A stretch of DNA of 64,000 nt from Dendrolimus kikuchii (taxonomy: Eukaryota; Arthropoda; Insecta; Lepidoptera; Lasiocampidae). The notes beneath the pieces were generated by a model. It was not told the origin of the DNA. It was given only the letters and a program-made list of their open reading frames with translations, and did no database searches. This document shows positions 1 to 64,000 of the stretch, piece after piece; position 1 is the stretch's first letter; every line of letters starts with the position of its first letter. The stretch is from contig CM034388.1 of NCBI GenBank assembly GCA_019925095.2, positions 32,082,002-32,146,001 of the forward strand, in the 5' to 3' direction. The position numbers were made by a program, and so were the translations under genes.

Positions 1-228
1 GTGGTGAGGAGCCCCCGGGTGGCGGCGCGCCGACGCGCACTCCGGCCCCGCGCCGCGCGCCCCCCGCGCGCTCCCCGGCGCGGGCGCCGCCGCTGGCGCA
101 GCTGGCCGCAGCCGACCACTTGCAGCCCCCCGCCTCCCGTTCGACTCCTCGCTCGTCCTCGGAGCTCTGTTGCGCAACATTTGTATTTGTCTCCCAGTTC
201 ACACTATTGGCAAATAAATGAATATGAC

Positions 229-264
<36 letters not shown>

Positions 265-285
265 ACAACACCCATTGAGTTATAA
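1..285 (+). other. Possible 3' end of a host gene
   Basis: Bases 1-170 are very GC-rich, unlike the AT-rich DNA that follows. All three plus frames are open for a while. Frame 3 reads an Ala/Pro/Arg-rich tail ending near 218-220, and an AATAAA polyadenylation signal lies at 213-218. This looks like the last exon and 3' UTR of a gene entering from the left. The composition is low-complexity, no domain is recognisable, and the frame cannot be chosen, so it could equally be a GC-rich non-coding island. Confidence 0.25.
231..259. repeat. Poly(T) run
   Basis: Uninterrupted T run of about 29 bases just after the AATAAA signal. Either the 3' tail of a minus-strand retro-insert or simple-sequence expansion. 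No flanking element can be identified. Confidence 0.6.
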
Positions 286-1164
286 CATGTCTAGAGAGAG
301 CATTGCTAACAAACAACACCGCTAAAAACGGCATCAAAAACGCGAAGCGTTGCTAAATTCACTCTGCGTTTTCGGGATATCAGGAAAAAAATATTACCCC
401 ATTTTTAATAAAAAAATTTTTTTTATGTAAGTGATAAGTTTAAATGATCGTTATGATTTATTTGCTTTATGTGTTATAATTTAATATTACTAAGAGGTTT
501 TAGTTTTTTTTTTAAATAAACTATTAGCAACAAAAGTTCTGTGCCTTGGAACGAACCAGAAAAAATTCATGCACAAATGAATTCATAACATATTTTAGTA
601 GATGTAGTAATTTTAATTCGCAATAAAATGCTTTTACAGATATTAGTACATATTTATAAGTCTGTTAATTACCAATACTAATGTAATAATTCTAAAAAAA
701 CTATTAATAACGGCAAATTATTTTTGTGTTACACATCATGTTCATGAAGGTTATTAAATGACTATTTATAACCCAAAGATTATCCTGCGCTAAAAGTCAG
801 TGAAATCATTTGTAATAGTAGACTTGGAACGATTCGATAGGTTCATATTGAGTAGTAGGCTTTATGTATAATCCAAAGTTTATATCAGTAGTAGGAACTA
901 CGGGGTAGGTACACGGGATAGTTTAATGCAGGGACTTAAGAGCAACTAAACCACTTGAAAATGGCTATTATAAAAATAAAAATATTCATATCCAAAAGTT
1001 TTTATTCAAACTAGTTCAGTTTGATTATTTTATGAACTAAAATTTGGTTTTTATCATATTAATATATTAAATTCTTTATTAGGAATTAATGGAGATGCAG
1101 CTAATAGAATATAGACAAAATTAATTTCTTAATTATGACAATAAAGAGTTATCTATAAAATTAC
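286..1164. other. AT-rich subtelomeric DNA without visible genes
   Basis: No long ORF, RNA gene or repeat was found in either orientation. Composition is strongly AT-rich with short homopolymer runs. It lies proximal to the first TTAGG repeat, so it is probably ordinary subtelomeric host DNA or old decayed transposon sequence. Confidence 0.5.
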
Positions 1165-1272
1165 TAGCGGCCCGGCGCCGATTCACCCGCGGTCTGTCCC
1201 GCTCCCGTGGTATAAAGCGTCATGTTATATAGCCTATGACACTCCCTGTTAACGTAGCTTTCCAACAGTAAA

Positions 1273-1320
<48 letters not shown>

Positions 1321-1402
1321 CTGTTTAGTAGATCCCGAGATTACCCCCCTACAACGTCACAAACTTACAAACTTTACCTCTTTATAATATTAGTACAGAT
1401 AA
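1165..1402 (+). mobile_element. RTE-like or SINE 3'-end remnant
   Basis: The segment opens with ACTAGCGGCCCG, a GC-rich motif typical of RTE-type 3' regions in insects, passes through a 'gtagcctatgacactcc'-like stretch, and ends with TTTATAATATTAGTACAGAT, the characteristic end of many insect RTE and RTE-derived SINE copies. A 43-base poly(T) at 1275-1317 interrupts it. No coding sequence remains. Assignment rests on recognised 3'-end motifs only. Confidence 0.5.
1275..1317. repeat. Poly(T) run inside the RTE-like remnant
   Basis: About 43 T in a row, splitting the RTE-like 3' sequence. Likely an expansion of a short T run or a nested insertion tail. Confidence 0.6.
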
Positions 1403-1435
1403 CTCCGCCCGAAGCATCTGCTTTAAAGGATATTC

Positions 1436-1437
<2 letters not shown>

Positions 1438-1468
<31 letters not shown>
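1438..1468. repeat. Poly(T) run
   Basis: About 31 T, following the RTE-like remnant. It may be the tail of a small minus-strand retro-insert covering about 1469-1545, which otherwise shows no recognisable content. Confidence 0.5.
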
Positions 1469-1470
<2 letters not shown>

Positions 1471-1545
1471 GTCCTCTTTGACGATATTTGCAGCACACAC
1501 TCTGTCAATTCTATGTCAAACGTCATAAGGTTACATTAAAAAAGT

Positions 1546-1556
1546 TTAGTTAGGTT

Positions 1557-1559
<3 letters not shown>
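1546..1559 (+). repeat. Proximal-most TTAGG repeats
   Basis: A short TTAG-TTAGG-TTAGG stretch, the first telomeric motif from the left, directly followed by the poly(T) of element N1. It marks the subtelomere/telomere boundary and gives orientation: the plus strand is the TTAGG strand, which in insects runs 5' to 3' toward the chromosome end. Confidence 0.8.
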
Positions 1560-1606
<47 letters not shown>

Positions 1607-2330
1607 CTTTTTTTTTTATTTCCTGGTGGGCCCGGACGAACAAGATATATCCGAGCTGCTACTGTTTTTAATCTTATACTAAGCTTATTTCTATCTTACT
1701 AACTACTTTGGTGCATGTGTGTTAATACTTGTGTGTGTGTGTAATACTTGTTTTGGAGTATGGTTGGAAGAGGTTGGCTTAGGTTGGGAATGGTTGGCTT
1801 AGGTTGGGAAAGGTTGGCTTTGGTTGGCTTGGGTTGGGAGTGAAGTTGGATGGATTGGGTTGTGTTGGGAGTTATATTTTATAAACATACATGTTACTAC
1901 TTGATATTTTTATACTTACATATATATATATACAAGTGTTATATATTTACTTATTATATTACTATATTTACATACCTATATGCCCGCGTTGCCTTTCCTA
2001 GGCCAGCACCACCCCCACGAGTTGCGTTTGTGCCGGTTGTGCTGAACCAGGGAAGATGATCAGACATATATATACATATTCTTTATATATATTATAATAC
2101 AATTTAATATACTACATAAAAATATTACTTATATATTGTATATGAATGAAACAAAGTGTATATTATATTTTAATATAGACTACATATTCGCTTAAATATA
2201 TATATAGATGTATGTCCCCGTGTTGCCTTCCCCGAACCACCGTCTCTTTCCCAGCTATAGCTGGTCCGGTGATGATGGTCAAGGGAAGATGACCGGTCAC
2301 ATACCCATATATTTACATGTAATTATTTTA

Positions 2331-2447
2331 AATTTATCTTATTCTAAGGCAATTACCCTACCTGAGTACAGGAATTAATCTCTAATAGTCTATTTTACAT
2401 TTTTTGTGTTTAAGGCAATTGCCCGATTTCGGAATACATATTATATT
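2331..2447 (+). repeat. 117-bp direct repeat, copy 1
   Basis: Nearly identical to 2609-2725 (offset 278 bp). Both copies contain AAGGCAATTACCCTACCTGA and end in GGAATACATATTATATT, with a handful of substitutions. It lies within N1. Copy 2 ends exactly where the TTAGG array starts. Confidence 0.85.
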
Positions 2448-2608
2448 AATACTATTATACATTGCATTATACTTAATTACATATCTTATTTGTTTCTTGT
2501 ATATATATCTACATATCTTTACCTAAGATTTTTTTATACTATATAATACTATATTCATATATTTCCTGATACATATTTTCATATATATTATATTGTTATA
2601 CATTATCC

Positions 2609-2725
2609 AATTTATCTTATTCTAAGGCAATTACCCTACCTGAGTATAGATGTTAATCTCTAATAGTCTATTTTACACTTTTTGTGTTTAGGGCAATTGC
2701 CCGACTTCGGAATACATATTATATT
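2609..2725 (+). repeat. 117-bp direct repeat, copy 2
   Basis: Second copy of the repeat at 2331-2447. The sequence following copy 1 is absent after copy 2, and the junction runs straight into GGTTAGG at 2726. Confidence 0.85.
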
Positions 2726-2844
2726 GGTTAGGTTAGGTTAGGTTAGGTTAGGTTAGGTTAGGTTAGGTTAGGTTAGGTTAGGTTAGGTTAGGTTAGGTTA
2801 GGTTAGGTTAGGTTAGGTTAGGTTAGGTTAGGTTAGGTTAGGTT
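2726..2844 (+). repeat. (TTAGG)n telomeric array, about 24 units
   Basis: Perfect GGTTA repeats over about 119 bases between N1 and the poly(T) 3' tail of N2. Confidence 0.97.
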
Positions 2845-2868
2845 TTTTTTTTTTTTTTTTTTTTTTTT

Positions 2869-4156
2869 ATCTCCTTTCTCTCAGGCTAACAAGATTGCCC
2901 AAGTGTTGATCTTTTTTATTTATTATAGAAATTTCTCTTGTTTTACCTATCCATATATTATAGCTACCTATTGTTTTGATCCAAGGTAAATAAATCTCAG
3001 TGTTGGGTAATTGGGTGTTGGGTTGGGTTGGGTTAGGTTGGGTAAGGTTGGGACGGGTTGGGATATGACAGGAGCTCTTTATTTACTTTATTTATACTTT
3101 TACTGCAAGTTACAAGTTATTAATCTAATTTTACAATACTTATATTAACTATTTACTAATTTTACATGGATTTAGTTAGTTTCCGAAAAAGTGTGACAAA
3201 TTTTATATATCTATTTTCTTATTGCTTATGTAATCTATTATATATTATGTTACAGGTAGTTATAATGTATATTTCTATAATGGGCTATTTTACACTTACA
3301 AGGACCATAGTTCTTTTCCTAGGGGGTTTATTGTCTACTTCTTATCTGCTATGTTTTATTGCTTATCTACTATCTTATTTTCTGATACTGAGAACATATA
3401 TATGTGATTATATAGTTTCAGTGTCATTTTATATACATTTGTTTATTGCTTTGTATTTTTATTAAACTTAAAATTTTTGTGTAGTTTTATTTTTATATTG
3501 TGTCTATTTTGTCCGTGTGTTCCCCTATTCCCCAAGTATCTAAGTAGTTGTGTGTGTGTGTATACTTTACGCATGATTGACGTTTTGTTTGTGTTTGTGT
3601 TTGGATGTGAATGTTTTTATGTCTTGTTTTGTTAATTTGACTGTGCGTTTATTACAAAAACTGACTTACTTTATAATAATAAAGAAGTTAGTTTCTTGGT
3701 GTGTTGGAAGTCGTTTGTATGTACGTGTGAGTAAGTTTTGTTAGAGCGTTCTGCTTCTGTTGTGTTAGTTTGTAGCTGATTAAATTTTAAGTGTATGTAA
3801 GCGTTGTATCTAGTAGTGAGTGTTTGTATATTTGTGTTTTTTTGTGTGTTACATAATTGTTTTGGTGTTGTTAGCATGTATGTTGATTGTTGTTGGTGTT
3901 TGGTGTGTACGCTAGATACTCAAGGCCATCTGTGTCTTTGCTGGTCGCCGATTTCCCCATATATGACCCCCCAATGAGGTGGCCTCGCTCACAGTGAGAC
4001 ACTAACCCACCGGTTCCTCCCATGATAGTCGAGTCGTTGGCCGTTCCTCCCTGCCTGGTATTATGTCGCTCAGATTTTGCCAGTTTGAATGCTGTTCTTT
4101 CCACAGCGAGGCTCGACTTCCGACCCACTGTTATCATGTTTTCCCCGGCGGGGTGT
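2869..4156 (-). other. N2 3' UTR
   Basis: Non-coding, AT-rich. A short hairpin GGC-TAACAAGATT-GCC at 2884-2899 resembles the 3' hairpins of N1, N3 and N5. Degenerate GGGTTGGGTTAGG-type repeats lie at about 3003-3063. Just after the ORF1 stop (about 4090-4150) is a block also present after N3's ORF1, containing TGGGTCGGAAGTCGAGC on the minus strand. An 88-codon frame at 3871-4137 covers that block, but its protein is not conserved in N3. The 99-codon plus-strand frame at 3166-3465 is AT-rich chance. Confidence 0.6.
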
Positions 4157-5845
4157 CTAGCTGTAAGCGACGGTTGAGCGCGCTATCCACTCCCATCTCG
4201 CCCTCACTGGGCAACTCTCACTGAAGGAGTTGTGCGCTACATCCGCTCTCCTTTCCCTCGTACAGTTTCTACATTTGGGTAGCGTCCCAACTGCGTGCTC
4301 TTCGCACTCGCTTATAGTGTGCGGGCCCCCACAGTGGCTACATGCTACCTGGGTTGCCTCCATGCACATCCTCCTCCCGTGCCCGAAGCCCAGGCATAAT
4401 GTGCACTGTACGAGCGGCGACCTATCTGTTACCTGCAACGTGTGCAGGTCAATCCTGACTGTACCCGCTTCGGTCAACCTTTTCCACAAGGTTGGTGTGA
4501 CCCTGCAGACCACCTTGTGGGTTCTTATGTTACGTCCTCGAATCTTATAAGCTATCTGTATCGGGTTTTCGACATCCTCTTGGCCCTCAAATACCGCCCT
4601 ATTTTGGTTCTTGAGGGCCCGGAGTATGTCTTCGTCCGTGTGTGTTCGGAGGACCCCGCTTATCATTACCAACGGTCTTTTGTTGGTAAGGTACTCTGTC
4701 GTTAGGTCTGGTCTTTTCTCGTCAAGCTTGCGCTTGACATTCTGCCGGTCCTCCTCTGTTCTGCAGCTTATAATGATTCTGCCGTCCCTTGCCTTTCGCA
4801 TACGCTCCACCTCCAGCCCCCCTTCTTTAGCGTCGAGCGCCTGCCCGATCTCTTCGAGGGTCTCGGCTGTGGTTTTGTCCGCATCACTAAGGCCGCTGGT
4901 AATTGCTACGGAGTGTAGTGTTCGGTACACTTTGTACGCCGGTAGATTACCTCCCGGCCTTGTAGCCGCTACACTGGCGTAGCTGGGTCTCGGTGCACTC
5001 ACCTCACTCATATCAACACTGTGCTTCTGAATAACTTGCGATAAGTTATTCATCCTCTCCAGGTTCTCACGTATGAGTGAGGCGTGCTCCCCCATCTTCA
5101 AGACCAAGTCGGCCTTCTCCTTCTCGAAATCCGTCTTCCCTTCACTTGACCTCTCCTTTTCCTTCTCTCCTGGTCCTTGATCGTCAGTTTGGGTTTCGAC
5201 CCCTCTTCTTTCTACTTCTCGCTCGCCTGTTTGTTTGTTACCCGTGTTCCTCATCCGCGTCATCTCCCGATCCATTTCTTTAATCAGGGCGTACAGTCGA
5301 TCTATCGCTCCCTGTACGCCCTGCTTTATCTCGGTCTTAAGGTTTCGCGAGTTCGATAGGTGTTCGTTCGCTCTGTCATAGGATGCCTTAGCATCCTTCA
5401 TCCTACTGGTTACTCCGGCCGCTTCTTTAGTGACTTCTGTCGGCGTGCGTTTGGTGTACGTCCTGCTCGGCGAAACCTTTTTTGGCTTTGAAGCCTCAAA
5501 GACGGGTGGTACTTTTTTAGCAGGTGGGGGAGAGAATTTTAACATTACCGCCTTTTTCTTCTTCCTCTCCTGGTGTTGCCTGGAGCTGACCGGGCTCGTC
5601 GGAGTTAGAGAGACGCGTTCTATCTCCTTCGCCCTGTCTTTAGCCACCTCGGTCCGTCCAGGAGATATTATATCTGAGGGAGGCGTTACGTACCCTGCCT
5701 TAGCACGTTTCTCCTTTCTCTTCGCTGACAGCAGGTCCATGTATCTTTGACTGCTGTTCTCAGACTCTCTCCAAATGGCCTGTTCCTCCGATTTCGTCGG
5801 TTCACATGCTTTCCACATGTCCTTTGATGACGGTGTCCTAAACAT
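4157..5845 (-). CDS. N2 ORF1: Gag-like zinc-knuckle protein
   Basis: 562 aa, intact, starting MFRTP, a start shared with N4 and N5. The product would be an RNA-binding Gag-like protein of an R1/TRAS-type retrotransposon that coats element RNA and guides it to telomeres (role inferred from the family). Visible order: a basic Ser/Pro-rich N-terminus with KRKEKRAKAGYVTPPSD shared with N3; a SRNLKTEIK motif opening a charged coiled-coil-like region (about 150-290); an RRM/PRE-like region with TLHSV and EGGLEVERMRKARDG; then three zinc knuckles at about 481-545 (C-X2-C-X4-H-X4-C, C-X2-C-X3-H-X4-C, C-X2-C-X9-H-X6-C). It ends VAYS where relatives end VAYC. The expected downstream ORF2 is missing. 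Confidence 0.9.
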   Translation of the reverse strand: MFRTPSSKDMWKACEPTKSEEQAIWRESENSSQRYMDLLSAKRKEKRAKAGYVTPPSDIISPGRTEVAKDRAKEIERVSLTPTSPVSSRQHQERKKKKAVMLKFSPPPAKKVPPVFEASKPKKVSPSRTYTKRTPTEVTKEAAGVTSRMKDAKASYDRANEHLSNSRNLKTEIKQGVQGAIDRLYALIKEMDREMTRMRNTGNKQTGEREVERRGVETQTDDQGPGEKEKERSSEGKTDFEKEKADLVLKMGEHASLIRENLERMNNLSQVIQKHSVDMSEVSAPRPSYASVAATRPGGNLPAYKVYRTLHSVAITSGLSDADKTTAETLEEIGQALDAKEGGLEVERMRKARDGRIIISCRTEEDRQNVKRKLDEKRPDLTTEYLTNKRPLVMISGVLRTHTDEDILRALKNQNRAVFEGQEDVENPIQIAYKIRGRNIRTHKVVCRVTPTLWKRLTEAGTVRIDLHTLQVTDRSPLVQCTLCLGFGHGRRMCMEATQVACSHCGGPHTISECEEHAVGTLPKCRNCTRERRADVAHNSFSESCPVRARWEWIARSTVAYS

Positions 5846-6246
5846 CTTTACTTACGCGGTTAACGGGTAATTCCTAAAATATGCTACTCTACTTACGCAA
5901 TAGCGTTAAGTTGAATGTTAAATGTTAGTGTGTATGGGTTGAGTATACTCAGTCTGAAATATACCCAAGTGTGTGATGTGTATGTATGATTATGTGTGTG
6001 TGATATTGTATGTATGTGTGCGTTTTCGTGGTCGCGTCTGAGTTAAGAGTGTAAATAGGGCCCTAATCTAATTACACTATTCGGCTGATGCAAAAGCACC
6101 AGTCGAGAAGGTCAAAAATAATAATAAGTAAAATAGTATATATTGAACCAGTCAATGAATAAAAATAAAATACAATTTTTATTTGTCAATTACTTATATC
6201 TACAGCCTAAGATTAACTTATCTAATTACACTGTTTTTTGTTTCAG

Positions 6247-6286
6247 GTACCCCGAAGGAGGCGCCGGGCGTCAAGGATGGACTCAG
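6247..6286 (+). other. Exon-like segment bounded by splice sites, antisense to N2
   Basis: On the plus strand a pyrimidine tract ending TTTCAG (to 6246) precedes 40 bases, followed by a consensus donor GTAAGT at 6287-6292. Its interior (AAGGAGGCGCCGGG) resembles exon A of N3. The second exon seen in N3, N4 and N5 is not recognisable here. Splicing is inferred from sites only. Confidence 0.4.
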
Positions 6287-6430
6287 GTAAGTATAGGAAG
6301 GTAAGGTAAGTAGGGAAAGGTAAGGTATGTATGGGGCTAGGTGGGTAAGGTGGTAAAGGTAAGGTACAGATAAGGTTTGGTAAGGTTAGGAAGGTAAAGG
6401 TTAAGTTGGTACGGTAAAAGGTAAAGGTAA
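6287..6430 (+). repeat. Degenerate GGTAA / TAAGG repeat
   Basis: Runs of GGTAAG, GGTAAAG and GGTAAGT with about a 5-base period directly after the exon-like donor site. It resembles a variant of the telomeric 5-mer (TAAGG versus TTAGG) or an expanded splice-donor motif. Specific to N2. Confidence 0.6.
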
Positions 6431-7158
6431 GTGTGAGGTAAGTTTTTTATTATCTTAGTGTAGAAGGTGAGTGTGCCAGATGTGTTCAAAAGGTGCTTGT
6501 GTGTATGCTTAGCAAGTTTTGTGTATGAGGTAAGTGAGGTGTGCAAGGTAAGTATGAAATGTACCCGAGGTGAGTACCTAGAGTACGTGTGTGTAAGCGT
6601 TTGTGCGTAAAAGTGCTGAGTGTTAAGTGTTTTTGTCAGGTAAGTGAGGTAAGTATGTGAAAAGCACTATTCCGCCAGGCCCAGATTGTTGGTCTCGGGA
6701 AGCCGGTTACGGCAATACCAAGCTCGGCTATCCTAGGACCAACAACGACCGAGTTACGGGCAGAATAGTTTCAGGGGGGAGGTAGGGGGTGGGGCGGGGT
6801 TCCTGCTGATAGAGCTCGAGTCACCGGTCCAAACGAACCCAAGGTCCACTACTCTAGGTAGTATACTTCGGCGTCAATCACGTTTCAAAAATCCAGAAAA
6901 AATTCTGGATTTTGTGTCTGGATTTTAAAAATCCTGTTATTGGGTCAAGTGTCGTCTTAAAAAAGGCGAGTTTGGGCTCGTTGTAACGGGCTCGTCGAGT
7001 TCTACAAGAATCCGGTCTTAAAAATGTACAAAATTTTAGGCCGAAAAAGTCTAATTTTTTAAGCGCAGTCGGTAGCGGGAGGTCTGGGCGTAACTCAGAA
7101 TCCAACCGCGATCTCGTGCGCCCAGTAATATGGGAGATATGGCCGTTCAAAGTTTTTC

Positions 7159-7688
7159 AAGATGGCGGCCCTAATGTCAAATCCGATCTTTGACCCCCGA
7201 TATCTCCGGTTCTATAAGTCCCAGGACCCTGATGTTTGGGTTTTTATGGACTGCCCTGAGGTTTCCTACCCGTCTAGATAAAAATCTAGACTCTAAAAAC
7301 TGATGCGAGATATCCGGGTTTTAAGGTCCGGATCCGATGCTTCTTAAGGAGCTGATGACCCTGGTGAAAACCCCGTTTCGCTAGGACTTATAGTCGCAGA
7401 GATATTCACGATTTAAAATTTACAAAATGGCCGCCGAACTGTCAAAGTCCGGCGGGAAAAGGCCGTATCTCGATCAATATAGCTCCGATTTGACTCGGAT
7501 TTGAACTGGGTTGATGCCCAGCACGTCTTACACCCCGCTATGGGGGGGGTTTGTACTAAAAATTTTGACCCTTTTTTATGGGCTAGTCACCACCAGTAAG
7601 CCCAGGCAGCAGCAGCACCGAAAACCCCGTCGCTGTAGGTCGCGTAGTTCCCGAGTTATCGGGAATTCAAGTTTTCCAAGATGGCGGC
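7159..7688 (+). promoter_or_regulatory. N2 tandem ~250-bp repeats with YY1-like motifs
   Basis: AAGATGGCGGC or close variants at 7159-7169, 7425-7435 (AAAATGGCCGC) and 7678-7688, spaced 266 and 253 bases. Each sits in a similar context, after a TATC-rich stretch and TTTTCCAAG, and is followed by a CTGTCAAA or CCTTGGCC block and GTATCTCGG. Placement in the 5' UTR suggests promoter monomers. The motif equals the animal YY1/Pho core, but binding is inferred. Confidence 0.6.
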
Positions 7689-8231
7689 GGCCCTTGGCCA
7701 AAAGGTCGGAAAAAACCGTATCTCGGCCCCTATGGGTCGGATTCCGCCAATCTTGGGCTCAGGTGAAAGGGCTCGACGAGCTCCGGACGATACTGCTCCC
7801 AGACTCACGCTAACTTAAATACCTAGCTATATATTTACAAAAAACACTTTAAAAATCTGTACCTCCGCGACTATTAGCACTAAAAGTTCCAAAAAATTTC
7901 CAAAAATAGCCTAAAAGGTTGCTCTATTTGATTCTAAAATAAAATAATTTTTTCCAATATAAAGAATTGGAAAAATTTCAAAAAATTTGGTAAATTTAAG
8001 TTTTTGAATTTTTATTCAAGATTTTTCCTTGAAGAAAAAATGGGTTTTGGTACGGCTGGATAGAGCTATCCAGCGCGCACAGACTAGTAATTTCAAAACC
8101 CACGCGCTCTTAATAGTCGCTGAGATATTGAGGGTCAAACTTATATTTTCTAATTAAAAATAACTTACAACTATTTATCCTAAAATTCCGCTGAAGCCGG
8201 ATTCGCGCCGTCCTCTTGATGGTCTTCAAGC

Positions 8232-8289
8232 CTTCCTAACCTCAAGTCGATTGCTCCAGTAACTTCGGAGCAATTTTGAGGTTAGGAAG
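8232..8289 (-). other. N2 5' hairpin
   Basis: Inverted repeat CTTCCTAACCTCAA ... TTGAGGTTAGGAAG with inner ATTGCTCC/GGAGCAAT pairing and a short loop. Counterparts are at 13817-13870 (N3) and 57479-57532 (N4), the latter with compensating changes. The outer arm contains the telomere-like GGTTAGG. Confidence 0.75.
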
Positions 8290-8974
8290 TTGTTTTTTTG
8301 TTCCTGACCGCTCCGGGTATCGTCCGATTCCCAGGAGTGGGGTGTCAGACGACGCGTCTCGACGAGCTCTTCCTGGCTACCGTGCCACTTTTTTAAGTTC
8401 AAAAGAAATTTTTCGACTTAATGTCGAAAAACAAAAAATGTGAAAATTTTTCACCACTTTTTAATTTTTTAAAAATTAACTATAAAAAATTCTAAGGTTG
8501 TATCTGGCAGATACCCCTTAGTTTCTTGAGCACTATTAAGTCCTAATTTTTAATTTTGAATAAGTTCAAAAATGGCGGTTTTCATACCACGTTTTCCCAC
8601 TTTCACAGGTATAACTTTGCACACGGAGTTGGGATGTCACAGTTTTGGTGTCGGGGGGCTTGGGGCAAACGAGCCCCACCAAAGCCGCCCGAAAAAACTA
8701 CACCTCGTCGATCTAGTTTTCGCGTAAAAAATTCCCAAAGTTTTGAAAAATTGTTTTTTCTTAATAACTTTTTTGTCCGATGTGCTAGCACTTTTCTGAT
8801 TTCACTGGCGGATGCGCCTCACTTTTCCGCACACGTGGATATATCGCACTTGTCTCTAACTATCAAAAAACCTATTTTTCAGAATTTTTTTCCGAGGAGC
8901 TCTAAGAAAATCGACCGTTTCCGAGCGCGGTTCGAGCGGAACTGGGGTTTTTTTTTTTTTTTTTTTTTTTTTTT

Positions 8975-10237
8975 CAGTTTAACCGCAGACGAACAAGATT
9001 GTCCGCATAGTATCTTTTTATGTTTTTGCTTTATTGATCTACATTTTCTTTCTTATTGCTACTTATTATTTACTAAACACAAATAACTTTACACTTTAGG
9101 AATAGGTTGGTTTTGGTTGGACTAGGTTGGAAGTGTGATTAGGAGGTGTGATCAGGGTATGGGAGGATAGGAGTTAGAGGGATGGATGTGGGGTAGGAAT
9201 GGTAGGTTGTATACAAGTTCTTTATTTATTTCTATGATTTTAACAGATATTTTACATAGTTATATACCTTCCTAGTTTTATATATTGAAGTTACAATTTC
9301 TTATGGTTTTGTAATTCTATTGACACTAAAGTTATAGTTAAGTTTTATATATTTCTATTTATTTACTGTAATTTTAATCTAGTGTTTAGTTTAAGTTTAT
9401 TGTATATCTATATTGTGTTTGTTTACAAGTAGCTGTTTATTATTATACTCTATTCTATCATGATATCTATGCTTTTTGTATTTGAATGCTGGTGTAATTT
9501 AAGATTTAACTTATACATTGCAGTAGGTCCTTATTTTCTATTTGCTACATTCTTCTATTTCTTAACACTAATATATATTATTATATTACATTGTTTTGGA
9601 CGCTGTTAAGAGAGTATACCATAGTATATTCCTACAGTGTCTTTTTAGTATACACATGTGTTTTACACTAGGCTATTGCTGGTCAATATATATATATGTT
9701 TTTTCAGATTCCTCTGCTTTCCGGTCACCTGCAGTCTGGTAAGTGATTTTTTGTTACTGTTTTGTTAAGTGTTTATGCTAGTTTTCATGCGGTGTACTTT
9801 TATGTGTGTTGTGTGTGTTCTGTGTTACGCAAACTGACATCTTTTACATTAAAAGTTGCCGGTTTAATTGTTTTGTTTGTGTTGTTTATGCCCATTGTGT
9901 TGTGAGTTTGTTTGTGCTTCTGTTATGTTTAGTGCATGTTGTGTATTAGTGCTTGTCATGTTTCACTCCGTAGTGTGTTTTGTGCATACCTCTGCAGGCT
10001 TCCGGCTCCACCTTAAACTCCGGGGGTCACCACTGTCTACCTCCCTAAAGGTCCCCACCTCGCTGTTTAATTCTGCTAGACGTAAATTGCCGGTACCACG
10101 CATAATAGCCGAGTCGTGTGCCGAACATCGTTGACTGGTCCTTTGTTGCGTTGATAACCACCAGTTGTTAAATCTATTTTTCACCAACGATGCTCGACTT
10201 CCGACCCATTACTATTATGTTGTTCCCGGCATTCCGA
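8975..10237 (-). other. N3 3' UTR
   Basis: AT-rich and non-coding. A 3' hairpin at 8985-9006 has loop GAACAAGATT. G-rich GGTTGG-type repeats lie at about 9100-9215. The block after the ORF1 stop shared with N2 is at about 10180-10235 (TGGGTCGGAAGTCGAGC on the minus strand), and a second shared island, ACGACTCGGCTATTATG, lies near 10110. The 74- and 88-codon frames here are not conserved between N2 and N3. Confidence 0.6.
8985..9006 (-). other. N3 3'-terminal hairpin
   Basis: GCAGAC-GAACAAGATT-GTCCGC, five of six stem pairs, about ten bases from the tail. The loop sequence is shared with N1 (1633-1653), N2 (2884-2899, shorter GGC/GCC stem) and RT-bearing N5 (57733-57754). Candidate reverse-transcriptase recognition element. 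Confidence 0.55.
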
Positions 10238-11932
10238 CTAGCAGTAGGCTACTGTAGCGCGTACCAATGCGTCCCATCTCGCCCTTATTGGGCACACCTC
10301 ACTAAACGCATTATGTCGCGTCTCCGCTTTCCTCTCTTTAGCACAATTTTTACATTTTGGCGGCGCGCCAACAGCATACTCTTCGCACTCACTGCGGGTG
10401 TGGGGTCCGCCACAGTGACTGCACACTACCTGGGTCTCTGTGCACAGCTTCTTGCCATGCCCAAAGCCCAGGCAGATAGTGCACTGCGTAAGCGGTGACC
10501 GGTCCGTGACCTGCAATGTTTTCAGGTCGACCCTTACCGTGCCTGAGTCTGTAAACCTTTTCCAAAGGGCTGGCGAGGTTTTCAATATGACCTTCTGGGT
10601 GTTCGGGTTTTTACCTCGGATCTTATATGCGACTTCCATACAGCCGTCTTCCTCTCCCAGGCCCTCAAAAACCAGCTTGTTCTGGTTTCTGAGAGCCTCA
10701 AAGAGGTCACCGTCTGTATGAGCCCTGAGTACACCCGTTATCATCACCATCGGCTTTTTGTTGGTGATGTCCTCTGCTGTTAAGTCAGCCCTTTCCTCTC
10801 TTAGTTTACGCTTTACTTTCTCTCTATCCTCTATAGTCTTGCAGCTAATAATCACCTGCCGTTGCCTGGATGACCGGACTCGCTCAACCTCCACCCCCCC
10901 CTGTTTCGCGTTCAAAGCCGCTCTAACCTCCTCGAGGGTTTCTTCGGATGTGCGGTCCTCTTTAAAATTAGCTACAAGCACTGAGTGTAGCGTCCTATAG
11001 TTCGGGGGCTTAACCCCCGATCTCTCGGCCGCTACACTCGCGTAAGTCCGTTTTTGATTACACTCCTCACTCGCCCTCTCGTTATGTTCCAGAATAACCT
11101 TCTCGAGGTTATTCGTGCTCTCCAGGTTCTTTCTAAGGAGTTCGGAGTGTTCTTCCATCCGCTCGGTAAGGATGTCCCATCTCTTGCGGAGCGCCTCCCT
11201 ATCTTCCTCATCCATAGGGAGGCTGCTCCGCAATGGATCTACTTTTTCCACCTGCGTCTGCGCGTTACTAAACGTCTTAGATGGTTCGTCTGGGGTCTTC
11301 CCCGCTTTGCCAAGCAATGCTTCCCTAAGGGCCCCGTCGGTTTCTTTAAGCAGAGTGTACAGCCGACCCACCGCGTTCTGTACACCCTGCTTTATCTCCG
11401 TCTTCAGGTTCCTAGAGTTCGACAGGAGATCATTGGCTTTGTCAAAGGACTTCTTGGCCTCTGACATCCTGTCTTGCTCAGTCACCACTTTCTTTGTGAC
11501 TTCTGGTGGTGTTCCCTTCCTGTAGGTCGTGTTTCCTACATTTTTGCTAGGCCCTGCAAACACTTGCCGGGCTACCCTAGGGGGCGGGGAGATATTCAAG
11601 ATCACCGTCTTCTTCTGAGGGGGAGAGAATTTTAGCGTTAGCGGTTTTTTCTTTATTTCCTGGCGCTGTCTTGAGGTGATAGGGCTCGTTGGAGTTAGAG
11701 AGGTACGCTCTATCTCCTTTGCCCTATCTTTGATCACCTCAGTCCGCCCAGGAGATATAACGTCTGAAGGAGGCGTTACGTAACCCGCTTTAGCCCGTTT
11801 CTCTTTCCTTTTAGCTGAAAGTAGCTCCATATATTTTGAGCTACTGTCTCCAGACTCTCTCCAAATTTCCTGTTCCTCCGACTTCGTGACTTCACAGGCT
11901 TTCCATAGTTTGTTTACTGGTGTCCTATGCAT
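10238..11932 (-). CDS. N3 ORF1: Gag-like zinc-knuckle protein
   Basis: 564 aa, intact, starting MHRTP. Clear homologue of N2 ORF1: both share KSEEQ-IWRES, KRKEKRAKAGYVTPPSD, SPGRTEV, the SRNLKTEIKQGVQ motif, an RRM-like block (TLHSV ... GGVEVERVRSS) and LQVTDRSPLTQC. Zinc knuckles at about 484-547 have the same spacing as N2, and the protein ends VAYC. The two copies differ at many positions yet both remain open, consistent with selection on ORF1. Role as an RNA-binding Gag is inferred from the R1/TRAS family. No ORF2 follows. Confidence 0.9.
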   Translation of the reverse strand: MHRTPVNKLWKACEVTKSEEQEIWRESGDSSSKYMELLSAKRKEKRAKAGYVTPPSDVISPGRTEVIKDRAKEIERTSLTPTSPITSRQRQEIKKKPLTLKFSPPQKKTVILNISPPPRVARQVFAGPSKNVGNTTYRKGTPPEVTKKVVTEQDRMSEAKKSFDKANDLLSNSRNLKTEIKQGVQNAVGRLYTLLKETDGALREALLGKAGKTPDEPSKTFSNAQTQVEKVDPLRSSLPMDEEDREALRKRWDILTERMEEHSELLRKNLESTNNLEKVILEHNERASEECNQKRTYASVAAERSGVKPPNYRTLHSVLVANFKEDRTSEETLEEVRAALNAKQGGVEVERVRSSRQRQVIISCKTIEDREKVKRKLREERADLTAEDITNKKPMVMITGVLRAHTDGDLFEALRNQNKLVFEGLGEEDGCMEVAYKIRGKNPNTQKVILKTSPALWKRFTDSGTVRVDLKTLQVTDRSPLTQCTICLGFGHGKKLCTETQVVCSHCGGPHTRSECEEYAVGAPPKCKNCAKERKAETRHNAFSEVCPIRARWDALVRATVAYC

Positions 11933-12151
11933 TTTGGAGACGGAAAATGTGATCTGGTTATGTACTTAACTCTAAGTGTGGGTCCTAAGCTAGTCGATTG
12001 GCGCAAAAGCACCAAATCGAGGGGTCAATTAACTAAAAATAAAGGTAAAAACAATATATATTGAACCAGTCAACAGTCAAGAGTAAAAATTTAAAACAAT
12101 ATGCAACTATGTTGCTGTCAACTATAACTAATAATTTCTTATTTTCTACAG

Positions 12152-12181
12152 AAGGCGTCGGCTTGCCAACTTATGTCCTAG
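12152..12181 (+). other. Exon A-like segment antisense to N3
   Basis: TTTTCTACAG acceptor ends at 12151; 30 bases follow; donor GTAAGT at 12182-12187. Counterparts are in N2 (6247-6286), N4 (donor at 55745) and N5 (63555-63605, donor degraded to ATAAGT). Confidence 0.4.
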
Positions 12182-12244
12182 GTAAGTATTGTCCTTATAT
12201 CTAATTATTATTTACACACTTTCTAATACTATTTTCTGTTTCAG

Positions 12245-12354
12245 GTCCGGATGGAGTGGAGAGGAGAGGAGCAGGGAGCGTTCCAGCAGTGCCAACGAGT
12301 CCGCCGCGTCGCGAGGAACACGATGACACCAAGAACGAGGAGATTGGAGCACAG
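12245..12354 (+). other. Exon B-like segment antisense to N3
   Basis: Acceptor TTTCTGTTTCAG ends at 12244; 110 bases follow; donor GTAAGT at 12355-12360. Aligns with N4 55909-56032 and N5 63798-63918. One plus frame reads VRRVARNTMTPRTRR, resembling IRRVARSSSTPKTP in N4 and IRRVATSSATPLTP in N5. Opposite-strand frames also show similarity (LATRR), so coding strand is unresolved. Confidence 0.45.
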
Positions 12355-12760
12355 GTAAGTAAAATAGGAAAGGTTGAAAAATAGGGGTGGGGATAGAGGG
12401 GTGGGGGGGATGTAGGATGATAGGTCTCGTCGAGCCGAGTTGTTCAACCCCAAACACGACCCACCTATCTGCTTTATTGAGGGAGCAGTGGTGTCCGAAG
12501 TTTTACCGAAATAAAACTTCCCAAACTTCGACCCTTCACTGCTCACGCAATATTGCAGCCAGACGACCGTGCTTGGGCTTGTCCTTCTCGCCTCCACGAG
12601 CTCTATCGGATAGGGAAGAAAAATGGGGGGGTTGACCATGAAACTCCGATCAGATCCTGAGGGGTTCCAGTCGGTAGAGGGAGTCCCAGGGGTTCCTCTG
12701 AAGGAAACCCGGTCTTCCTCAGGCTAATAGGGCCCGAGTTACAAGCAATTCAAAATTTTC

Positions 12761-13269
12761 AAGATGGCCGCCGACCAAACTTTGACCCTGGATAACTTGG
12801 GGATTTTTAGTCCAAAATTGCCCAAGATTGGGCTCGTTCGCTTGCCCCAAGTGAGATCTAGGTCCCTATGCTAACAGTTTTTTCCCAAAAAAATTTCCAA
12901 TTTTTTGGGCTGAGTCGATCAAGTACCCCCTAAGGGTCACCCTAGTCGAAGTCCCAAGTCCGTGCGCCCAATAGTTCCGGAGCTATTGGGGTTTGAAGTT
13001 TTTCCAAGATGGCGGCTAGCTGTCAAATTTAGGCGAGAAAGGGCTGTATCTCAGCCAAAAATGGGCCTATCGCCACCGGGTTTCGACTAGGGTCGTTCCC
13101 TTTACCTTCTCCACCCGTTTTGGGGGGGCGTTAATGTCAAAATTTTTTGACCCCTTTTACCCCCGGATACTGTCCGCTTGGTCAAGAACTACTTCCCAGT
13201 GAAAACCGCGTCGCGATCGGACCAGTATTTCCGGAGATATTGGGAAATCAAAAAATCCAAAATGGCGGC
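12761..13269 (+). promoter_or_regulatory. N3 tandem ~250-bp repeats with YY1-like motifs
   Basis: AAGATGGCCGC at 12761-12771, AAGATGGCGGC at 13006-13016 and AAAATGGCGGC at 13259-13269, spaced 245 and 253 bases. Same layout as N2 and N4. Confidence 0.6.
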
Positions 13270-13816
13270 GGCCCTTAGCCAAAATCCAGTAGAAGCCTGG
13301 TTCTCAGGCCTGGTTTGGGCTAGGACTACCGTGTTTGGGGTCAGGGCGTAGGTCTTGAGGAGACCTATCCTATGCTATGCCTATCTTAGTTTTAACTATT
13401 ATATATATTTATATATTTACAAAAAACTGTTTAAAATTCGATATTTCCGAAAGTATTGGAGATAAAATTGCCGAAAAATATCCAGGAAGTCCGTTAAAAG
13501 GTGCTCTAATTTATTATGATTTTTAATAATATTGCCCTAATACTAAAAAATTTTTTGACTTTGAAAATTTTGAAAATTCTAGTTTTTTGAAATTTTTCCG
13601 GATTTTTTCTAGTATAATCCTATAGGATTTGGGTACGGCTAGGTAGAGCTCCCTAGCGCGCACAAACTAGTAGTCTCAAATCCCGCGCGTCTCCAATAGT
13701 TTCGGAGATATGGGGGGTCAAAGTTTAATATTCTAATTAAAAATAACTTAAAACTACTTATCATAAAATTCTGTTCGAACCGGTTTTGCGCCGTCCTCCA
13801 GATGGTCTTCAATCCC

Positions 13817-13870
13817 TCCTAACCTCAAGTCAATTGCTCCAGTAGATCCGGAGCAATTTTGAGGTTAGGA
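13817..13870 (-). other. N3 5' hairpin
   Basis: TCCTAACCTC ... GAGGTTAGGA with inner ATTGCTCC/GGAGCAAT. Orthologous to the N2 and N4 hairpins. Confidence 0.75.
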
Positions 13871-14526
13871 AGTTGTTTTTTTGATCCTGGCAGCTCCGGG
13901 TTTCTTCCGATTCCCAAGAGTGGGGTATCGGACGACGCGTCTCGGCGAGCTCTTGCTGGCTACCGTGGCGGAATTTTGAGTCCTGAAGAAGTTTTCCAAC
14001 TTAAAGCCGAAAAACCGAAAAGTCCAAAAATTTTTCACACTTTTTAATTTTTTGCACAAAAACTATCCAAAATCCTAAGGTCGTTTCTGGCCAAAAGACC
14101 TTAGTTTTCGATGCTCTTTCAGGTGGTAATTTTGAATTTTGTATAAGTCCTAAAACTGCCAACTTGGGTCCACGTTTTTTCACTTATATGCCAATAACTT
14201 TTTGAAAAGAGTTGGGAAATTGAATGTCTTATTTTTGGGGGGTGGGGGCAACTGGGCCCCACCAAAGCCGCCCCTAAAAACCGGGTGTCACCGATCTGGT
14301 TTTCAAGTTATAATTTTTTAAAGTTTCAAAATTTTGTTTTTTCACTATAACTTTTTTGTTTGAATAGCTACGGATTTTCTTTTTATATAGGCACCTGCGC
14401 CTCACTTTCGCGCACAAAATGATACCTCACACTGCACTGTAACTATCAAAAAACCTATTTTTTCGAATTTTTTCCCGAGGAGCTCTGAGAAAATCGACCG
14501 TTTCCGAGCGCGGTTCGAGCGGAACT

Positions 14527-14625
14527 GGTTAGGTTAGGTTAGGTTAGGTTAGGTTAGGTTAGGTTAGGTTAGGTTAGGTTAGGTTAGGTTAGGTTAGGTT
14601 AGGTTAGGTTAGGTTAGGTTAGGTT
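14527..14625 (+). repeat. (TTAGG)n telomeric array, about 20 units
   Basis: Perfect repeats between the 5' end of N3 and S1. This is the boundary between the minus-strand N block and the plus-strand S block. Confidence 0.97.
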
Positions 14626-14787
14626 CGGTCCATACGCTAGTGGAGTGCGCCGCCTGGGGACCTCAGCGTCACTCGATGACCAACGTGGTTGGGCCAGTCG
14701 ACTCGCTCCAAGGCATGGTAGCTGCCATGCTGCGGTAGCGGACGGAATCTAGCGACTGCCTACGACTATCGGCGGGGCCCCGAGCCG

Positions 14788-14824
14788 CCACTGTCACATT
14801 CCCCCCTTCACTCCGTGACAGTGG
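14788..14824 (+). other. S-family 5' UTR stem-loop
   Basis: CCACTGTCAC ... GTGACAGTGG, a perfect 10-bp stem with a pyrimidine-rich loop, present at the same place in S1-S8 and S11 (for example 18278-18314 in S2). Further 5' UTR arms are CAGTGG/CCACTG with CGAGAGTCTCG, and CCCGTGTGG/CCACACGGG, which becomes GTGCGG/CCGCAC in S3. Confidence 0.7.
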
Positions 14825-15321
14825 TGTCCCACCTATCCACTCCAAATCCTGGTATTCCTTCCCTTCCTTCCAAACTTGTTCCCGCCAAACCACCCCTCCC
14901 TTCCGATGTCAGGAGAGCGCCGTGCTGCCGGTTCGTGGCGGAGCGGCGGGCACCGGGCCAGCGTTGAGCACCTTGCTCCGCTGGTCCGTTGCCAGGAGAG
15001 GGCTGCACAGTTCTGCCCTGTGCGCCCCATCGACGTGGACAGTGGCGGCGGGCTCAGTGGTGGGGCGAGAGTCTCGCCACTGGGCGCTACCGCCGAGCGT
15101 TTCCCCGTGTGGTGTCGTGGATCACGTCTCGCGGCCACACGGGACCGCGGGGCTTGCCTTGACCGGCTGGCCCAAGAGGAGAAAACCTCAATAAAAAACC
15201 CCTAATGCCTAAGCTGCGGCGCAGGGCGAGAGGCTTTGAGGTCGGGGGGGTAAACCCGGCCGTTACTGCGGACCACGCCTTTTTAATCATGATGACCTGT
15301 TTTTTACTCGTGGGAACAACT

Positions 15322-17712
15322 ATGGAACTGCAAAATAAAAAACCCCCCAAAGACGTAGAGCCCGAGAAGGGCGGTGTTGACGCTCGTAGAAGGCCCGAGA
15401 AGGGCAACACCAACAACGCGAAAGGGCCCGAGAAGGGCGGAGAGAAGACTCTCTACTCGAGGTTCCTCTCGGCTATCTCATCTCAGCCGGAGGCCTCGAG
15501 TAGTAGTCAAACGGTGGAACCCCGCATCACGCGGAGCAGGACGCGTGCCGATTCGGAGGTCGAATCGGTGGCCTCGTCCCAACTCCCATCAGAGGACGAG
15601 GCCAGGGTGGCGGACACTAAAAACCCACCCCCCGCAAAAGGAGAAAAGGCCAGGGAGGTCGCGCGCAATGAGGCGCTGCGACGATACCTGGCCTTAGACG
15701 ACCTAGATGCTATGATGGAGTCGTCGTCGTCCTTCATATCATCGGACGAAGAGGAGAGACCGGCCCCCAAAACTCCCGCCAAGGCAAAGGCTGCTGCCAA
15801 AGCGCCGGACGCCAAGCGGGGTAGGGGCCGCCCCCCAACTACTGGGGAATATGTGGGTCTGGCAGATGCCAAGAAGGCACTGGTGGAGGCCCAACGCGCG
15901 GAGCTTGAGCTCCAAGCGGAAAGGGAGATAGCGGAGAGGGCCTCGGCAATGGCTACCGCGAGGGTGACAAGGCTTCAGGCCGGTCCAGCCCTCGCGAGCC
16001 AGGCCCCTCCCGAAGCTCGAGCAGCTCACGCGGAGGGCCTCCAGCGGCAAATTGCCGATTCGCTGGCGGTGGTCACCAACGTGGCAAAGGTGTCGAAGGG
16101 TCTGAAAGGGACCCTTCAAAAGGCCCTAAAGGATGCGGCTGCGGCCATCCAGGAGGCCTCAGAAGAGCTCCTCAGTCGGACATCTTCCGAGGAGGTCGCC
16201 CTCCTCCGTGCGGCGAATAGCCGCATGGAGGTAGAGATCGCAGACCTCCGGAAGGAACTGAGGAGCCTTCAGGCGGAAATCGTCCGGCCGCAGGCCGCTC
16301 CTGCGCCGCCACCGGTCGAACCACCGCCCAGCATTGAGAAGACAATGGCCGCGAGCCTGAACCAACTTACTCTCGCGATGGAGAGCAGGTTCGCGGCCAT
16401 GGAGGAGCAGATGCGCTCGGCTCGGCTGACCCCCCAACCGGGGCCAGCCCCCAGGTCGAGCCCTGCTCCTCGAGCCAGACCCACACCCCCGCCGAGCCCC
16501 TCGCTCATCTTTGGGCGCCCGGCCGGGGAGTTCCCCCCTCTTCCCTCGAGGAGGGACTCAGTTGAGACGGCGGTGTCGTTGGCTTCTGCGCCACCACCGC
16601 CCGCCTGTCCGGCGCCTCTCCCTCTCCCGGCCGTGGCCGAGGAGGGCTGGACGACGGTCAGCAAGAAGAAGGCCAAACGGAGGGCCAACCAACCGTCGTC
16701 CGGCACACAGCCGACTACGGCCGCCGCTGTAGCGCAGCCCACCCGCGCTCAGCGGCGAAGAGAGAGGAGACGCGGGGCAAAGGGAAAGGGGGATGTGGCG
16801 CAGGCTCCGGCCTCGCAGCCCCCCCCTCCCCCACCCCCCGCGCCGAAAAAGAAGACAGCCGCTAAGGAGAAGAGGTCCCCGCGTCTGCGTCCCCCAAAAT
16901 CCGCCGCCGTCGTCCTGACGCTCCAGCCAGGCGCGGCGGAGAGAGGGGTGACCTATGCGAACCTCTTCTCCAAAGCGAAGTCAAGAATCCGGCTGGCCGA
17001 CCTCGGGATAGAGGGAGGCCTAAAGCTCAGGCAGGCGCGCACTGGGGGCCGCATACTGGTGCTTCCCAGCGCCAGTGACGCCTCCAAGGCAGACGCCCTG
17101 GCTGAGCAGTTGAGGATCAACCTCTATCCCGAGGACGTGCGCATCTCCAGGCCCGAGAAGACTGTGTGTCTTCGGGTCTCGGGCCTGGACGACCACGCGC
17201 ACGCGGAGCACGTGGCCGCTGCCATCGCGCGGACCACCGGATGCTCCTACGCGAGCATCAAAGCGTCGACGGTCCGTCCCGGCAAAGACGGGATGGGCCA
17301 GACGGTGGTGGCCTGCCCGGTGGCGGCCGCCAAACAGCTCCTAGCTGTTGAGACGAAGCTCCTGGTGGGCTGGGCCTCCGCAACCGTTGAGGCCCTGCCC
17401 CGTAGGCCCCAAAGGTGCTACCGCTGCCACGAGGTTGGCCACGTGGCGGCGGTATGCCCTTCGGAAGTAGACCGCAGCGGTAATTGTTACCGTTGCGGTA
17501 AAGATGGGCACCTGGTGTCCGGCCCCTGCTCGGCGAAGCCGCACTGCCCCTTGTGCGAGGCCGCGGGCAGGCCGGCCGGGCACCAGCTGGGCTCGAAGCC
17601 CTGCGGGGCTAAGAAGCCCACCAGGAGGAACGTCCAGGCCAGCCGGATGGCGCCGGGCAAAGCCGCAGACGCGGCGGCGACTCCAACCGCCGCGCCCAAC
17701 GGCCAGGAGTAA
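15322..17712 (+). CDS. S1 ORF1: Gag-like protein with AT-hook and zinc knuckles
   Basis: 796 aa. The ATG at 15322 is chosen because all copies share the context CGTGGGAAC just before it; the frame is open upstream to 15205 but that part is 5' UTR. Order: N-terminus with three P-E-K-G motifs; YSRFLSAIS (about 44-52); acidic Ser-rich tract; AREVARNEALRRYLALDDLD; an AT-hook-like KRGRGRPP (about 165-171); Ala/Glu/Leu-rich coiled-coil-like region (about 180-335) with SKGLKGTLQKALK; Pro-rich linker with EFPPLPSRR and GWTTVSKKK; poly-Pro; an RRM/PRE-like domain from about 530; three CCHC zinc knuckles (about 699-761). Expected to bind element RNA (family knowledge); the AT-hook suggests minor-groove DNA contact (inference). 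The strongly GC-biased codon use differs from the N elements. Confidence 0.9.
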   Translation: MELQNKKPPKDVEPEKGGVDARRRPEKGNTNNAKGPEKGGEKTLYSRFLSAISSQPEASSSSQTVEPRITRSRTRADSEVESVASSQLPSEDEARVADTKNPPPAKGEKAREVARNEALRRYLALDDLDAMMESSSSFISSDEEERPAPKTPAKAKAAAKAPDAKRGRGRPPTTGEYVGLADAKKALVEAQRAELELQAEREIAERASAMATARVTRLQAGPALASQAPPEARAAHAEGLQRQIADSLAVVTNVAKVSKGLKGTLQKALKDAAAAIQEASEELLSRTSSEEVALLRAANSRMEVEIADLRKELRSLQAEIVRPQAAPAPPPVEPPPSIEKTMAASLNQLTLAMESRFAAMEEQMRSARLTPQPGPAPRSSPAPRARPTPPPSPSLIFGRPAGEFPPLPSRRDSVETAVSLASAPPPPACPAPLPLPAVAEEGWTTVSKKKAKRRANQPSSGTQPTTAAAVAQPTRAQRRRERRRGAKGKGDVAQAPASQPPPPPPPAPKKKTAAKEKRSPRLRPPKSAAVVLTLQPGAAERGVTYANLFSKAKSRIRLADLGIEGGLKLRQARTGGRILVLPSASDASKADALAEQLRINLYPEDVRISRPEKTVCLRVSGLDDHAHAEHVAAAIARTTGCSYASIKASTVRPGKDGMGQTVVACPVAAAKQLLAVETKLLVGWASATVEALPRRPQRCYRCHEVGHVAAVCPSEVDRSGNCYRCGKDGHLVSGPCSAKPHCPLCEAAGRPAGHQLGSKPCGAKKPTRRNVQASRMAPGKAADAAATPTAAPNGQE
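15360..15438 (+). other. Three GNRNA-pentaloop mini-hairpins at the start of S1 ORF1
   Basis: GCCC-GAGAA-GGGC at 15360-15372, 15393-15405 and 15426-15438, within the first ~40 codons. The same three occur in S2 (18850, 18883, 18913), S3 (22412, 22445, 22484), S5 (29345, 29378, 29408), S8 (40019, 40052, 40085) and S11 (47500, 47533, 47572), and also in S4, S6 and S7. The second loop base varies A/C/U. A CCC-GAAA-GGG hairpin often overlaps the third. Confidence 0.65.
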
Positions 17713-17738
17713 CGCCCGTGGCGGTAATGCCACGGGCG
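17713..17738 (+). other. S1 3' UTR stem-loop 1, next to the stop codon
   Basis: CGCCCGTGGC-GGTAAT-GCCACGGGCG, a perfect 10-bp stem starting one base after the stop. Same in S2 (21353), S3 (24780), S4 (28236), S5 (31824), S7 (38903), S9 (43829) and S10 (46356). S6 (35387-35415) and S8 (42467-42495) keep nine pairs but have a different 11-base loop that contains the ORF1 stop codon. Confidence 0.8.
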
Positions 17739-17832
17739 AGCGGCAGCGGGCGTCGAGGCCAGGGGATCACATAGGCCTCCGCCCGCACCAATGCCGCGGG
17801 AGGGCGCGAGAGGAAGCCGCGCGACCCTCTCA

Positions 17833-17892
17833 GGGCCGGGTAACCTTCACCCGGCCCACACAGGAGAGGCCGCCCCTGCTTACGGGGCGGCC
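17833..17892 (+). other. S1 3' UTR stem-loops 2 and 3
   Basis: Stem-loop 2: GGGCCGGGT-AACCTTC-ACCCGGCCC (17833-17857). Stem-loop 3: GGCCGCCCC ... GGGGCGGCC (17868-17892). In S2 stem-loop 3 is GGCCGCCTC ... GAGGCGGCC (21508-21532), a compensating C-G to T-A change. S8 has GGGGTGGCC, a G-U wobble. Farther down, a palindrome ACCGGCGCCGGT and a closing GTGAGGTAACTCATTTCCCC tail are conserved. Confidence 0.75.
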
Positions 17893-18113
17893 AGCCGCTT
17901 GCCGGGGTTGCGGAGTAAGGCTCACGCTGTGTACCGCGACCCCGGCACCAATGCGGAGGAAGGCTCCCTTGGGGTTTTAGTGGGTATACCGGCGCCGGTC
18001 GTATTGATTAATCGGCGTCGGGGAGTCCCACACACCGGCCGCGGCGATCCCCACGCGGCTGACGGTGAGGTAACTCATTTCCCCAAGTAAAAAAAAAAAA
18101 AAAAAAAAAAAAA

Positions 18114-18198
18114 GGGTAGGGCATTAACGCGGGTTGGGTTGGGTTGGGTTTGGGTGGGTATACCGGCGCCGGTCGTATGGGTTGGGTTGGGTAGGGTT
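18114..18198 (+). repeat. Degenerate TTGGG spacer with embedded S 3' UTR fragment
   Basis: Between S1 and S2 the spacer is not TTAGG but mostly GGGTT/TTGGG variants. A 25-base piece at 18154-18178 (GTGGGTATACCGGCGCCGGT then CGTAT) is identical to the S 3' UTR. Confidence 0.85.
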
Positions 18199-21100
18199 CC
18201 CCCCAGGGGGTGCCACCCTGGACTCTTCTCCGTCCAGGTAGTGGTACAAGGGGATGCGTCCCCGGGGCCCCGAGCGGCCACTGTCACATTCCCCCCTTCA
18301 CTCCGTGACAGTGGTGTCCCACCTATCCACTCCAAATCCTTGTATTCCTTCCCATCCTTCCAAACGTATTCCTCCCCAAACACCTCTCCCATCCGACGAA
18401 AAGGAGGAGCGCCGTTCTGCCGGTCTGCAAGGCGGAGCGGCGGGCACCGGCGCAGCGTCGACGCATCTTGCTCCGCTGACGCCGTTGCCAGGAGAGGGTG
18501 CGCAGTTTTGCCCTGCGCGCCCCATCGACGTTGACAGTGGCGGCGGGCCCAGTGGTGGGGCGAGAGTCTCGCCACTGGGCACTACCGCCGAGCGTTATCC
18601 CGTGCGGTGTCGTGGTCACGTCTCGCGGCCGTACGGGACCGCGGGGCTTGCCTTAGTTGGCTGGCCCAAGAGGAGAAAACCTCAATAAAAAACCCCTAAA
18701 CTTAAGCTGCGGCGCAGGGCGAGCTGTTTTAAGGCCGGGGGGGTAAACCCGGTCGATACTGCGTACCACACCCAGTTTTTCAACCATACAAAGTTTATGA
18801 CTCGTGGGAACAGAATGGAGAAATTTTTAAAACCTAAAACCGACGTAGTGCCTGAGAAGGGCGGAGAGAAGGCAGGAGATGTGCCCGCGAAGGGCAAACC
18901 CAACCCGAAAGGGCCCGAGAAGGGCGGAGGTGAGAAGAGCTACTACAGCCGGTTTCTGTCGGCGATCTCGTCGTCGACAGAGACTGCTAGCTCATCGCGA
19001 GCTGGCTCCCGCCCAACGCGGTCGCAGCCGCTCGATGAAGAAGATCTGTCCGCGTCTGATTATTCAGAGGACGAGGACCTGATGGTGCCCCCCCCTATGG
19101 CCCCACAAAAGGCCCCGGTCGCTAAAGCACCGGAGGGGAAGGGCAAGAGCGAGGCCGCCCCCCGTATCACGCGGAGCAGGCGGCGTGCCGAATCGGAGAA
19201 CGATTCGGTGGCCTCGTCCCACATCCCATCTGTGGACGAGGCGGGGGGCTCCTCCAATCCTCCCCCCACCAAAGGAGACAAGTCGTCTAAGGCCAGGGAG
19301 GTCGCGCGCAACGAGGCGCTGCGACGGTACCTGGCCTTAGATGATCTTGACGAAATGATGGAGACGTCGTCGTCGTCTCCATCATCAGAAGACGAGGGGA
19401 GACCGGCCCCCAAAACCCCCGCCAAGGCTAAGGCTGCTGCCAAAGCGCCGGACGCCAAGCGGGGCAGAGGCCGTCCCCCTACGACAGGGGAATACGTGGG
19501 TCTGGCGGACGCCAAGAAGGCGCTCGTGGAGGCCCAACGCGCGGAGCTAGAGCTTCAAGCAGAAAAAGAGATCGTGGAGCAGGCCTCAGCGATGGCTACG
19601 GTGAGGTTGACCAGACTCCAGACTGGTCCACCCCCCGAGAGCCAGGCCCCTCCCGATGCTCGTGTCGCTCACGCGGAGGGCCTCCAGCGTCAGATCGCTG
19701 ACTCGCTGGCGGTGGTCACTAACGTGGCCAAGGTGTCGAAGGGTCTAAAAGGGACCCTTCAAAAGGCCTTAAAGGATGCGGCTGCGGCCATCCAAGAGGC
19801 CTCAGAAGAGCTCCTCAGCCGAACATCTTCCGAGGAGGTCGCCCTCCTCCGTGCGGCGAATACCCGCATGGAGGTAGAGATCGCAGACCTCCGGAAGGAG
19901 CTGAGGAGCCTTCAGACGGAACTCGTCAGGCCGCGTGCCGCTCCTGCGCCGCCGCCAGCTGAGACACCGACTGAAATAGAAAAGACGATGGCCGCGAGCC
20001 TGAACCAACTCACTCTCGCGATGGAGAGCAGGTTCGCGGCCATGGAGGAGCAGATGCGCTCGGCTCGGCTGACCCCCCAACCGGGGCCAGCCCCCAGGTC
20101 GAGCCCTGCTCCTCGAGCCAGACCCACACCCCCGCCGAGCCCCTCGCTCATCTTTGGGCGCCCGGCCGGGGAGTTCCCCCCCCTCCCCTCGAGGAGGGAA
20201 TCAGTTGAGACGGCGGTGACGTCGGCTTCTGCGCCTCCACCGCCCGCCTGTCCGGCGCCCCTCCCTCTCCCGGCCGTGGCCGAGGAGGGCTGGACGACGG
20301 TCGGCCGCAAGAAGAGGGCCAAAAACAAGGCCCCACCGTCGTCCGGCACACAACCGGCCACGACTGCCGCGGCAGCGCAGCCCACCAGCGCTCCGCGGCG
20401 AGGAGGTAGAGGACGCGGGGGGAAAGGAAAGGGGGATGTGGCGCAGGCTCCGGCCTCGCAGCCCCCCCCTCCTCCACCCCCAGCGTCCAACAAAAAGGAG
20501 AGGAAGCCGAAGGAGAAGAGGTCGCGATTGCGTGCCCCAAAATCCGCCGCCGTCGTCCTGACTTTACAGCCAGGCGCGGCGGAGCGGGGGGTTACGTACG
20601 CGAACCTCTTCTCCAAGGCGAAGTCCAGGATCCGGCTGGCCGACCTCGGGATAGAGGGAGGCCTACGGCTAAGGCAGGCGCGCACTGGGGGCCGAATACT
20701 GGTGCTCCCCAGCGCCAGTGACGCCTCCAAGGCGGACGCCTTAGCCGAACAACTGAGGATAAACCTCTATCCCGAGGACGTGCGTATCTCCAGGCCCGAG
20801 AAGACTGTGTGTCTTCGCGTCTCGGGCTTGGATGATCACGCACACGAGGAGGATGTGGCCGCTGCCATCGCGCGGACCACCGGATGCTCCCTCGGGAGCA
20901 TCAAAGCGTCAAAGGTCCGTCCCGGCAGAGACGGGATGGGCCAGACGGTGGTGGCCTGCCCGGTGGCGGCCGCCAAACAGCTCCTCGCTGTTGGGACGAA
21001 GCTCCTGGTGGGCTGGGCCTCGGCTACGGTTGAGGCCCTCCCCCATCGCACCCAGAGGTGCTATCGCTGCCACGAGGCTGGCCACGTGGCGGCGAAATGC

Positions 21101-21752
21101 ACCTCGGAGGTAGACCGCAGCGGTGACTGTTACCGCTGCGGAAAAGGTGGTCATCTGGTGACCGGCCCCTGCTCGGCGAAACCGCACTGTCCTGTGTGCG
21201 AGGCCGCGGGCAGGCCAGCCGGTCACCAGCTGGGCTCGAGGCCGTGCAGGGCCAAGCCCACCAGGAGAAACGTCCCGGCCAGCCGGATGGCGCCGGACAG
21301 AGCCGCGGCCGCGGCGGCTGAACCAGCCGCCGCGGGGAGCGGCAAGGAGTAACGCCCGTGGCGGTAATGCCACGGGCGAGCGGCAGCGGGCGTTGAGGCC
21401 TGGGGATCAATGAGGCCTCCGCCCGCACCTATGCCGCGGGAGGGCGCGAGAGGCAGCCGCGCGACCCTCTCAGGGCCGGGTAACCTTCACCCGGCCCACA
21501 CAGGAGAGGCCGCCTCTGTTTAGGAGGCGGCCCACCGCTCGCCGGGGTTGCGGAGTAAGGCTCACGCTGTGTACCGTGACCCCGGCATCAATGCGGAAGT
21601 AGGCTCCCTTGGGGTTTTAGTGGGTATACCGGCGCCGGTCGTATTGATTAATCGGCGTCGGGGAGTCCCACACACCGGCCGCGGCGATCCCCACGCGGCT
21701 GACGGTGAGGTAACTCATTTCCCCAAGTAAAAAAAAAAAAAAAAAAAAAAAA
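18199..21752 (+). mobile_element. S2: Gag-only SART-type telomeric retrotransposon, complete
   Basis: Standard leader (CCCCAGGGGGTGCCACCCTGG, then a TGGAC/GTCCA hairpin), 5' UTR to 18814, ORF1 18815-21352, 3' UTR with covarying stem-loop 3, poly(A) 21729-21752. Followed by only 14 bases of TTAGG. Confidence 0.88.
18815..21352 (+). CDS. S2 ORF1: Gag-like protein with AT-hook and zinc knuckles
   Basis: 845 aa from the conserved ATG at 18815; an in-frame ATG at 18797 is possible but lies in the conserved leader. Same domain order as S1: PEKG/PAKG/PEKG motifs, YSRFLSAIS, acidic tract, APPMAPQKAPVAKAPEGKG (a Pro-Ala repeat absent from S1), RRYLALDDLDEMMETSS, AT-hook KRGRGRPP, coiled-coil-like region, Pro-rich linker with GWTTVGRKK, RRM/PRE-like LTLQPGAAERGVTYANLFSKAK (sequence type A), and three zinc knuckles. 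C-terminus AAAGSGKE. The linker through poly-Pro segment is nearly identical to that of S5. Confidence 0.9.
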   Translation: MEKFLKPKTDVVPEKGGEKAGDVPAKGKPNPKGPEKGGGEKSYYSRFLSAISSSTETASSSRAGSRPTRSQPLDEEDLSASDYSEDEDLMVPPPMAPQKAPVAKAPEGKGKSEAAPRITRSRRRAESENDSVASSHIPSVDEAGGSSNPPPTKGDKSSKAREVARNEALRRYLALDDLDEMMETSSSSPSSEDEGRPAPKTPAKAKAAAKAPDAKRGRGRPPTTGEYVGLADAKKALVEAQRAELELQAEKEIVEQASAMATVRLTRLQTGPPPESQAPPDARVAHAEGLQRQIADSLAVVTNVAKVSKGLKGTLQKALKDAAAAIQEASEELLSRTSSEEVALLRAANTRMEVEIADLRKELRSLQTELVRPRAAPAPPPAETPTEIEKTMAASLNQLTLAMESRFAAMEEQMRSARLTPQPGPAPRSSPAPRARPTPPPSPSLIFGRPAGEFPPLPSRRESVETAVTSASAPPPPACPAPLPLPAVAEEGWTTVGRKKRAKNKAPPSSGTQPATTAAAAQPTSAPRRGGRGRGGKGKGDVAQAPASQPPPPPPPASNKKERKPKEKRSRLRAPKSAAVVLTLQPGAAERGVTYANLFSKAKSRIRLADLGIEGGLRLRQARTGGRILVLPSASDASKADALAEQLRINLYPEDVRISRPEKTVCLRVSGLDDHAHEEDVAAAIARTTGCSLGSIKASKVRPGRDGMGQTVVACPVAAAKQLLAVGTKLLVGWASATVEALPHRTQRCYRCHEAGHVAAKCTSEVDRSGDCYRCGKGGHLVTGPCSAKPHCPVCEAAGRPAGHQLGSRPCRAKPTRRNVPASRMAPDRAAAAAAEPAAAGSGKE

Positions 21753-21766
21753 GGTTAGGTTAGGTT
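21753..21766 (+). repeat. TTAGG spacer S2/S3
   Basis: Two and a half GGTTA units between poly(A) and the next leader. Confidence 0.95.
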
Positions 21767-24700
21767 TCCCCCAGGGGGTGCCACCCTGGACTCTTCTCCG
21801 TCCAGGTAGTGGTACAAGGGGATGCGTCCCCGGGGCCCCGAGCGGCCACTGTCACATTCCCCCCTTCACTCCGTGACAGTGGTGTCCCACCTATCCACTC
21901 CAAATCCTTGTATTCCTTCCCTTCCTTCCAAACGTATTCCTCCCCAAACACCCCTCCCTTCCGACGTAAGGAGAGCGCCACTTCACCGGTCTTCTTGGCG
22001 GAGTGGCGGGCACCGGCTCAGCGTCGACGCATCATGCTCCGCTGACGCCGTTGCCAGGAGAGGGTGCGCAGTTCTGCCCTGCGCGCCCCACCGACGTTGA
22101 CAGTGGCGGCGGGCCCAGTGGTGGGGCGAGAGTCTCGCCACTGGGCGCTACCGCCGAGCGTTTCCCCGTGCGGTGTCGTGGTCACGTCTCGCGGCCGCAC
22201 GGGACCGCGGGGCTTGCCTTGATCGGCTGGCCCAAGTGGATGAGCACCACAATAAAAAATCCCCTACACTTAAGCTGCGGCGCAGGGCGATCTGTTTTGA
22301 GGCCGGGGGGGTAAACCCGGTCATTACTGCGGACCACACCCATTTCAACCATACAACGAAGACTACTCGTGGGAACAAGATGCAAGCTAACAAAACTAAA
22401 ACCGACGTTGTGCCCGAGAAGGGCGGAGCTGAAGTAGGTGAGGGGCCCGAGAAGGGCCCAACCAAACCATCCAACCCGAAAGGGCCCGTGAAGGGCGGAG
22501 GTGAAAGGACGCTATACTCGCGCTTCTTGTCGGCGATTTCGTCGCCGGCGGAAGCACCGAGTCCGTCTAAAGCTGGTGGCTCCCGCACAATGCGGTCGCA
22601 GCCACTCGAAGTGGAGTATGTGTCCTCCGACTTCTCGGAGGACGAAGACCTGATGGTGCCCCCCCCTGTCCAGGCCCCACCAAAGGCCCCGGCCCCCAAA
22701 GGGCCGGAGGGGAAGGGCCAAAAGAGGAGCAAGTCGGCCGCTCGTCGAGAGAGGATGCGGCTCCGACTTCCCGACATGGTGTTCGAGGACTCATCTCCTC
22801 TGGCCTCGAGCACCGACGAGGACGACGAGAGGGTGGCCTCCCCTAAGCCCCCGCCCAAGCCTACGGCTGCTGCTAAAGCACCGGAAGCCAAGCGGGGCAG
22901 AGGCCGCCCTCCAACCACAGGAGAATACGTGGGACTGGCAGACGCCAAGAGAGCGCTTGTGGAGGCCCAACGTGCGGAGCTAGAGCTCCAAAACGAAAAG
23001 GACATCGTGGAGAAGGCCCGACTTATGGCTACCGCGAGGGTAACGAGGTCTAAGACCGGTGGTACCCTCGCGGGCCAGGCGCCTCCCGAGTCCCGCACGG
23101 AGCATGCCGAGGGCCTCCAGAGGCAAATCGCGGACTCTCTGGCGGTGGTGGCCGGAGTGGCCAAAGTGTCGAAGGGTCTTAAGGGCACCCTTCAAAAGGC
23201 CCTTAAGGAGGCGGTCGCGTCGGTTCAGGAGGCCTCGGACGAGCTCCTCAGCCGCACCGACTCCGAAGAGGTCGCTCTGCTCCGTGCAGCGAATCGCCGC
23301 ATGGAGGCGGAGCTGGCGGACCTGCGCCGCGAATTGGCGAGCATCCGGTCGGGGCTCGCCGGGGCTCGCGCCGGGCCTGCCCGTTCCGCGCCACCACCCC
23401 CGCCAGAGCCCACACCACCGACGACGACGGCCGCAAACCTTGACCGTCTAATTCTCCTCATGGAGAACAGGTTTGCGGCCCTGGAGGAGCGGATACCGCC
23501 CGCGAGACCGGCACCGTCACCGGGACCGATCAGATCGCCGCGACCCGCTCCTCCCAGGATGACCCCGCCAAGCCCCTCGCTCATCTCTGGGCGCATGGCG
23601 GAAGAATTCCCTCCACTCCCTTCGAGGAGGGAATCTACGGTGACGGGGGTCTCTGGACCGCCACATGTCGCCTGCCCGGCGCCCCCTCCTCCGGTCGCAA
23701 CTGCGGCCGAAGGCTGGACGACGGTCAGCCGAAAGAAGAGGGCCAAAAATAGAGCCCCACCGTCGTCCGGCACACAACCGGCCACGACTGCCGCGGCAGC
23801 GCAGCCCACCAGCGCGCCGCGGCGAGGAGGAAGAGGACGCGGGGGGAAAGGACAGGGGGATGTGGCGCAGGCTCCGGCCTCGCAGGCCCCCCCCCCCCCC
23901 CCCCCCCCCCCCAAAAAGAGGACAGCCGCCAAGGAGAAGAGGTCACCGCGTCTGCGTCCCCCAAAATCCGCCGCCGTTGTGCTGACGCTTCAGCCAGGCG
24001 CGGCGGAGAGAGGGGTAACGTATGCGAACCTCTTCTCCAAGGCGAAGTCACGCATCCGGCTGGCCGACCTCGGGATAGAGGGAGGCCTTAAGCTCAGGCA
24101 GGCGCGCACTGGGGGCCGCATACTGGTGCTTCCCAGCACCAGTGACGCCTCCAAGGCAGACGCCCTGGCTGAGCAGTTGAGGATCAACCTCTATCCCGAG
24201 GACGTGCGCATCTCCAGGCCCGAGAAGACTGTGTGTCTTCGCGTCTCGGGCCTGGACGACCACGCGCACGCGGAGGACGTGGCCGCTGCCATCGCGCGGA
24301 CCACCGGATGCTCCTACGGGAGCATCAAAGCGTCGACGGTCCGTCCCGGCAAAGACGGGATGGGCCAGACGGTGGTGGCCTGCCCGGTGGCGGCCGCCAA
24401 ACAGCTTCTAGCTGTTGAGACGAAGCTCCTGGTGGGCTGGGCCTCCGCAACCGTTGAGGCCCTGCCCCGTAGGCCCCAAAGGTGCTACCGCTGCCACGAG
24501 GTTGGCCACGTGGCGGCGGTATGCCCTTCGGACGTAGACCGCAGCGGTAACTGTTACCGTTGCGGTAAAGATGGGCACCTGGTGTCCGGCCCCTGCTCGG
24601 CGAAACCGCACTGTCCCTTGTGCGAAGCCGCGGGCAGGCCGGCCGGGCACCAGCTGGGCTCGAAGCCCTGCGGGGCTAAGAAGCCCACCAGGAGAAACGT

Positions 24701-25152
24701 CCAGGCCAGCCGGAGGGCGCCGGGCGAAGCCGCAGGCGCGGCGGTGACTCCAACCGCCGCGCCCAGCGGCCAGGAGTAACGCCCGTGGCGGTAATGCCAC
24801 GGGCGAGCGGCAGCGGGCGTCGAGGCCAGGGGATCACATAGGCCTCCGCCCGCACCAATGCCGCGAGAGGGCGCGAGAGGAAGCCGCGCGACCCTCTCAG
24901 GGCCGGGTATCCTTCACCCGGCCCACACAGGAGAGGCCGCCCCTGTTTACGGGGCGGCCAGCCGCTCGCCGGGGTTGCGGACTAAGGCCAACGCTGTATA
25001 CCGTGACCCCGGCATCAATGCGGAGGAAGGCTCCCATGGGGTTTTAGTGGGTATACCGGCGCCGGTCGTATTGATTAATCGGCGTCGGGGAGTCCCACAC
25101 ACCGGCCGCGGCGATCCCCACGCGGCTGACGGTGAGGTAACTCATTTCCCCA

Positions 25153-25192
<40 letters not shown>
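21767..25192 (+). mobile_element. S3: Gag-only SART-type telomeric retrotransposon, complete
   Basis: Standard leader at 21767; 5' UTR to 22379 with the 10-bp stem-loop and the GTGCGG/CCGCAC compensated arm; ORF1 22380-24779; 3' UTR; poly(A) 25156-25192. No ORF2. Confidence 0.88.
22380..24779 (+). CDS. S3 ORF1: Gag-like protein with AT-hook and zinc knuckles
   Basis: 799 aa from the conserved ATG at 22380; the frame is open back to 22173, which is 5' UTR. Distinct middle: KRSKSAARRERMRLRLPDMVFEDSSPLASS, shared with S5 and S10, replaces the LALDDLDEMM segment of S1/S2. AT-hook KRGRGRPP, coiled-coil-like region, Pro-rich linker with EEFPPLPSRR and GWTTVSRKK, a long uninterrupted proline run encoded by about 27 C in a row near 23886-23912, a type A RRM-like domain, three zinc knuckles, and C-terminus TAAPSGQE. 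Expected to act as the RNA-binding Gag. Confidence 0.9.
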   Translation: MQANKTKTDVVPEKGGAEVGEGPEKGPTKPSNPKGPVKGGGERTLYSRFLSAISSPAEAPSPSKAGGSRTMRSQPLEVEYVSSDFSEDEDLMVPPPVQAPPKAPAPKGPEGKGQKRSKSAARRERMRLRLPDMVFEDSSPLASSTDEDDERVASPKPPPKPTAAAKAPEAKRGRGRPPTTGEYVGLADAKRALVEAQRAELELQNEKDIVEKARLMATARVTRSKTGGTLAGQAPPESRTEHAEGLQRQIADSLAVVAGVAKVSKGLKGTLQKALKEAVASVQEASDELLSRTDSEEVALLRAANRRMEAELADLRRELASIRSGLAGARAGPARSAPPPPPEPTPPTTTAANLDRLILLMENRFAALEERIPPARPAPSPGPIRSPRPAPPRMTPPSPSLISGRMAEEFPPLPSRRESTVTGVSGPPHVACPAPPPPVATAAEGWTTVSRKKRAKNRAPPSSGTQPATTAAAAQPTSAPRRGGRGRGGKGQGDVAQAPASQAPPPPPPPPKKRTAAKEKRSPRLRPPKSAAVVLTLQPGAAERGVTYANLFSKAKSRIRLADLGIEGGLKLRQARTGGRILVLPSTSDASKADALAEQLRINLYPEDVRISRPEKTVCLRVSGLDDHAHAEDVAAAIARTTGCSYGSIKASTVRPGKDGMGQTVVACPVAAAKQLLAVETKLLVGWASATVEALPRRPQRCYRCHEVGHVAAVCPSDVDRSGNCYRCGKDGHLVSGPCSAKPHCPLCEAAGRPAGHQLGSKPCGAKKPTRRNVQASRRAPGEAAGAAVTPTAAPSGQE

Positions 25193-25194
<2 letters not shown>

Positions 25195-25216
25195 TTAGGT
25201 TAGGTTAGGTTAGGTT
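25193..25216 (+). repeat. TTAGG spacer S3/S4
   Basis: About five GGTTA units. Confidence 0.95.
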
Positions 25217-28200
25217 TCCCCCAGGGGGTGCCACCCTGGACTCTTCTCCGTCCAGGTAGTGGTACAAGGGGATGCGTCCCCGGGGCCCCGAGCGGCCACT
25301 GTCACATTCCCCCCTTCACTCCGTGACAGTGGTGTCCCACCTATCCACTCCAAATCCTTGTATTCCCTCCCTTCCTTCCAAACGTATTCCTACCCAAACA
25401 CCTCTCCCATCCGACGTAAGGTGAGCGCCGTTCTGCCGGTCTTCAAGGCGGAGCGGCGGGCACCGGCTCAGCGTCGAGCACCCTGCTCCGCTGGCCGTTG
25501 CCAGGAGAGGGTGCGCAGTTCTGCCCTGCGCGCCCCACACGACGTGGACAGTGGCGGCGGGCTCAGTGGTGGGGCGAGAGTCTCGCCACTGGGCGCTACC
25601 GGCGAGCGTTATCCCGTGTGGTGCCGTGGTCACGTCTCGCGGCCACACGGGACCGCGGGGCTTGCCTTAACTGGCTGGCCCAAGAGGATGAGCACTCAAT
25701 CAAAAATCCCCCAAACCTAAGCTGCGGCTCAGGGCGAGAGGTTTGAGGCCGGGGGGGTAAACCCGGTCGCTACTGCGGACCACACCCCGTTTTTTATGTA
25801 TAAAAAGTTAAGTACTCGTGGGAACAAAATGGAAGATTTCAAAACAAAACCAAAACCGACGTAGTGCCCGAGAAGGGCGGAGCAGACGTAGGAGAGGGGC
25901 CCGCGAAGGGCCCAACCACCACCACCAACCCGAAAGGGCCCGAGAAGGGCGGAGGTGACAAGACCTTCTACTCGCGCTTCCTGTCGGCGATTTCATCGCC
26001 GGCGGAAGCCCCAAGGTAGTCCAGTCAAGCTGGCTCCCGCACACGCGGTCGCAGCCAGCTGAGACTGAAGATGACCTGTCCTCGTCCCGATTCATCCGAG
26101 GACGAGGACGTGGTGGCCCCCCCTGTCCAGGCCCCACCAAAGGCCCCGGCTCCCAAAAGAGCCGGAGGGGAAGGGCAAGAGCCAGGCTGCCCCCCGCAAC
26201 GAGCGGTTGAGGCAGTACCTGGCTCTCGACGACCTATCTCCTCTGACGTCTTCGGACGAGGAGGGGATAGTGGCCTCCCCTAAGCCCCCGCTAAAGCCCG
26301 CCGCCTAAGGCAGGCTGCCAAAGCGCCGGAGGCCAAGCGGGGCAGAGGCCGCCCCCCCACCACGGGGGAGTACGTGGGTCTGGCTGACGCCAAGCAGAAG
26401 CTCGTGGAGGCCCAGCGCGCGGAGCTCGAGCTCCAAACGGAAAAGGAGATCGTGGAGAGGGCCTCGACAATGGCTACCGCGAGGGTGACGCGATCCAAAG
26501 CCGTACCCACCCTCGCGAGCCAGGCCCCTCCCGAGGCCAGCGCGGAGCTCGCGCCGAGGGCCTCCAAAAGCAGATCGCCGACTCTTTGGCGGTGGTGGCA
26601 GGAGTGGCCAAGGTCTCGAAGGGCCTAAAGGGGACCCTTCAGAAGGCCCTCAAGGAGGCGGCTGCGGCCATTCAGGAGGCCTCGGAGGAGCTCCTCAGCC
26701 GCACTAGCAGCGAGGAGGTCGCCCTGCTCCGTGCGGCGAACAGCCGCATGGAGTCAGAGATCGCAGACCTCCGGAGCGAGCTGAGGAAGCTCCAGACGGA
26801 GCTCACGAGGCCGCGCGGGAAGCCGCGCCGCCGCCAGTCACCACCGCCAAAGGTGGAGTCGGGACGATGGCCGCGAACCTGGAGCGTATGACTCTCCTCA
26901 TGGAGAGCAGGTTCGCGGCCATGGAGGAGCGGATGCGCTCGGCCCAGCTGGCACCGTCACCAAGGCCAGCCCCTACGCCGAGCCCCGCTCCTCAAGCTAG
27001 GCCCACATCCCTGCCGAGCTCGCCCAGCATCCTGCCTGGGCCCTCGGCAGAGGAATTCCCCCCGCTACCCTCAGCGAAGGGTAAGCACGGAGACGGCGGT
27101 GGCGGAGTCCACGCCGCCACCGCCCGCCTGTCCGGCGCCCCTCCCCTCTTCGGCCGCGGCTGAGGAGGGCTGGACGACGGTCAGCAAGAAGAAGGCCGCC
27201 AAAAAAGGCCGCCCAACCGTCGTCCGGCACACAACCGGCCACGGCTGCCGCCAACGCGCAGACCACCCGCGCGAGGCGGCGAAGAGGGAGAGGACGTGGG
27301 GGGAAAGGAAAGGGGGATGTGGCGCAGGCTCCGGCCTCGCAGCCCCCCCCCTCCTCCACCCCCCCCACCCAAAAAGGAGAATAGGGCCAGGAGAAGAGGT
27401 CTCCGCGTCTGCGTCCCCCAAAATCCGCCGCCGTCGTCCTGACGCTGCAGCCAGGCGCGGCGGAAAGAGGGGTGACGTACGCGAACCTCTTCTCCAAGGC
27501 GAAAGCCAATATCCGGCTGGCCGACCTCGGGATAGAGGGCGGCCTCCGGCTCAAGCAGGCGCGCACTGGGGCGCGGATGCTGGTGCTTCCTGGCGCCAGT
27601 AGCGCCCCCAAGGCTGACGCCCTGCCTGAGCCTACGCACCGTCCTCTACACCGAGGATGTGCGTGTCTCCAGGCCCGAGAACACTTTGTGTCTTCGCGGC
27701 TCGGGCTTGGATGACCACGCACGGAAGGGAGGACGTGGCCGCTGCCATCGCGCGGACCACCGGATGCTCCCTCGGGAGCATCAAGGCGTCGAAGGTCCGC
27801 CCCGGACCAGACGGGATGGGCCAGACGGTGGTGGCCTGCCCGGTGGCGGCCGCCAAACAGCTCCTCGCTGAGGAGACGAAGCTCCTGGTGGGCTGGGCCT
27901 CCGCAACGGTCAAGGCCCTGCCCCATCGCGCCCAGAGGTGCTACCGCTGCCACGAGCTTGGCCACGTGGCGGCGGGATGCACCTCTGAGGTGGACCGCAG
28001 CGGTAATTGTTACCGCTGCGGTAAAGCCGGGCACCTGGTGACCGGCCCCTGCACCGCGAAACCGCACTGCCCTGTGTGCGAGGCCGCGGGCAGGCCAGCC
28101 GGTCACCAGCTGGGCTCGAGGCCCTGCGGGGCCCGGAAGCCCACCAGGAGAAAGAAGGCCAGCCGGATAAGGCGCCGGACAGGGCCGCGGCCGCGGCGGC

Positions 28201-28610
28201 TACAACCAGCCGCCGCGGGGAGCGGCAAGGAGTAACGCCCGTGGCGGTAATGCCACGGGCGAGCGGCAGCGGGCGTTGAGGCCTGGGGATCACATGAGGC
28301 CTCCGCCCGCACCTAATGCCGCGAGAGGGCGCGAGAGGCAGCCGCGCGACCCTCTCAGGGCCGGGTAACCCTCACCCGGCCCACACAGGAGAGGCCGCCC
28401 CTGTTTAGGAGGCGGCCCACCGCTCGCCGGGGTTGCGGAGTAAGGCTCACGCTGTGTACCGTGACCCCGGCATCAATGCGGAAGTAGGCTCCCATGGGGT
28501 TTTAGTGGGTATACCGGCGCCGGGCGGATTGATTAATCGGCGTCGGGGGGTCCCACACACCGGCCGCGGCGATCCCCACGCGGCTGACGGTGAGGTAACT
28601 CATTTCCCCA

Positions 28611-39371: not shown

Positions 39372-42300
39372 TCCCCCAGGGGGTGCCACCCTGGACTCTT
39401 CTCCGTCCAGGTAGTGGTACAAGGGGATGCGTCCCCGGGGCCCCGAGCGGCCACTGTCACATTCCCCCATTCACTCCGTGACAGTGGTGTCCCACCTATC
39501 CACTCCAAATCCTGGTATTCCTTCCTTTCCTTCCAAACGTATTCCCCCCCAAGCACCCCTCCTATCCGATGTCAGGTGAGCGCCACTTCGCCGGTTCCAT
39601 GGCGGAGAGGTGGTGTCTACCAGCGTCGACGCATCTTGCTCCGCTGGTAGACAAGGTGAGGGCTGCGCAGTTCTGCCCTGCGCGCCCCGACGAAGAGGAC
39701 AGTGGCGGCGGGCTCAGTGGTGGGGCGAGAGTCTCGCCACTGGGCGCTACCGCCGAGCGTTTCCCCGTGTGGTGTCGTGGATCACGTCTCGCGGCCACAC
39801 GGGACCGCGGGGCTTGCCTTAACCGGCTGGCCCAAGTGGATGAGCACCACAATAAAAAATCCCCCTAACCTAAGCTGCGGCGCAGGGCGAGAGGTGAATG
39901 GCCGGGGGGGTAAACCCGGTCGCTACTGCGAACCACCCCCGTTTTTTATGTTGAAATTGTTACTACTCGTGGGAACAAAAATGGATGTCTTTAAAATCAA
40001 AACAAAAACCGACGCAGTGCCTGTGACGGGCGTAGCAGACGTAGGAGAGGGGCCCGAGAAGGGCCCAACCACCAACCCGAAAGGGCCCGCGAAGGGCGGT
40101 GAAAAGTCGTTTTACTCGCGCTTCCTATCGGCAATCTCATCGCCGACGGAAGCGCCGAGTCCACCTCATCAAGCTGGCTCCCGCCCAACGCGGTTTGAGC
40201 CGCTTGATGAGAGTGAGGAGGAGGAGTTCTTGTCGAACGCATTCGAGGACGAGGACTTGACGGCCCCCCCTGTTCAGGCCCCACCAAAGGCCCCGGTCCC
40301 CAAAGGTCCGGAGGGAAAGGGTCAAAGCCCGGCTGCTCCCCGCGTCACGCGGAGCCTCGTCCCGACTACCATCCGCGGACGGCGGGGGGCTAAAGAAGAC
40401 AAGGCCAGGGAGGTCGCGCGCAACGAGGCGCTGCGACGATACCTGGCCTTGGATGATTTGGACGAGATGATGGAGACATCGCTCTCGTCTCCATCGTCAT
40501 CCGAGGACGAAAGGAGGCCGGCCCCCGCCAAGCCCCCGCCCAAGCCACCGGCTGCTCAAGCGCCGGACGCTAAGCGGGGCAGAGGCCGACCTCCTACAAC
40601 AGGAGAATACGTGGGCCTAGCAGCCGCGAAGCAGAAGCTCGTGGAGGCCCAGCGTGCGCAGCTCGAGCTCGAGCTGGAGAAGGAAGTCGCGGAGAGGACC
40701 TCAGCGATGGTGACCGCGAGGGCTACCCGGCCTAGGGCCGGTCCTGCCCCCGCGGACCCGGATCCTCCCGCGGCAGAAGCACAGGTAGTGGCTCGAGCTG
40801 CGCTGGCAGAGGGCCTCCAGAAGCAGATCGCTGAGTCTCTGGCGGTGGTGGCCAATGTGGCCAAGGTCTCGAAGGGTCTAAAAGGGACCCTTCAAAAGGC
40901 CCTAAAAGAAGCGGCAGCCTCCATTCAGGAGGCTACGGACGAGCTCCTCAGCCGCACTAGCTCGGGGGAGGTTGCTCTGCTCCGTGCGGCCAATGGCCGC
41001 ATGGAAGCGGAAATCACGGACCTCCGACAAGAGCTGAGGAGCCTCCGCGACGAAATGACCCGGCCACGCGCGAATTCCGCGCCGCCGCCGCCACCACCGC
41101 CAGAGGTGGAGTTGAACATGGCCGCGAACCTGGAGAGGATGACTCTCCTTATGGAGAGCAGGTTCGCGGCCATCGAGGAGCAGATGCGCTCGGTCCGGCC
41201 GGCACCATCGCCGGCCCGCACCTTGAGCCCTGCTCCTCGAGCTAGGCCCACACCTCCCCCGATCTCGCCCATTCCTGGGCCGTCGTGGGAGGAATACCCC
41301 CCGCTACCGCAGCGGGGTAGAAAGGAGAGAGCGGTGGCGAAGTCCACCCCGCCACCGCCCGCCTGTCCGGCGCCCACTACCTCTTCGGCCGCGGCTGAAG
41401 ACGGCTGGACGACGGTCGGTAAGAAGAAGGCCGCAAGAAAGGCCGCCCAACCGTCGTCCGGCACACAGCCGGCCGCGACTGCCGCCGACGCGCAGACCAC
41501 CCGCGCTAGGCGGCAAAGAGGCAGAGGGCGGGGTCGAAAAGAGAAGGGGGATGTGGCGCAGGCTCCGGCCTCGCAGCCCCCCCCTCCTCCTCCTCCCCCG
41601 CCCCAAAAGGAGAATAGGGCCAGGGGCAGGAAGGTGCCGCGGATGCGTCCGCCGAAATCCTCCGCCGTCGTTCTGACAATGCAGTCAGGCGCGGAGGAAA
41701 GAGGCGTGACGTACGCGAGCCTCCTGTCCCGGGCCAAAGCCAACATACGGCTGGCCGACCTCGGCATTGAGGGCGGGCTCCGGCTGAAGCGAGCGCGCAC
41801 TGGGGCGCGGATGCTGGTGGTGCCTGGCGCCACTAGCGCCCCCCAGGCTGACGCCCTAGCCGCGAGTCTACGCACCGTCCTCAACGCCGAGGATGTGCGC
41901 GTGTCCAGGCCTGAGAAAGCGGTGTATGTCCGCGTATCGGGCCTGGACGACACCACGGAAGGCGACGATGTGGCCGCTGCCATCGCGCGGACCACCGGAT
42001 GCTCACGCGAGAGCGTGAAGGCATCCAAAGTCCGCCCCGGACCTGACGGGGCGGGCACGACGGTGGTGGCCTGCCCGGTGGCGGCCGCCAAATCGTTGCT
42101 GAAGGTGGGCACGAAACTCCTGGTGGGCTGGGCCTCAGCTGAGGTCAAGGCCCTCCCGCACCGTGCACAGAGGTGCTTCCGCTGCCACGAGCTCGGGCAT
42201 GTGGCGGCGGCATGCACCTCTGAGGTAGACCGCAGCGATTTCTGTTATCGCTGCGGAGTAGCCGGGCACCTGGTGACCGGCCCCTGCACCGCGAAGCCTC

Positions 42301-42873
42301 ACTGCGCTGTGTGCGCGGCCGCGGGCAGGCCTGCCGGTCACCAGCTAGGTGGGGGGACCTGTGGGTCCCGGAAGCCCACCAGGAGGAAAACGGCCAGCCG
42401 TAGGGCGCCGGACAGAGCCGCGGCCGCGGCGGCTTCATCAGCCGTTGCGGGGAGCGGTCAGGAGAACGCCCGTGGTTAAATGGTAGCCACGGGCGAGCGG
42501 CAGCGGGCGTCGAGGCCACGGGGATCGATTAGGCCTCCGCCCGCACTAATGCCGCGAGAGGGCGCGAGAGGCAGCCGCGCGACCCTCTCAGGGCCGGGTA
42601 ACTCTCACCCGGTCCACTCAGGAGAGGCCGCCCCTGTTTAAGGGGTGGCCCACCGCTCGCCGGGGTCGCGGAGTAAGGCTCACGCTGTGTACCGTGACCC
42701 CGGCACTATTGCGGAAGAAGGCTCCCATGGGGTTTTAGTGGGTATACCGGCGCCGGTCGTATTGATTAATCGGCGTCGGGGAGTCCCACACACCGGCCGC
42801 GGCGATCCCCACGCGGCTGACGGTGAGGTAACTCATTTCCCCATGTAAAAAAAAAAAAAAAAAAAAAAAAAAA
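39372..42873 (+). mobile_element. S8: Gag-only SART-type telomeric retrotransposon, complete
   Basis: Leader at 39372, 5' UTR to 39980, ORF1 39981-42479, 3' UTR with variant stem-loop 1 (42467-42495), poly(A) 42847-42873. No ORF2. A 5' UTR arm near 39605-39660 carries a pair, GTCTACCAGCG and CGCTGGTAGAC, that replaces the sequence of other copies on both sides, again preserving pairing. Confidence 0.88.
39981..42479 (+). CDS. S8 ORF1: Gag-like protein with AT-hook and zinc knuckles, type B
   Basis: 832 aa from the conserved ATG at 39981; the open frame back to 39702 is 5' UTR. PVTG/PEKG/PAKG motifs, YSRFLSAIS, a FEPLDESEEEEFLSNAFEDEDL acidic tract shared with S6, RRYLALDDLDEMMETSLSS, KRGRGRPP AT-hook, coiled-coil-like region with LELELEKEVAERTSAM, Pro-rich linker, type B RRM-like domain (LTMQSGAEERG), three zinc knuckles with CFRCHELGH first, C-terminus GQENARG. 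The stop codon lies in the loop of 3' stem-loop 1, unlike type A copies where the stem begins after the stop. Confidence 0.9.
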   Translation: MDVFKIKTKTDAVPVTGVADVGEGPEKGPTTNPKGPAKGGEKSFYSRFLSAISSPTEAPSPPHQAGSRPTRFEPLDESEEEEFLSNAFEDEDLTAPPVQAPPKAPVPKGPEGKGQSPAAPRVTRSLVPTTIRGRRGAKEDKAREVARNEALRRYLALDDLDEMMETSLSSPSSSEDERRPAPAKPPPKPPAAQAPDAKRGRGRPPTTGEYVGLAAAKQKLVEAQRAQLELELEKEVAERTSAMVTARATRPRAGPAPADPDPPAAEAQVVARAALAEGLQKQIAESLAVVANVAKVSKGLKGTLQKALKEAAASIQEATDELLSRTSSGEVALLRAANGRMEAEITDLRQELRSLRDEMTRPRANSAPPPPPPPEVELNMAANLERMTLLMESRFAAIEEQMRSVRPAPSPARTLSPAPRARPTPPPISPIPGPSWEEYPPLPQRGRKERAVAKSTPPPPACPAPTTSSAAAEDGWTTVGKKKAARKAAQPSSGTQPAATAADAQTTRARRQRGRGRGRKEKGDVAQAPASQPPPPPPPPPQKENRARGRKVPRMRPPKSSAVVLTMQSGAEERGVTYASLLSRAKANIRLADLGIEGGLRLKRARTGARMLVVPGATSAPQADALAASLRTVLNAEDVRVSRPEKAVYVRVSGLDDTTEGDDVAAAIARTTGCSRESVKASKVRPGPDGAGTTVVACPVAAAKSLLKVGTKLLVGWASAEVKALPHRAQRCFRCHELGHVAAACTSEVDRSDFCYRCGVAGHLVTGPCTAKPHCAVCAAAGRPAGHQLGGGTCGSRKPTRRKTASRRAPDRAAAAAASSAVAGSGQENARG

Positions 42874-42947
42874 GGTTAGGTTAGGTTCCCCCAGGTTAGG
42901 TGCCGGTTAGGTTAGGTTAGGTTAGGTTAGGTTAGGTTAGGTTAGGG
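42874..42947 (+). repeat. TTAGG spacer interrupted by leader fragments (S8/S9)
   Basis: GGTTAGGTTAGGTT, then CCCCCAGG, then TTAGG, then TGCC, then about eight more TTAGG units to 42947. CCCCCAGG and TGCC are pieces of the S leader CCCCCAGGGGGTGCC separated by telomeric repeats. Confidence 0.85.
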
Positions 42948-44221
42948 ATGCGTCCCCGTCTCCCCGGGGGGAAAAGACGGGTGATGTGGCGCGTCCTGGA
43001 CATGACCCCGTCCACTCCGTGAGAAGGGCATCCGCGCGTCCGGATCCGCCGCCGTTGTGCTGACGCATTATCGGAGAACTCGAGCGGCCCTTGTATGGCG
43101 AAGTCACCTGGCCGACCTCGGGATAGAGGGAGGCCTTCGGCTCAGGCAGGCACGCACTGGGGGCCGTATACTGGTGCTTCCCAGCGCCAGTGACGCCTCC
43201 AAGGCGGACGCCTTGGCCGAACAGTTGAGGATAAACCTCTATCCCGAGGACGTGCGTATCTCCAGGCCCGAGAAGACTGTGTGTCTTCGCGTCTCGGGCC
43301 TGGATGACCACGCGCACGAGGAGGACAGTGGCCGCTGCCATCGCGCGGACCACCGGATGCTCCTACGGGAGCATCAAAGCGTCGACGGTCCGTCCCGGCA
43401 AAGACGGGATGGGCCAGACGGTGGTGGCCTGCCCGGTGGCGGCCGCCAAACAGCTCCTCGCTGTTGGGACGAAGCTCCTGGTGGGCTGGGCCTCCGCTAC
43501 GGTTGAGGCCCTGCCCCATAGGACCCAGAGGTGCTATCGCTGCCACGAGGCTGGCCACGTGGCGGCGAAATGCACCTCGGAGGTGGACCGCAGCGGTAAT
43601 TGTTACCGCTGCGGAAAAAGTTGGTCACCTGGTGACCGGCCCCTGCTCGGCGAAACCGCACTGCCCTAGTGTGCGAGGCCGCGGGCAGGCCAGCCGGTCA
43701 CCAGCTGGGCTCGAGGCCGTGCAAGGCCAAGCCCACCAGGAGAAACGTCGAGGCCAGCCGGATGGCGCCGGACGAAGCCGCGGCCGCGGCGGCAACACCA
43801 AGCCGCCGCGGGGAGCGGCAAGGAGTAACGCCCGTGGCGGTAATGCCACGGGCGAGCGGCAGCGGGCGTTGAGGCCAGGGGATCACAAGGCCTCCGCCCG
43901 CACCAATGCCGCGAGAGGGCGCGAGAGGCAGCCGCGCGACCCTCTCAGGGCCGGGTATCCTTCACCCGGCCCACACAGGAGAGGCCGCCCCTGTTTACGG
44001 GGCGGCCCACCGCTCGCCGGGGTTGCGGACTAAGGCTCACGCTGTATACCGTGACCCCGGCATCAATGCGGAAGAAGGCTCCCTTGGGGTTTTAGTGGGT
44101 ATACCCGGCGCCGGTCGTATAGATTAATCGGCGGCGGGGAGCCCCACACACCGGCCGCGTCGATCCCCGCGCGGCTGACGGTGCGGTAACACATTTCCCC
44201 AAGTAAAAAAAAAAAAAAAAA
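42888..44221 (+). mobile_element. S9: scrambled, internally deleted S element
   Basis: Leader scraps (CCCCCAGG, TGCC, GATGCGTCCCCG) are followed by about 100 bases of partly unmatched sequence, then jump to the RRM-like part of ORF1 (about 43040) and continue to a normal 3' UTR and poly(A) 44204-44221. More than 2 kb of 5' UTR and ORF1 is missing. Confidence 0.75.
43040..43828 (+). pseudogene. S9 ORF1 remnant (C-terminal part)
   Basis: Keeps the type A RRM-like region (from CTGGCCGACCTCGGG near 43108) and zinc knuckles, but with frameshifts: an extra base near 43326, one or more around 43617-43623 and one near 43667. The apparent 149-codon frame at 43057-43506 begins in unmatched DNA and is not a gene of its own. 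Confidence 0.75.
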
Positions 44222-46728
44222 GGTGTCCAGGTGCCCCCCCCTGTGCAGGCCCCACCAAAGGCCCCGGCCCCCAAAGGGCCGGAGGGGAAGGGCAACAAGA
44301 GGAGCAAGTCGGCCGCTCGCCGAGATAGGATGCGGCTCCGGCTCCCAGACATGGTGTTCGAGGACTCGTCTCCTCTGGCCTCGAGCACCGACGAGGACGA
44401 CGAGAGGGAGGCCTCCCCTAAGCCCCCGCCCAAGCCTCCGGCTGCTGCTAAAGCGCCGGATGCCAAGCGGGGCAGGAGGCCGCCCTCCAACTACCGGAGA
44501 GTACGTGGGCCTGGCGGACGCCAAAAAGGCGCTCGTGGAGGCCCAACGCAAGGAGTTGGAGCTCCAGTGCGAAAAGGACATCGTGGAGAAGGCCCGACTT
44601 ATGGCGACCGCGAGGGTTACGAGGTCTAAGACCGGTGGTACCCTCGCGGGCCAGGCCCCTCCCGAGTCTCGCACGGAGCATGCCGAGGGCCTCCAACGGC
44701 AGATCGCCGACTCATTGGCGGTGGTGGCCGGGGTGGCCAAAGTGTCGAAAGGCCTTAAGGGCACCCTCCAAAAGGCCCTTAAGGAGGCGGTGTCGTCGGT
44801 CCAGGAAGCCTCAGACGAGCTCCTGGGCCGCACCGACACCGAAGAGGTCGCTCTGCTCCGTGCGGCGAACCGCCGCATGGAGGCGGAGCTGGCTGACCTG
44901 CGCCGCGAATTGGCGAGCATCCGGTCGGAGCTCGCCGAGGCTCGCGCCGGGTCGGTCCGTTCTGCGCCACCACCCCCGCCAGAGCCCACACCACCAACGA
45001 CGACGGCCGCAAACCTGGACCGTCTAATTCTCCTTATGGAGAACAGGTTTGCGGCCCTGGAGGAGCGGATACCGCCTGCGAGACCGGCACCGTCACCGGG
45101 ACCGGTCAGATCGCCGCGGCCCGCTCCTCCCAGGATGACCCCGCCAAGCCCCTCGCTCATCTCTGGGCGCTTGGCGGAAGAATTCCCTCCTCTCCCATCG
45201 AGGAGGGAATCTACGGAGACGGCGGTCTCTGGACCGCCGCATGTCGCCTGCCCGGCGCCCCCTCCTCCGGTTGCAACTGCGGCCGAAGGCTGGACGACGG
45301 TCAGCCGAAAGAAGAGGGCCAAAAATAGAGCCCCACCGTCGTCCGGCACCCAGCCGGCCACGACTGCCGCGGCAGCGCAGCCCACCAGCGCGCCGCGGCG
45401 AGGAGGAAGAGGACGCGGGGGGAAAGGACAGGGGGATGTGGCGCAGGCTCCGGCCTCGCAGCCCCCCCCTCCTCCACCCCCCGCACCCAAAAAGAAGACA
45501 GCCGCCAAGGAGAAGAGGTCTCCGCGTCTGCGTCCCCCAAAATCCGCCGCCGTTGTGCTGACACTTCAGCCAGGCGCGGCGGAGAGAGGGGTGACGTATG
45601 CGAACCTCTTCTCCAAGGCGAAGTCACGCATCCGGCTGGCCGACCTCGGGATAGAGGGAGGGCTTAAGCTCAGGCAGGGGCGCACTGGGGGCCGCATACT
45701 GGTGCTTCCCAGCGCCAGTGACGCCTCCAAGGCAGACGCCCTGGCTGAGCAGTTGAGGATCAACCTCTATCCCGAGGACGTGCGCATCTCCAGGCCCGAG
45801 AAGACTGTGTGTCTTCGCGTCTCGGGCCTGGACGACCACGCGCACGCGGAGGACGTGGCCGCTGCCATCGCGCGGACCACCGGATGCTCCTACGGGAGCA
45901 TCAAAGCGTCGACGGTCCGTCCCGGCAAAGACGGGATGGGCCAGACGGTGGTGGCCTGCCCGGTGGCGGCCGCCAAACAGCTTCTAGCTGTTGAGACGAA
46001 GCTCCTGGTGGGCTGGGCCTCCGCAACCGTTGAGGCCCTGCCCCGTAGGCCCCAAAGGTGCTACCGCTGCCACGAGGTTGGCCACGTGGCGGCGGTATGC
46101 CCTTCGGACGTAGACCGCAGCGGTAACTGTTACCGTTGCGGTAAAGATGGGCACCTGGTGTCCGGCCCCTGCTTGGCGAAACCGCACTGTCCCTTGTGCG
46201 AGGCCGCGGGCAGGCCGGCCGGGCACCAGCTGGGCTCGAAGCCCTGCGGGGCTAAGAAGCCCACCAGGAGAAGAGTCGAAGCCAGCCGGATGGCGCCGGG
46301 CGAAGCCGCAGGCGCGGCGGTGACTCTAACCGCCGCGCCCAGCGGCCAGGAGTAACGCCCGTGGCGGTAATGCCACGGGCGAGCGGCAGCGGGCGTCGAG
46401 GCCAGGGGATCACATAGGCCTCCGCCCGCACCAATGCCGCGAGAGGGCGCGAGAGGAAGCCGCGCGACCCTCTCAGGGCCGGGTATCCTTCACCCGGCCC
46501 ACACAGGAGAGGCCGCCCCTGTTTACGGGGCGGCCAGCCGCTCGCCGGGGTTGCGGACTAAGGCCAACGCTGTATACCGTGACCCCGGCATCAATGCGGA
46601 GGAAGGCTCCCATGGGGTTTTAGTGGGTATACCGGCGCCGGTCGTATTGATTAATCGGCGTCGGGGAGTCCCACACACCGGCCGCGGCGATCCCCACGCG
46701 GCTGACGGTGAGGTAACTCATTTCCCCA

Positions 46729-46763
<35 letters not shown>
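44222..46763 (+). mobile_element. S10: 5'-truncated S element fused to S9's poly(A)
   Basis: Begins inside ORF1, at sequence matching S3 about 22665, directly after the poly(A) of S9 with only GGT between; runs to a normal 3' UTR and poly(A) 46732-46763. No leader, no start codon, no TTAGG spacer. Confidence 0.85.
44231..46355 (+). pseudogene. S10 ORF1, 5'-truncated with one frameshift
   Basis: Starts at the QAPPKAPAPKGPEGKG segment and contains KRSKSAARRDRMRLRLPDMVF as in S3. A single extra G near 44476, inside the AT-hook codons (KRGR then GRRPPSN), shifts the frame. In the new frame the protein runs uninterrupted from GRPPTTGEYVGL through coiled-coil-like, Pro-rich, type A RRM-like and three zinc knuckles to TAA at 46353. 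Nearly identical to S3 throughout, suggesting a recent common source. Confidence 0.85.
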
Positions 46764-46765
<2 letters not shown>

Positions 46766-46847
46766 TTAGGTTAGGTTAGGTTAGGTTAGGTTAGGTTAGG
46801 TTAGGTTAGGTTAGGTTAGGTTAGGTTAGGTTAGGTTAGGTTAGGTT
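46764..46847 (+). repeat. TTAGG spacer S10/S11
   Basis: About 17 perfect units. Confidence 0.97.
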
Positions 46848-49823
46848 TCCCCCAGGGGGTGCCACCCTGGACTCTTCTCCGTCCAGGTAGTGGTACAAGG
46901 GGACGCGTCCCCGGGGCCCCGAGCCGCCACTGTCACATTCCCCCTTCACTCCGTGACAGTGGTGTCCCACCTATCCACTCCAAATCCTTGTATTCCTTCC
47001 CTTCCTTCCAAACGTATTCCTCCCCAAACACCTCTCCCATCCGACGAAAAGGAGGAGCGCCGTTCTGCCGGTCTGCAAGGCGGAGCGGCGGGCACCGGCT
47101 CAGCGTTGAGCACCTTGCTCCGCTGAAGCCGTTGCCAGGAGAGGGTGCGCAGTTTTGCCCTGCGCGCCCCATCGACGTTGACAGTGGCGGCGGGCTCAGT
47201 GGTGGGGCGAGAGTCTCGTCACTGGGCGCTACCGCCGAGCGTTTCCCCGTGTGGTGTCGTGGATCACGTCTCGCGGCCACACGGGACCGCGGGGCTTGCC
47301 TTAACCGGCTGGCCCAAGTGGATGAGCACCACAATAAAAAATCCCCCTAACCTAAGCTGCGGCGCAGGGCGAGAGGTGAATGGCCGGGGGGGTAAACCCG
47401 GTCGCTACTGCGGACCACACCCCGTTTTTTTGTTTTAAAGAAGTTTGTACTCGTGGGACCAAAAATGAAAAGTTTAAAATCCAAACCGTCCGACGCAGTG
47501 CCCGAGAAGGGCGGAGCAGACGCAGACGAGGGGCCCGCGAAGGGCCCAACCACCACTACCAACCCGAAAGGGCCCGTGAAGGGCGGAGGTGAAAAAACCT
47601 TTTACTCGCGCTTCCTGTCGGCGATATCCTCGCCGACGGAAGCGCAAGGTTCTAAGGCATCTGGCTCCGGTTCTAAACCGTCGCAGCCTCATCTTGACGA
47701 CGATCTGTCCTCGTTCGACTCATCCGGAGACGAGGACATGGTGCCCCCCCCTGTCCAGGCCCCACCAAAGGCCCCGGCAGCGAAAGCGCCGGAGGGAGGG
47801 GGCAAGAGCCAGGCTGCCCCCCGCAACGAGCGGTTGAGGCAGTACCTGGCCCTTGATGATCTATCCCCCCCGACTTCCTCGGACGAGGAGGGGATATTGC
47901 CCCCCCCGCTAAAGCCCCCGCCTAAGGCAGTCGCCAAAGCGCCGGAGGCTAAGCGGGGTAGAGGTAGACCCCCCACCACGGGGGAGTACGTCGGCTTGGC
48001 TGAAGCCAAGCAGAAGTATGTGGAGGCCCAGCGCGCAGCTCTCGCGCTGGAAACAGAAAAAGAGATTGTGGAGAGGGCCTCAACAATGGCTGCGACAAGG
48101 GTGACGCGTTCCAAAGCGGCACCCTTCCTCGCGAGCCAGCCCTCTCCGGAGGCCAGCGCGGAGCTCGCGCAGGGCCTCAAAAAGCAAATCGCCGACTCTT
48201 TGGCGGTGGTTTCAGGAGTGGCCAAGGTCTCCAAAGGCCTAAAGGGGACCTTGCAGAAGGCCCTCAAGGAGGCGGCTGCGGCCATACAAGAGGCTTCGGA
48301 GGAGCTTCTCAGCCGCACCAGCAGCGAGGAGGTCGCCCTCCTCCGTGCAGCGAACTCGCGCATGGAGTCAGAGCTGGCAGACCTCCGAAGCGAGCTGAAG
48401 AAGCTCCAGACGGAGCTCATGAGGCCGCGGGAAGCCGCGCCGCCTCCAGCGGAACCACCGCCGAACACAGAGTCGGTGATGATGGCCGCGAACCTAGAGC
48501 GTATGACGCTCCTCTTCGAGAGTCGGTTCGCGGCCATGGAGGAGCGGATGCGCTCGGCCCAGCTGGCCCCGTCTCCAAGGCCAGCCCCTACGCCGAGCCC
48601 CGCTCCTCAAAGTAGAAGGATATCCCTGCCGAGCTCGCCCAGTATGTTGGCGCCCTCGGCAGAGGACTTCCCACCGCTACCCTCTAGAAGGGTCAGCGGG
48701 GAGACGGTGGTGGCGGAACCCACACCGCCACCACCCGCCTGTCCGGCGCCCCTCCCCTCATCGGCCGCGGCTGAGGAGGGCTGGACGACGGTCAGCAAGA
48801 AGAAGGCCGCCAGAAAGGCCGCCCAACCGTCGTCCGGCGCCCAACCGGCCGCGGCCGCCGCCAACGCGCAGACCACCCGCGCGAGGCGGCAAAGAGGGAG
48901 AGGGCGTGGGAAAAAGGGAAAGGGGGAAGTGGCGCAGGCTTCGGCCTCGCAGCCCCCCCCTCCTCCTCCTCCCCCCCCACCCAAAAAGGAGAGAAAAGCC
49001 AGGGGCAGGAAGGCTCCGCGATTGCGTCAGCCGAATTCCTCCGCAGTCGTACTGACTATGCAGTCAGGCGCGGAGGAAAGAGGCGTGACGTACGCGAGCC
49101 TCTTGTCCCTGGCTAAAGCCAATATACGGCTGGCCGACCTCGGCATTGAGGGCGGGCTCCGGCTTAAGCGAGCGCGCACTGGGGCGCGGATGCTGGTGGT
49201 GCCTGGCGCCACTAGCGCCCCCCAGGCTGACGCCCTAGCCGCGAGCCTACGCACCGTCCTCGACGCCGGGGATGTGCGTGTGTCCAGGCCTGAGAAGGCG
49301 GTGTATGTCCGCGTCTCGGGCTTGGACGACACCACGGAAGCAGAAGACGTGGCCGCTGCCATCGCGCGGACCACCGGATGCTCTGTAGAGAGCGTCAAGG
49401 CGTCCAAAGTCCGCCCCGGACCAGACGGGGCGGGCACGACGGTGGTGGCCTGCCCGGTGGCAGCCGCCAAGACGTTGCTTCAGGTGGAGACGAAACTCCT
49501 GGTGGGCTGGGCCTCAGCTGAGGTCAGGGCCCTCCCGCATCGCGCACAGAGGTGCTTCCGCTGCCATGAGCTTGGGCATGTGGCGGCGGGATGCACTTCT
49601 GAGGTGGACCGCAGCGGTACTTGCTACCGCTGCGGAGAAGCCGGGCACATGGTGACCGGCCCCTGCACCGCGAAACCGCACTGCTCCGTGTGCGAGGCCG
49701 CGGGCAGGCCAGCCGGTCACCAGCTGGGTGGGGGGTCCTGCGGGTCCCGAAAGCCCACCAGAAGAAAGAAGGCCAGCCGTAAGGCGCCTGACAGGGCCGC
49801 GGCCGCGACGGCTACACCAGCCG
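46848..49823 (+). mobile_element. S11: S element truncated at its 3' end and capped by TTAGG
   Basis: Complete leader and 5' UTR (46848-47464) and most of ORF1. The sequence stops in the last codons of ORF1 (CCAGCCGTT) and passes straight into TTAGGTTAGG. The last ~14 codons, the whole 3' UTR and the poly(A) are missing. The chromosome end is inferred to lie to the right, so the lost part is on the distal side. Confidence 0.88.
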
Positions 49824-49835
49824 TTAGGTTAGGTT

Positions 49836-49837
<2 letters not shown>
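47465..49837 (+). CDS. S11 ORF1: Gag-like protein, type B, 3'-truncated
   Basis: 790 codons from the conserved ATG at 47465, the last few read from TTAGG repeats. PEKG/PAKG/PVKG motifs, YSRFLSAIS, QAPPKAPAAKAPEGGGK, NERLRQYLALDDLSPPTSSDEE as in S5, KRGRGRPP AT-hook, coiled-coil-like region, Pro-rich linker with EDFPPLPSRR and GWTTVSKKK, type B RRM-like domain, and three complete zinc knuckles (first CFRCHELGH). Only the poorly conserved Ala-rich tail is missing, so the protein may still be functional, but its mRNA lacks its own 3' end. Confidence 0.85.

Positions 49838-49840
<3 letters not shown>
49824..49840 (+). repeat. TTAGG between S11 and N4
   Basis: Three and a half units sit between the broken end of S11 and the poly(T) tail of N4. 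Confidence 0.95.
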
Positions 49841-49870
<30 letters not shown>

Positions 49871-49871
<1 letters not shown>

Positions 49872-50291
49872 TTTATCGCCGTCTCCTCCGTCATTATGCA
49901 AGACAGAGCCTTTCTTTTCTTCTGTCTATTTTATATCTATTTTTAAACTACTTTTGGAAAATAAAGGGGGGGAAGTCTTTTGTTTTATTTTCTTTTTATG
50001 TTTTTTGTCTTTTTTCTTTTTGTTTTCTTTTTTGTTTTTCTTTATAAAATCTTAATACTATTACACGTGTTTTATATTTTCTAGTTTTACATTACTTTTT
50101 TATTATTTTACATTTACTTGTTATTTCTTATTTTCTACTACATAGTTCTATTTGTATATACATTTATTTATCTACATATTATCTTTTATGACTTATTCTA
50201 TTTATTTATCTACTTTTCTTTCTTAGCTATATTTTGGGTTTCATTTTCTTACTGTCTATATAATTTAAAAGCTATGTTTACATATAACACA
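49871..50291 (-). other. N4 3' UTR
   Basis: AT-rich and non-coding. The GAACARGATT hairpin seen at the 3' ends of N1, N2, N3 and N5 is not found. The 66-codon plus frame at 50118-50318 is AT-rich chance. Confidence 0.6.
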
Positions 50292-53200
50292 CTATATGTC
50301 TATAGCTTTATTTGTTGACCCGTTTCTCTTGACTGCCTTTCTTACGATTTTTGTAGCAAAATTTATGAACCCCTCCAACAGCTTTTTACTTAGCAACTCC
50401 TGTACATTTTCCTTCTTGATTTGGGTGCGCAGAAGAATCTCCGCGTCGTTACGCTCCGCGGCAAAGAGGGGGCACTCAAACAATACATGCAGGGGGGTCT
50501 CTGGTACTCCAGGTTCACAGACACACGATGGGTCCTCTTTCAATTTGAAGCGATTCAAATATTCAGAGAACCCTCCGTGGCCTGTGAATATCTGGGTCGT
50601 CAGGCTCGTGGTTCCGACTCTCCTGATTGTCTTGTAGGCGCACTCTGTGTTCGGGAAGAAAAACTTAGTGACGGATGCAGTTGGCTCGTCCCTAAAGCGC
50701 CGGTTCCACTTGTCAAGGGTCTCCATCCGGATCATCCTCTTGACAAACGAGACCGGACACCTGTCATAGTGGGGTTTTACCTTTAGGGTCCGAGCGGCGG
50801 CTTTCGCCAGAGCATCCGCTCTATCATTTTCCTTCACCTCAGCGTGCGCCTTGACCCAGAACAGAGTTACCCCCTTACCCATTGCCATACTATCCATCAG
50901 GTTCTTCCTAGCTGTGACGGCAAGATGGTGTGTGCTGCTCCAATTCGTCACAGTTTGGAGTGCCGAACGCGAATCACTATAGATGCCAAAACTTTCCTCT
51001 GGGCTTGCTAGTATCTCCTCCGTAGCTCTGCATATGGCCAGGAGTTCCGCCTGGTAGACCGTGCAGTAGGACGGGAGCTTCAATTTCCGGTTCCGTGTTT
51101 CAACATCATTGTTCCAAAGGGACAATGATGCTCCCACTTCCCCTTCAATTTTACTCCCGTCCGTGAATATACGTACCGCTTGTGCGCAGTGGTCGTTGAC
51201 CTCGGTTTGGTCTACCAGACAAATGAACCCCAGGTCCACATGTTTTGCTGGGTGGGGCGTGTGCGCGAAAGCTACCCTCCTCTCAATCTCCCTGTCCGCT
51301 AGCATTGGCAGGACTACTCCTCTCTTCGCCTCATACAGGGCTTTTGCCTCCTGTATACGGAGGTCCAGAGGGAGTATTCCTGCCAGTACTATTGATGCGT
51401 TCAGGGAGACTGTTCGGTAGGCCTTGCACAGCTTCTGGGCAAAGCCCCGCTGTACAACGCCTAGCTGCTTCCGCACACCTAGCTTGGCCGTGGCCGGAGC
51501 CCAGGCGCTTGCTGCATACATAATGATTGGTTCGACTACGGCTGTGTAGACGGACCGGATGACTTCTGGGTGAAGTCCCCAGCTGACCTTTGCAGCACGC
51601 GCAAGCTGCTTATAGACAGTTAATGCCTTTGCGCAGACGTTCGTTGCGTGTGCATTGAACGTCAGCGCTCTGTCTATGGTCAGCCCAAGGATCTTCACTT
51701 CCGAGGACATGCCAATGTCAACCCCTCCCATACACAGGCGTGGGTTGTCGTACTTCAGCTTCCTGGTAATAGTCATTGCGCAGGTCTTGTGTGGCGCAAA
51801 GCGAAGTTTATTACGCACTCCCCACTCCTGTATAAAGGCGAGCGTGGCATTGGCCTGTCTCTCGATTGCCATTCCGGTTTCACCGTCAAAGAGGAGCACA
51901 ACGTCATCAGCGTAGGCCTGGCAATAGGTTCCTTTCTTCTCCAGTTCGTGCAGTAATGGATCCAACAGCAGGTCCCACAGAATCGGTCCCCCTATGGAGC
52001 CTTGTACGCATCCTTTGCTTGTGGTCCTGGTGACTTGCTCCCCTGCGTATCTGACTGTTACCAGCCTGTTCTGCAGGTAACTGCCCAACACCTTCTGGAT
52101 ATTTTCTGGGCAGTTATTTTCGGCCAGACGGATCCTAATCATTGGCCACCACGCGCTATCGAACGCTCCCTCTATGTCTAATGAAACCAAAGTTACAAGT
52201 CTCTTCTGTGTTAACTTTCCGCGGATGTGGTTCATTAGATCATAGAGGGAGTCCTCTGTGCTTCGCTGTGGCAGGAAACCGTACTGCCGGGAGCTGAACT
52301 TCGGTACCAGGTACCACCGCAGTCTTCCCATCAGCATCTTCTCAAACAGCTTGCCCATCACTGGCAAGAGGCCAATAGGCCTATACGATTTGGGCACGTT
52401 GTAGTTTTCCTTCCCGGGTTTTCGAAGGATTACGACGGTTGCCCTTTTCCATCGTCCCGGGAAATATCCTAACTCTAAGCACTTGTTGGCCAGTGACAGG
52501 CATAGCTCCGGTGCGCGGAAGACTGCTTGCGTAACTATATCCGATGTGAGTCCATCCTCACCCGGAGCCTTTTTTGGGTTGAAGCTGAGAGCAGCGTTCT
52601 TCAGCTCCACCATTGTAAATGGCGGGTCATTGTTATCATGACCACTCTCACCATTTAGCTCTTCAGCTTTTTCGCGAATCTCGCGGTGGTATTCGTCATC
52701 CTGGCTCGGGTCATCTTTCGGATAAAAGGTCTCCGCTAGGAGCTCGGCCGACTCCCTAGGGTCCAGAACTCTGCCCTTATCCACGAGGAGCTCGTCCTCG
52801 TACCTCTTTGCCGTGCGTCCTATCACCCTATAGACGCCTTCCCACATCCCTTCCCGGTCCTGCTTCTCGCAGAACTGTTTCCATGAGAGGATCTGGGCCT
52901 TCTTGGCCTCTTCTTTATACTTGGCTTTGGCCTGCAGATACTCCTGTATCACCTTCTGCTTTCTTACTGGTGCAGCTCCCTTGATTCTCCTCTTTAGAGT
53001 GACCACTCCCTTCCTCATCCTGTAAAGCTCTTCCGTCCACCAGGGCAATTTCACTTTGCCCCCTGTCTTTACCTTCGGTATGCTGTGTTCGCAGGCCTCG
53101 ACTACCGCTTCTGTGAAACTCCCTACCAATTCCTCTAATTTAGTTACGTCTGTCAGTCTGTCTGTTTGTTCTTTATTTAAATTTCTTTCTAAAATTAAAT

Positions 53201-54038
53201 GGTCCAATTTTTCATTAAATTGGTCCCACTTTGCATTTTTTGTTTTATAAATTCTTGTCGTTCTTTTTGTTACAGGTCTTACTTCTCCTGCGTCGAGCCT
53301 GAACATGATGGTGTTATGGTCGGAGCTGGTCACATCGGTGTCTACGCGCCATCCGTCAACTCTTCCAAGAAGATCAGGGGTGCACACAGTAATGTCCACA
53401 AAGCTGGTGAGTTCCTTGTTTCCCCGAACCGTATCAAAGGTTGGGGTGTTTCCCACATTCATAATCTGCAGGCCAAGTTCCTCCAAGCATCCGGACATCT
53501 CTCTCCCTCTCTTATCTTCGGTGGGGCTACCCCACCAGCAGCTCTTGGCGTTGGAGTCTCCTCCGATAAGGACCCCTCTGGTCCCCACACCTACAACAAT
53601 CTTCTTAAGCTGCTCCAAGTATGGCCCTATGTCCGTGTTGGGTTCCAGGTAGAATGAAACGATCGTCGTCTCCCGGTCGCCGCAATCCGCTGTCACCGCA
53701 ACCATATTCGTGGTCGTGTATTCTGGACGTAATGTCACCCTTATCTCGCTGTTAAAAACGGCAATTGCCGCCTTGTTTACGGTGCCCACGGATGCCGCGA
53801 ACTGGTAGACCCTCACTCCACTATAATCCTTCATTCTACCTGTCCCCCCCACGTAGGGTTCCTGGAGCAGTGCAAAGTCCTTCTTTCCTTGGCTCGATGC
53901 CAAGACTATTTCATTTGTGGCCAACTCCATTCGCTGCAGGTTCGCCTGAACCAAGGATAGCGTGCCTCTTTTCATTGTTGTGCTGTGGTTCCCAGAGGTG
54001 CCCTTAGCAATACGCCACCGCCGCTCTCGCCAGTGCAT
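50292..54038 (-). CDS. N4 ORF2: AP endonuclease, reverse transcriptase, RNase H
   Basis: 1248 aa, intact. It would nick telomeric DNA and copy element RNA by target-primed reverse transcription (family knowledge). Endonuclease about 27-250: QANLQ, LLQEPYVG (Glu60), GGDSNAKS (Asp161), TSFVDITV, SSDH (His241). Reverse transcriptase about 480-770: YRPIGLLPVMGK, QYGFLPQRSTEDS, SLDIEGAFDSAWW, GCVQGSIGGP and the catalytic YADD at 709-712. RNase H about 955-1090: FTDGS (Asp960), AEL (Glu998), SDS (Asp1022), ENDRAD. C-terminal CCHC finger C1172, C1174, H1184, C1189. All key residues are present. R1-clade type. The frame begins 35 bases inside ORF1; a second Met lies 26 bases past the ORF1 stop. Confidence 0.93.
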   Translation of the reverse strand: MHWRERRWRIAKGTSGNHSTTMKRGTLSLVQANLQRMELATNEIVLASSQGKKDFALLQEPYVGGTGRMKDYSGVRVYQFAASVGTVNKAAIAVFNSEIRVTLRPEYTTTNMVAVTADCGDRETTIVSFYLEPNTDIGPYLEQLKKIVVGVGTRGVLIGGDSNAKSCWWGSPTEDKRGREMSGCLEELGLQIMNVGNTPTFDTVRGNKELTSFVDITVCTPDLLGRVDGWRVDTDVTSSDHNTIMFRLDAGEVRPVTKRTTRIYKTKNAKWDQFNEKLDHLILERNLNKEQTDRLTDVTKLEELVGSFTEAVVEACEHSIPKVKTGGKVKLPWWTEELYRMRKGVVTLKRRIKGAAPVRKQKVIQEYLQAKAKYKEEAKKAQILSWKQFCEKQDREGMWEGVYRVIGRTAKRYEDELLVDKGRVLDPRESAELLAETFYPKDDPSQDDEYHREIREKAEELNGESGHDNNDPPFTMVELKNAALSFNPKKAPGEDGLTSDIVTQAVFRAPELCLSLANKCLELGYFPGRWKRATVVILRKPGKENYNVPKSYRPIGLLPVMGKLFEKMLMGRLRWYLVPKFSSRQYGFLPQRSTEDSLYDLMNHIRGKLTQKRLVTLVSLDIEGAFDSAWWPMIRIRLAENNCPENIQKVLGSYLQNRLVTVRYAGEQVTRTTSKGCVQGSIGGPILWDLLLDPLLHELEKKGTYCQAYADDVVLLFDGETGMAIERQANATLAFIQEWGVRNKLRFAPHKTCAMTITRKLKYDNPRLCMGGVDIGMSSEVKILGLTIDRALTFNAHATNVCAKALTVYKQLARAAKVSWGLHPEVIRSVYTAVVEPIIMYAASAWAPATAKLGVRKQLGVVQRGFAQKLCKAYRTVSLNASIVLAGILPLDLRIQEAKALYEAKRGVVLPMLADREIERRVAFAHTPHPAKHVDLGFICLVDQTEVNDHCAQAVRIFTDGSKIEGEVGASLSLWNNDVETRNRKLKLPSYCTVYQAELLAICRATEEILASPEESFGIYSDSRSALQTVTNWSSTHHLAVTARKNLMDSMAMGKGVTLFWVKAHAEVKENDRADALAKAAARTLKVKPHYDRCPVSFVKRMIRMETLDKWNRRFRDEPTASVTKFFFPNTECAYKTIRRVGTTSLTTQIFTGHGGFSEYLNRFKLKEDPSCVCEPGVPETPLHVLFECPLFAAERNDAEILLRTQIKKENVQELLSKKLLEGFINFATKIVRKAVKRNGSTNKAIDI

Positions 54039-55569
54039 CCCATTTAATTCTTATTGGGCACGTCCCGTCAAACGCGTTGTGCCCAATCTCCTGCTTCTTC
54101 GCCTTCATACAGTTTATGCATGAAGGCGGTATTCCTTCTATATACTCTGGGCACCTGGACTTATAGTGTGGACCGCTACAGTGGCTACACTTCGCTTCGA
54201 CTTCTACGCAAAGTTTCTTGCCATGTCCAAACCCAAGACACTGTGTGCACTGCACGAGGGGAGACTTATCTATAACGTGTAGGTTCTGTAGGTCTATCCT
54301 TACAGTCCCTATGTCCGTTAGCCGTTTCCACAACTTTGGCGCTACTCTCATTATCACCCTGTGAGTATGAGGGTTTCGCCCTGGGATTTTGAATGCTATT
54401 TGCATTCTCCTCTCTTCTTCCCCCAGATCCTCGAAGACTTTCTTATTTTGGTTGAGGAGGGCCTTGTATATTTCCTCGTCCTTATGGACTTTTAGAACGC
54501 CAGTTATCTCCACTAATGGGTCTTTGTTCTTGATATCCTCAACCAAAAGATTATCCCTGTCTTTGTTCAGTCTTTCCTTGACCCTCTCTCGTTCCTCCCT
54601 TGTCCTACACCCCACGATGACCTTCTTATCTTTCGCCCTTCTCACCCTCTCAATCTCAATGCCCCCTTCCTTAGCATTTAATGCTGTCCTAACTCTGGTC
54701 ATCACTTCATCCCCTGTCTCTTCCCCGTTTGTAGCTGTGATGACCACCGAGTGTAGCGTTGCCCTTTCTATGGGCTTTTCTCTCGGTTTCGCCGCTACGC
54801 TCGCATAGGTGTTCCTCACTTCTTTTATCTCTTCCCTATGCCCTTCCATCATCTTCTTCAGTTCCTCCATGTTCCTGCCGTTCTCCAGCAGCAACTTGGA
54901 GTGTTCCTCTAACTGCTTTCTGAGGGCTTTTTCCTCTTCGTCCCTACTTCTCTTCTCCCTTCGGGGTGATTCGTCCACTGTCACTATCTCTTCTTCTTCC
55001 CTAACCTCTTCTGTCATCGTCCCTGAGTCCTTCATTTGACCCTTACTTGATTTTTCTCTGTTTCTTTCTCTGTTCCTTTCCGCTTCCACCTCTTTCACTA
55101 TCCCTAGGAGTTTCTCTAGGGCCTCTTCCAGGCCATTCTTTATCTCCGTTTTCAGATTTCGCGAGTTTCCAAGATGGGTCTTCGCTTTTCCATACCAATT
55201 TTTGGCCTGCTGCGTCCAGGTGCTGGGCCGCTCTTGTTTACTCGCGAGATCTGAGATCGGGGACAAGGTTGGAACCTTCGTGTAGGTTTTATTGCCTATG
55301 TTCTTCTGTCGCACAAAAGGTTCCACTGAGGTCGCTCTGCCTGCTATCGGCGGGCTGTAAGTAAGGGTAACCGCCCTTGACCGGGGTTGGGGACTTTCAC
55401 GGCTCGGCCTACCGTTATCCCGCTCCCTGGCATTTTGGCCTACCTTTGTCGGACTGCTACTTGGCCCTGCATCATCTCCTGCAGGGGGGGTCCCGTAAAT
55501 ATCCGCCATTCTCTCAGGCGACGTCTTAGGGGAGGTTGCTCCCTTCGTTTTTAGTGGCGTTCTGAACAT
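54004..55569 (-). CDS. N4 ORF1: Gag-like zinc-knuckle protein
   Basis: 521 aa from MFRTP (ATG ending at 55569); an in-frame ATG nine codons upstream is less likely because N2 and N5 share MFRTP. Basic/Pro-rich N-terminus, NSRNLKTEIK motif and highly charged coiled-coil-like region, RRM/PRE-like block (ATLHSVVI, EGGIEIERVRRAKDKK, VEITGVLKVH), then three zinc knuckles (CTQCLGFGHGKKLC, CSHCSGPHYKSRC, CINCMKAKKQEIGHNAF-type). Ends VAYC. Overlaps ORF2 by 35 bases. Clear relative of N5 ORF1; more distant from N2/N3, which have a different N-terminus. Confidence 0.92.
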   Translation of the reverse strand: MFRTPLKTKGATSPKTSPERMADIYGTPPAGDDAGPSSSPTKVGQNARERDNGRPSRESPQPRSRAVTLTYSPPIAGRATSVEPFVRQKNIGNKTYTKVPTLSPISDLASKQERPSTWTQQAKNWYGKAKTHLGNSRNLKTEIKNGLEEALEKLLGIVKEVEAERNRERNREKSSKGQMKDSGTMTEEVREEEEIVTVDESPRREKRSRDEEEKALRKQLEEHSKLLLENGRNMEELKKMMEGHREEIKEVRNTYASVAAKPREKPIERATLHSVVITATNGEETGDEVMTRVRTALNAKEGGIEIERVRRAKDKKVIVGCRTREERERVKERLNKDRDNLLVEDIKNKDPLVEITGVLKVHKDEEIYKALLNQNKKVFEDLGEEERRMQIAFKIPGRNPHTHRVIMRVAPKLWKRLTDIGTVRIDLQNLHVIDKSPLVQCTQCLGFGHGKKLCVEVEAKCSHCSGPHYKSRCPEYIEGIPPSCINCMKAKKQEIGHNAFDGTCPIRIKWDALARAAVAYC

Positions 55570-55908
55570 CTCGGAGGAGAGGCTCGTCAGTGTCAAACTA
55601 TAAATATATAACTACTATAAGCGCAATAGCGCATTCAACGTCACTTAGCCTATTAGACAGCGCTTTGCACCGCGATGTATAAGGTGAGTCAAAAGAACTC
55701 GAGTCAACAAATAACACTACCAACAGGAAGTCAAAATAAAACAGGTAAGTATATCTTTATTTACTTAACTACTATTTCCTTGCCGAAAACGGCAGAATCC
55801 AACTTATTTTGTCTAAGATTTACTTAATACTTAACAATATACACCTATGTACTAATCTTATATCTAATTTAGTTCGCTCGAACTTACTAATCTATTTTTA
55901 TGTTACAG

Positions 55909-56032
55909 GTCCAGGGGGAGAGGAAGGAGTGGCGCCGGGAGCTGAAGAGCAAGACAGGAGGATTCGTCGCGTCGCCAGGAGCTCGTCGACACCAAAAACT
56001 CCGAAAACTGAAGAAAAACGACGGAGATACGG
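55909..56032 (+). other. Exon B-like segment antisense to N4
   Basis: Acceptor TATTTTTATGTTACAG ends at 55908; 124 bases; donor GTAAGT at 56033-56038. A preceding exon A would end at 55744 before donor GTAAGT (55745-55750). The plus frame reads DRRIRRVARSSSTPKTP, matched in N5. Confidence 0.45.
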
Positions 56033-56423
56033 GTAAGTAGGGGTATAGGGGGGGGATAGCGGGGTGGGGGGGATCTTAATCGATAGAGCTTCTTGTCCCG
56101 AGGAGTTTGATACCAAACTCGACCACTTTTGCTTCAATATTGGCTGAGAAACTGGGCCCGAAGCTTTACTACCTCCAACTCAGACAAAACTTCGCGACTT
56201 CGTTTCTCGGTCAATATCGATGCCAGAAGCTCGAGCTTGGGCTCAAACCTCTCGCCACAGGGAGATCTACCGATTGGGATGAAAAAATGTGATATAATTT
56301 TTGACAAATTTTTACTCTCAAAAACGGGTCCAGTCGATACGCTCGGTCCTGGGGGCCGTCCCTGAGGAAACCCGAGTCTCCTCAGATGTGTATTTCGGGA
56401 GTTATAAGGAAATTAAAATTTCC

Positions 56424-56943
56424 AATATGGCCGCCGTCAAAGTTCAGATGCGTTTATCTCAGCAACCGTGCGTCCGACCGGGTCCGAGTTTGGGTTCGCT
56501 GATCTGCCCCTGGCCTATTCTAGGTCCCTGCACTATTTTTAGCTGCCCAAAATTTTTTACCTATTTTTTGGCTTTATCGGGTAGAGTTACCTATTCTAAT
56601 GCCTATGGTCGAAGTCCGGAGCCTCTGAGACGAATAACGGCCGAGTTATCGGCTTTGAAAGAAAAACAAGATGGCCGCCGAGCTGTCAAGTTGTGGCGAG
56701 AAATGGCCACAGCTCCACCGCTATTGGTCCGATTTACACCGGATTTCGTCCTGGGTGCTTCCTATCACCTTCCCCACCCTGCTCGGGGGGTGGTTTACAC
56801 AAAAAATTTTTTAGCCTATTTTATAGGCTATACGTCTGCAGAAGCCTACGCTAACACCAGTGTCCAAAATCCCGTCGCGCTGCGCCCTATAATTACGGAG
56901 ATATTAGAAATTTAAGATTTCCAATATGGCGCCGGCCCTTAGC
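56424..56943 (+). promoter_or_regulatory. N4 tandem ~250-bp repeats with YY1-like motifs
   Basis: AATATGGCCGC 56424-56434, AAGATGGCCGC 56668-56678 and AATATGGCGCC 56933-56943, spaced 244 and 265 bases, in the same surrounding sequence as N2 and N3. Confidence 0.55.
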
Positions 56944-57478
56944 CAAAAGGCACCAAAAACCTGTTTCTCGGCCTCCTATGGGCCGAAAACCTTCGAGCTT
57001 GGGCTTAAATGAAAGCTCTCGACGAGACCTGTCCACCGGTATCCCTAAAATAATTTTACACCCTATACTTATATATATATTTACAAATTAAGCCAAAAAT
57101 CCTATTTCTCAGAAACTATAAGTCCAAAAATTCCGAAAAAATAGCCAAATAATGTATGAGATAGTGCTCTATTTTGTCCCAATTTTTAATGAATTTACCC
57201 CAATACTAAAATCTTATAAAAACTTAAAAATTTTGAATTTCCCAGTTTTTTGATTTTATCTCGAAATTTTTCTTCAACAAAAAATCGGATCTTGGTGCGG
57301 CCAGGTAGAGCTCCCCAGCGCGCACAATCCTACACTCCAAAAACCCACGCGTCTCTTATAGTTTCCGAGAAAACCTAGGTCAAAGATATATTTTCTAATT
57401 AAAAATAATTAAGAACTACTTATCTAAAAATTCTTCTGAGACCGGAAATGAGCTCTTCGTTGAAGGGTCTTCCTCAAG

Positions 57479-57532
57479 TCCTAACCTAGTCTTAATCGCT
57501 CCAATAACCGCGGAGCAATTTCTAGGTTAGGA
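57479..57532 (-). other. N4 5' hairpin with compensating changes
   Basis: TCCTAACCTAG ... CTAGGTTAGGA with inner GCTCC/GGAGC. Compared with N2/N3, CCTCAA/TTGAGG has become CCTAG/CTAGG on both arms. Confidence 0.75.
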
Positions 57533-57718
57533 ACTTGTTTTTTTGAAGTTTGCAGAGCCGGGTTCACTCCGATGTTCGCGTGCAGGGCGTCAAACGATGC
57601 GTCTCCGCGATCCCTCGGAGGCTACCGTGGTCGATTTTCTTCGTCCGTACAAGTTTTTTAGGCTATGCCCAAAAAACAAAATTTTGCCGAAATTTTTCTT
57701 ACTTTTTAATTTTTTATA

Positions 57719-58085
57719 AAGTTGATATACTATCGGACGAACAGGATTGTCCGATTTTGTTCATCTCTTTTTTTTATGGGGTTCTAGTTTATTTATTTAT
57801 TTTTTATATTTTGTTTTTTATTCATTTTATTTCTTTTTGTATATTTTTGTCTTTTTTATTCTTTTTTCTTGTCTTTCTTTTCTTATCTTTATTTTCAAAA
57901 AGTCTTACATTTGGTTCTTATTTCTAATTACAGAGTCTCTTACTTGGCTAGCTTTCACATTTCTGCGTTACTTACTACCTTATTTTTACTATTGTTATTA
58001 TTACATATTATTTATTGCTAACTTATTTGCTATATTCTTAATACATTTTATATATATACTTAAATATATAGTTTTGTATTCTTAT
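57719..58085 (-). other. N5 3' UTR with terminal hairpin
   Basis: Hairpin TCGGAC-GAACAGGATT-GTCCGA at 57733-57754, a perfect 6-bp stem whose loop matches Gag-only N3 and, with small changes, N1 and N2. The rest is AT-rich. The 125-codon plus frames at 57550-58124 are chance. Confidence 0.6.
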
Positions 58086-61000
58086 TTATCTAGTTTTATT
58101 CCTATACACTGTTTTCTTTACTAGTCTAATGCAATAGTCAATAAATTTTTCTACCTTAGTTTTTTGCATTAATTCTGGCATGTTCTGGTAAGTAATGTCT
58201 ATTTTTAGTTCTATCGCCAAGTCATTCCTTTCCCGGTAATATACAGGACACCAGAATATAATGTGCGGTATACTCTCAACCTCATCATTGCTGCAGATGC
58301 ACGAGGGATTCTCCTTACACCCGAAGCGGTTCAGGTACTCGGAGAATCCCCCGTGCCCCGTGAAAAGTTGGGTGTGCAAGTCGGTGAGGCCGACTTGCCT
58401 AATTATCTTCCTGGCACTCGTGACATCCGGGAAAAAGAGTTTCGTAACGGATGCAGTTGACTCTCGACAGTATCTCCGGTTCCATTCGTCAACCGTTCCC
58501 ATTCGGAACTGTCGTTTGGCGAAGGAAACCGGACACTTGTCGTAAAGCGGCTTCACCTTCAAAGAAGTTGCTGCCGCTTTCGCCAACTCATCCGCTCGCT
58601 CATTTTCCCGTATGTCAACGTGTGCCTTCACCCAGAACAGCTCGACCGTTTTTCCCTGCTGCTCGCATTCCATCAGATTGCTTCTTGACGCTGCTGCCAG
58701 AGGGTTTACAGAGCTCCAGTTACACAGCGCCTGCAACGCCGATCTAGAGTCACTATAGATGCCAAAGCTTCTTTCTGGGCGACCTTTGGCTGACGCCGTA
58801 GCCTCACAGATCGCCAGCATCTCTGCCTGATAGACCGTGCAGTAGGACGCTAGTTTGATTTTCCGGCTTTTGGTCTCGGCCTCATTATCCCAATAGGATA
58901 ATGACGCTCCGACCTGGCCATCAATCAAACTACCGTCCGTGAAAATGCGCACCGCCTGACGGCGTTGCGCATCCACCTGCTCCTGGTCCGTCAGGCAGAT
59001 AAACTGTAACTCGATGTGTGAGGCCGGGTGAGGCGTGCTCGCGTAAGCAACTCGCATTTCTATCTCCCTATCCTCAAGCATTGGTTGGTATACACCCCTC
59101 TTGGCTTCGTACAAGGAAGCAGCCTCCCTTATTCGAAGATCAAGAGGGAGTATACCAGCCAGCGCCATTGCGGAGTTTAGGGAGACGGTTTTATATGCTC
59201 GACACATTTTTTGAGCGAATCCGCGTTGGACGATGTTTAGTTGCTTACGCGCACCCGCCTTTGTAGCCGCGGGGGCCCAGACGCTCGCTGCGTATAGGAC
59301 TATTGGCTCCAGCACCGCTGTATACATTATCCGGATAACCTCCGGGTTAAGACCCCAGGTGACCTTAGCCGCACGCGACAGCTGACCGTAAAAGCTTAAA
59401 GTCCTTGCACATACATTACGTATGTGCGAGTTAAAGGTTAGTTTGCTATCTATAGTCAACCCAAGGATCTTAACTTCGGAGGCCATCTCAATGTTGACCC
59501 CTCCCATGTTCAGTCTTGGGGTATCGTACTTTAATTTGTTCGTAAAAGTAATACCTTTGGTTTTATGTGGAGCAAATCGAAGCTTGTTTCGGATACCCCA
59601 CTCCTGAACATAGGAGAGAGTCGCATTTGCTCTTGCTTCAATGTCGTAACCGGAGTCTCCGTCGAAGATAAGTACAACGTCATCCGCAAATGCCTGCACT
59701 TGGTCTCCTCTCGCCTGGAGTCCCTTTAAGAGAGGGTCGAGAAGAAGGTCCCATAGTATAGGCCCCCCTATGGAACCTTGGACGCAGCCTTTAGTGGTCT
59801 TCCTGGTCACCTCCTCTCCCAAGTACCTAAGCTTAACCTTTCTATCGCTCAAGTAACTGCCCAATATCTTCTGGATGTTTTTCGGGCAGTTCTCTTCGGC
59901 CAGCCGGATCCTAATCATCGGCCACCAAGCGCTATCGAACGCTCCCTCTATGTCCAGTGAAACAAGTGTTATTATCTTCTTAAGTCTCAGCTTGTCGCGT
60001 ATATTGTTCACCAGATCATAGAGGGAGTCCTCGGTGCTTTTTTGTGGCAGAAATCCATACTGCCGAGGGCTAAGCCTAGGTACGAGGTGCCACTTTAGCC
60101 GGTTTACAATCAGTCTTTCCAGAACCTTGCCCATCACTGGCAACAAGCCGATGGGCCTATATGACTTGACGTTTGTATAATCGTCCTTTCCCGGCTTCCG
60201 AAGCACCACCACTGTCGCCTCCTTCCAGACAGCCGGGAAACATCCTGTTCTTAGGCATTGATTTGCCAGTGATAGGCAGAGCTCTGGTTGGTGGTATATC
60301 ACCTGTGCGCAGATGTCTGCTGTCAATCCATCCGATCCGGGTGCTTTTTTCGGGTTAAATCTTTTAATTGCCTCTCTCAGTTCGAGGGCCGTGAAGGGGG
60401 GATCATCTTCTCCTTCGTTACTTTCACCGAGCTTATCCGCTCGCTCCCTTATTGCCCGATGTTCACTCGTGTCACCCTCCGTACTGTCCTCCGGATAGAA
60501 TGTCTTAGCCAGCAGTTTTGCAGACTCTCTCGATCCTAGCACTTTTCCATCCACCACCAATGGCTCGTCATCCTCCCTCTTTTTCGTTCTTCCTATGACC
60601 CTGTATATTCCCTCCCAGATGCTTTCCTTCTCCTGCTTCGTGCAGAACTCCTTCCAACTGCTGGTCTTTGCTTGCTTAACGCTTTTTTCATATTCTTCTT
60701 TTGCCTGCAGGTACTCATCGACAACTCTCCTTCTGCGGGACGGCGCGGCGCAGCGGATCCTTCTCCTCTTTGTCATGACTCCACGCTTCAACTTGGCGAG
60801 CTCATCTGACCACCACGGTAAGTTAATTCTATTGTTTTGTTTTATTTCAGGTACACTATGTTTGCATGCTATTTTTATTATGTCGTTAAACGTGTTTATT
60901 TTATTCTCTAGGTCCGTCGTGTCGGTAAGTAATTCTATTTCTTCTTTATTTATTTTCTTTTCCAGCATCAGGTGGTCCAGTTTCGTACGAAACTGGTCCC

Positions 61001-61724
61001 ACTTGGCCTTCTTAGTGTTGTAGATGCGTGTCGTCCTAGACATGCAAACTCCGCTCAGTTTACTGGTTTGGATGTTATATTCAATTGCGTTGTGGTCTGA
61101 GCTCGTCACGCTGCTGTCCACCCTCCAGCCATCGACAAAGTTGAAAAGTTCCTCTGAGCAGGCCGTGATGTCAACAAAGCTGGTTAACACTTTGCCTCCA
61201 CGCACGGTGTCGAAAGTAGGAGTGTTACCCTCGTTGAGTATCTGCAGGCGAAGCTCGTTTAGGAGTCCTACCATTTCCGCTCCACGCACATCCTCACTCG
61301 GACTGCCCCACCATGGGCTTTTAGAATTGATGTCTCCACCTATTAATATCCTACGGGTTCCCGCACCTTGGACTATCCGCTTTAGCTGCCCCATGTAGGG
61401 CCCTAGATCTTTATTCGGTTCAAAGTATACCGAGGCGACTACCAGTGAGCAGGGCCCACTCCCCAACTTTACCACCGCAATATTGTCCGTGGTGTATTCT
61501 GGCATATTGACCGCCTGGATTTCGTGGTCAAAGACAACTATCGCTGCCTTTGCAACTGTAGTTGGTTTACTGCTTTGGTAGACCCTGACCCCCCGGTAGC
61601 CCCCCACCTTCTTCTCTTTACCTACATATGGTTCCTGGAGCAGAGCGAAGGCCACCTTTCTACCACTTGCCGTTTGGAACAGCTCGCGAGTTGCGAGCTC
61701 CTTTCTTTGTAGGTTCGCCTGCAT
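58086..61724 (-). CDS. N5 ORF2: AP endonuclease, reverse transcriptase, RNase H
   Basis: 1212 aa, intact, from the first ATG (QANLQRKEL follows at once). Endonuclease: LLQEPYVG, GGDINSKSPWW, SFVDITAC, SSDH. Reverse transcriptase: YRPIGLLPVMGK, QYGFLPQKSTEDS, SLDIEGAFDSAWW, GCVQGSIGGP, catalytic FADD (N4 has YADD). RNase H: FTDGS, AEML, SDS, ENERAD. C-terminal finger CICSNDEVESIPHIIFWC. The frame is open upstream of the ATG across the ORF1 stop, and the TATTGCTAAGGGCACC at the ORF1 end is identical to N4, so coupling by reinitiation or frameshift is possible. All key residues are present; likely an active-type enzyme. Confidence 0.93.
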   Translation of the reverse strand: MQANLQRKELATRELFQTASGRKVAFALLQEPYVGKEKKVGGYRGVRVYQSSKPTTVAKAAIVVFDHEIQAVNMPEYTTDNIAVVKLGSGPCSLVVASVYFEPNKDLGPYMGQLKRIVQGAGTRRILIGGDINSKSPWWGSPSEDVRGAEMVGLLNELRLQILNEGNTPTFDTVRGGKVLTSFVDITACSEELFNFVDGWRVDSSVTSSDHNAIEYNIQTSKLSGVCMSRTTRIYNTKKAKWDQFRTKLDHLMLEKKINKEEIELLTDTTDLENKINTFNDIIKIACKHSVPEIKQNNRINLPWWSDELAKLKRGVMTKRRRIRCAAPSRRRRVVDEYLQAKEEYEKSVKQAKTSSWKEFCTKQEKESIWEGIYRVIGRTKKREDDEPLVVDGKVLGSRESAKLLAKTFYPEDSTEGDTSEHRAIRERADKLGESNEGEDDPPFTALELREAIKRFNPKKAPGSDGLTADICAQVIYHQPELCLSLANQCLRTGCFPAVWKEATVVVLRKPGKDDYTNVKSYRPIGLLPVMGKVLERLIVNRLKWHLVPRLSPRQYGFLPQKSTEDSLYDLVNNIRDKLRLKKIITLVSLDIEGAFDSAWWPMIRIRLAEENCPKNIQKILGSYLSDRKVKLRYLGEEVTRKTTKGCVQGSIGGPILWDLLLDPLLKGLQARGDQVQAFADDVVLIFDGDSGYDIEARANATLSYVQEWGIRNKLRFAPHKTKGITFTNKLKYDTPRLNMGGVNIEMASEVKILGLTIDSKLTFNSHIRNVCARTLSFYGQLSRAAKVTWGLNPEVIRIMYTAVLEPIVLYAASVWAPAATKAGARKQLNIVQRGFAQKMCRAYKTVSLNSAMALAGILPLDLRIREAASLYEAKRGVYQPMLEDREIEMRVAYASTPHPASHIELQFICLTDQEQVDAQRRQAVRIFTDGSLIDGQVGASLSYWDNEAETKSRKIKLASYCTVYQAEMLAICEATASAKGRPERSFGIYSDSRSALQALCNWSSVNPLAAASRSNLMECEQQGKTVELFWVKAHVDIRENERADELAKAAATSLKVKPLYDKCPVSFAKRQFRMGTVDEWNRRYCRESTASVTKLFFPDVTSARKIIRQVGLTDLHTQLFTGHGGFSEYLNRFGCKENPSCICSNDEVESIPHIIFWCPVYYRERNDLAIELKIDITYQNMPELMQKTKVEKFIDYCIRLVKKTVYRNKTR

Positions 61725-61776
61725 AATCCTGTATGACCTTCGCTCCCTAGGTGTCGTTGGGTTCCCCGTGGTGCCC

Positions 61777-63357
61777 TTAGCAATAAGCTACAGATGCCCT
61801 CGCTATCGCATCCCATTTGACGCGTACTGGGCATCTGTCGCTGAACGCATTGTGTTCGACATCAGGCTGCTTTGCCTTTAAGCAATTACAGCACGTTGGT
61901 GGGTGTCCAGCCTTATAATAGGGGCACTGTATCCTCAGGTGTGGCTCTCCGCAGTGACTGCACTTAGGTTGCGTCTCAGTACACATTCGCCTTCCATGAC
62001 CGTATCCTAGACACTGGGAGCATTGGGTAAGGGGCGACCTGTCTGCCACCTGCAGCGTCTGTAAGTCTACCCTTACCGTGCCTTCATCAGTCAGCCTCTG
62101 CCACAGCCGCGGTGCCACCCTGAGAACGACTCGGTGCGTGTGCGGATTTCGTCCCCTTATCTTGTAGGCCACCTGCATAGTCTTATCCTGCTCTTCCAGC
62201 CCTTCGAATACCCTCCGGTTTTGATTCGGCAGGGCTCGGAGGAGCTCCTCGTCTGAATGAACCTTAAGAACCCCTGTTATCTGGACTAGAGGATCCTTGT
62301 TCTTTATTTCCTCCACTTTTAGGTGCTCATTTTCCTGGAGTTTTATCTTAACTCTTTCACGTTCCCTAGTTGTCTTACATCCTATTATTACTTTTTTATC
62401 TCTCCCCTTTCTAACTCTTTCAATTTCATATCCCCCTTCTTTCACATTTAGCGTTTCCCTAACTTTACTGAGCACCTCATCGCAGTCTCTCTCTTGGTCC
62501 TTATCCATAACTATTATGGAGTGTAGTGTCGGGCGTTCCAGTGCTTTCGCCGCGGGTTTTCCCGAGACTACACTCGCATAACTCAGTCTATTCTCCCTTA
62601 ACTCTTCCCTATGTTTTTCTATCTCTTTCTGGAGGTCTTCTATTTTCCTATTGCTTTCCCTCATTAGGGTAGCATGTTCGTTCATCTTTTTGAACAAGTC
62701 CTCTTTTTCCTTATCCTGTTCTTTCCCTATTTCCTCCTGTCCTTTTTGGACTTCGGTCTCTATTTCTGTACTTTGGACCCCCACATTTTTCGCCTTTAAT
62801 GCCTCCAGTTCCTTTTCCAATTCAATAGCCAAGTCATACATGTTTTTCACTAATTTACTTACACTGGTTTTAATTTCACTCTTCATATTTTTTGCTGCTT
62901 TCATATTCTCATCGATCTCTTCCTTCCATTTTCCTAGTTCTTCTTTTCGATTTAACGGTTTCTCTGTCCTTCTCTCTCTCTTAGGAGAGATCGTTTCTTG
63001 CTTATTTGGCTTGGCTCTTGAATTTGATGGCATTGGTAGCGTTATGGTCGCCGCAGTTCCCGATACTACTGTTACCATTCCCGTCCTTTTGGAATAGGTT
63101 TTATTTATCCCTTCCGGTGGCTTTACAGCGGTTTCGGCCCCCGCCGCCTTCGCCACCTTTCCGGGAGGGGAGAAAGTTAACGTGACTGCTTTTTTAGCCG
63201 TGTTCGCCTCGGTCGTTACGTTTTTAGTTCCTCCGTTTGCTGCGGATTCCCCCAGAACCTCCGGGGTTTTTTCAGTTGCCTTGATCGGTGGTGACATTTT
63301 CCCCTCGATTTCACTCATATCTCCCTTGTGGGCTGTTTTACGGGGTGTCCTGAACAT
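61777..63357 (-). CDS. N5 ORF1: Gag-like zinc-knuckle protein
   Basis: 526 aa from MFRTP (ATG ending at 63357). An upstream in-frame ATG at 63396 would add 13 residues not conserved elsewhere. Lys/Glu-rich N-terminus, NMKSEIK motif and a long charged coiled-coil-like region, RRM/PRE-like block (PTLHSIIV, EGGYEIERVRKGRDKK, VQITGVLKVH), zinc knuckles CSQCLGYGHGRRMC, CSHCGEPHLRIQC and CCNCLKAKQPDVEHNAF-type. Ends VAYC; ORF2 ATG follows 50 bases after the stop. Confidence 0.92.
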   Translation of the reverse strand: MFRTPRKTAHKGDMSEIEGKMSPPIKATEKTPEVLGESAANGGTKNVTTEANTAKKAVTLTFSPPGKVAKAAGAETAVKPPEGINKTYSKRTGMVTVVSGTAATITLPMPSNSRAKPNKQETISPKRERRTEKPLNRKEELGKWKEEIDENMKAAKNMKSEIKTSVSKLVKNMYDLAIELEKELEALKAKNVGVQSTEIETEVQKGQEEIGKEQDKEKEDLFKKMNEHATLMRESNRKIEDLQKEIEKHREELRENRLSYASVVSGKPAAKALERPTLHSIIVMDKDQERDCDEVLSKVRETLNVKEGGYEIERVRKGRDKKVIIGCKTTRERERVKIKLQENEHLKVEEIKNKDPLVQITGVLKVHSDEELLRALPNQNRRVFEGLEEQDKTMQVAYKIRGRNPHTHRVVLRVAPRLWQRLTDEGTVRVDLQTLQVADRSPLTQCSQCLGYGHGRRMCTETQPKCSHCGEPHLRIQCPYYKAGHPPTCCNCLKAKQPDVEHNAFSDRCPVRVKWDAIARASVAYC

Positions 63358-64000
63358 TATCCGAGGAAGGATCGTCGATATACTAAAATTGCTCAAAAGA
63401 GTCTAGTCCTATTCTATTCCACTAATGCAAAAAACACCAGTAGAGTCACTATTCTACTAAATATGGCCAATAAGCCTCTGTCTTAATCTAAAATAAACAG
63501 TGTCAAATTTACTACTATATCTAAATTAAAACTAATATACTTTTTTATTTACAGGTTTCCCTGCGGTCGAGAACTCCACACAGCGGAGCGTCAAATAAAA
63601 GTCAGATAAGTATATATTTATTTAAAACTAACTCTTCCTTGCCTAAAAAGGCAGATCCAATTAATGTCTAACAATTTTAATTATTTCCTAATTACTAGAT
63701 TTTTATACACTGAATCTATATTAAGCTTATATTCTATTTTTAATCTAAGTTGTTCCACTCGAATTTTTATTAATCTTGTTTACTTTTTCTTTTTCAGGTC
63801 CAGGGAGGGAGCGGGATGGCGCCGGGAGCCGGGAGGTGGACAGGCGGATTCGTCGCGTCGCTACGAGTTCAGCGACCCCACTCACGCCGGGATTGGACCA
63901 GAGGACAAGGATTTAGAGGTAAGTACAAATAGGGGGGGAGCTAGAGGGGGGGGATAGGTCGAATCGATAGATCTCGCTGTTCCAAGTTGGATGATACCAA
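63358..64000 (-). other. N5 5' UTR, partial
   Basis: Contains plus-strand exon A-like 63555-63605 (donor ATAAGT, GT lost), exon B-like 63798-63918 and the start of the G-rich tract. Monomers and hairpin would lie beyond the window. Confidence 0.6.
63798..63918 (+). other. Exon B-like segment antisense to N5
   Basis: Acceptor CTTTTTCTTTTTCAG ends at 63797; 121 bases; donor GTAAGT at 63919-63924. The interior (GGCGCCGGGAGC, GGATTCGTCGCGTCGC) is nearly the same as N4 exon B. Confidence 0.45.

What the first reader, a model, noticed from the sequence alone, without database searches (positions are those of the whole stretch)
14626..49823. Array of eleven Gag-only retrotransposons on a TTAGG telomere, a HeT-A-like lifestyle
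Seen: S1-S11 each have one zinc-knuckle ORF1, a ~380-base 3' UTR and poly(A), with no endonuclease or RT anywhere; five ORFs are fully intact and five leaders start at the same base. Known: Bombyx SART1 and TRAS1 carry ORF2; Drosophila HeT-A encodes only Gag and borrows RT. Inference: an amplified Gag-only SART-derived family that maintains ORF1 because Gag is needed, with RT supplied in trans.
Basis: partly seen in the sequence, partly recalled or inferred. Interest (0 to 1): 0.9.

Follow-up and report, generated by a model that had tools for sequence, protein, structure and literature searches.

The report
Gag-only SART elements fill moth telomeres
Chromosome ends of the pine moth Dendrolimus kikuchii carry long rows of a jumping gene that encodes only its Gag protein and lacks the copying enzyme, which is likely borrowed from rarer complete relatives in the same genome: a lifestyle like that of HeT-A in fruit flies, but in an animal that still has a telomerase gene.

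Summary
The window lies near one end of a Dendrolimus kikuchii chromosome. Eleven head-to-tail S units sit in the (TTAGG)n strand; five ORF1s are intact and no unit has an ORF2. Genome-wide there are 482 S-type 3' ends (0 in the reversed control); those listed stand in ladders of about 3.5 kb, mostly near contig ends. SART endonuclease (ORF2) at 84% identity or more has about 38 copies. dN/dS over 22 Gag-only ORF1 frames is 0.25-0.29 (medians), against 1.1-1.7 in shifted frames. Intact two-ORF SARTs exist in the same genome and share leader, insertion site and a covarying 3' UTR fold with S. Copies 99.97% identical on three chromosomes, with different 5' ends and poly(A) lengths, show recent spread. 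That SART RT copies S RNA in trans, and why Gag is kept, remain inferred. HeT-A, Drosophila 'half' elements and HAL1 are precedents, so this is a new variant of a known kind: SART-derived, site-specific, telomerase-positive host. Two TRAS-like Gag-only elements in the same window suggest that it happened twice.

The parts
14527..14623 (+). (TTAGG)n tract before S1
14624..18113 (+). S1: Gag-only unit with a chimeric 5' end (14624-14772 is not S leader; 14625-14732 reads as a piece of SART ORF2 C-terminus)
15322..17712 (+). S1 ORF1, 796 aa, intact (start codon inferred)
   Evidence: zinc knuckle by Pfam
17713..18088 (+). S1 3' UTR, 376 nt, strongly folded; poly(A) 18089-18113
18195..21752 (+). 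S2, preceded by degenerate GGGTT repeats; ORF1 18815-21352, 845 aa, intact
21765..25192 (+). S3; ORF1 22380-24779, 799 aa, intact
25215..28645 (+). S4; ORF1 broken into several frames; looks mosaic
28689..32230 (+). S5; ORF1 29313-31823, 836 aa, intact
32263..35788 (+). S6 (subfamily B); ORF1 frame-broken in its N-terminal part, then open to 35399
35806..39302 (+). S7; ORF1 frame-broken
39370..42873 (+). S8 (subfamily B); ORF1 39981-42479, 832 aa, intact
42947..44221 (+). S9; 5'-truncated, broken
44222..46763 (+). S10; 5'-truncated, rest of ORF1 open to 46355
46846..49823 (+). S11 (subfamily B); ORF1 from 47465, cut at 49823; no 3' UTR or poly(A)
49824..49838 (+). three TTAGG repeats on the cut end of S11; inferred healing of a broken end
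2843..8944 (-). T1: TRAS-like Gag-only element (ORF1 4157-5845, 562 aa; no ORF2 found), a separate family with the same habit
8948..14527 (-). T2: TRAS-like Gag-only element (ORF1 10238-11932, 564 aa; no ORF2 found)
49839..57720 (-). T3: TRAS-like element with ORF1 (54004-55569) and ORF2 (50292-54038); 5' end at or beyond 57720

Best explanation
S elements are Gag-only (ORF1-only) relatives of the telomere-targeting SART retrotransposons in this moth genome, and they are likely copied in trans by the endonuclease and reverse transcriptase of the intact two-ORF SARTs, which would recognise the 3' UTR fold that both share. SHOWN: in S, ORF1 is followed within a few tens of bases by a 3' UTR that in the full element begins right after the ORF2 stop, so ORF2 is absent as a whole. 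SHOWN: the start of the leader, the insertion site and the 3' UTR fold are common to S and the full elements. SHOWN: S copies are many, lie mostly near chromosome ends and mostly in one orientation, spread recently, and their ORF1 evolves under purifying selection. INFERRED: S RNA makes its own Gag, which packages S RNA (and perhaps SART ORF2 protein) and brings it to telomeres. INFERRED: SART ORF2 protein nicks GGTT^AGG and starts reverse transcription at the S poly(A). INFERRED: each insertion adds about 3.5 kb to an end that telomerase would also extend.
For: Intact full SART on C16:23425394-23432139, 6746 bp, with ORF1/ORF2 overlap TAATG and EN plus RT domains. Three second-type SARTs with ORF2 frames of 1062-1090 aa and leaders 91.6-94.5% identical to S over the first 201-225 nt. 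3' UTR of S and these full SARTs: 71-74% identical over about 254 nt; 88 shared pairs, 10 with changes on both sides; 99.5% of cells paired against 95.9% in shuffles and 44-48% when slid; 34 double-change cells against 11.1, reached by 0 of 500 shuffles. GGTT^AGG at 7 of 8 leaders and 7 of 10 3' joints is the site reported for SART1Bm, whose proteins move an unrelated RNA in trans if it bears the SART 3' UTR (PMC7265360, passages). dN/dS within subfamily A: median 0.28, 152 of 153 pairs; shifted frames, medians 1.14-1.68; neutral simulation 0.65-1.51. S1 is 99.97% identical to copies on C21 and C16 that have other 5' ends and poly(A) lengths. S1's 5' end carries a piece of SART ORF2, as expected of a template jump from S RNA to a SART RNA.
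Against: No RNA, protein or mobility data. The Gag-only clade has only modest support (82/68), and an earlier 34-row tree left A, B and the full SARTs unresolved, so the Gag-only state could have arisen more than once. The four full SARTs read differ from S by 26-29% in the aligned part of the 3' UTR, so none is a recent parent. The first of them shares with S leaders only 29 bases at the 5' end and a later 62-base block. S arrays could also grow by recombination between ends. 3 of 10 3' joints do not fit GGTT^AGG (S1, S4, S9). The S1 5' piece matches a third, more distant SART best (72% aa), not the two intact types (40-43%). The N-terminal part of ORF1 is under looser constraint (dN/dS up to 0.78 in one pair).
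Confidence: 0.8

Rival explanations
1. The arrays grow mainly by recombination or break-induced replication between chromosome ends, and S has not moved by reverse transcription for a long time.
For: MoTeR arrays of a fungus are reported to grow and shrink this way (PMC7367193, passages). S9/S10 join without telomere repeat, and L040 has a joint at 4596/4597 inside a 3' UTR. 3' UTRs of subfamilies A and B are more alike than their ORF1s.
Against: Near-identical copies on C2, C21 and C16 differ at their 5' ends and poly(A) lengths (25, 34, 28). The closest pairs in the window are not neighbours (S3/S10, S6/S8). Ten of 11 units have a poly(A) of their own, and 7 of 8 leaders stand at GGTT^AGG.
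Confidence: 0.12
2. S copies are repeatedly made deletion products of full SARTs; the low dN/dS is inherited from the full elements and says nothing about a need for Gag in S.
For: Tree support for one Gag-only clade is weak and absent in the first tree. Leaders of S and type-2 SART are 91.6-94.5% alike over about 200-225 nt while ORF1s are far less alike, so leaders seem to be exchanged.
Against: S-type 3' UTRs are set apart from those of the four full elements read, which have 7-8 mismatches in a 28-base word. S of subfamilies A, B and D have the same ORF1-hairpin-3' UTR build. Within A alone dS reaches 0.58 with median dN/dS 0.28.
Confidence: 0.12
3. S Gag is kept for the host, as a telomere-binding or capping protein, and mobility is secondary.
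For: ORF1 is the only protein kept, in all eight stretches read near other chromosome ends.
Against: The UTR fold is kept and copying is recent, which a host gene would not need; many copies are broken.
Confidence: 0.08

Closest known systems
SART1Bm and other SART elements of Bombyx mori and Tribolium
   Same: Orientation in the TTAGG strand, insertion between T and A of TTAGG, RNA-binding ORF1, 3' UTR with poly(A) that is recognised in trans (PMC7265360, passages)
   Different: SART1Bm is 6.7 kb with ORF1 and ORF2; S is about 3.5 kb without ORF2. The full SART of this genome (6746 bp) matches SART1Bm in build.
HeT-A of Drosophila
   Same: Gag-only, most abundant element of the telomere array, RT thought to come from TART or from the rare full relative TAHRE (PMC5537684, PMC4700185, passages)
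   Different: HeT-A is of the jockey clade (recalled), has an unusually long 3' UTR and works in a host without telomerase; S is SART-related, site-specific, has a 376-nt 3' UTR and lives beside a TERT gene.
HTR ('half' telomeric elements) of other Drosophila species
   Same: Telomeric elements that lost pol and keep gag; found in every TR group except TART (PMC10088271, passages)
   Different: Described in Drosophila; not SART/TRAS.
HAL1 (half-L1) of mammals
   Same: LINE derivative that encodes only ORF1p and arose several times (PMC5753468, passages)
   Different: L1-derived; not telomere-specific (recalled).
MoTeR2 of Magnaporthe
   Same: Lacks RT, shares both ends with an RT-bearing telomeric element, stands head to tail with telomere repeats between copies (PMC7367193, passages)
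   Different: Its inner part is an unrelated sequence of no obvious function; S keeps an ORF1 under selection.

Membership tests
SART (telomere-specific retrotransposon) | Insertion in the TTAGG strand between T and A | tested here: met
   GGTT^AGG at 7 of 8 leaders (S2 stands after a variant repeat) and at 7 of 10 3' joints (S1, S4 and S9 differ)
SART (telomere-specific retrotransposon) | ORF1 with CCHC zinc knuckles, homologous to SART ORF1 | tested here: met
   zf-CCHC in S1, S2, S3, S5 and S8 (S2 and S5 just under the curated cut-off); 56-61% aa identity of the core to the ORF1 of the full SART on C16, in which Pfam itself found no domain
SART (telomere-specific retrotransposon) | ORF2 with endonuclease and RT | tested here: not met
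   absent from the eleven S units but for a 36-residue piece in S1, and from the 19 S units read elsewhere; S is therefore filed as a non-autonomous relative, not as a SART
SART (telomere-specific retrotransposon) | Structured 3' UTR ending in poly(A) | tested here: met
HeT-A / Drosophila HTT elements | Gag-only coding capacity at telomeres | tested here: met
HeT-A / Drosophila HTT elements | Descent from the same (jockey, recalled) clade | tested here: not met
   S ORF1 core is 56-61% identical to that of an element with SART-type ORF2 and site; no jockey element was compared
HeT-A / Drosophila HTT elements | Host without telomerase | tested here: not met
   PF12009 match, 52.7 bits, C26:8071945-8072307, open frame 709 aa; activity not tested
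HeT-A / Drosophila HTT elements | RT supplied in trans | not testable with these tools
   inferred only
HAL1 | Derived from L1 | tested here: not met
   homology is to SART ORF1; no L1 element was compared

The most novel reading that the evidence does not exclude
Splitting a telomeric retrotransposon into a copious Gag-only part and a rare enzyme-bearing part is a repeated, stable solution at insect telomeres: in this one moth both the SART-type and the TRAS-type families have done it, Gag-only copies outnumber the enzyme-bearing SARTs by more than ten to one, and long stretches of the chromosome ends are Gag-only elements although telomerase is present.
Probability: 0.45. Interest if true: 0.85.

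Novelty: new variant of a known kind. Interest (0 to 1): 0.74.

Why it matters
HeT-A, a telomeric element that keeps Gag and borrows RT, is known from flies that lost telomerase. Here the same division of labour stands in a moth that has a telomerase gene, in another family of retrotransposons, with intact enzyme-bearing relatives in the same genome. The SART system already has a published trans-mobilisation assay (PMC7265360, passages), so the open question of why such elements keep Gag, and what Gag does for an RNA whose RT comes from elsewhere, becomes directly testable. The S family also offers hundreds of copies for measuring selection.

Tried and rejected
Considered and rejected: a local tandem duplication of one deleted element (units differ by 4-28%, neighbours by 8-28%, nearest relatives of S1 on other chromosomes); a GC-rich non-coding satellite with chance ORFs (dN/dS with shifted-frame and simulated controls); S units as ordinary 5'-truncated SARTs (complete ones have both ends and lack the middle). 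A 120-aa open frame in the 3' UTR of several S units was not pursued as a gene.

Led nowhere or weak: Rfam scan of the window, 0 matches. PDB search with S8 ORF1 gave only nucleocapsid zinc knuckles at E about 0.008. Alignment A2 held one row taken from wrong coordinates (L044b) and was not used for counts; A3 replaced it. The first tree (34 rows, some long or chimeric) did not resolve Gag-only against full SARTs. A count of full-SART 3' ends by pattern and a genome search with the TRAS-like T2 ORF1 did not complete. P0011, a relative from another source that falls with the Gag-only copies, could not be read as DNA, so the age of the Gag-only state across species is open.

Rows dropped or chosen: the 3' UTR search scored 40 of 698 first-look candidates. 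The eight stretches were chosen around eight of its 41 matches, so they could not have missed S; two of them (L040, L042) also hold an ORF2-bearing SART. Of 25 open frames found, two (S7 part; L040_4919, frame-broken near its end) were left out. Pairs with few codons or tiny dS were left out: 225 of 231 core pairs and 226 of 231 C-terminal pairs were used in frame, 133-178 in the shifted frames; 152 of 153 within A. The spacing count used 98 of the 100 places printed, not all 482; the distance-to-end count used the 83 on contigs whose length was known. The endonuclease count rests on 131 scored of 2553 candidates and is a lower bound by the tool's own words; the 482 is a whole count, fragments included, so the ratio is rough.
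Full report
WHERE IT IS. The window is G000:C2:32082002-32146001 of a 705,495,508-base genome. Its contig lengths (for example C21 20,406,548; C14 24,274,896; C6 28,263,831; C3 29,447,241; C2 32,160,216) equal the contig lengths listed for Dendrolimus kikuchii proteins, and the published assembly is 705.51 Mb on 29 chromosomes (PMC8589036, passages). The window ends 14.2 kb before the end of C2. The word stem 'telomer' does not occur in the main text of that paper.

THE OBSERVATION. Eleven S units lie head to tail on the + strand, most of them separated by (TTAGG)n or variant repeats. A complete unit is about 3.4-3.6 kb: leader, ORF1 of 796-845 aa (start codons inferred), a hairpin at the ORF1 stop, a 3' UTR of about 376 nt and a poly(A) of 24-37. 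S1, S2, S3, S5 and S8 have intact ORF1; S4, S6 and S7 are broken; S9 and S10 are 5'-truncated; S11 is cut at its 3' end. ORF1 carries a CCHC zinc knuckle. No ORF2 is encoded: the only trace is a 36-residue piece at the very 5' end of S1.

NOT A LOCAL ACCIDENT. A 28-base word of the S 3' UTR (up to 2 mismatches) occurs 482 times in the genome and 0 times when read backwards. The four full SARTs read here have 7-8 mismatches to it and one diverged SART 9, so the count is of S-type ends, fragments included. Of 72 neighbouring gaps under 20 kb among 98 listed places on C2-C9, 57 are 3.3-3.8 kb, the Gag-only length; 75 of 83 listed places on contigs of known length lie within 150 kb of a contig end. 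Eight stretches of 7.9 kb near other chromosome ends, chosen around S 3' UTR matches, were read: all 19 S-type 3' UTRs in them follow S ORF1 directly; two stretches also hold an ORF2-bearing SART. S1, from its base 150, is 99.97% identical to a unit on C21 (1 mismatch in 3341); from its base 218 it is 99.97% identical to one on C16 (0 mismatches, 1 gap in 3274). These have different 5' ends and poly(A) of 25, 34 and 28. I read them as independent, recent insertions.

SELECTION ON GAG. Pairwise dN/dS (Nei-Gojobori) of eight window ORF1s is 0.18-0.43 over the whole frame; the N-terminal part is looser (up to 0.78 in one pair), and one very young pair has 0.56 in the C-terminal part at dS 0.024. 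With 22 Gag-only frames from the window and the eight stretches, the core has median 0.29 (0.10-0.50) and the C-terminal part 0.25; the same alignments read in shifted frames give medians of 1.14-1.68. Neutral simulations with the base make-up of ORF1 give 0.65-1.51 and almost no stop-free copies. Within subfamily A alone dS reaches 0.58 with median dN/dS 0.28; A against B has dS 0.57-0.82 and median 0.33.

THE ENZYME-BEARING RELATIVES. On C16 an intact SART of 6746 bp stands at 23425394-23432139. It starts after TTAGG with nearly the same first 29 bases as S leaders (96.6%), has ORF1, overlaps ORF2 by TAATG, and ends in a 3' UTR homologous to that of S, which in this element begins right after the ORF2 stop. 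Its ORF2 has endonuclease and RT domains. A second type (C21, C16 low end, C6) has ORF2 frames of 1062-1090 aa and leaders 91.6-94.5% identical to S over the first 201-225 nt. Genome-wide, 39 of 132 matches to the SART endonuclease query are at 84% identity or more (about 38 copies, two of the matches being pieces of one); the other 93, at 70% or less, are other families, mostly interior (the tool calls such counts lower bounds). So S-type ends outnumber these SART ORF2s roughly 13 to 1.

A SHARED 3' UTR FOLD. The S1 3' UTR with its flanks folds far better than shuffles (-239.1 against -189.3 kcal/mol, z -7.9). On an alignment of seven Gag-only and four full-SART 3' UTRs, RNAalifold gives 88 pairs, 10 of them with changes on both sides. 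99.5% of cells are paired, against 95.9% in shuffles and 44-48% when the partners are slid; 34 double-change cells against 11.1, reached by 0 of 500 shuffles. One measure, further pair types, is not above shuffles (430 of 500 reach it), and most double changes fall on one split, Gag-only against full SART, so they are few events. SART1Bm proteins need their 3' UTR and act on it in trans (PMC7265360, passages).

ORIGIN. A tree of 23 ORF1 cores puts the Gag-only copies together with P0011, a protein from another source, apart from the full SARTs, with support 82/68: not shown, not rejected. An earlier 34-row tree left this open. One loss of ORF2 before the A/B/D split is the simplest reading, because all three share the same build and 3' UTR; recurrent loss is not excluded.

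CONTACT BETWEEN S AND SART RNA. Bases 2-109 of S1 read SVHTLVECAAWGPQRHSMTNVVGPVDSLQGMVAAML, 72% identical to the ORF2 C-terminus of a diverged SART on C22 (E 3e-12 against the array); S leader sequence follows from base 150. A template jump from S RNA to a SART RNA explains this; recombination could too. It is circumstantial evidence that both RNAs met the same RT.

TELOMERASE AND TELOMERE DYNAMICS. One TERT-type match (PF12009, 52.7 bits, open frame 709 aa) lies on C26, so unlike in Drosophila a telomerase gene is present. S11 breaks off after ...CCGTT, where S8 goes on with GCGGGG, and AGGTTAGGTTAGG follows: the scar expected if a broken end was healed by telomerase, as described for a truncated MoTeR2 (PMC7367193, passages). 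Inference: S arrays act as a buffer that is lost and rebuilt.

A SECOND FAMILY WITH THE SAME HABIT. On the - strand of the same window, T1 (2843-8944) and T2 (8948-14527) are TRAS-like elements that appear complete from 5' end to poly(A), with intact ORF1s of 562 and 564 aa and no ORF2 match. Their ORF1s are 58% identical with dS 1.70 and dN 0.33 (ratio 0.19), against ratios of 1.1-1.2 in shifted frames. T3 and T4 nearby keep both ORFs. Their genome-wide number could not be had.

KNOWN OR NEW. Gag-only telomeric elements are known from Drosophila (HeT-A, HTRs; passages), ORF1-only LINEs from mammals (HAL1; passages), and an RT-less telomeric partner from a fungus (MoTeR2; passages). Searches of the held library listed no report, by title or start of abstract, of a Gag-only SART or TRAS; beyond listings I read passages of seven papers only, and most subscription papers are not held. 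I therefore call it a new variant of a known kind: SART-derived, site-specific, telomerase-positive host, with intact likely helpers present.

WHAT STAYS INFERRED. That SART proteins copy S RNA; that S Gag is translated and needed; that S adds usefully to telomere length; the ORF1 start codons.

Noticed in passing
window 2843-8944 and 8948-14527 (- strand): Two TRAS-like Gag-only elements (T1, T2), apparently complete at both ends, intact ORF1 (58% aa identity, dN/dS about 0.19), no ORF2 match, 3' region of about 1.3 kb: a second family in the same telomere with the same loss.
   Followed up: partly
window 14624-14772: Chimeric 5' end of S1: a piece of SART ORF2 C-terminus (14625-14732) ahead of the S leader; likely a template jump between S and SART RNAs.
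   Followed up: partly
window 49812-49838: S11 is cut inside ORF1 and followed by TTAGG repeats, like a broken chromosome end healed by telomerase; two TRAS elements with ORF2 lie beyond it.
   Followed up: partly
window 17713-17738 and the same place in other S units: An 8-11-bp hairpin at the ORF1 stop, kept in subfamilies A, B and D although the loop and the stop codon position differ; not seen in the full SART 3' UTRs aligned.
   Followed up: no
window 18114-18196, 28646-28658; L042; L039: Variant telomere repeats (GGGTT runs) beside some units instead of the usual GGTTA.
   Followed up: no
L040:4596-4597 (C16): An S unit cut inside its 3' UTR is joined directly to a 5'-truncated copy 99.97% identical to S1, without poly(A) or TTAGG.
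   Followed up: no
L042 (C22, reverse strand) 322-4392: A third, diverged SART with an ORF1 remnant and ORF2 in two overlapping frames; endonuclease 50% identical to the query; its 3' UTR gave no match to the S 3' UTR at E 1e-10.
   Followed up: partly
G000 places at 70% identity or less: 93 endonuclease matches at 62-70% identity, mostly interior and mostly in open frames of about 1060 aa: other, apparently intact related families.
   Followed up: no
window 25215-28645 (S4): S4 looks mosaic: closest over its length to S11 (87.6%), although S11 is of subfamily B and S4's 3' UTR and ORF1 end look like subfamily A.
   Followed up: no
G000:C26:8071945-8072307: Telomerase (TERT RNA-binding domain) gene candidate with a 709-aa open frame.
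   Followed up: partly
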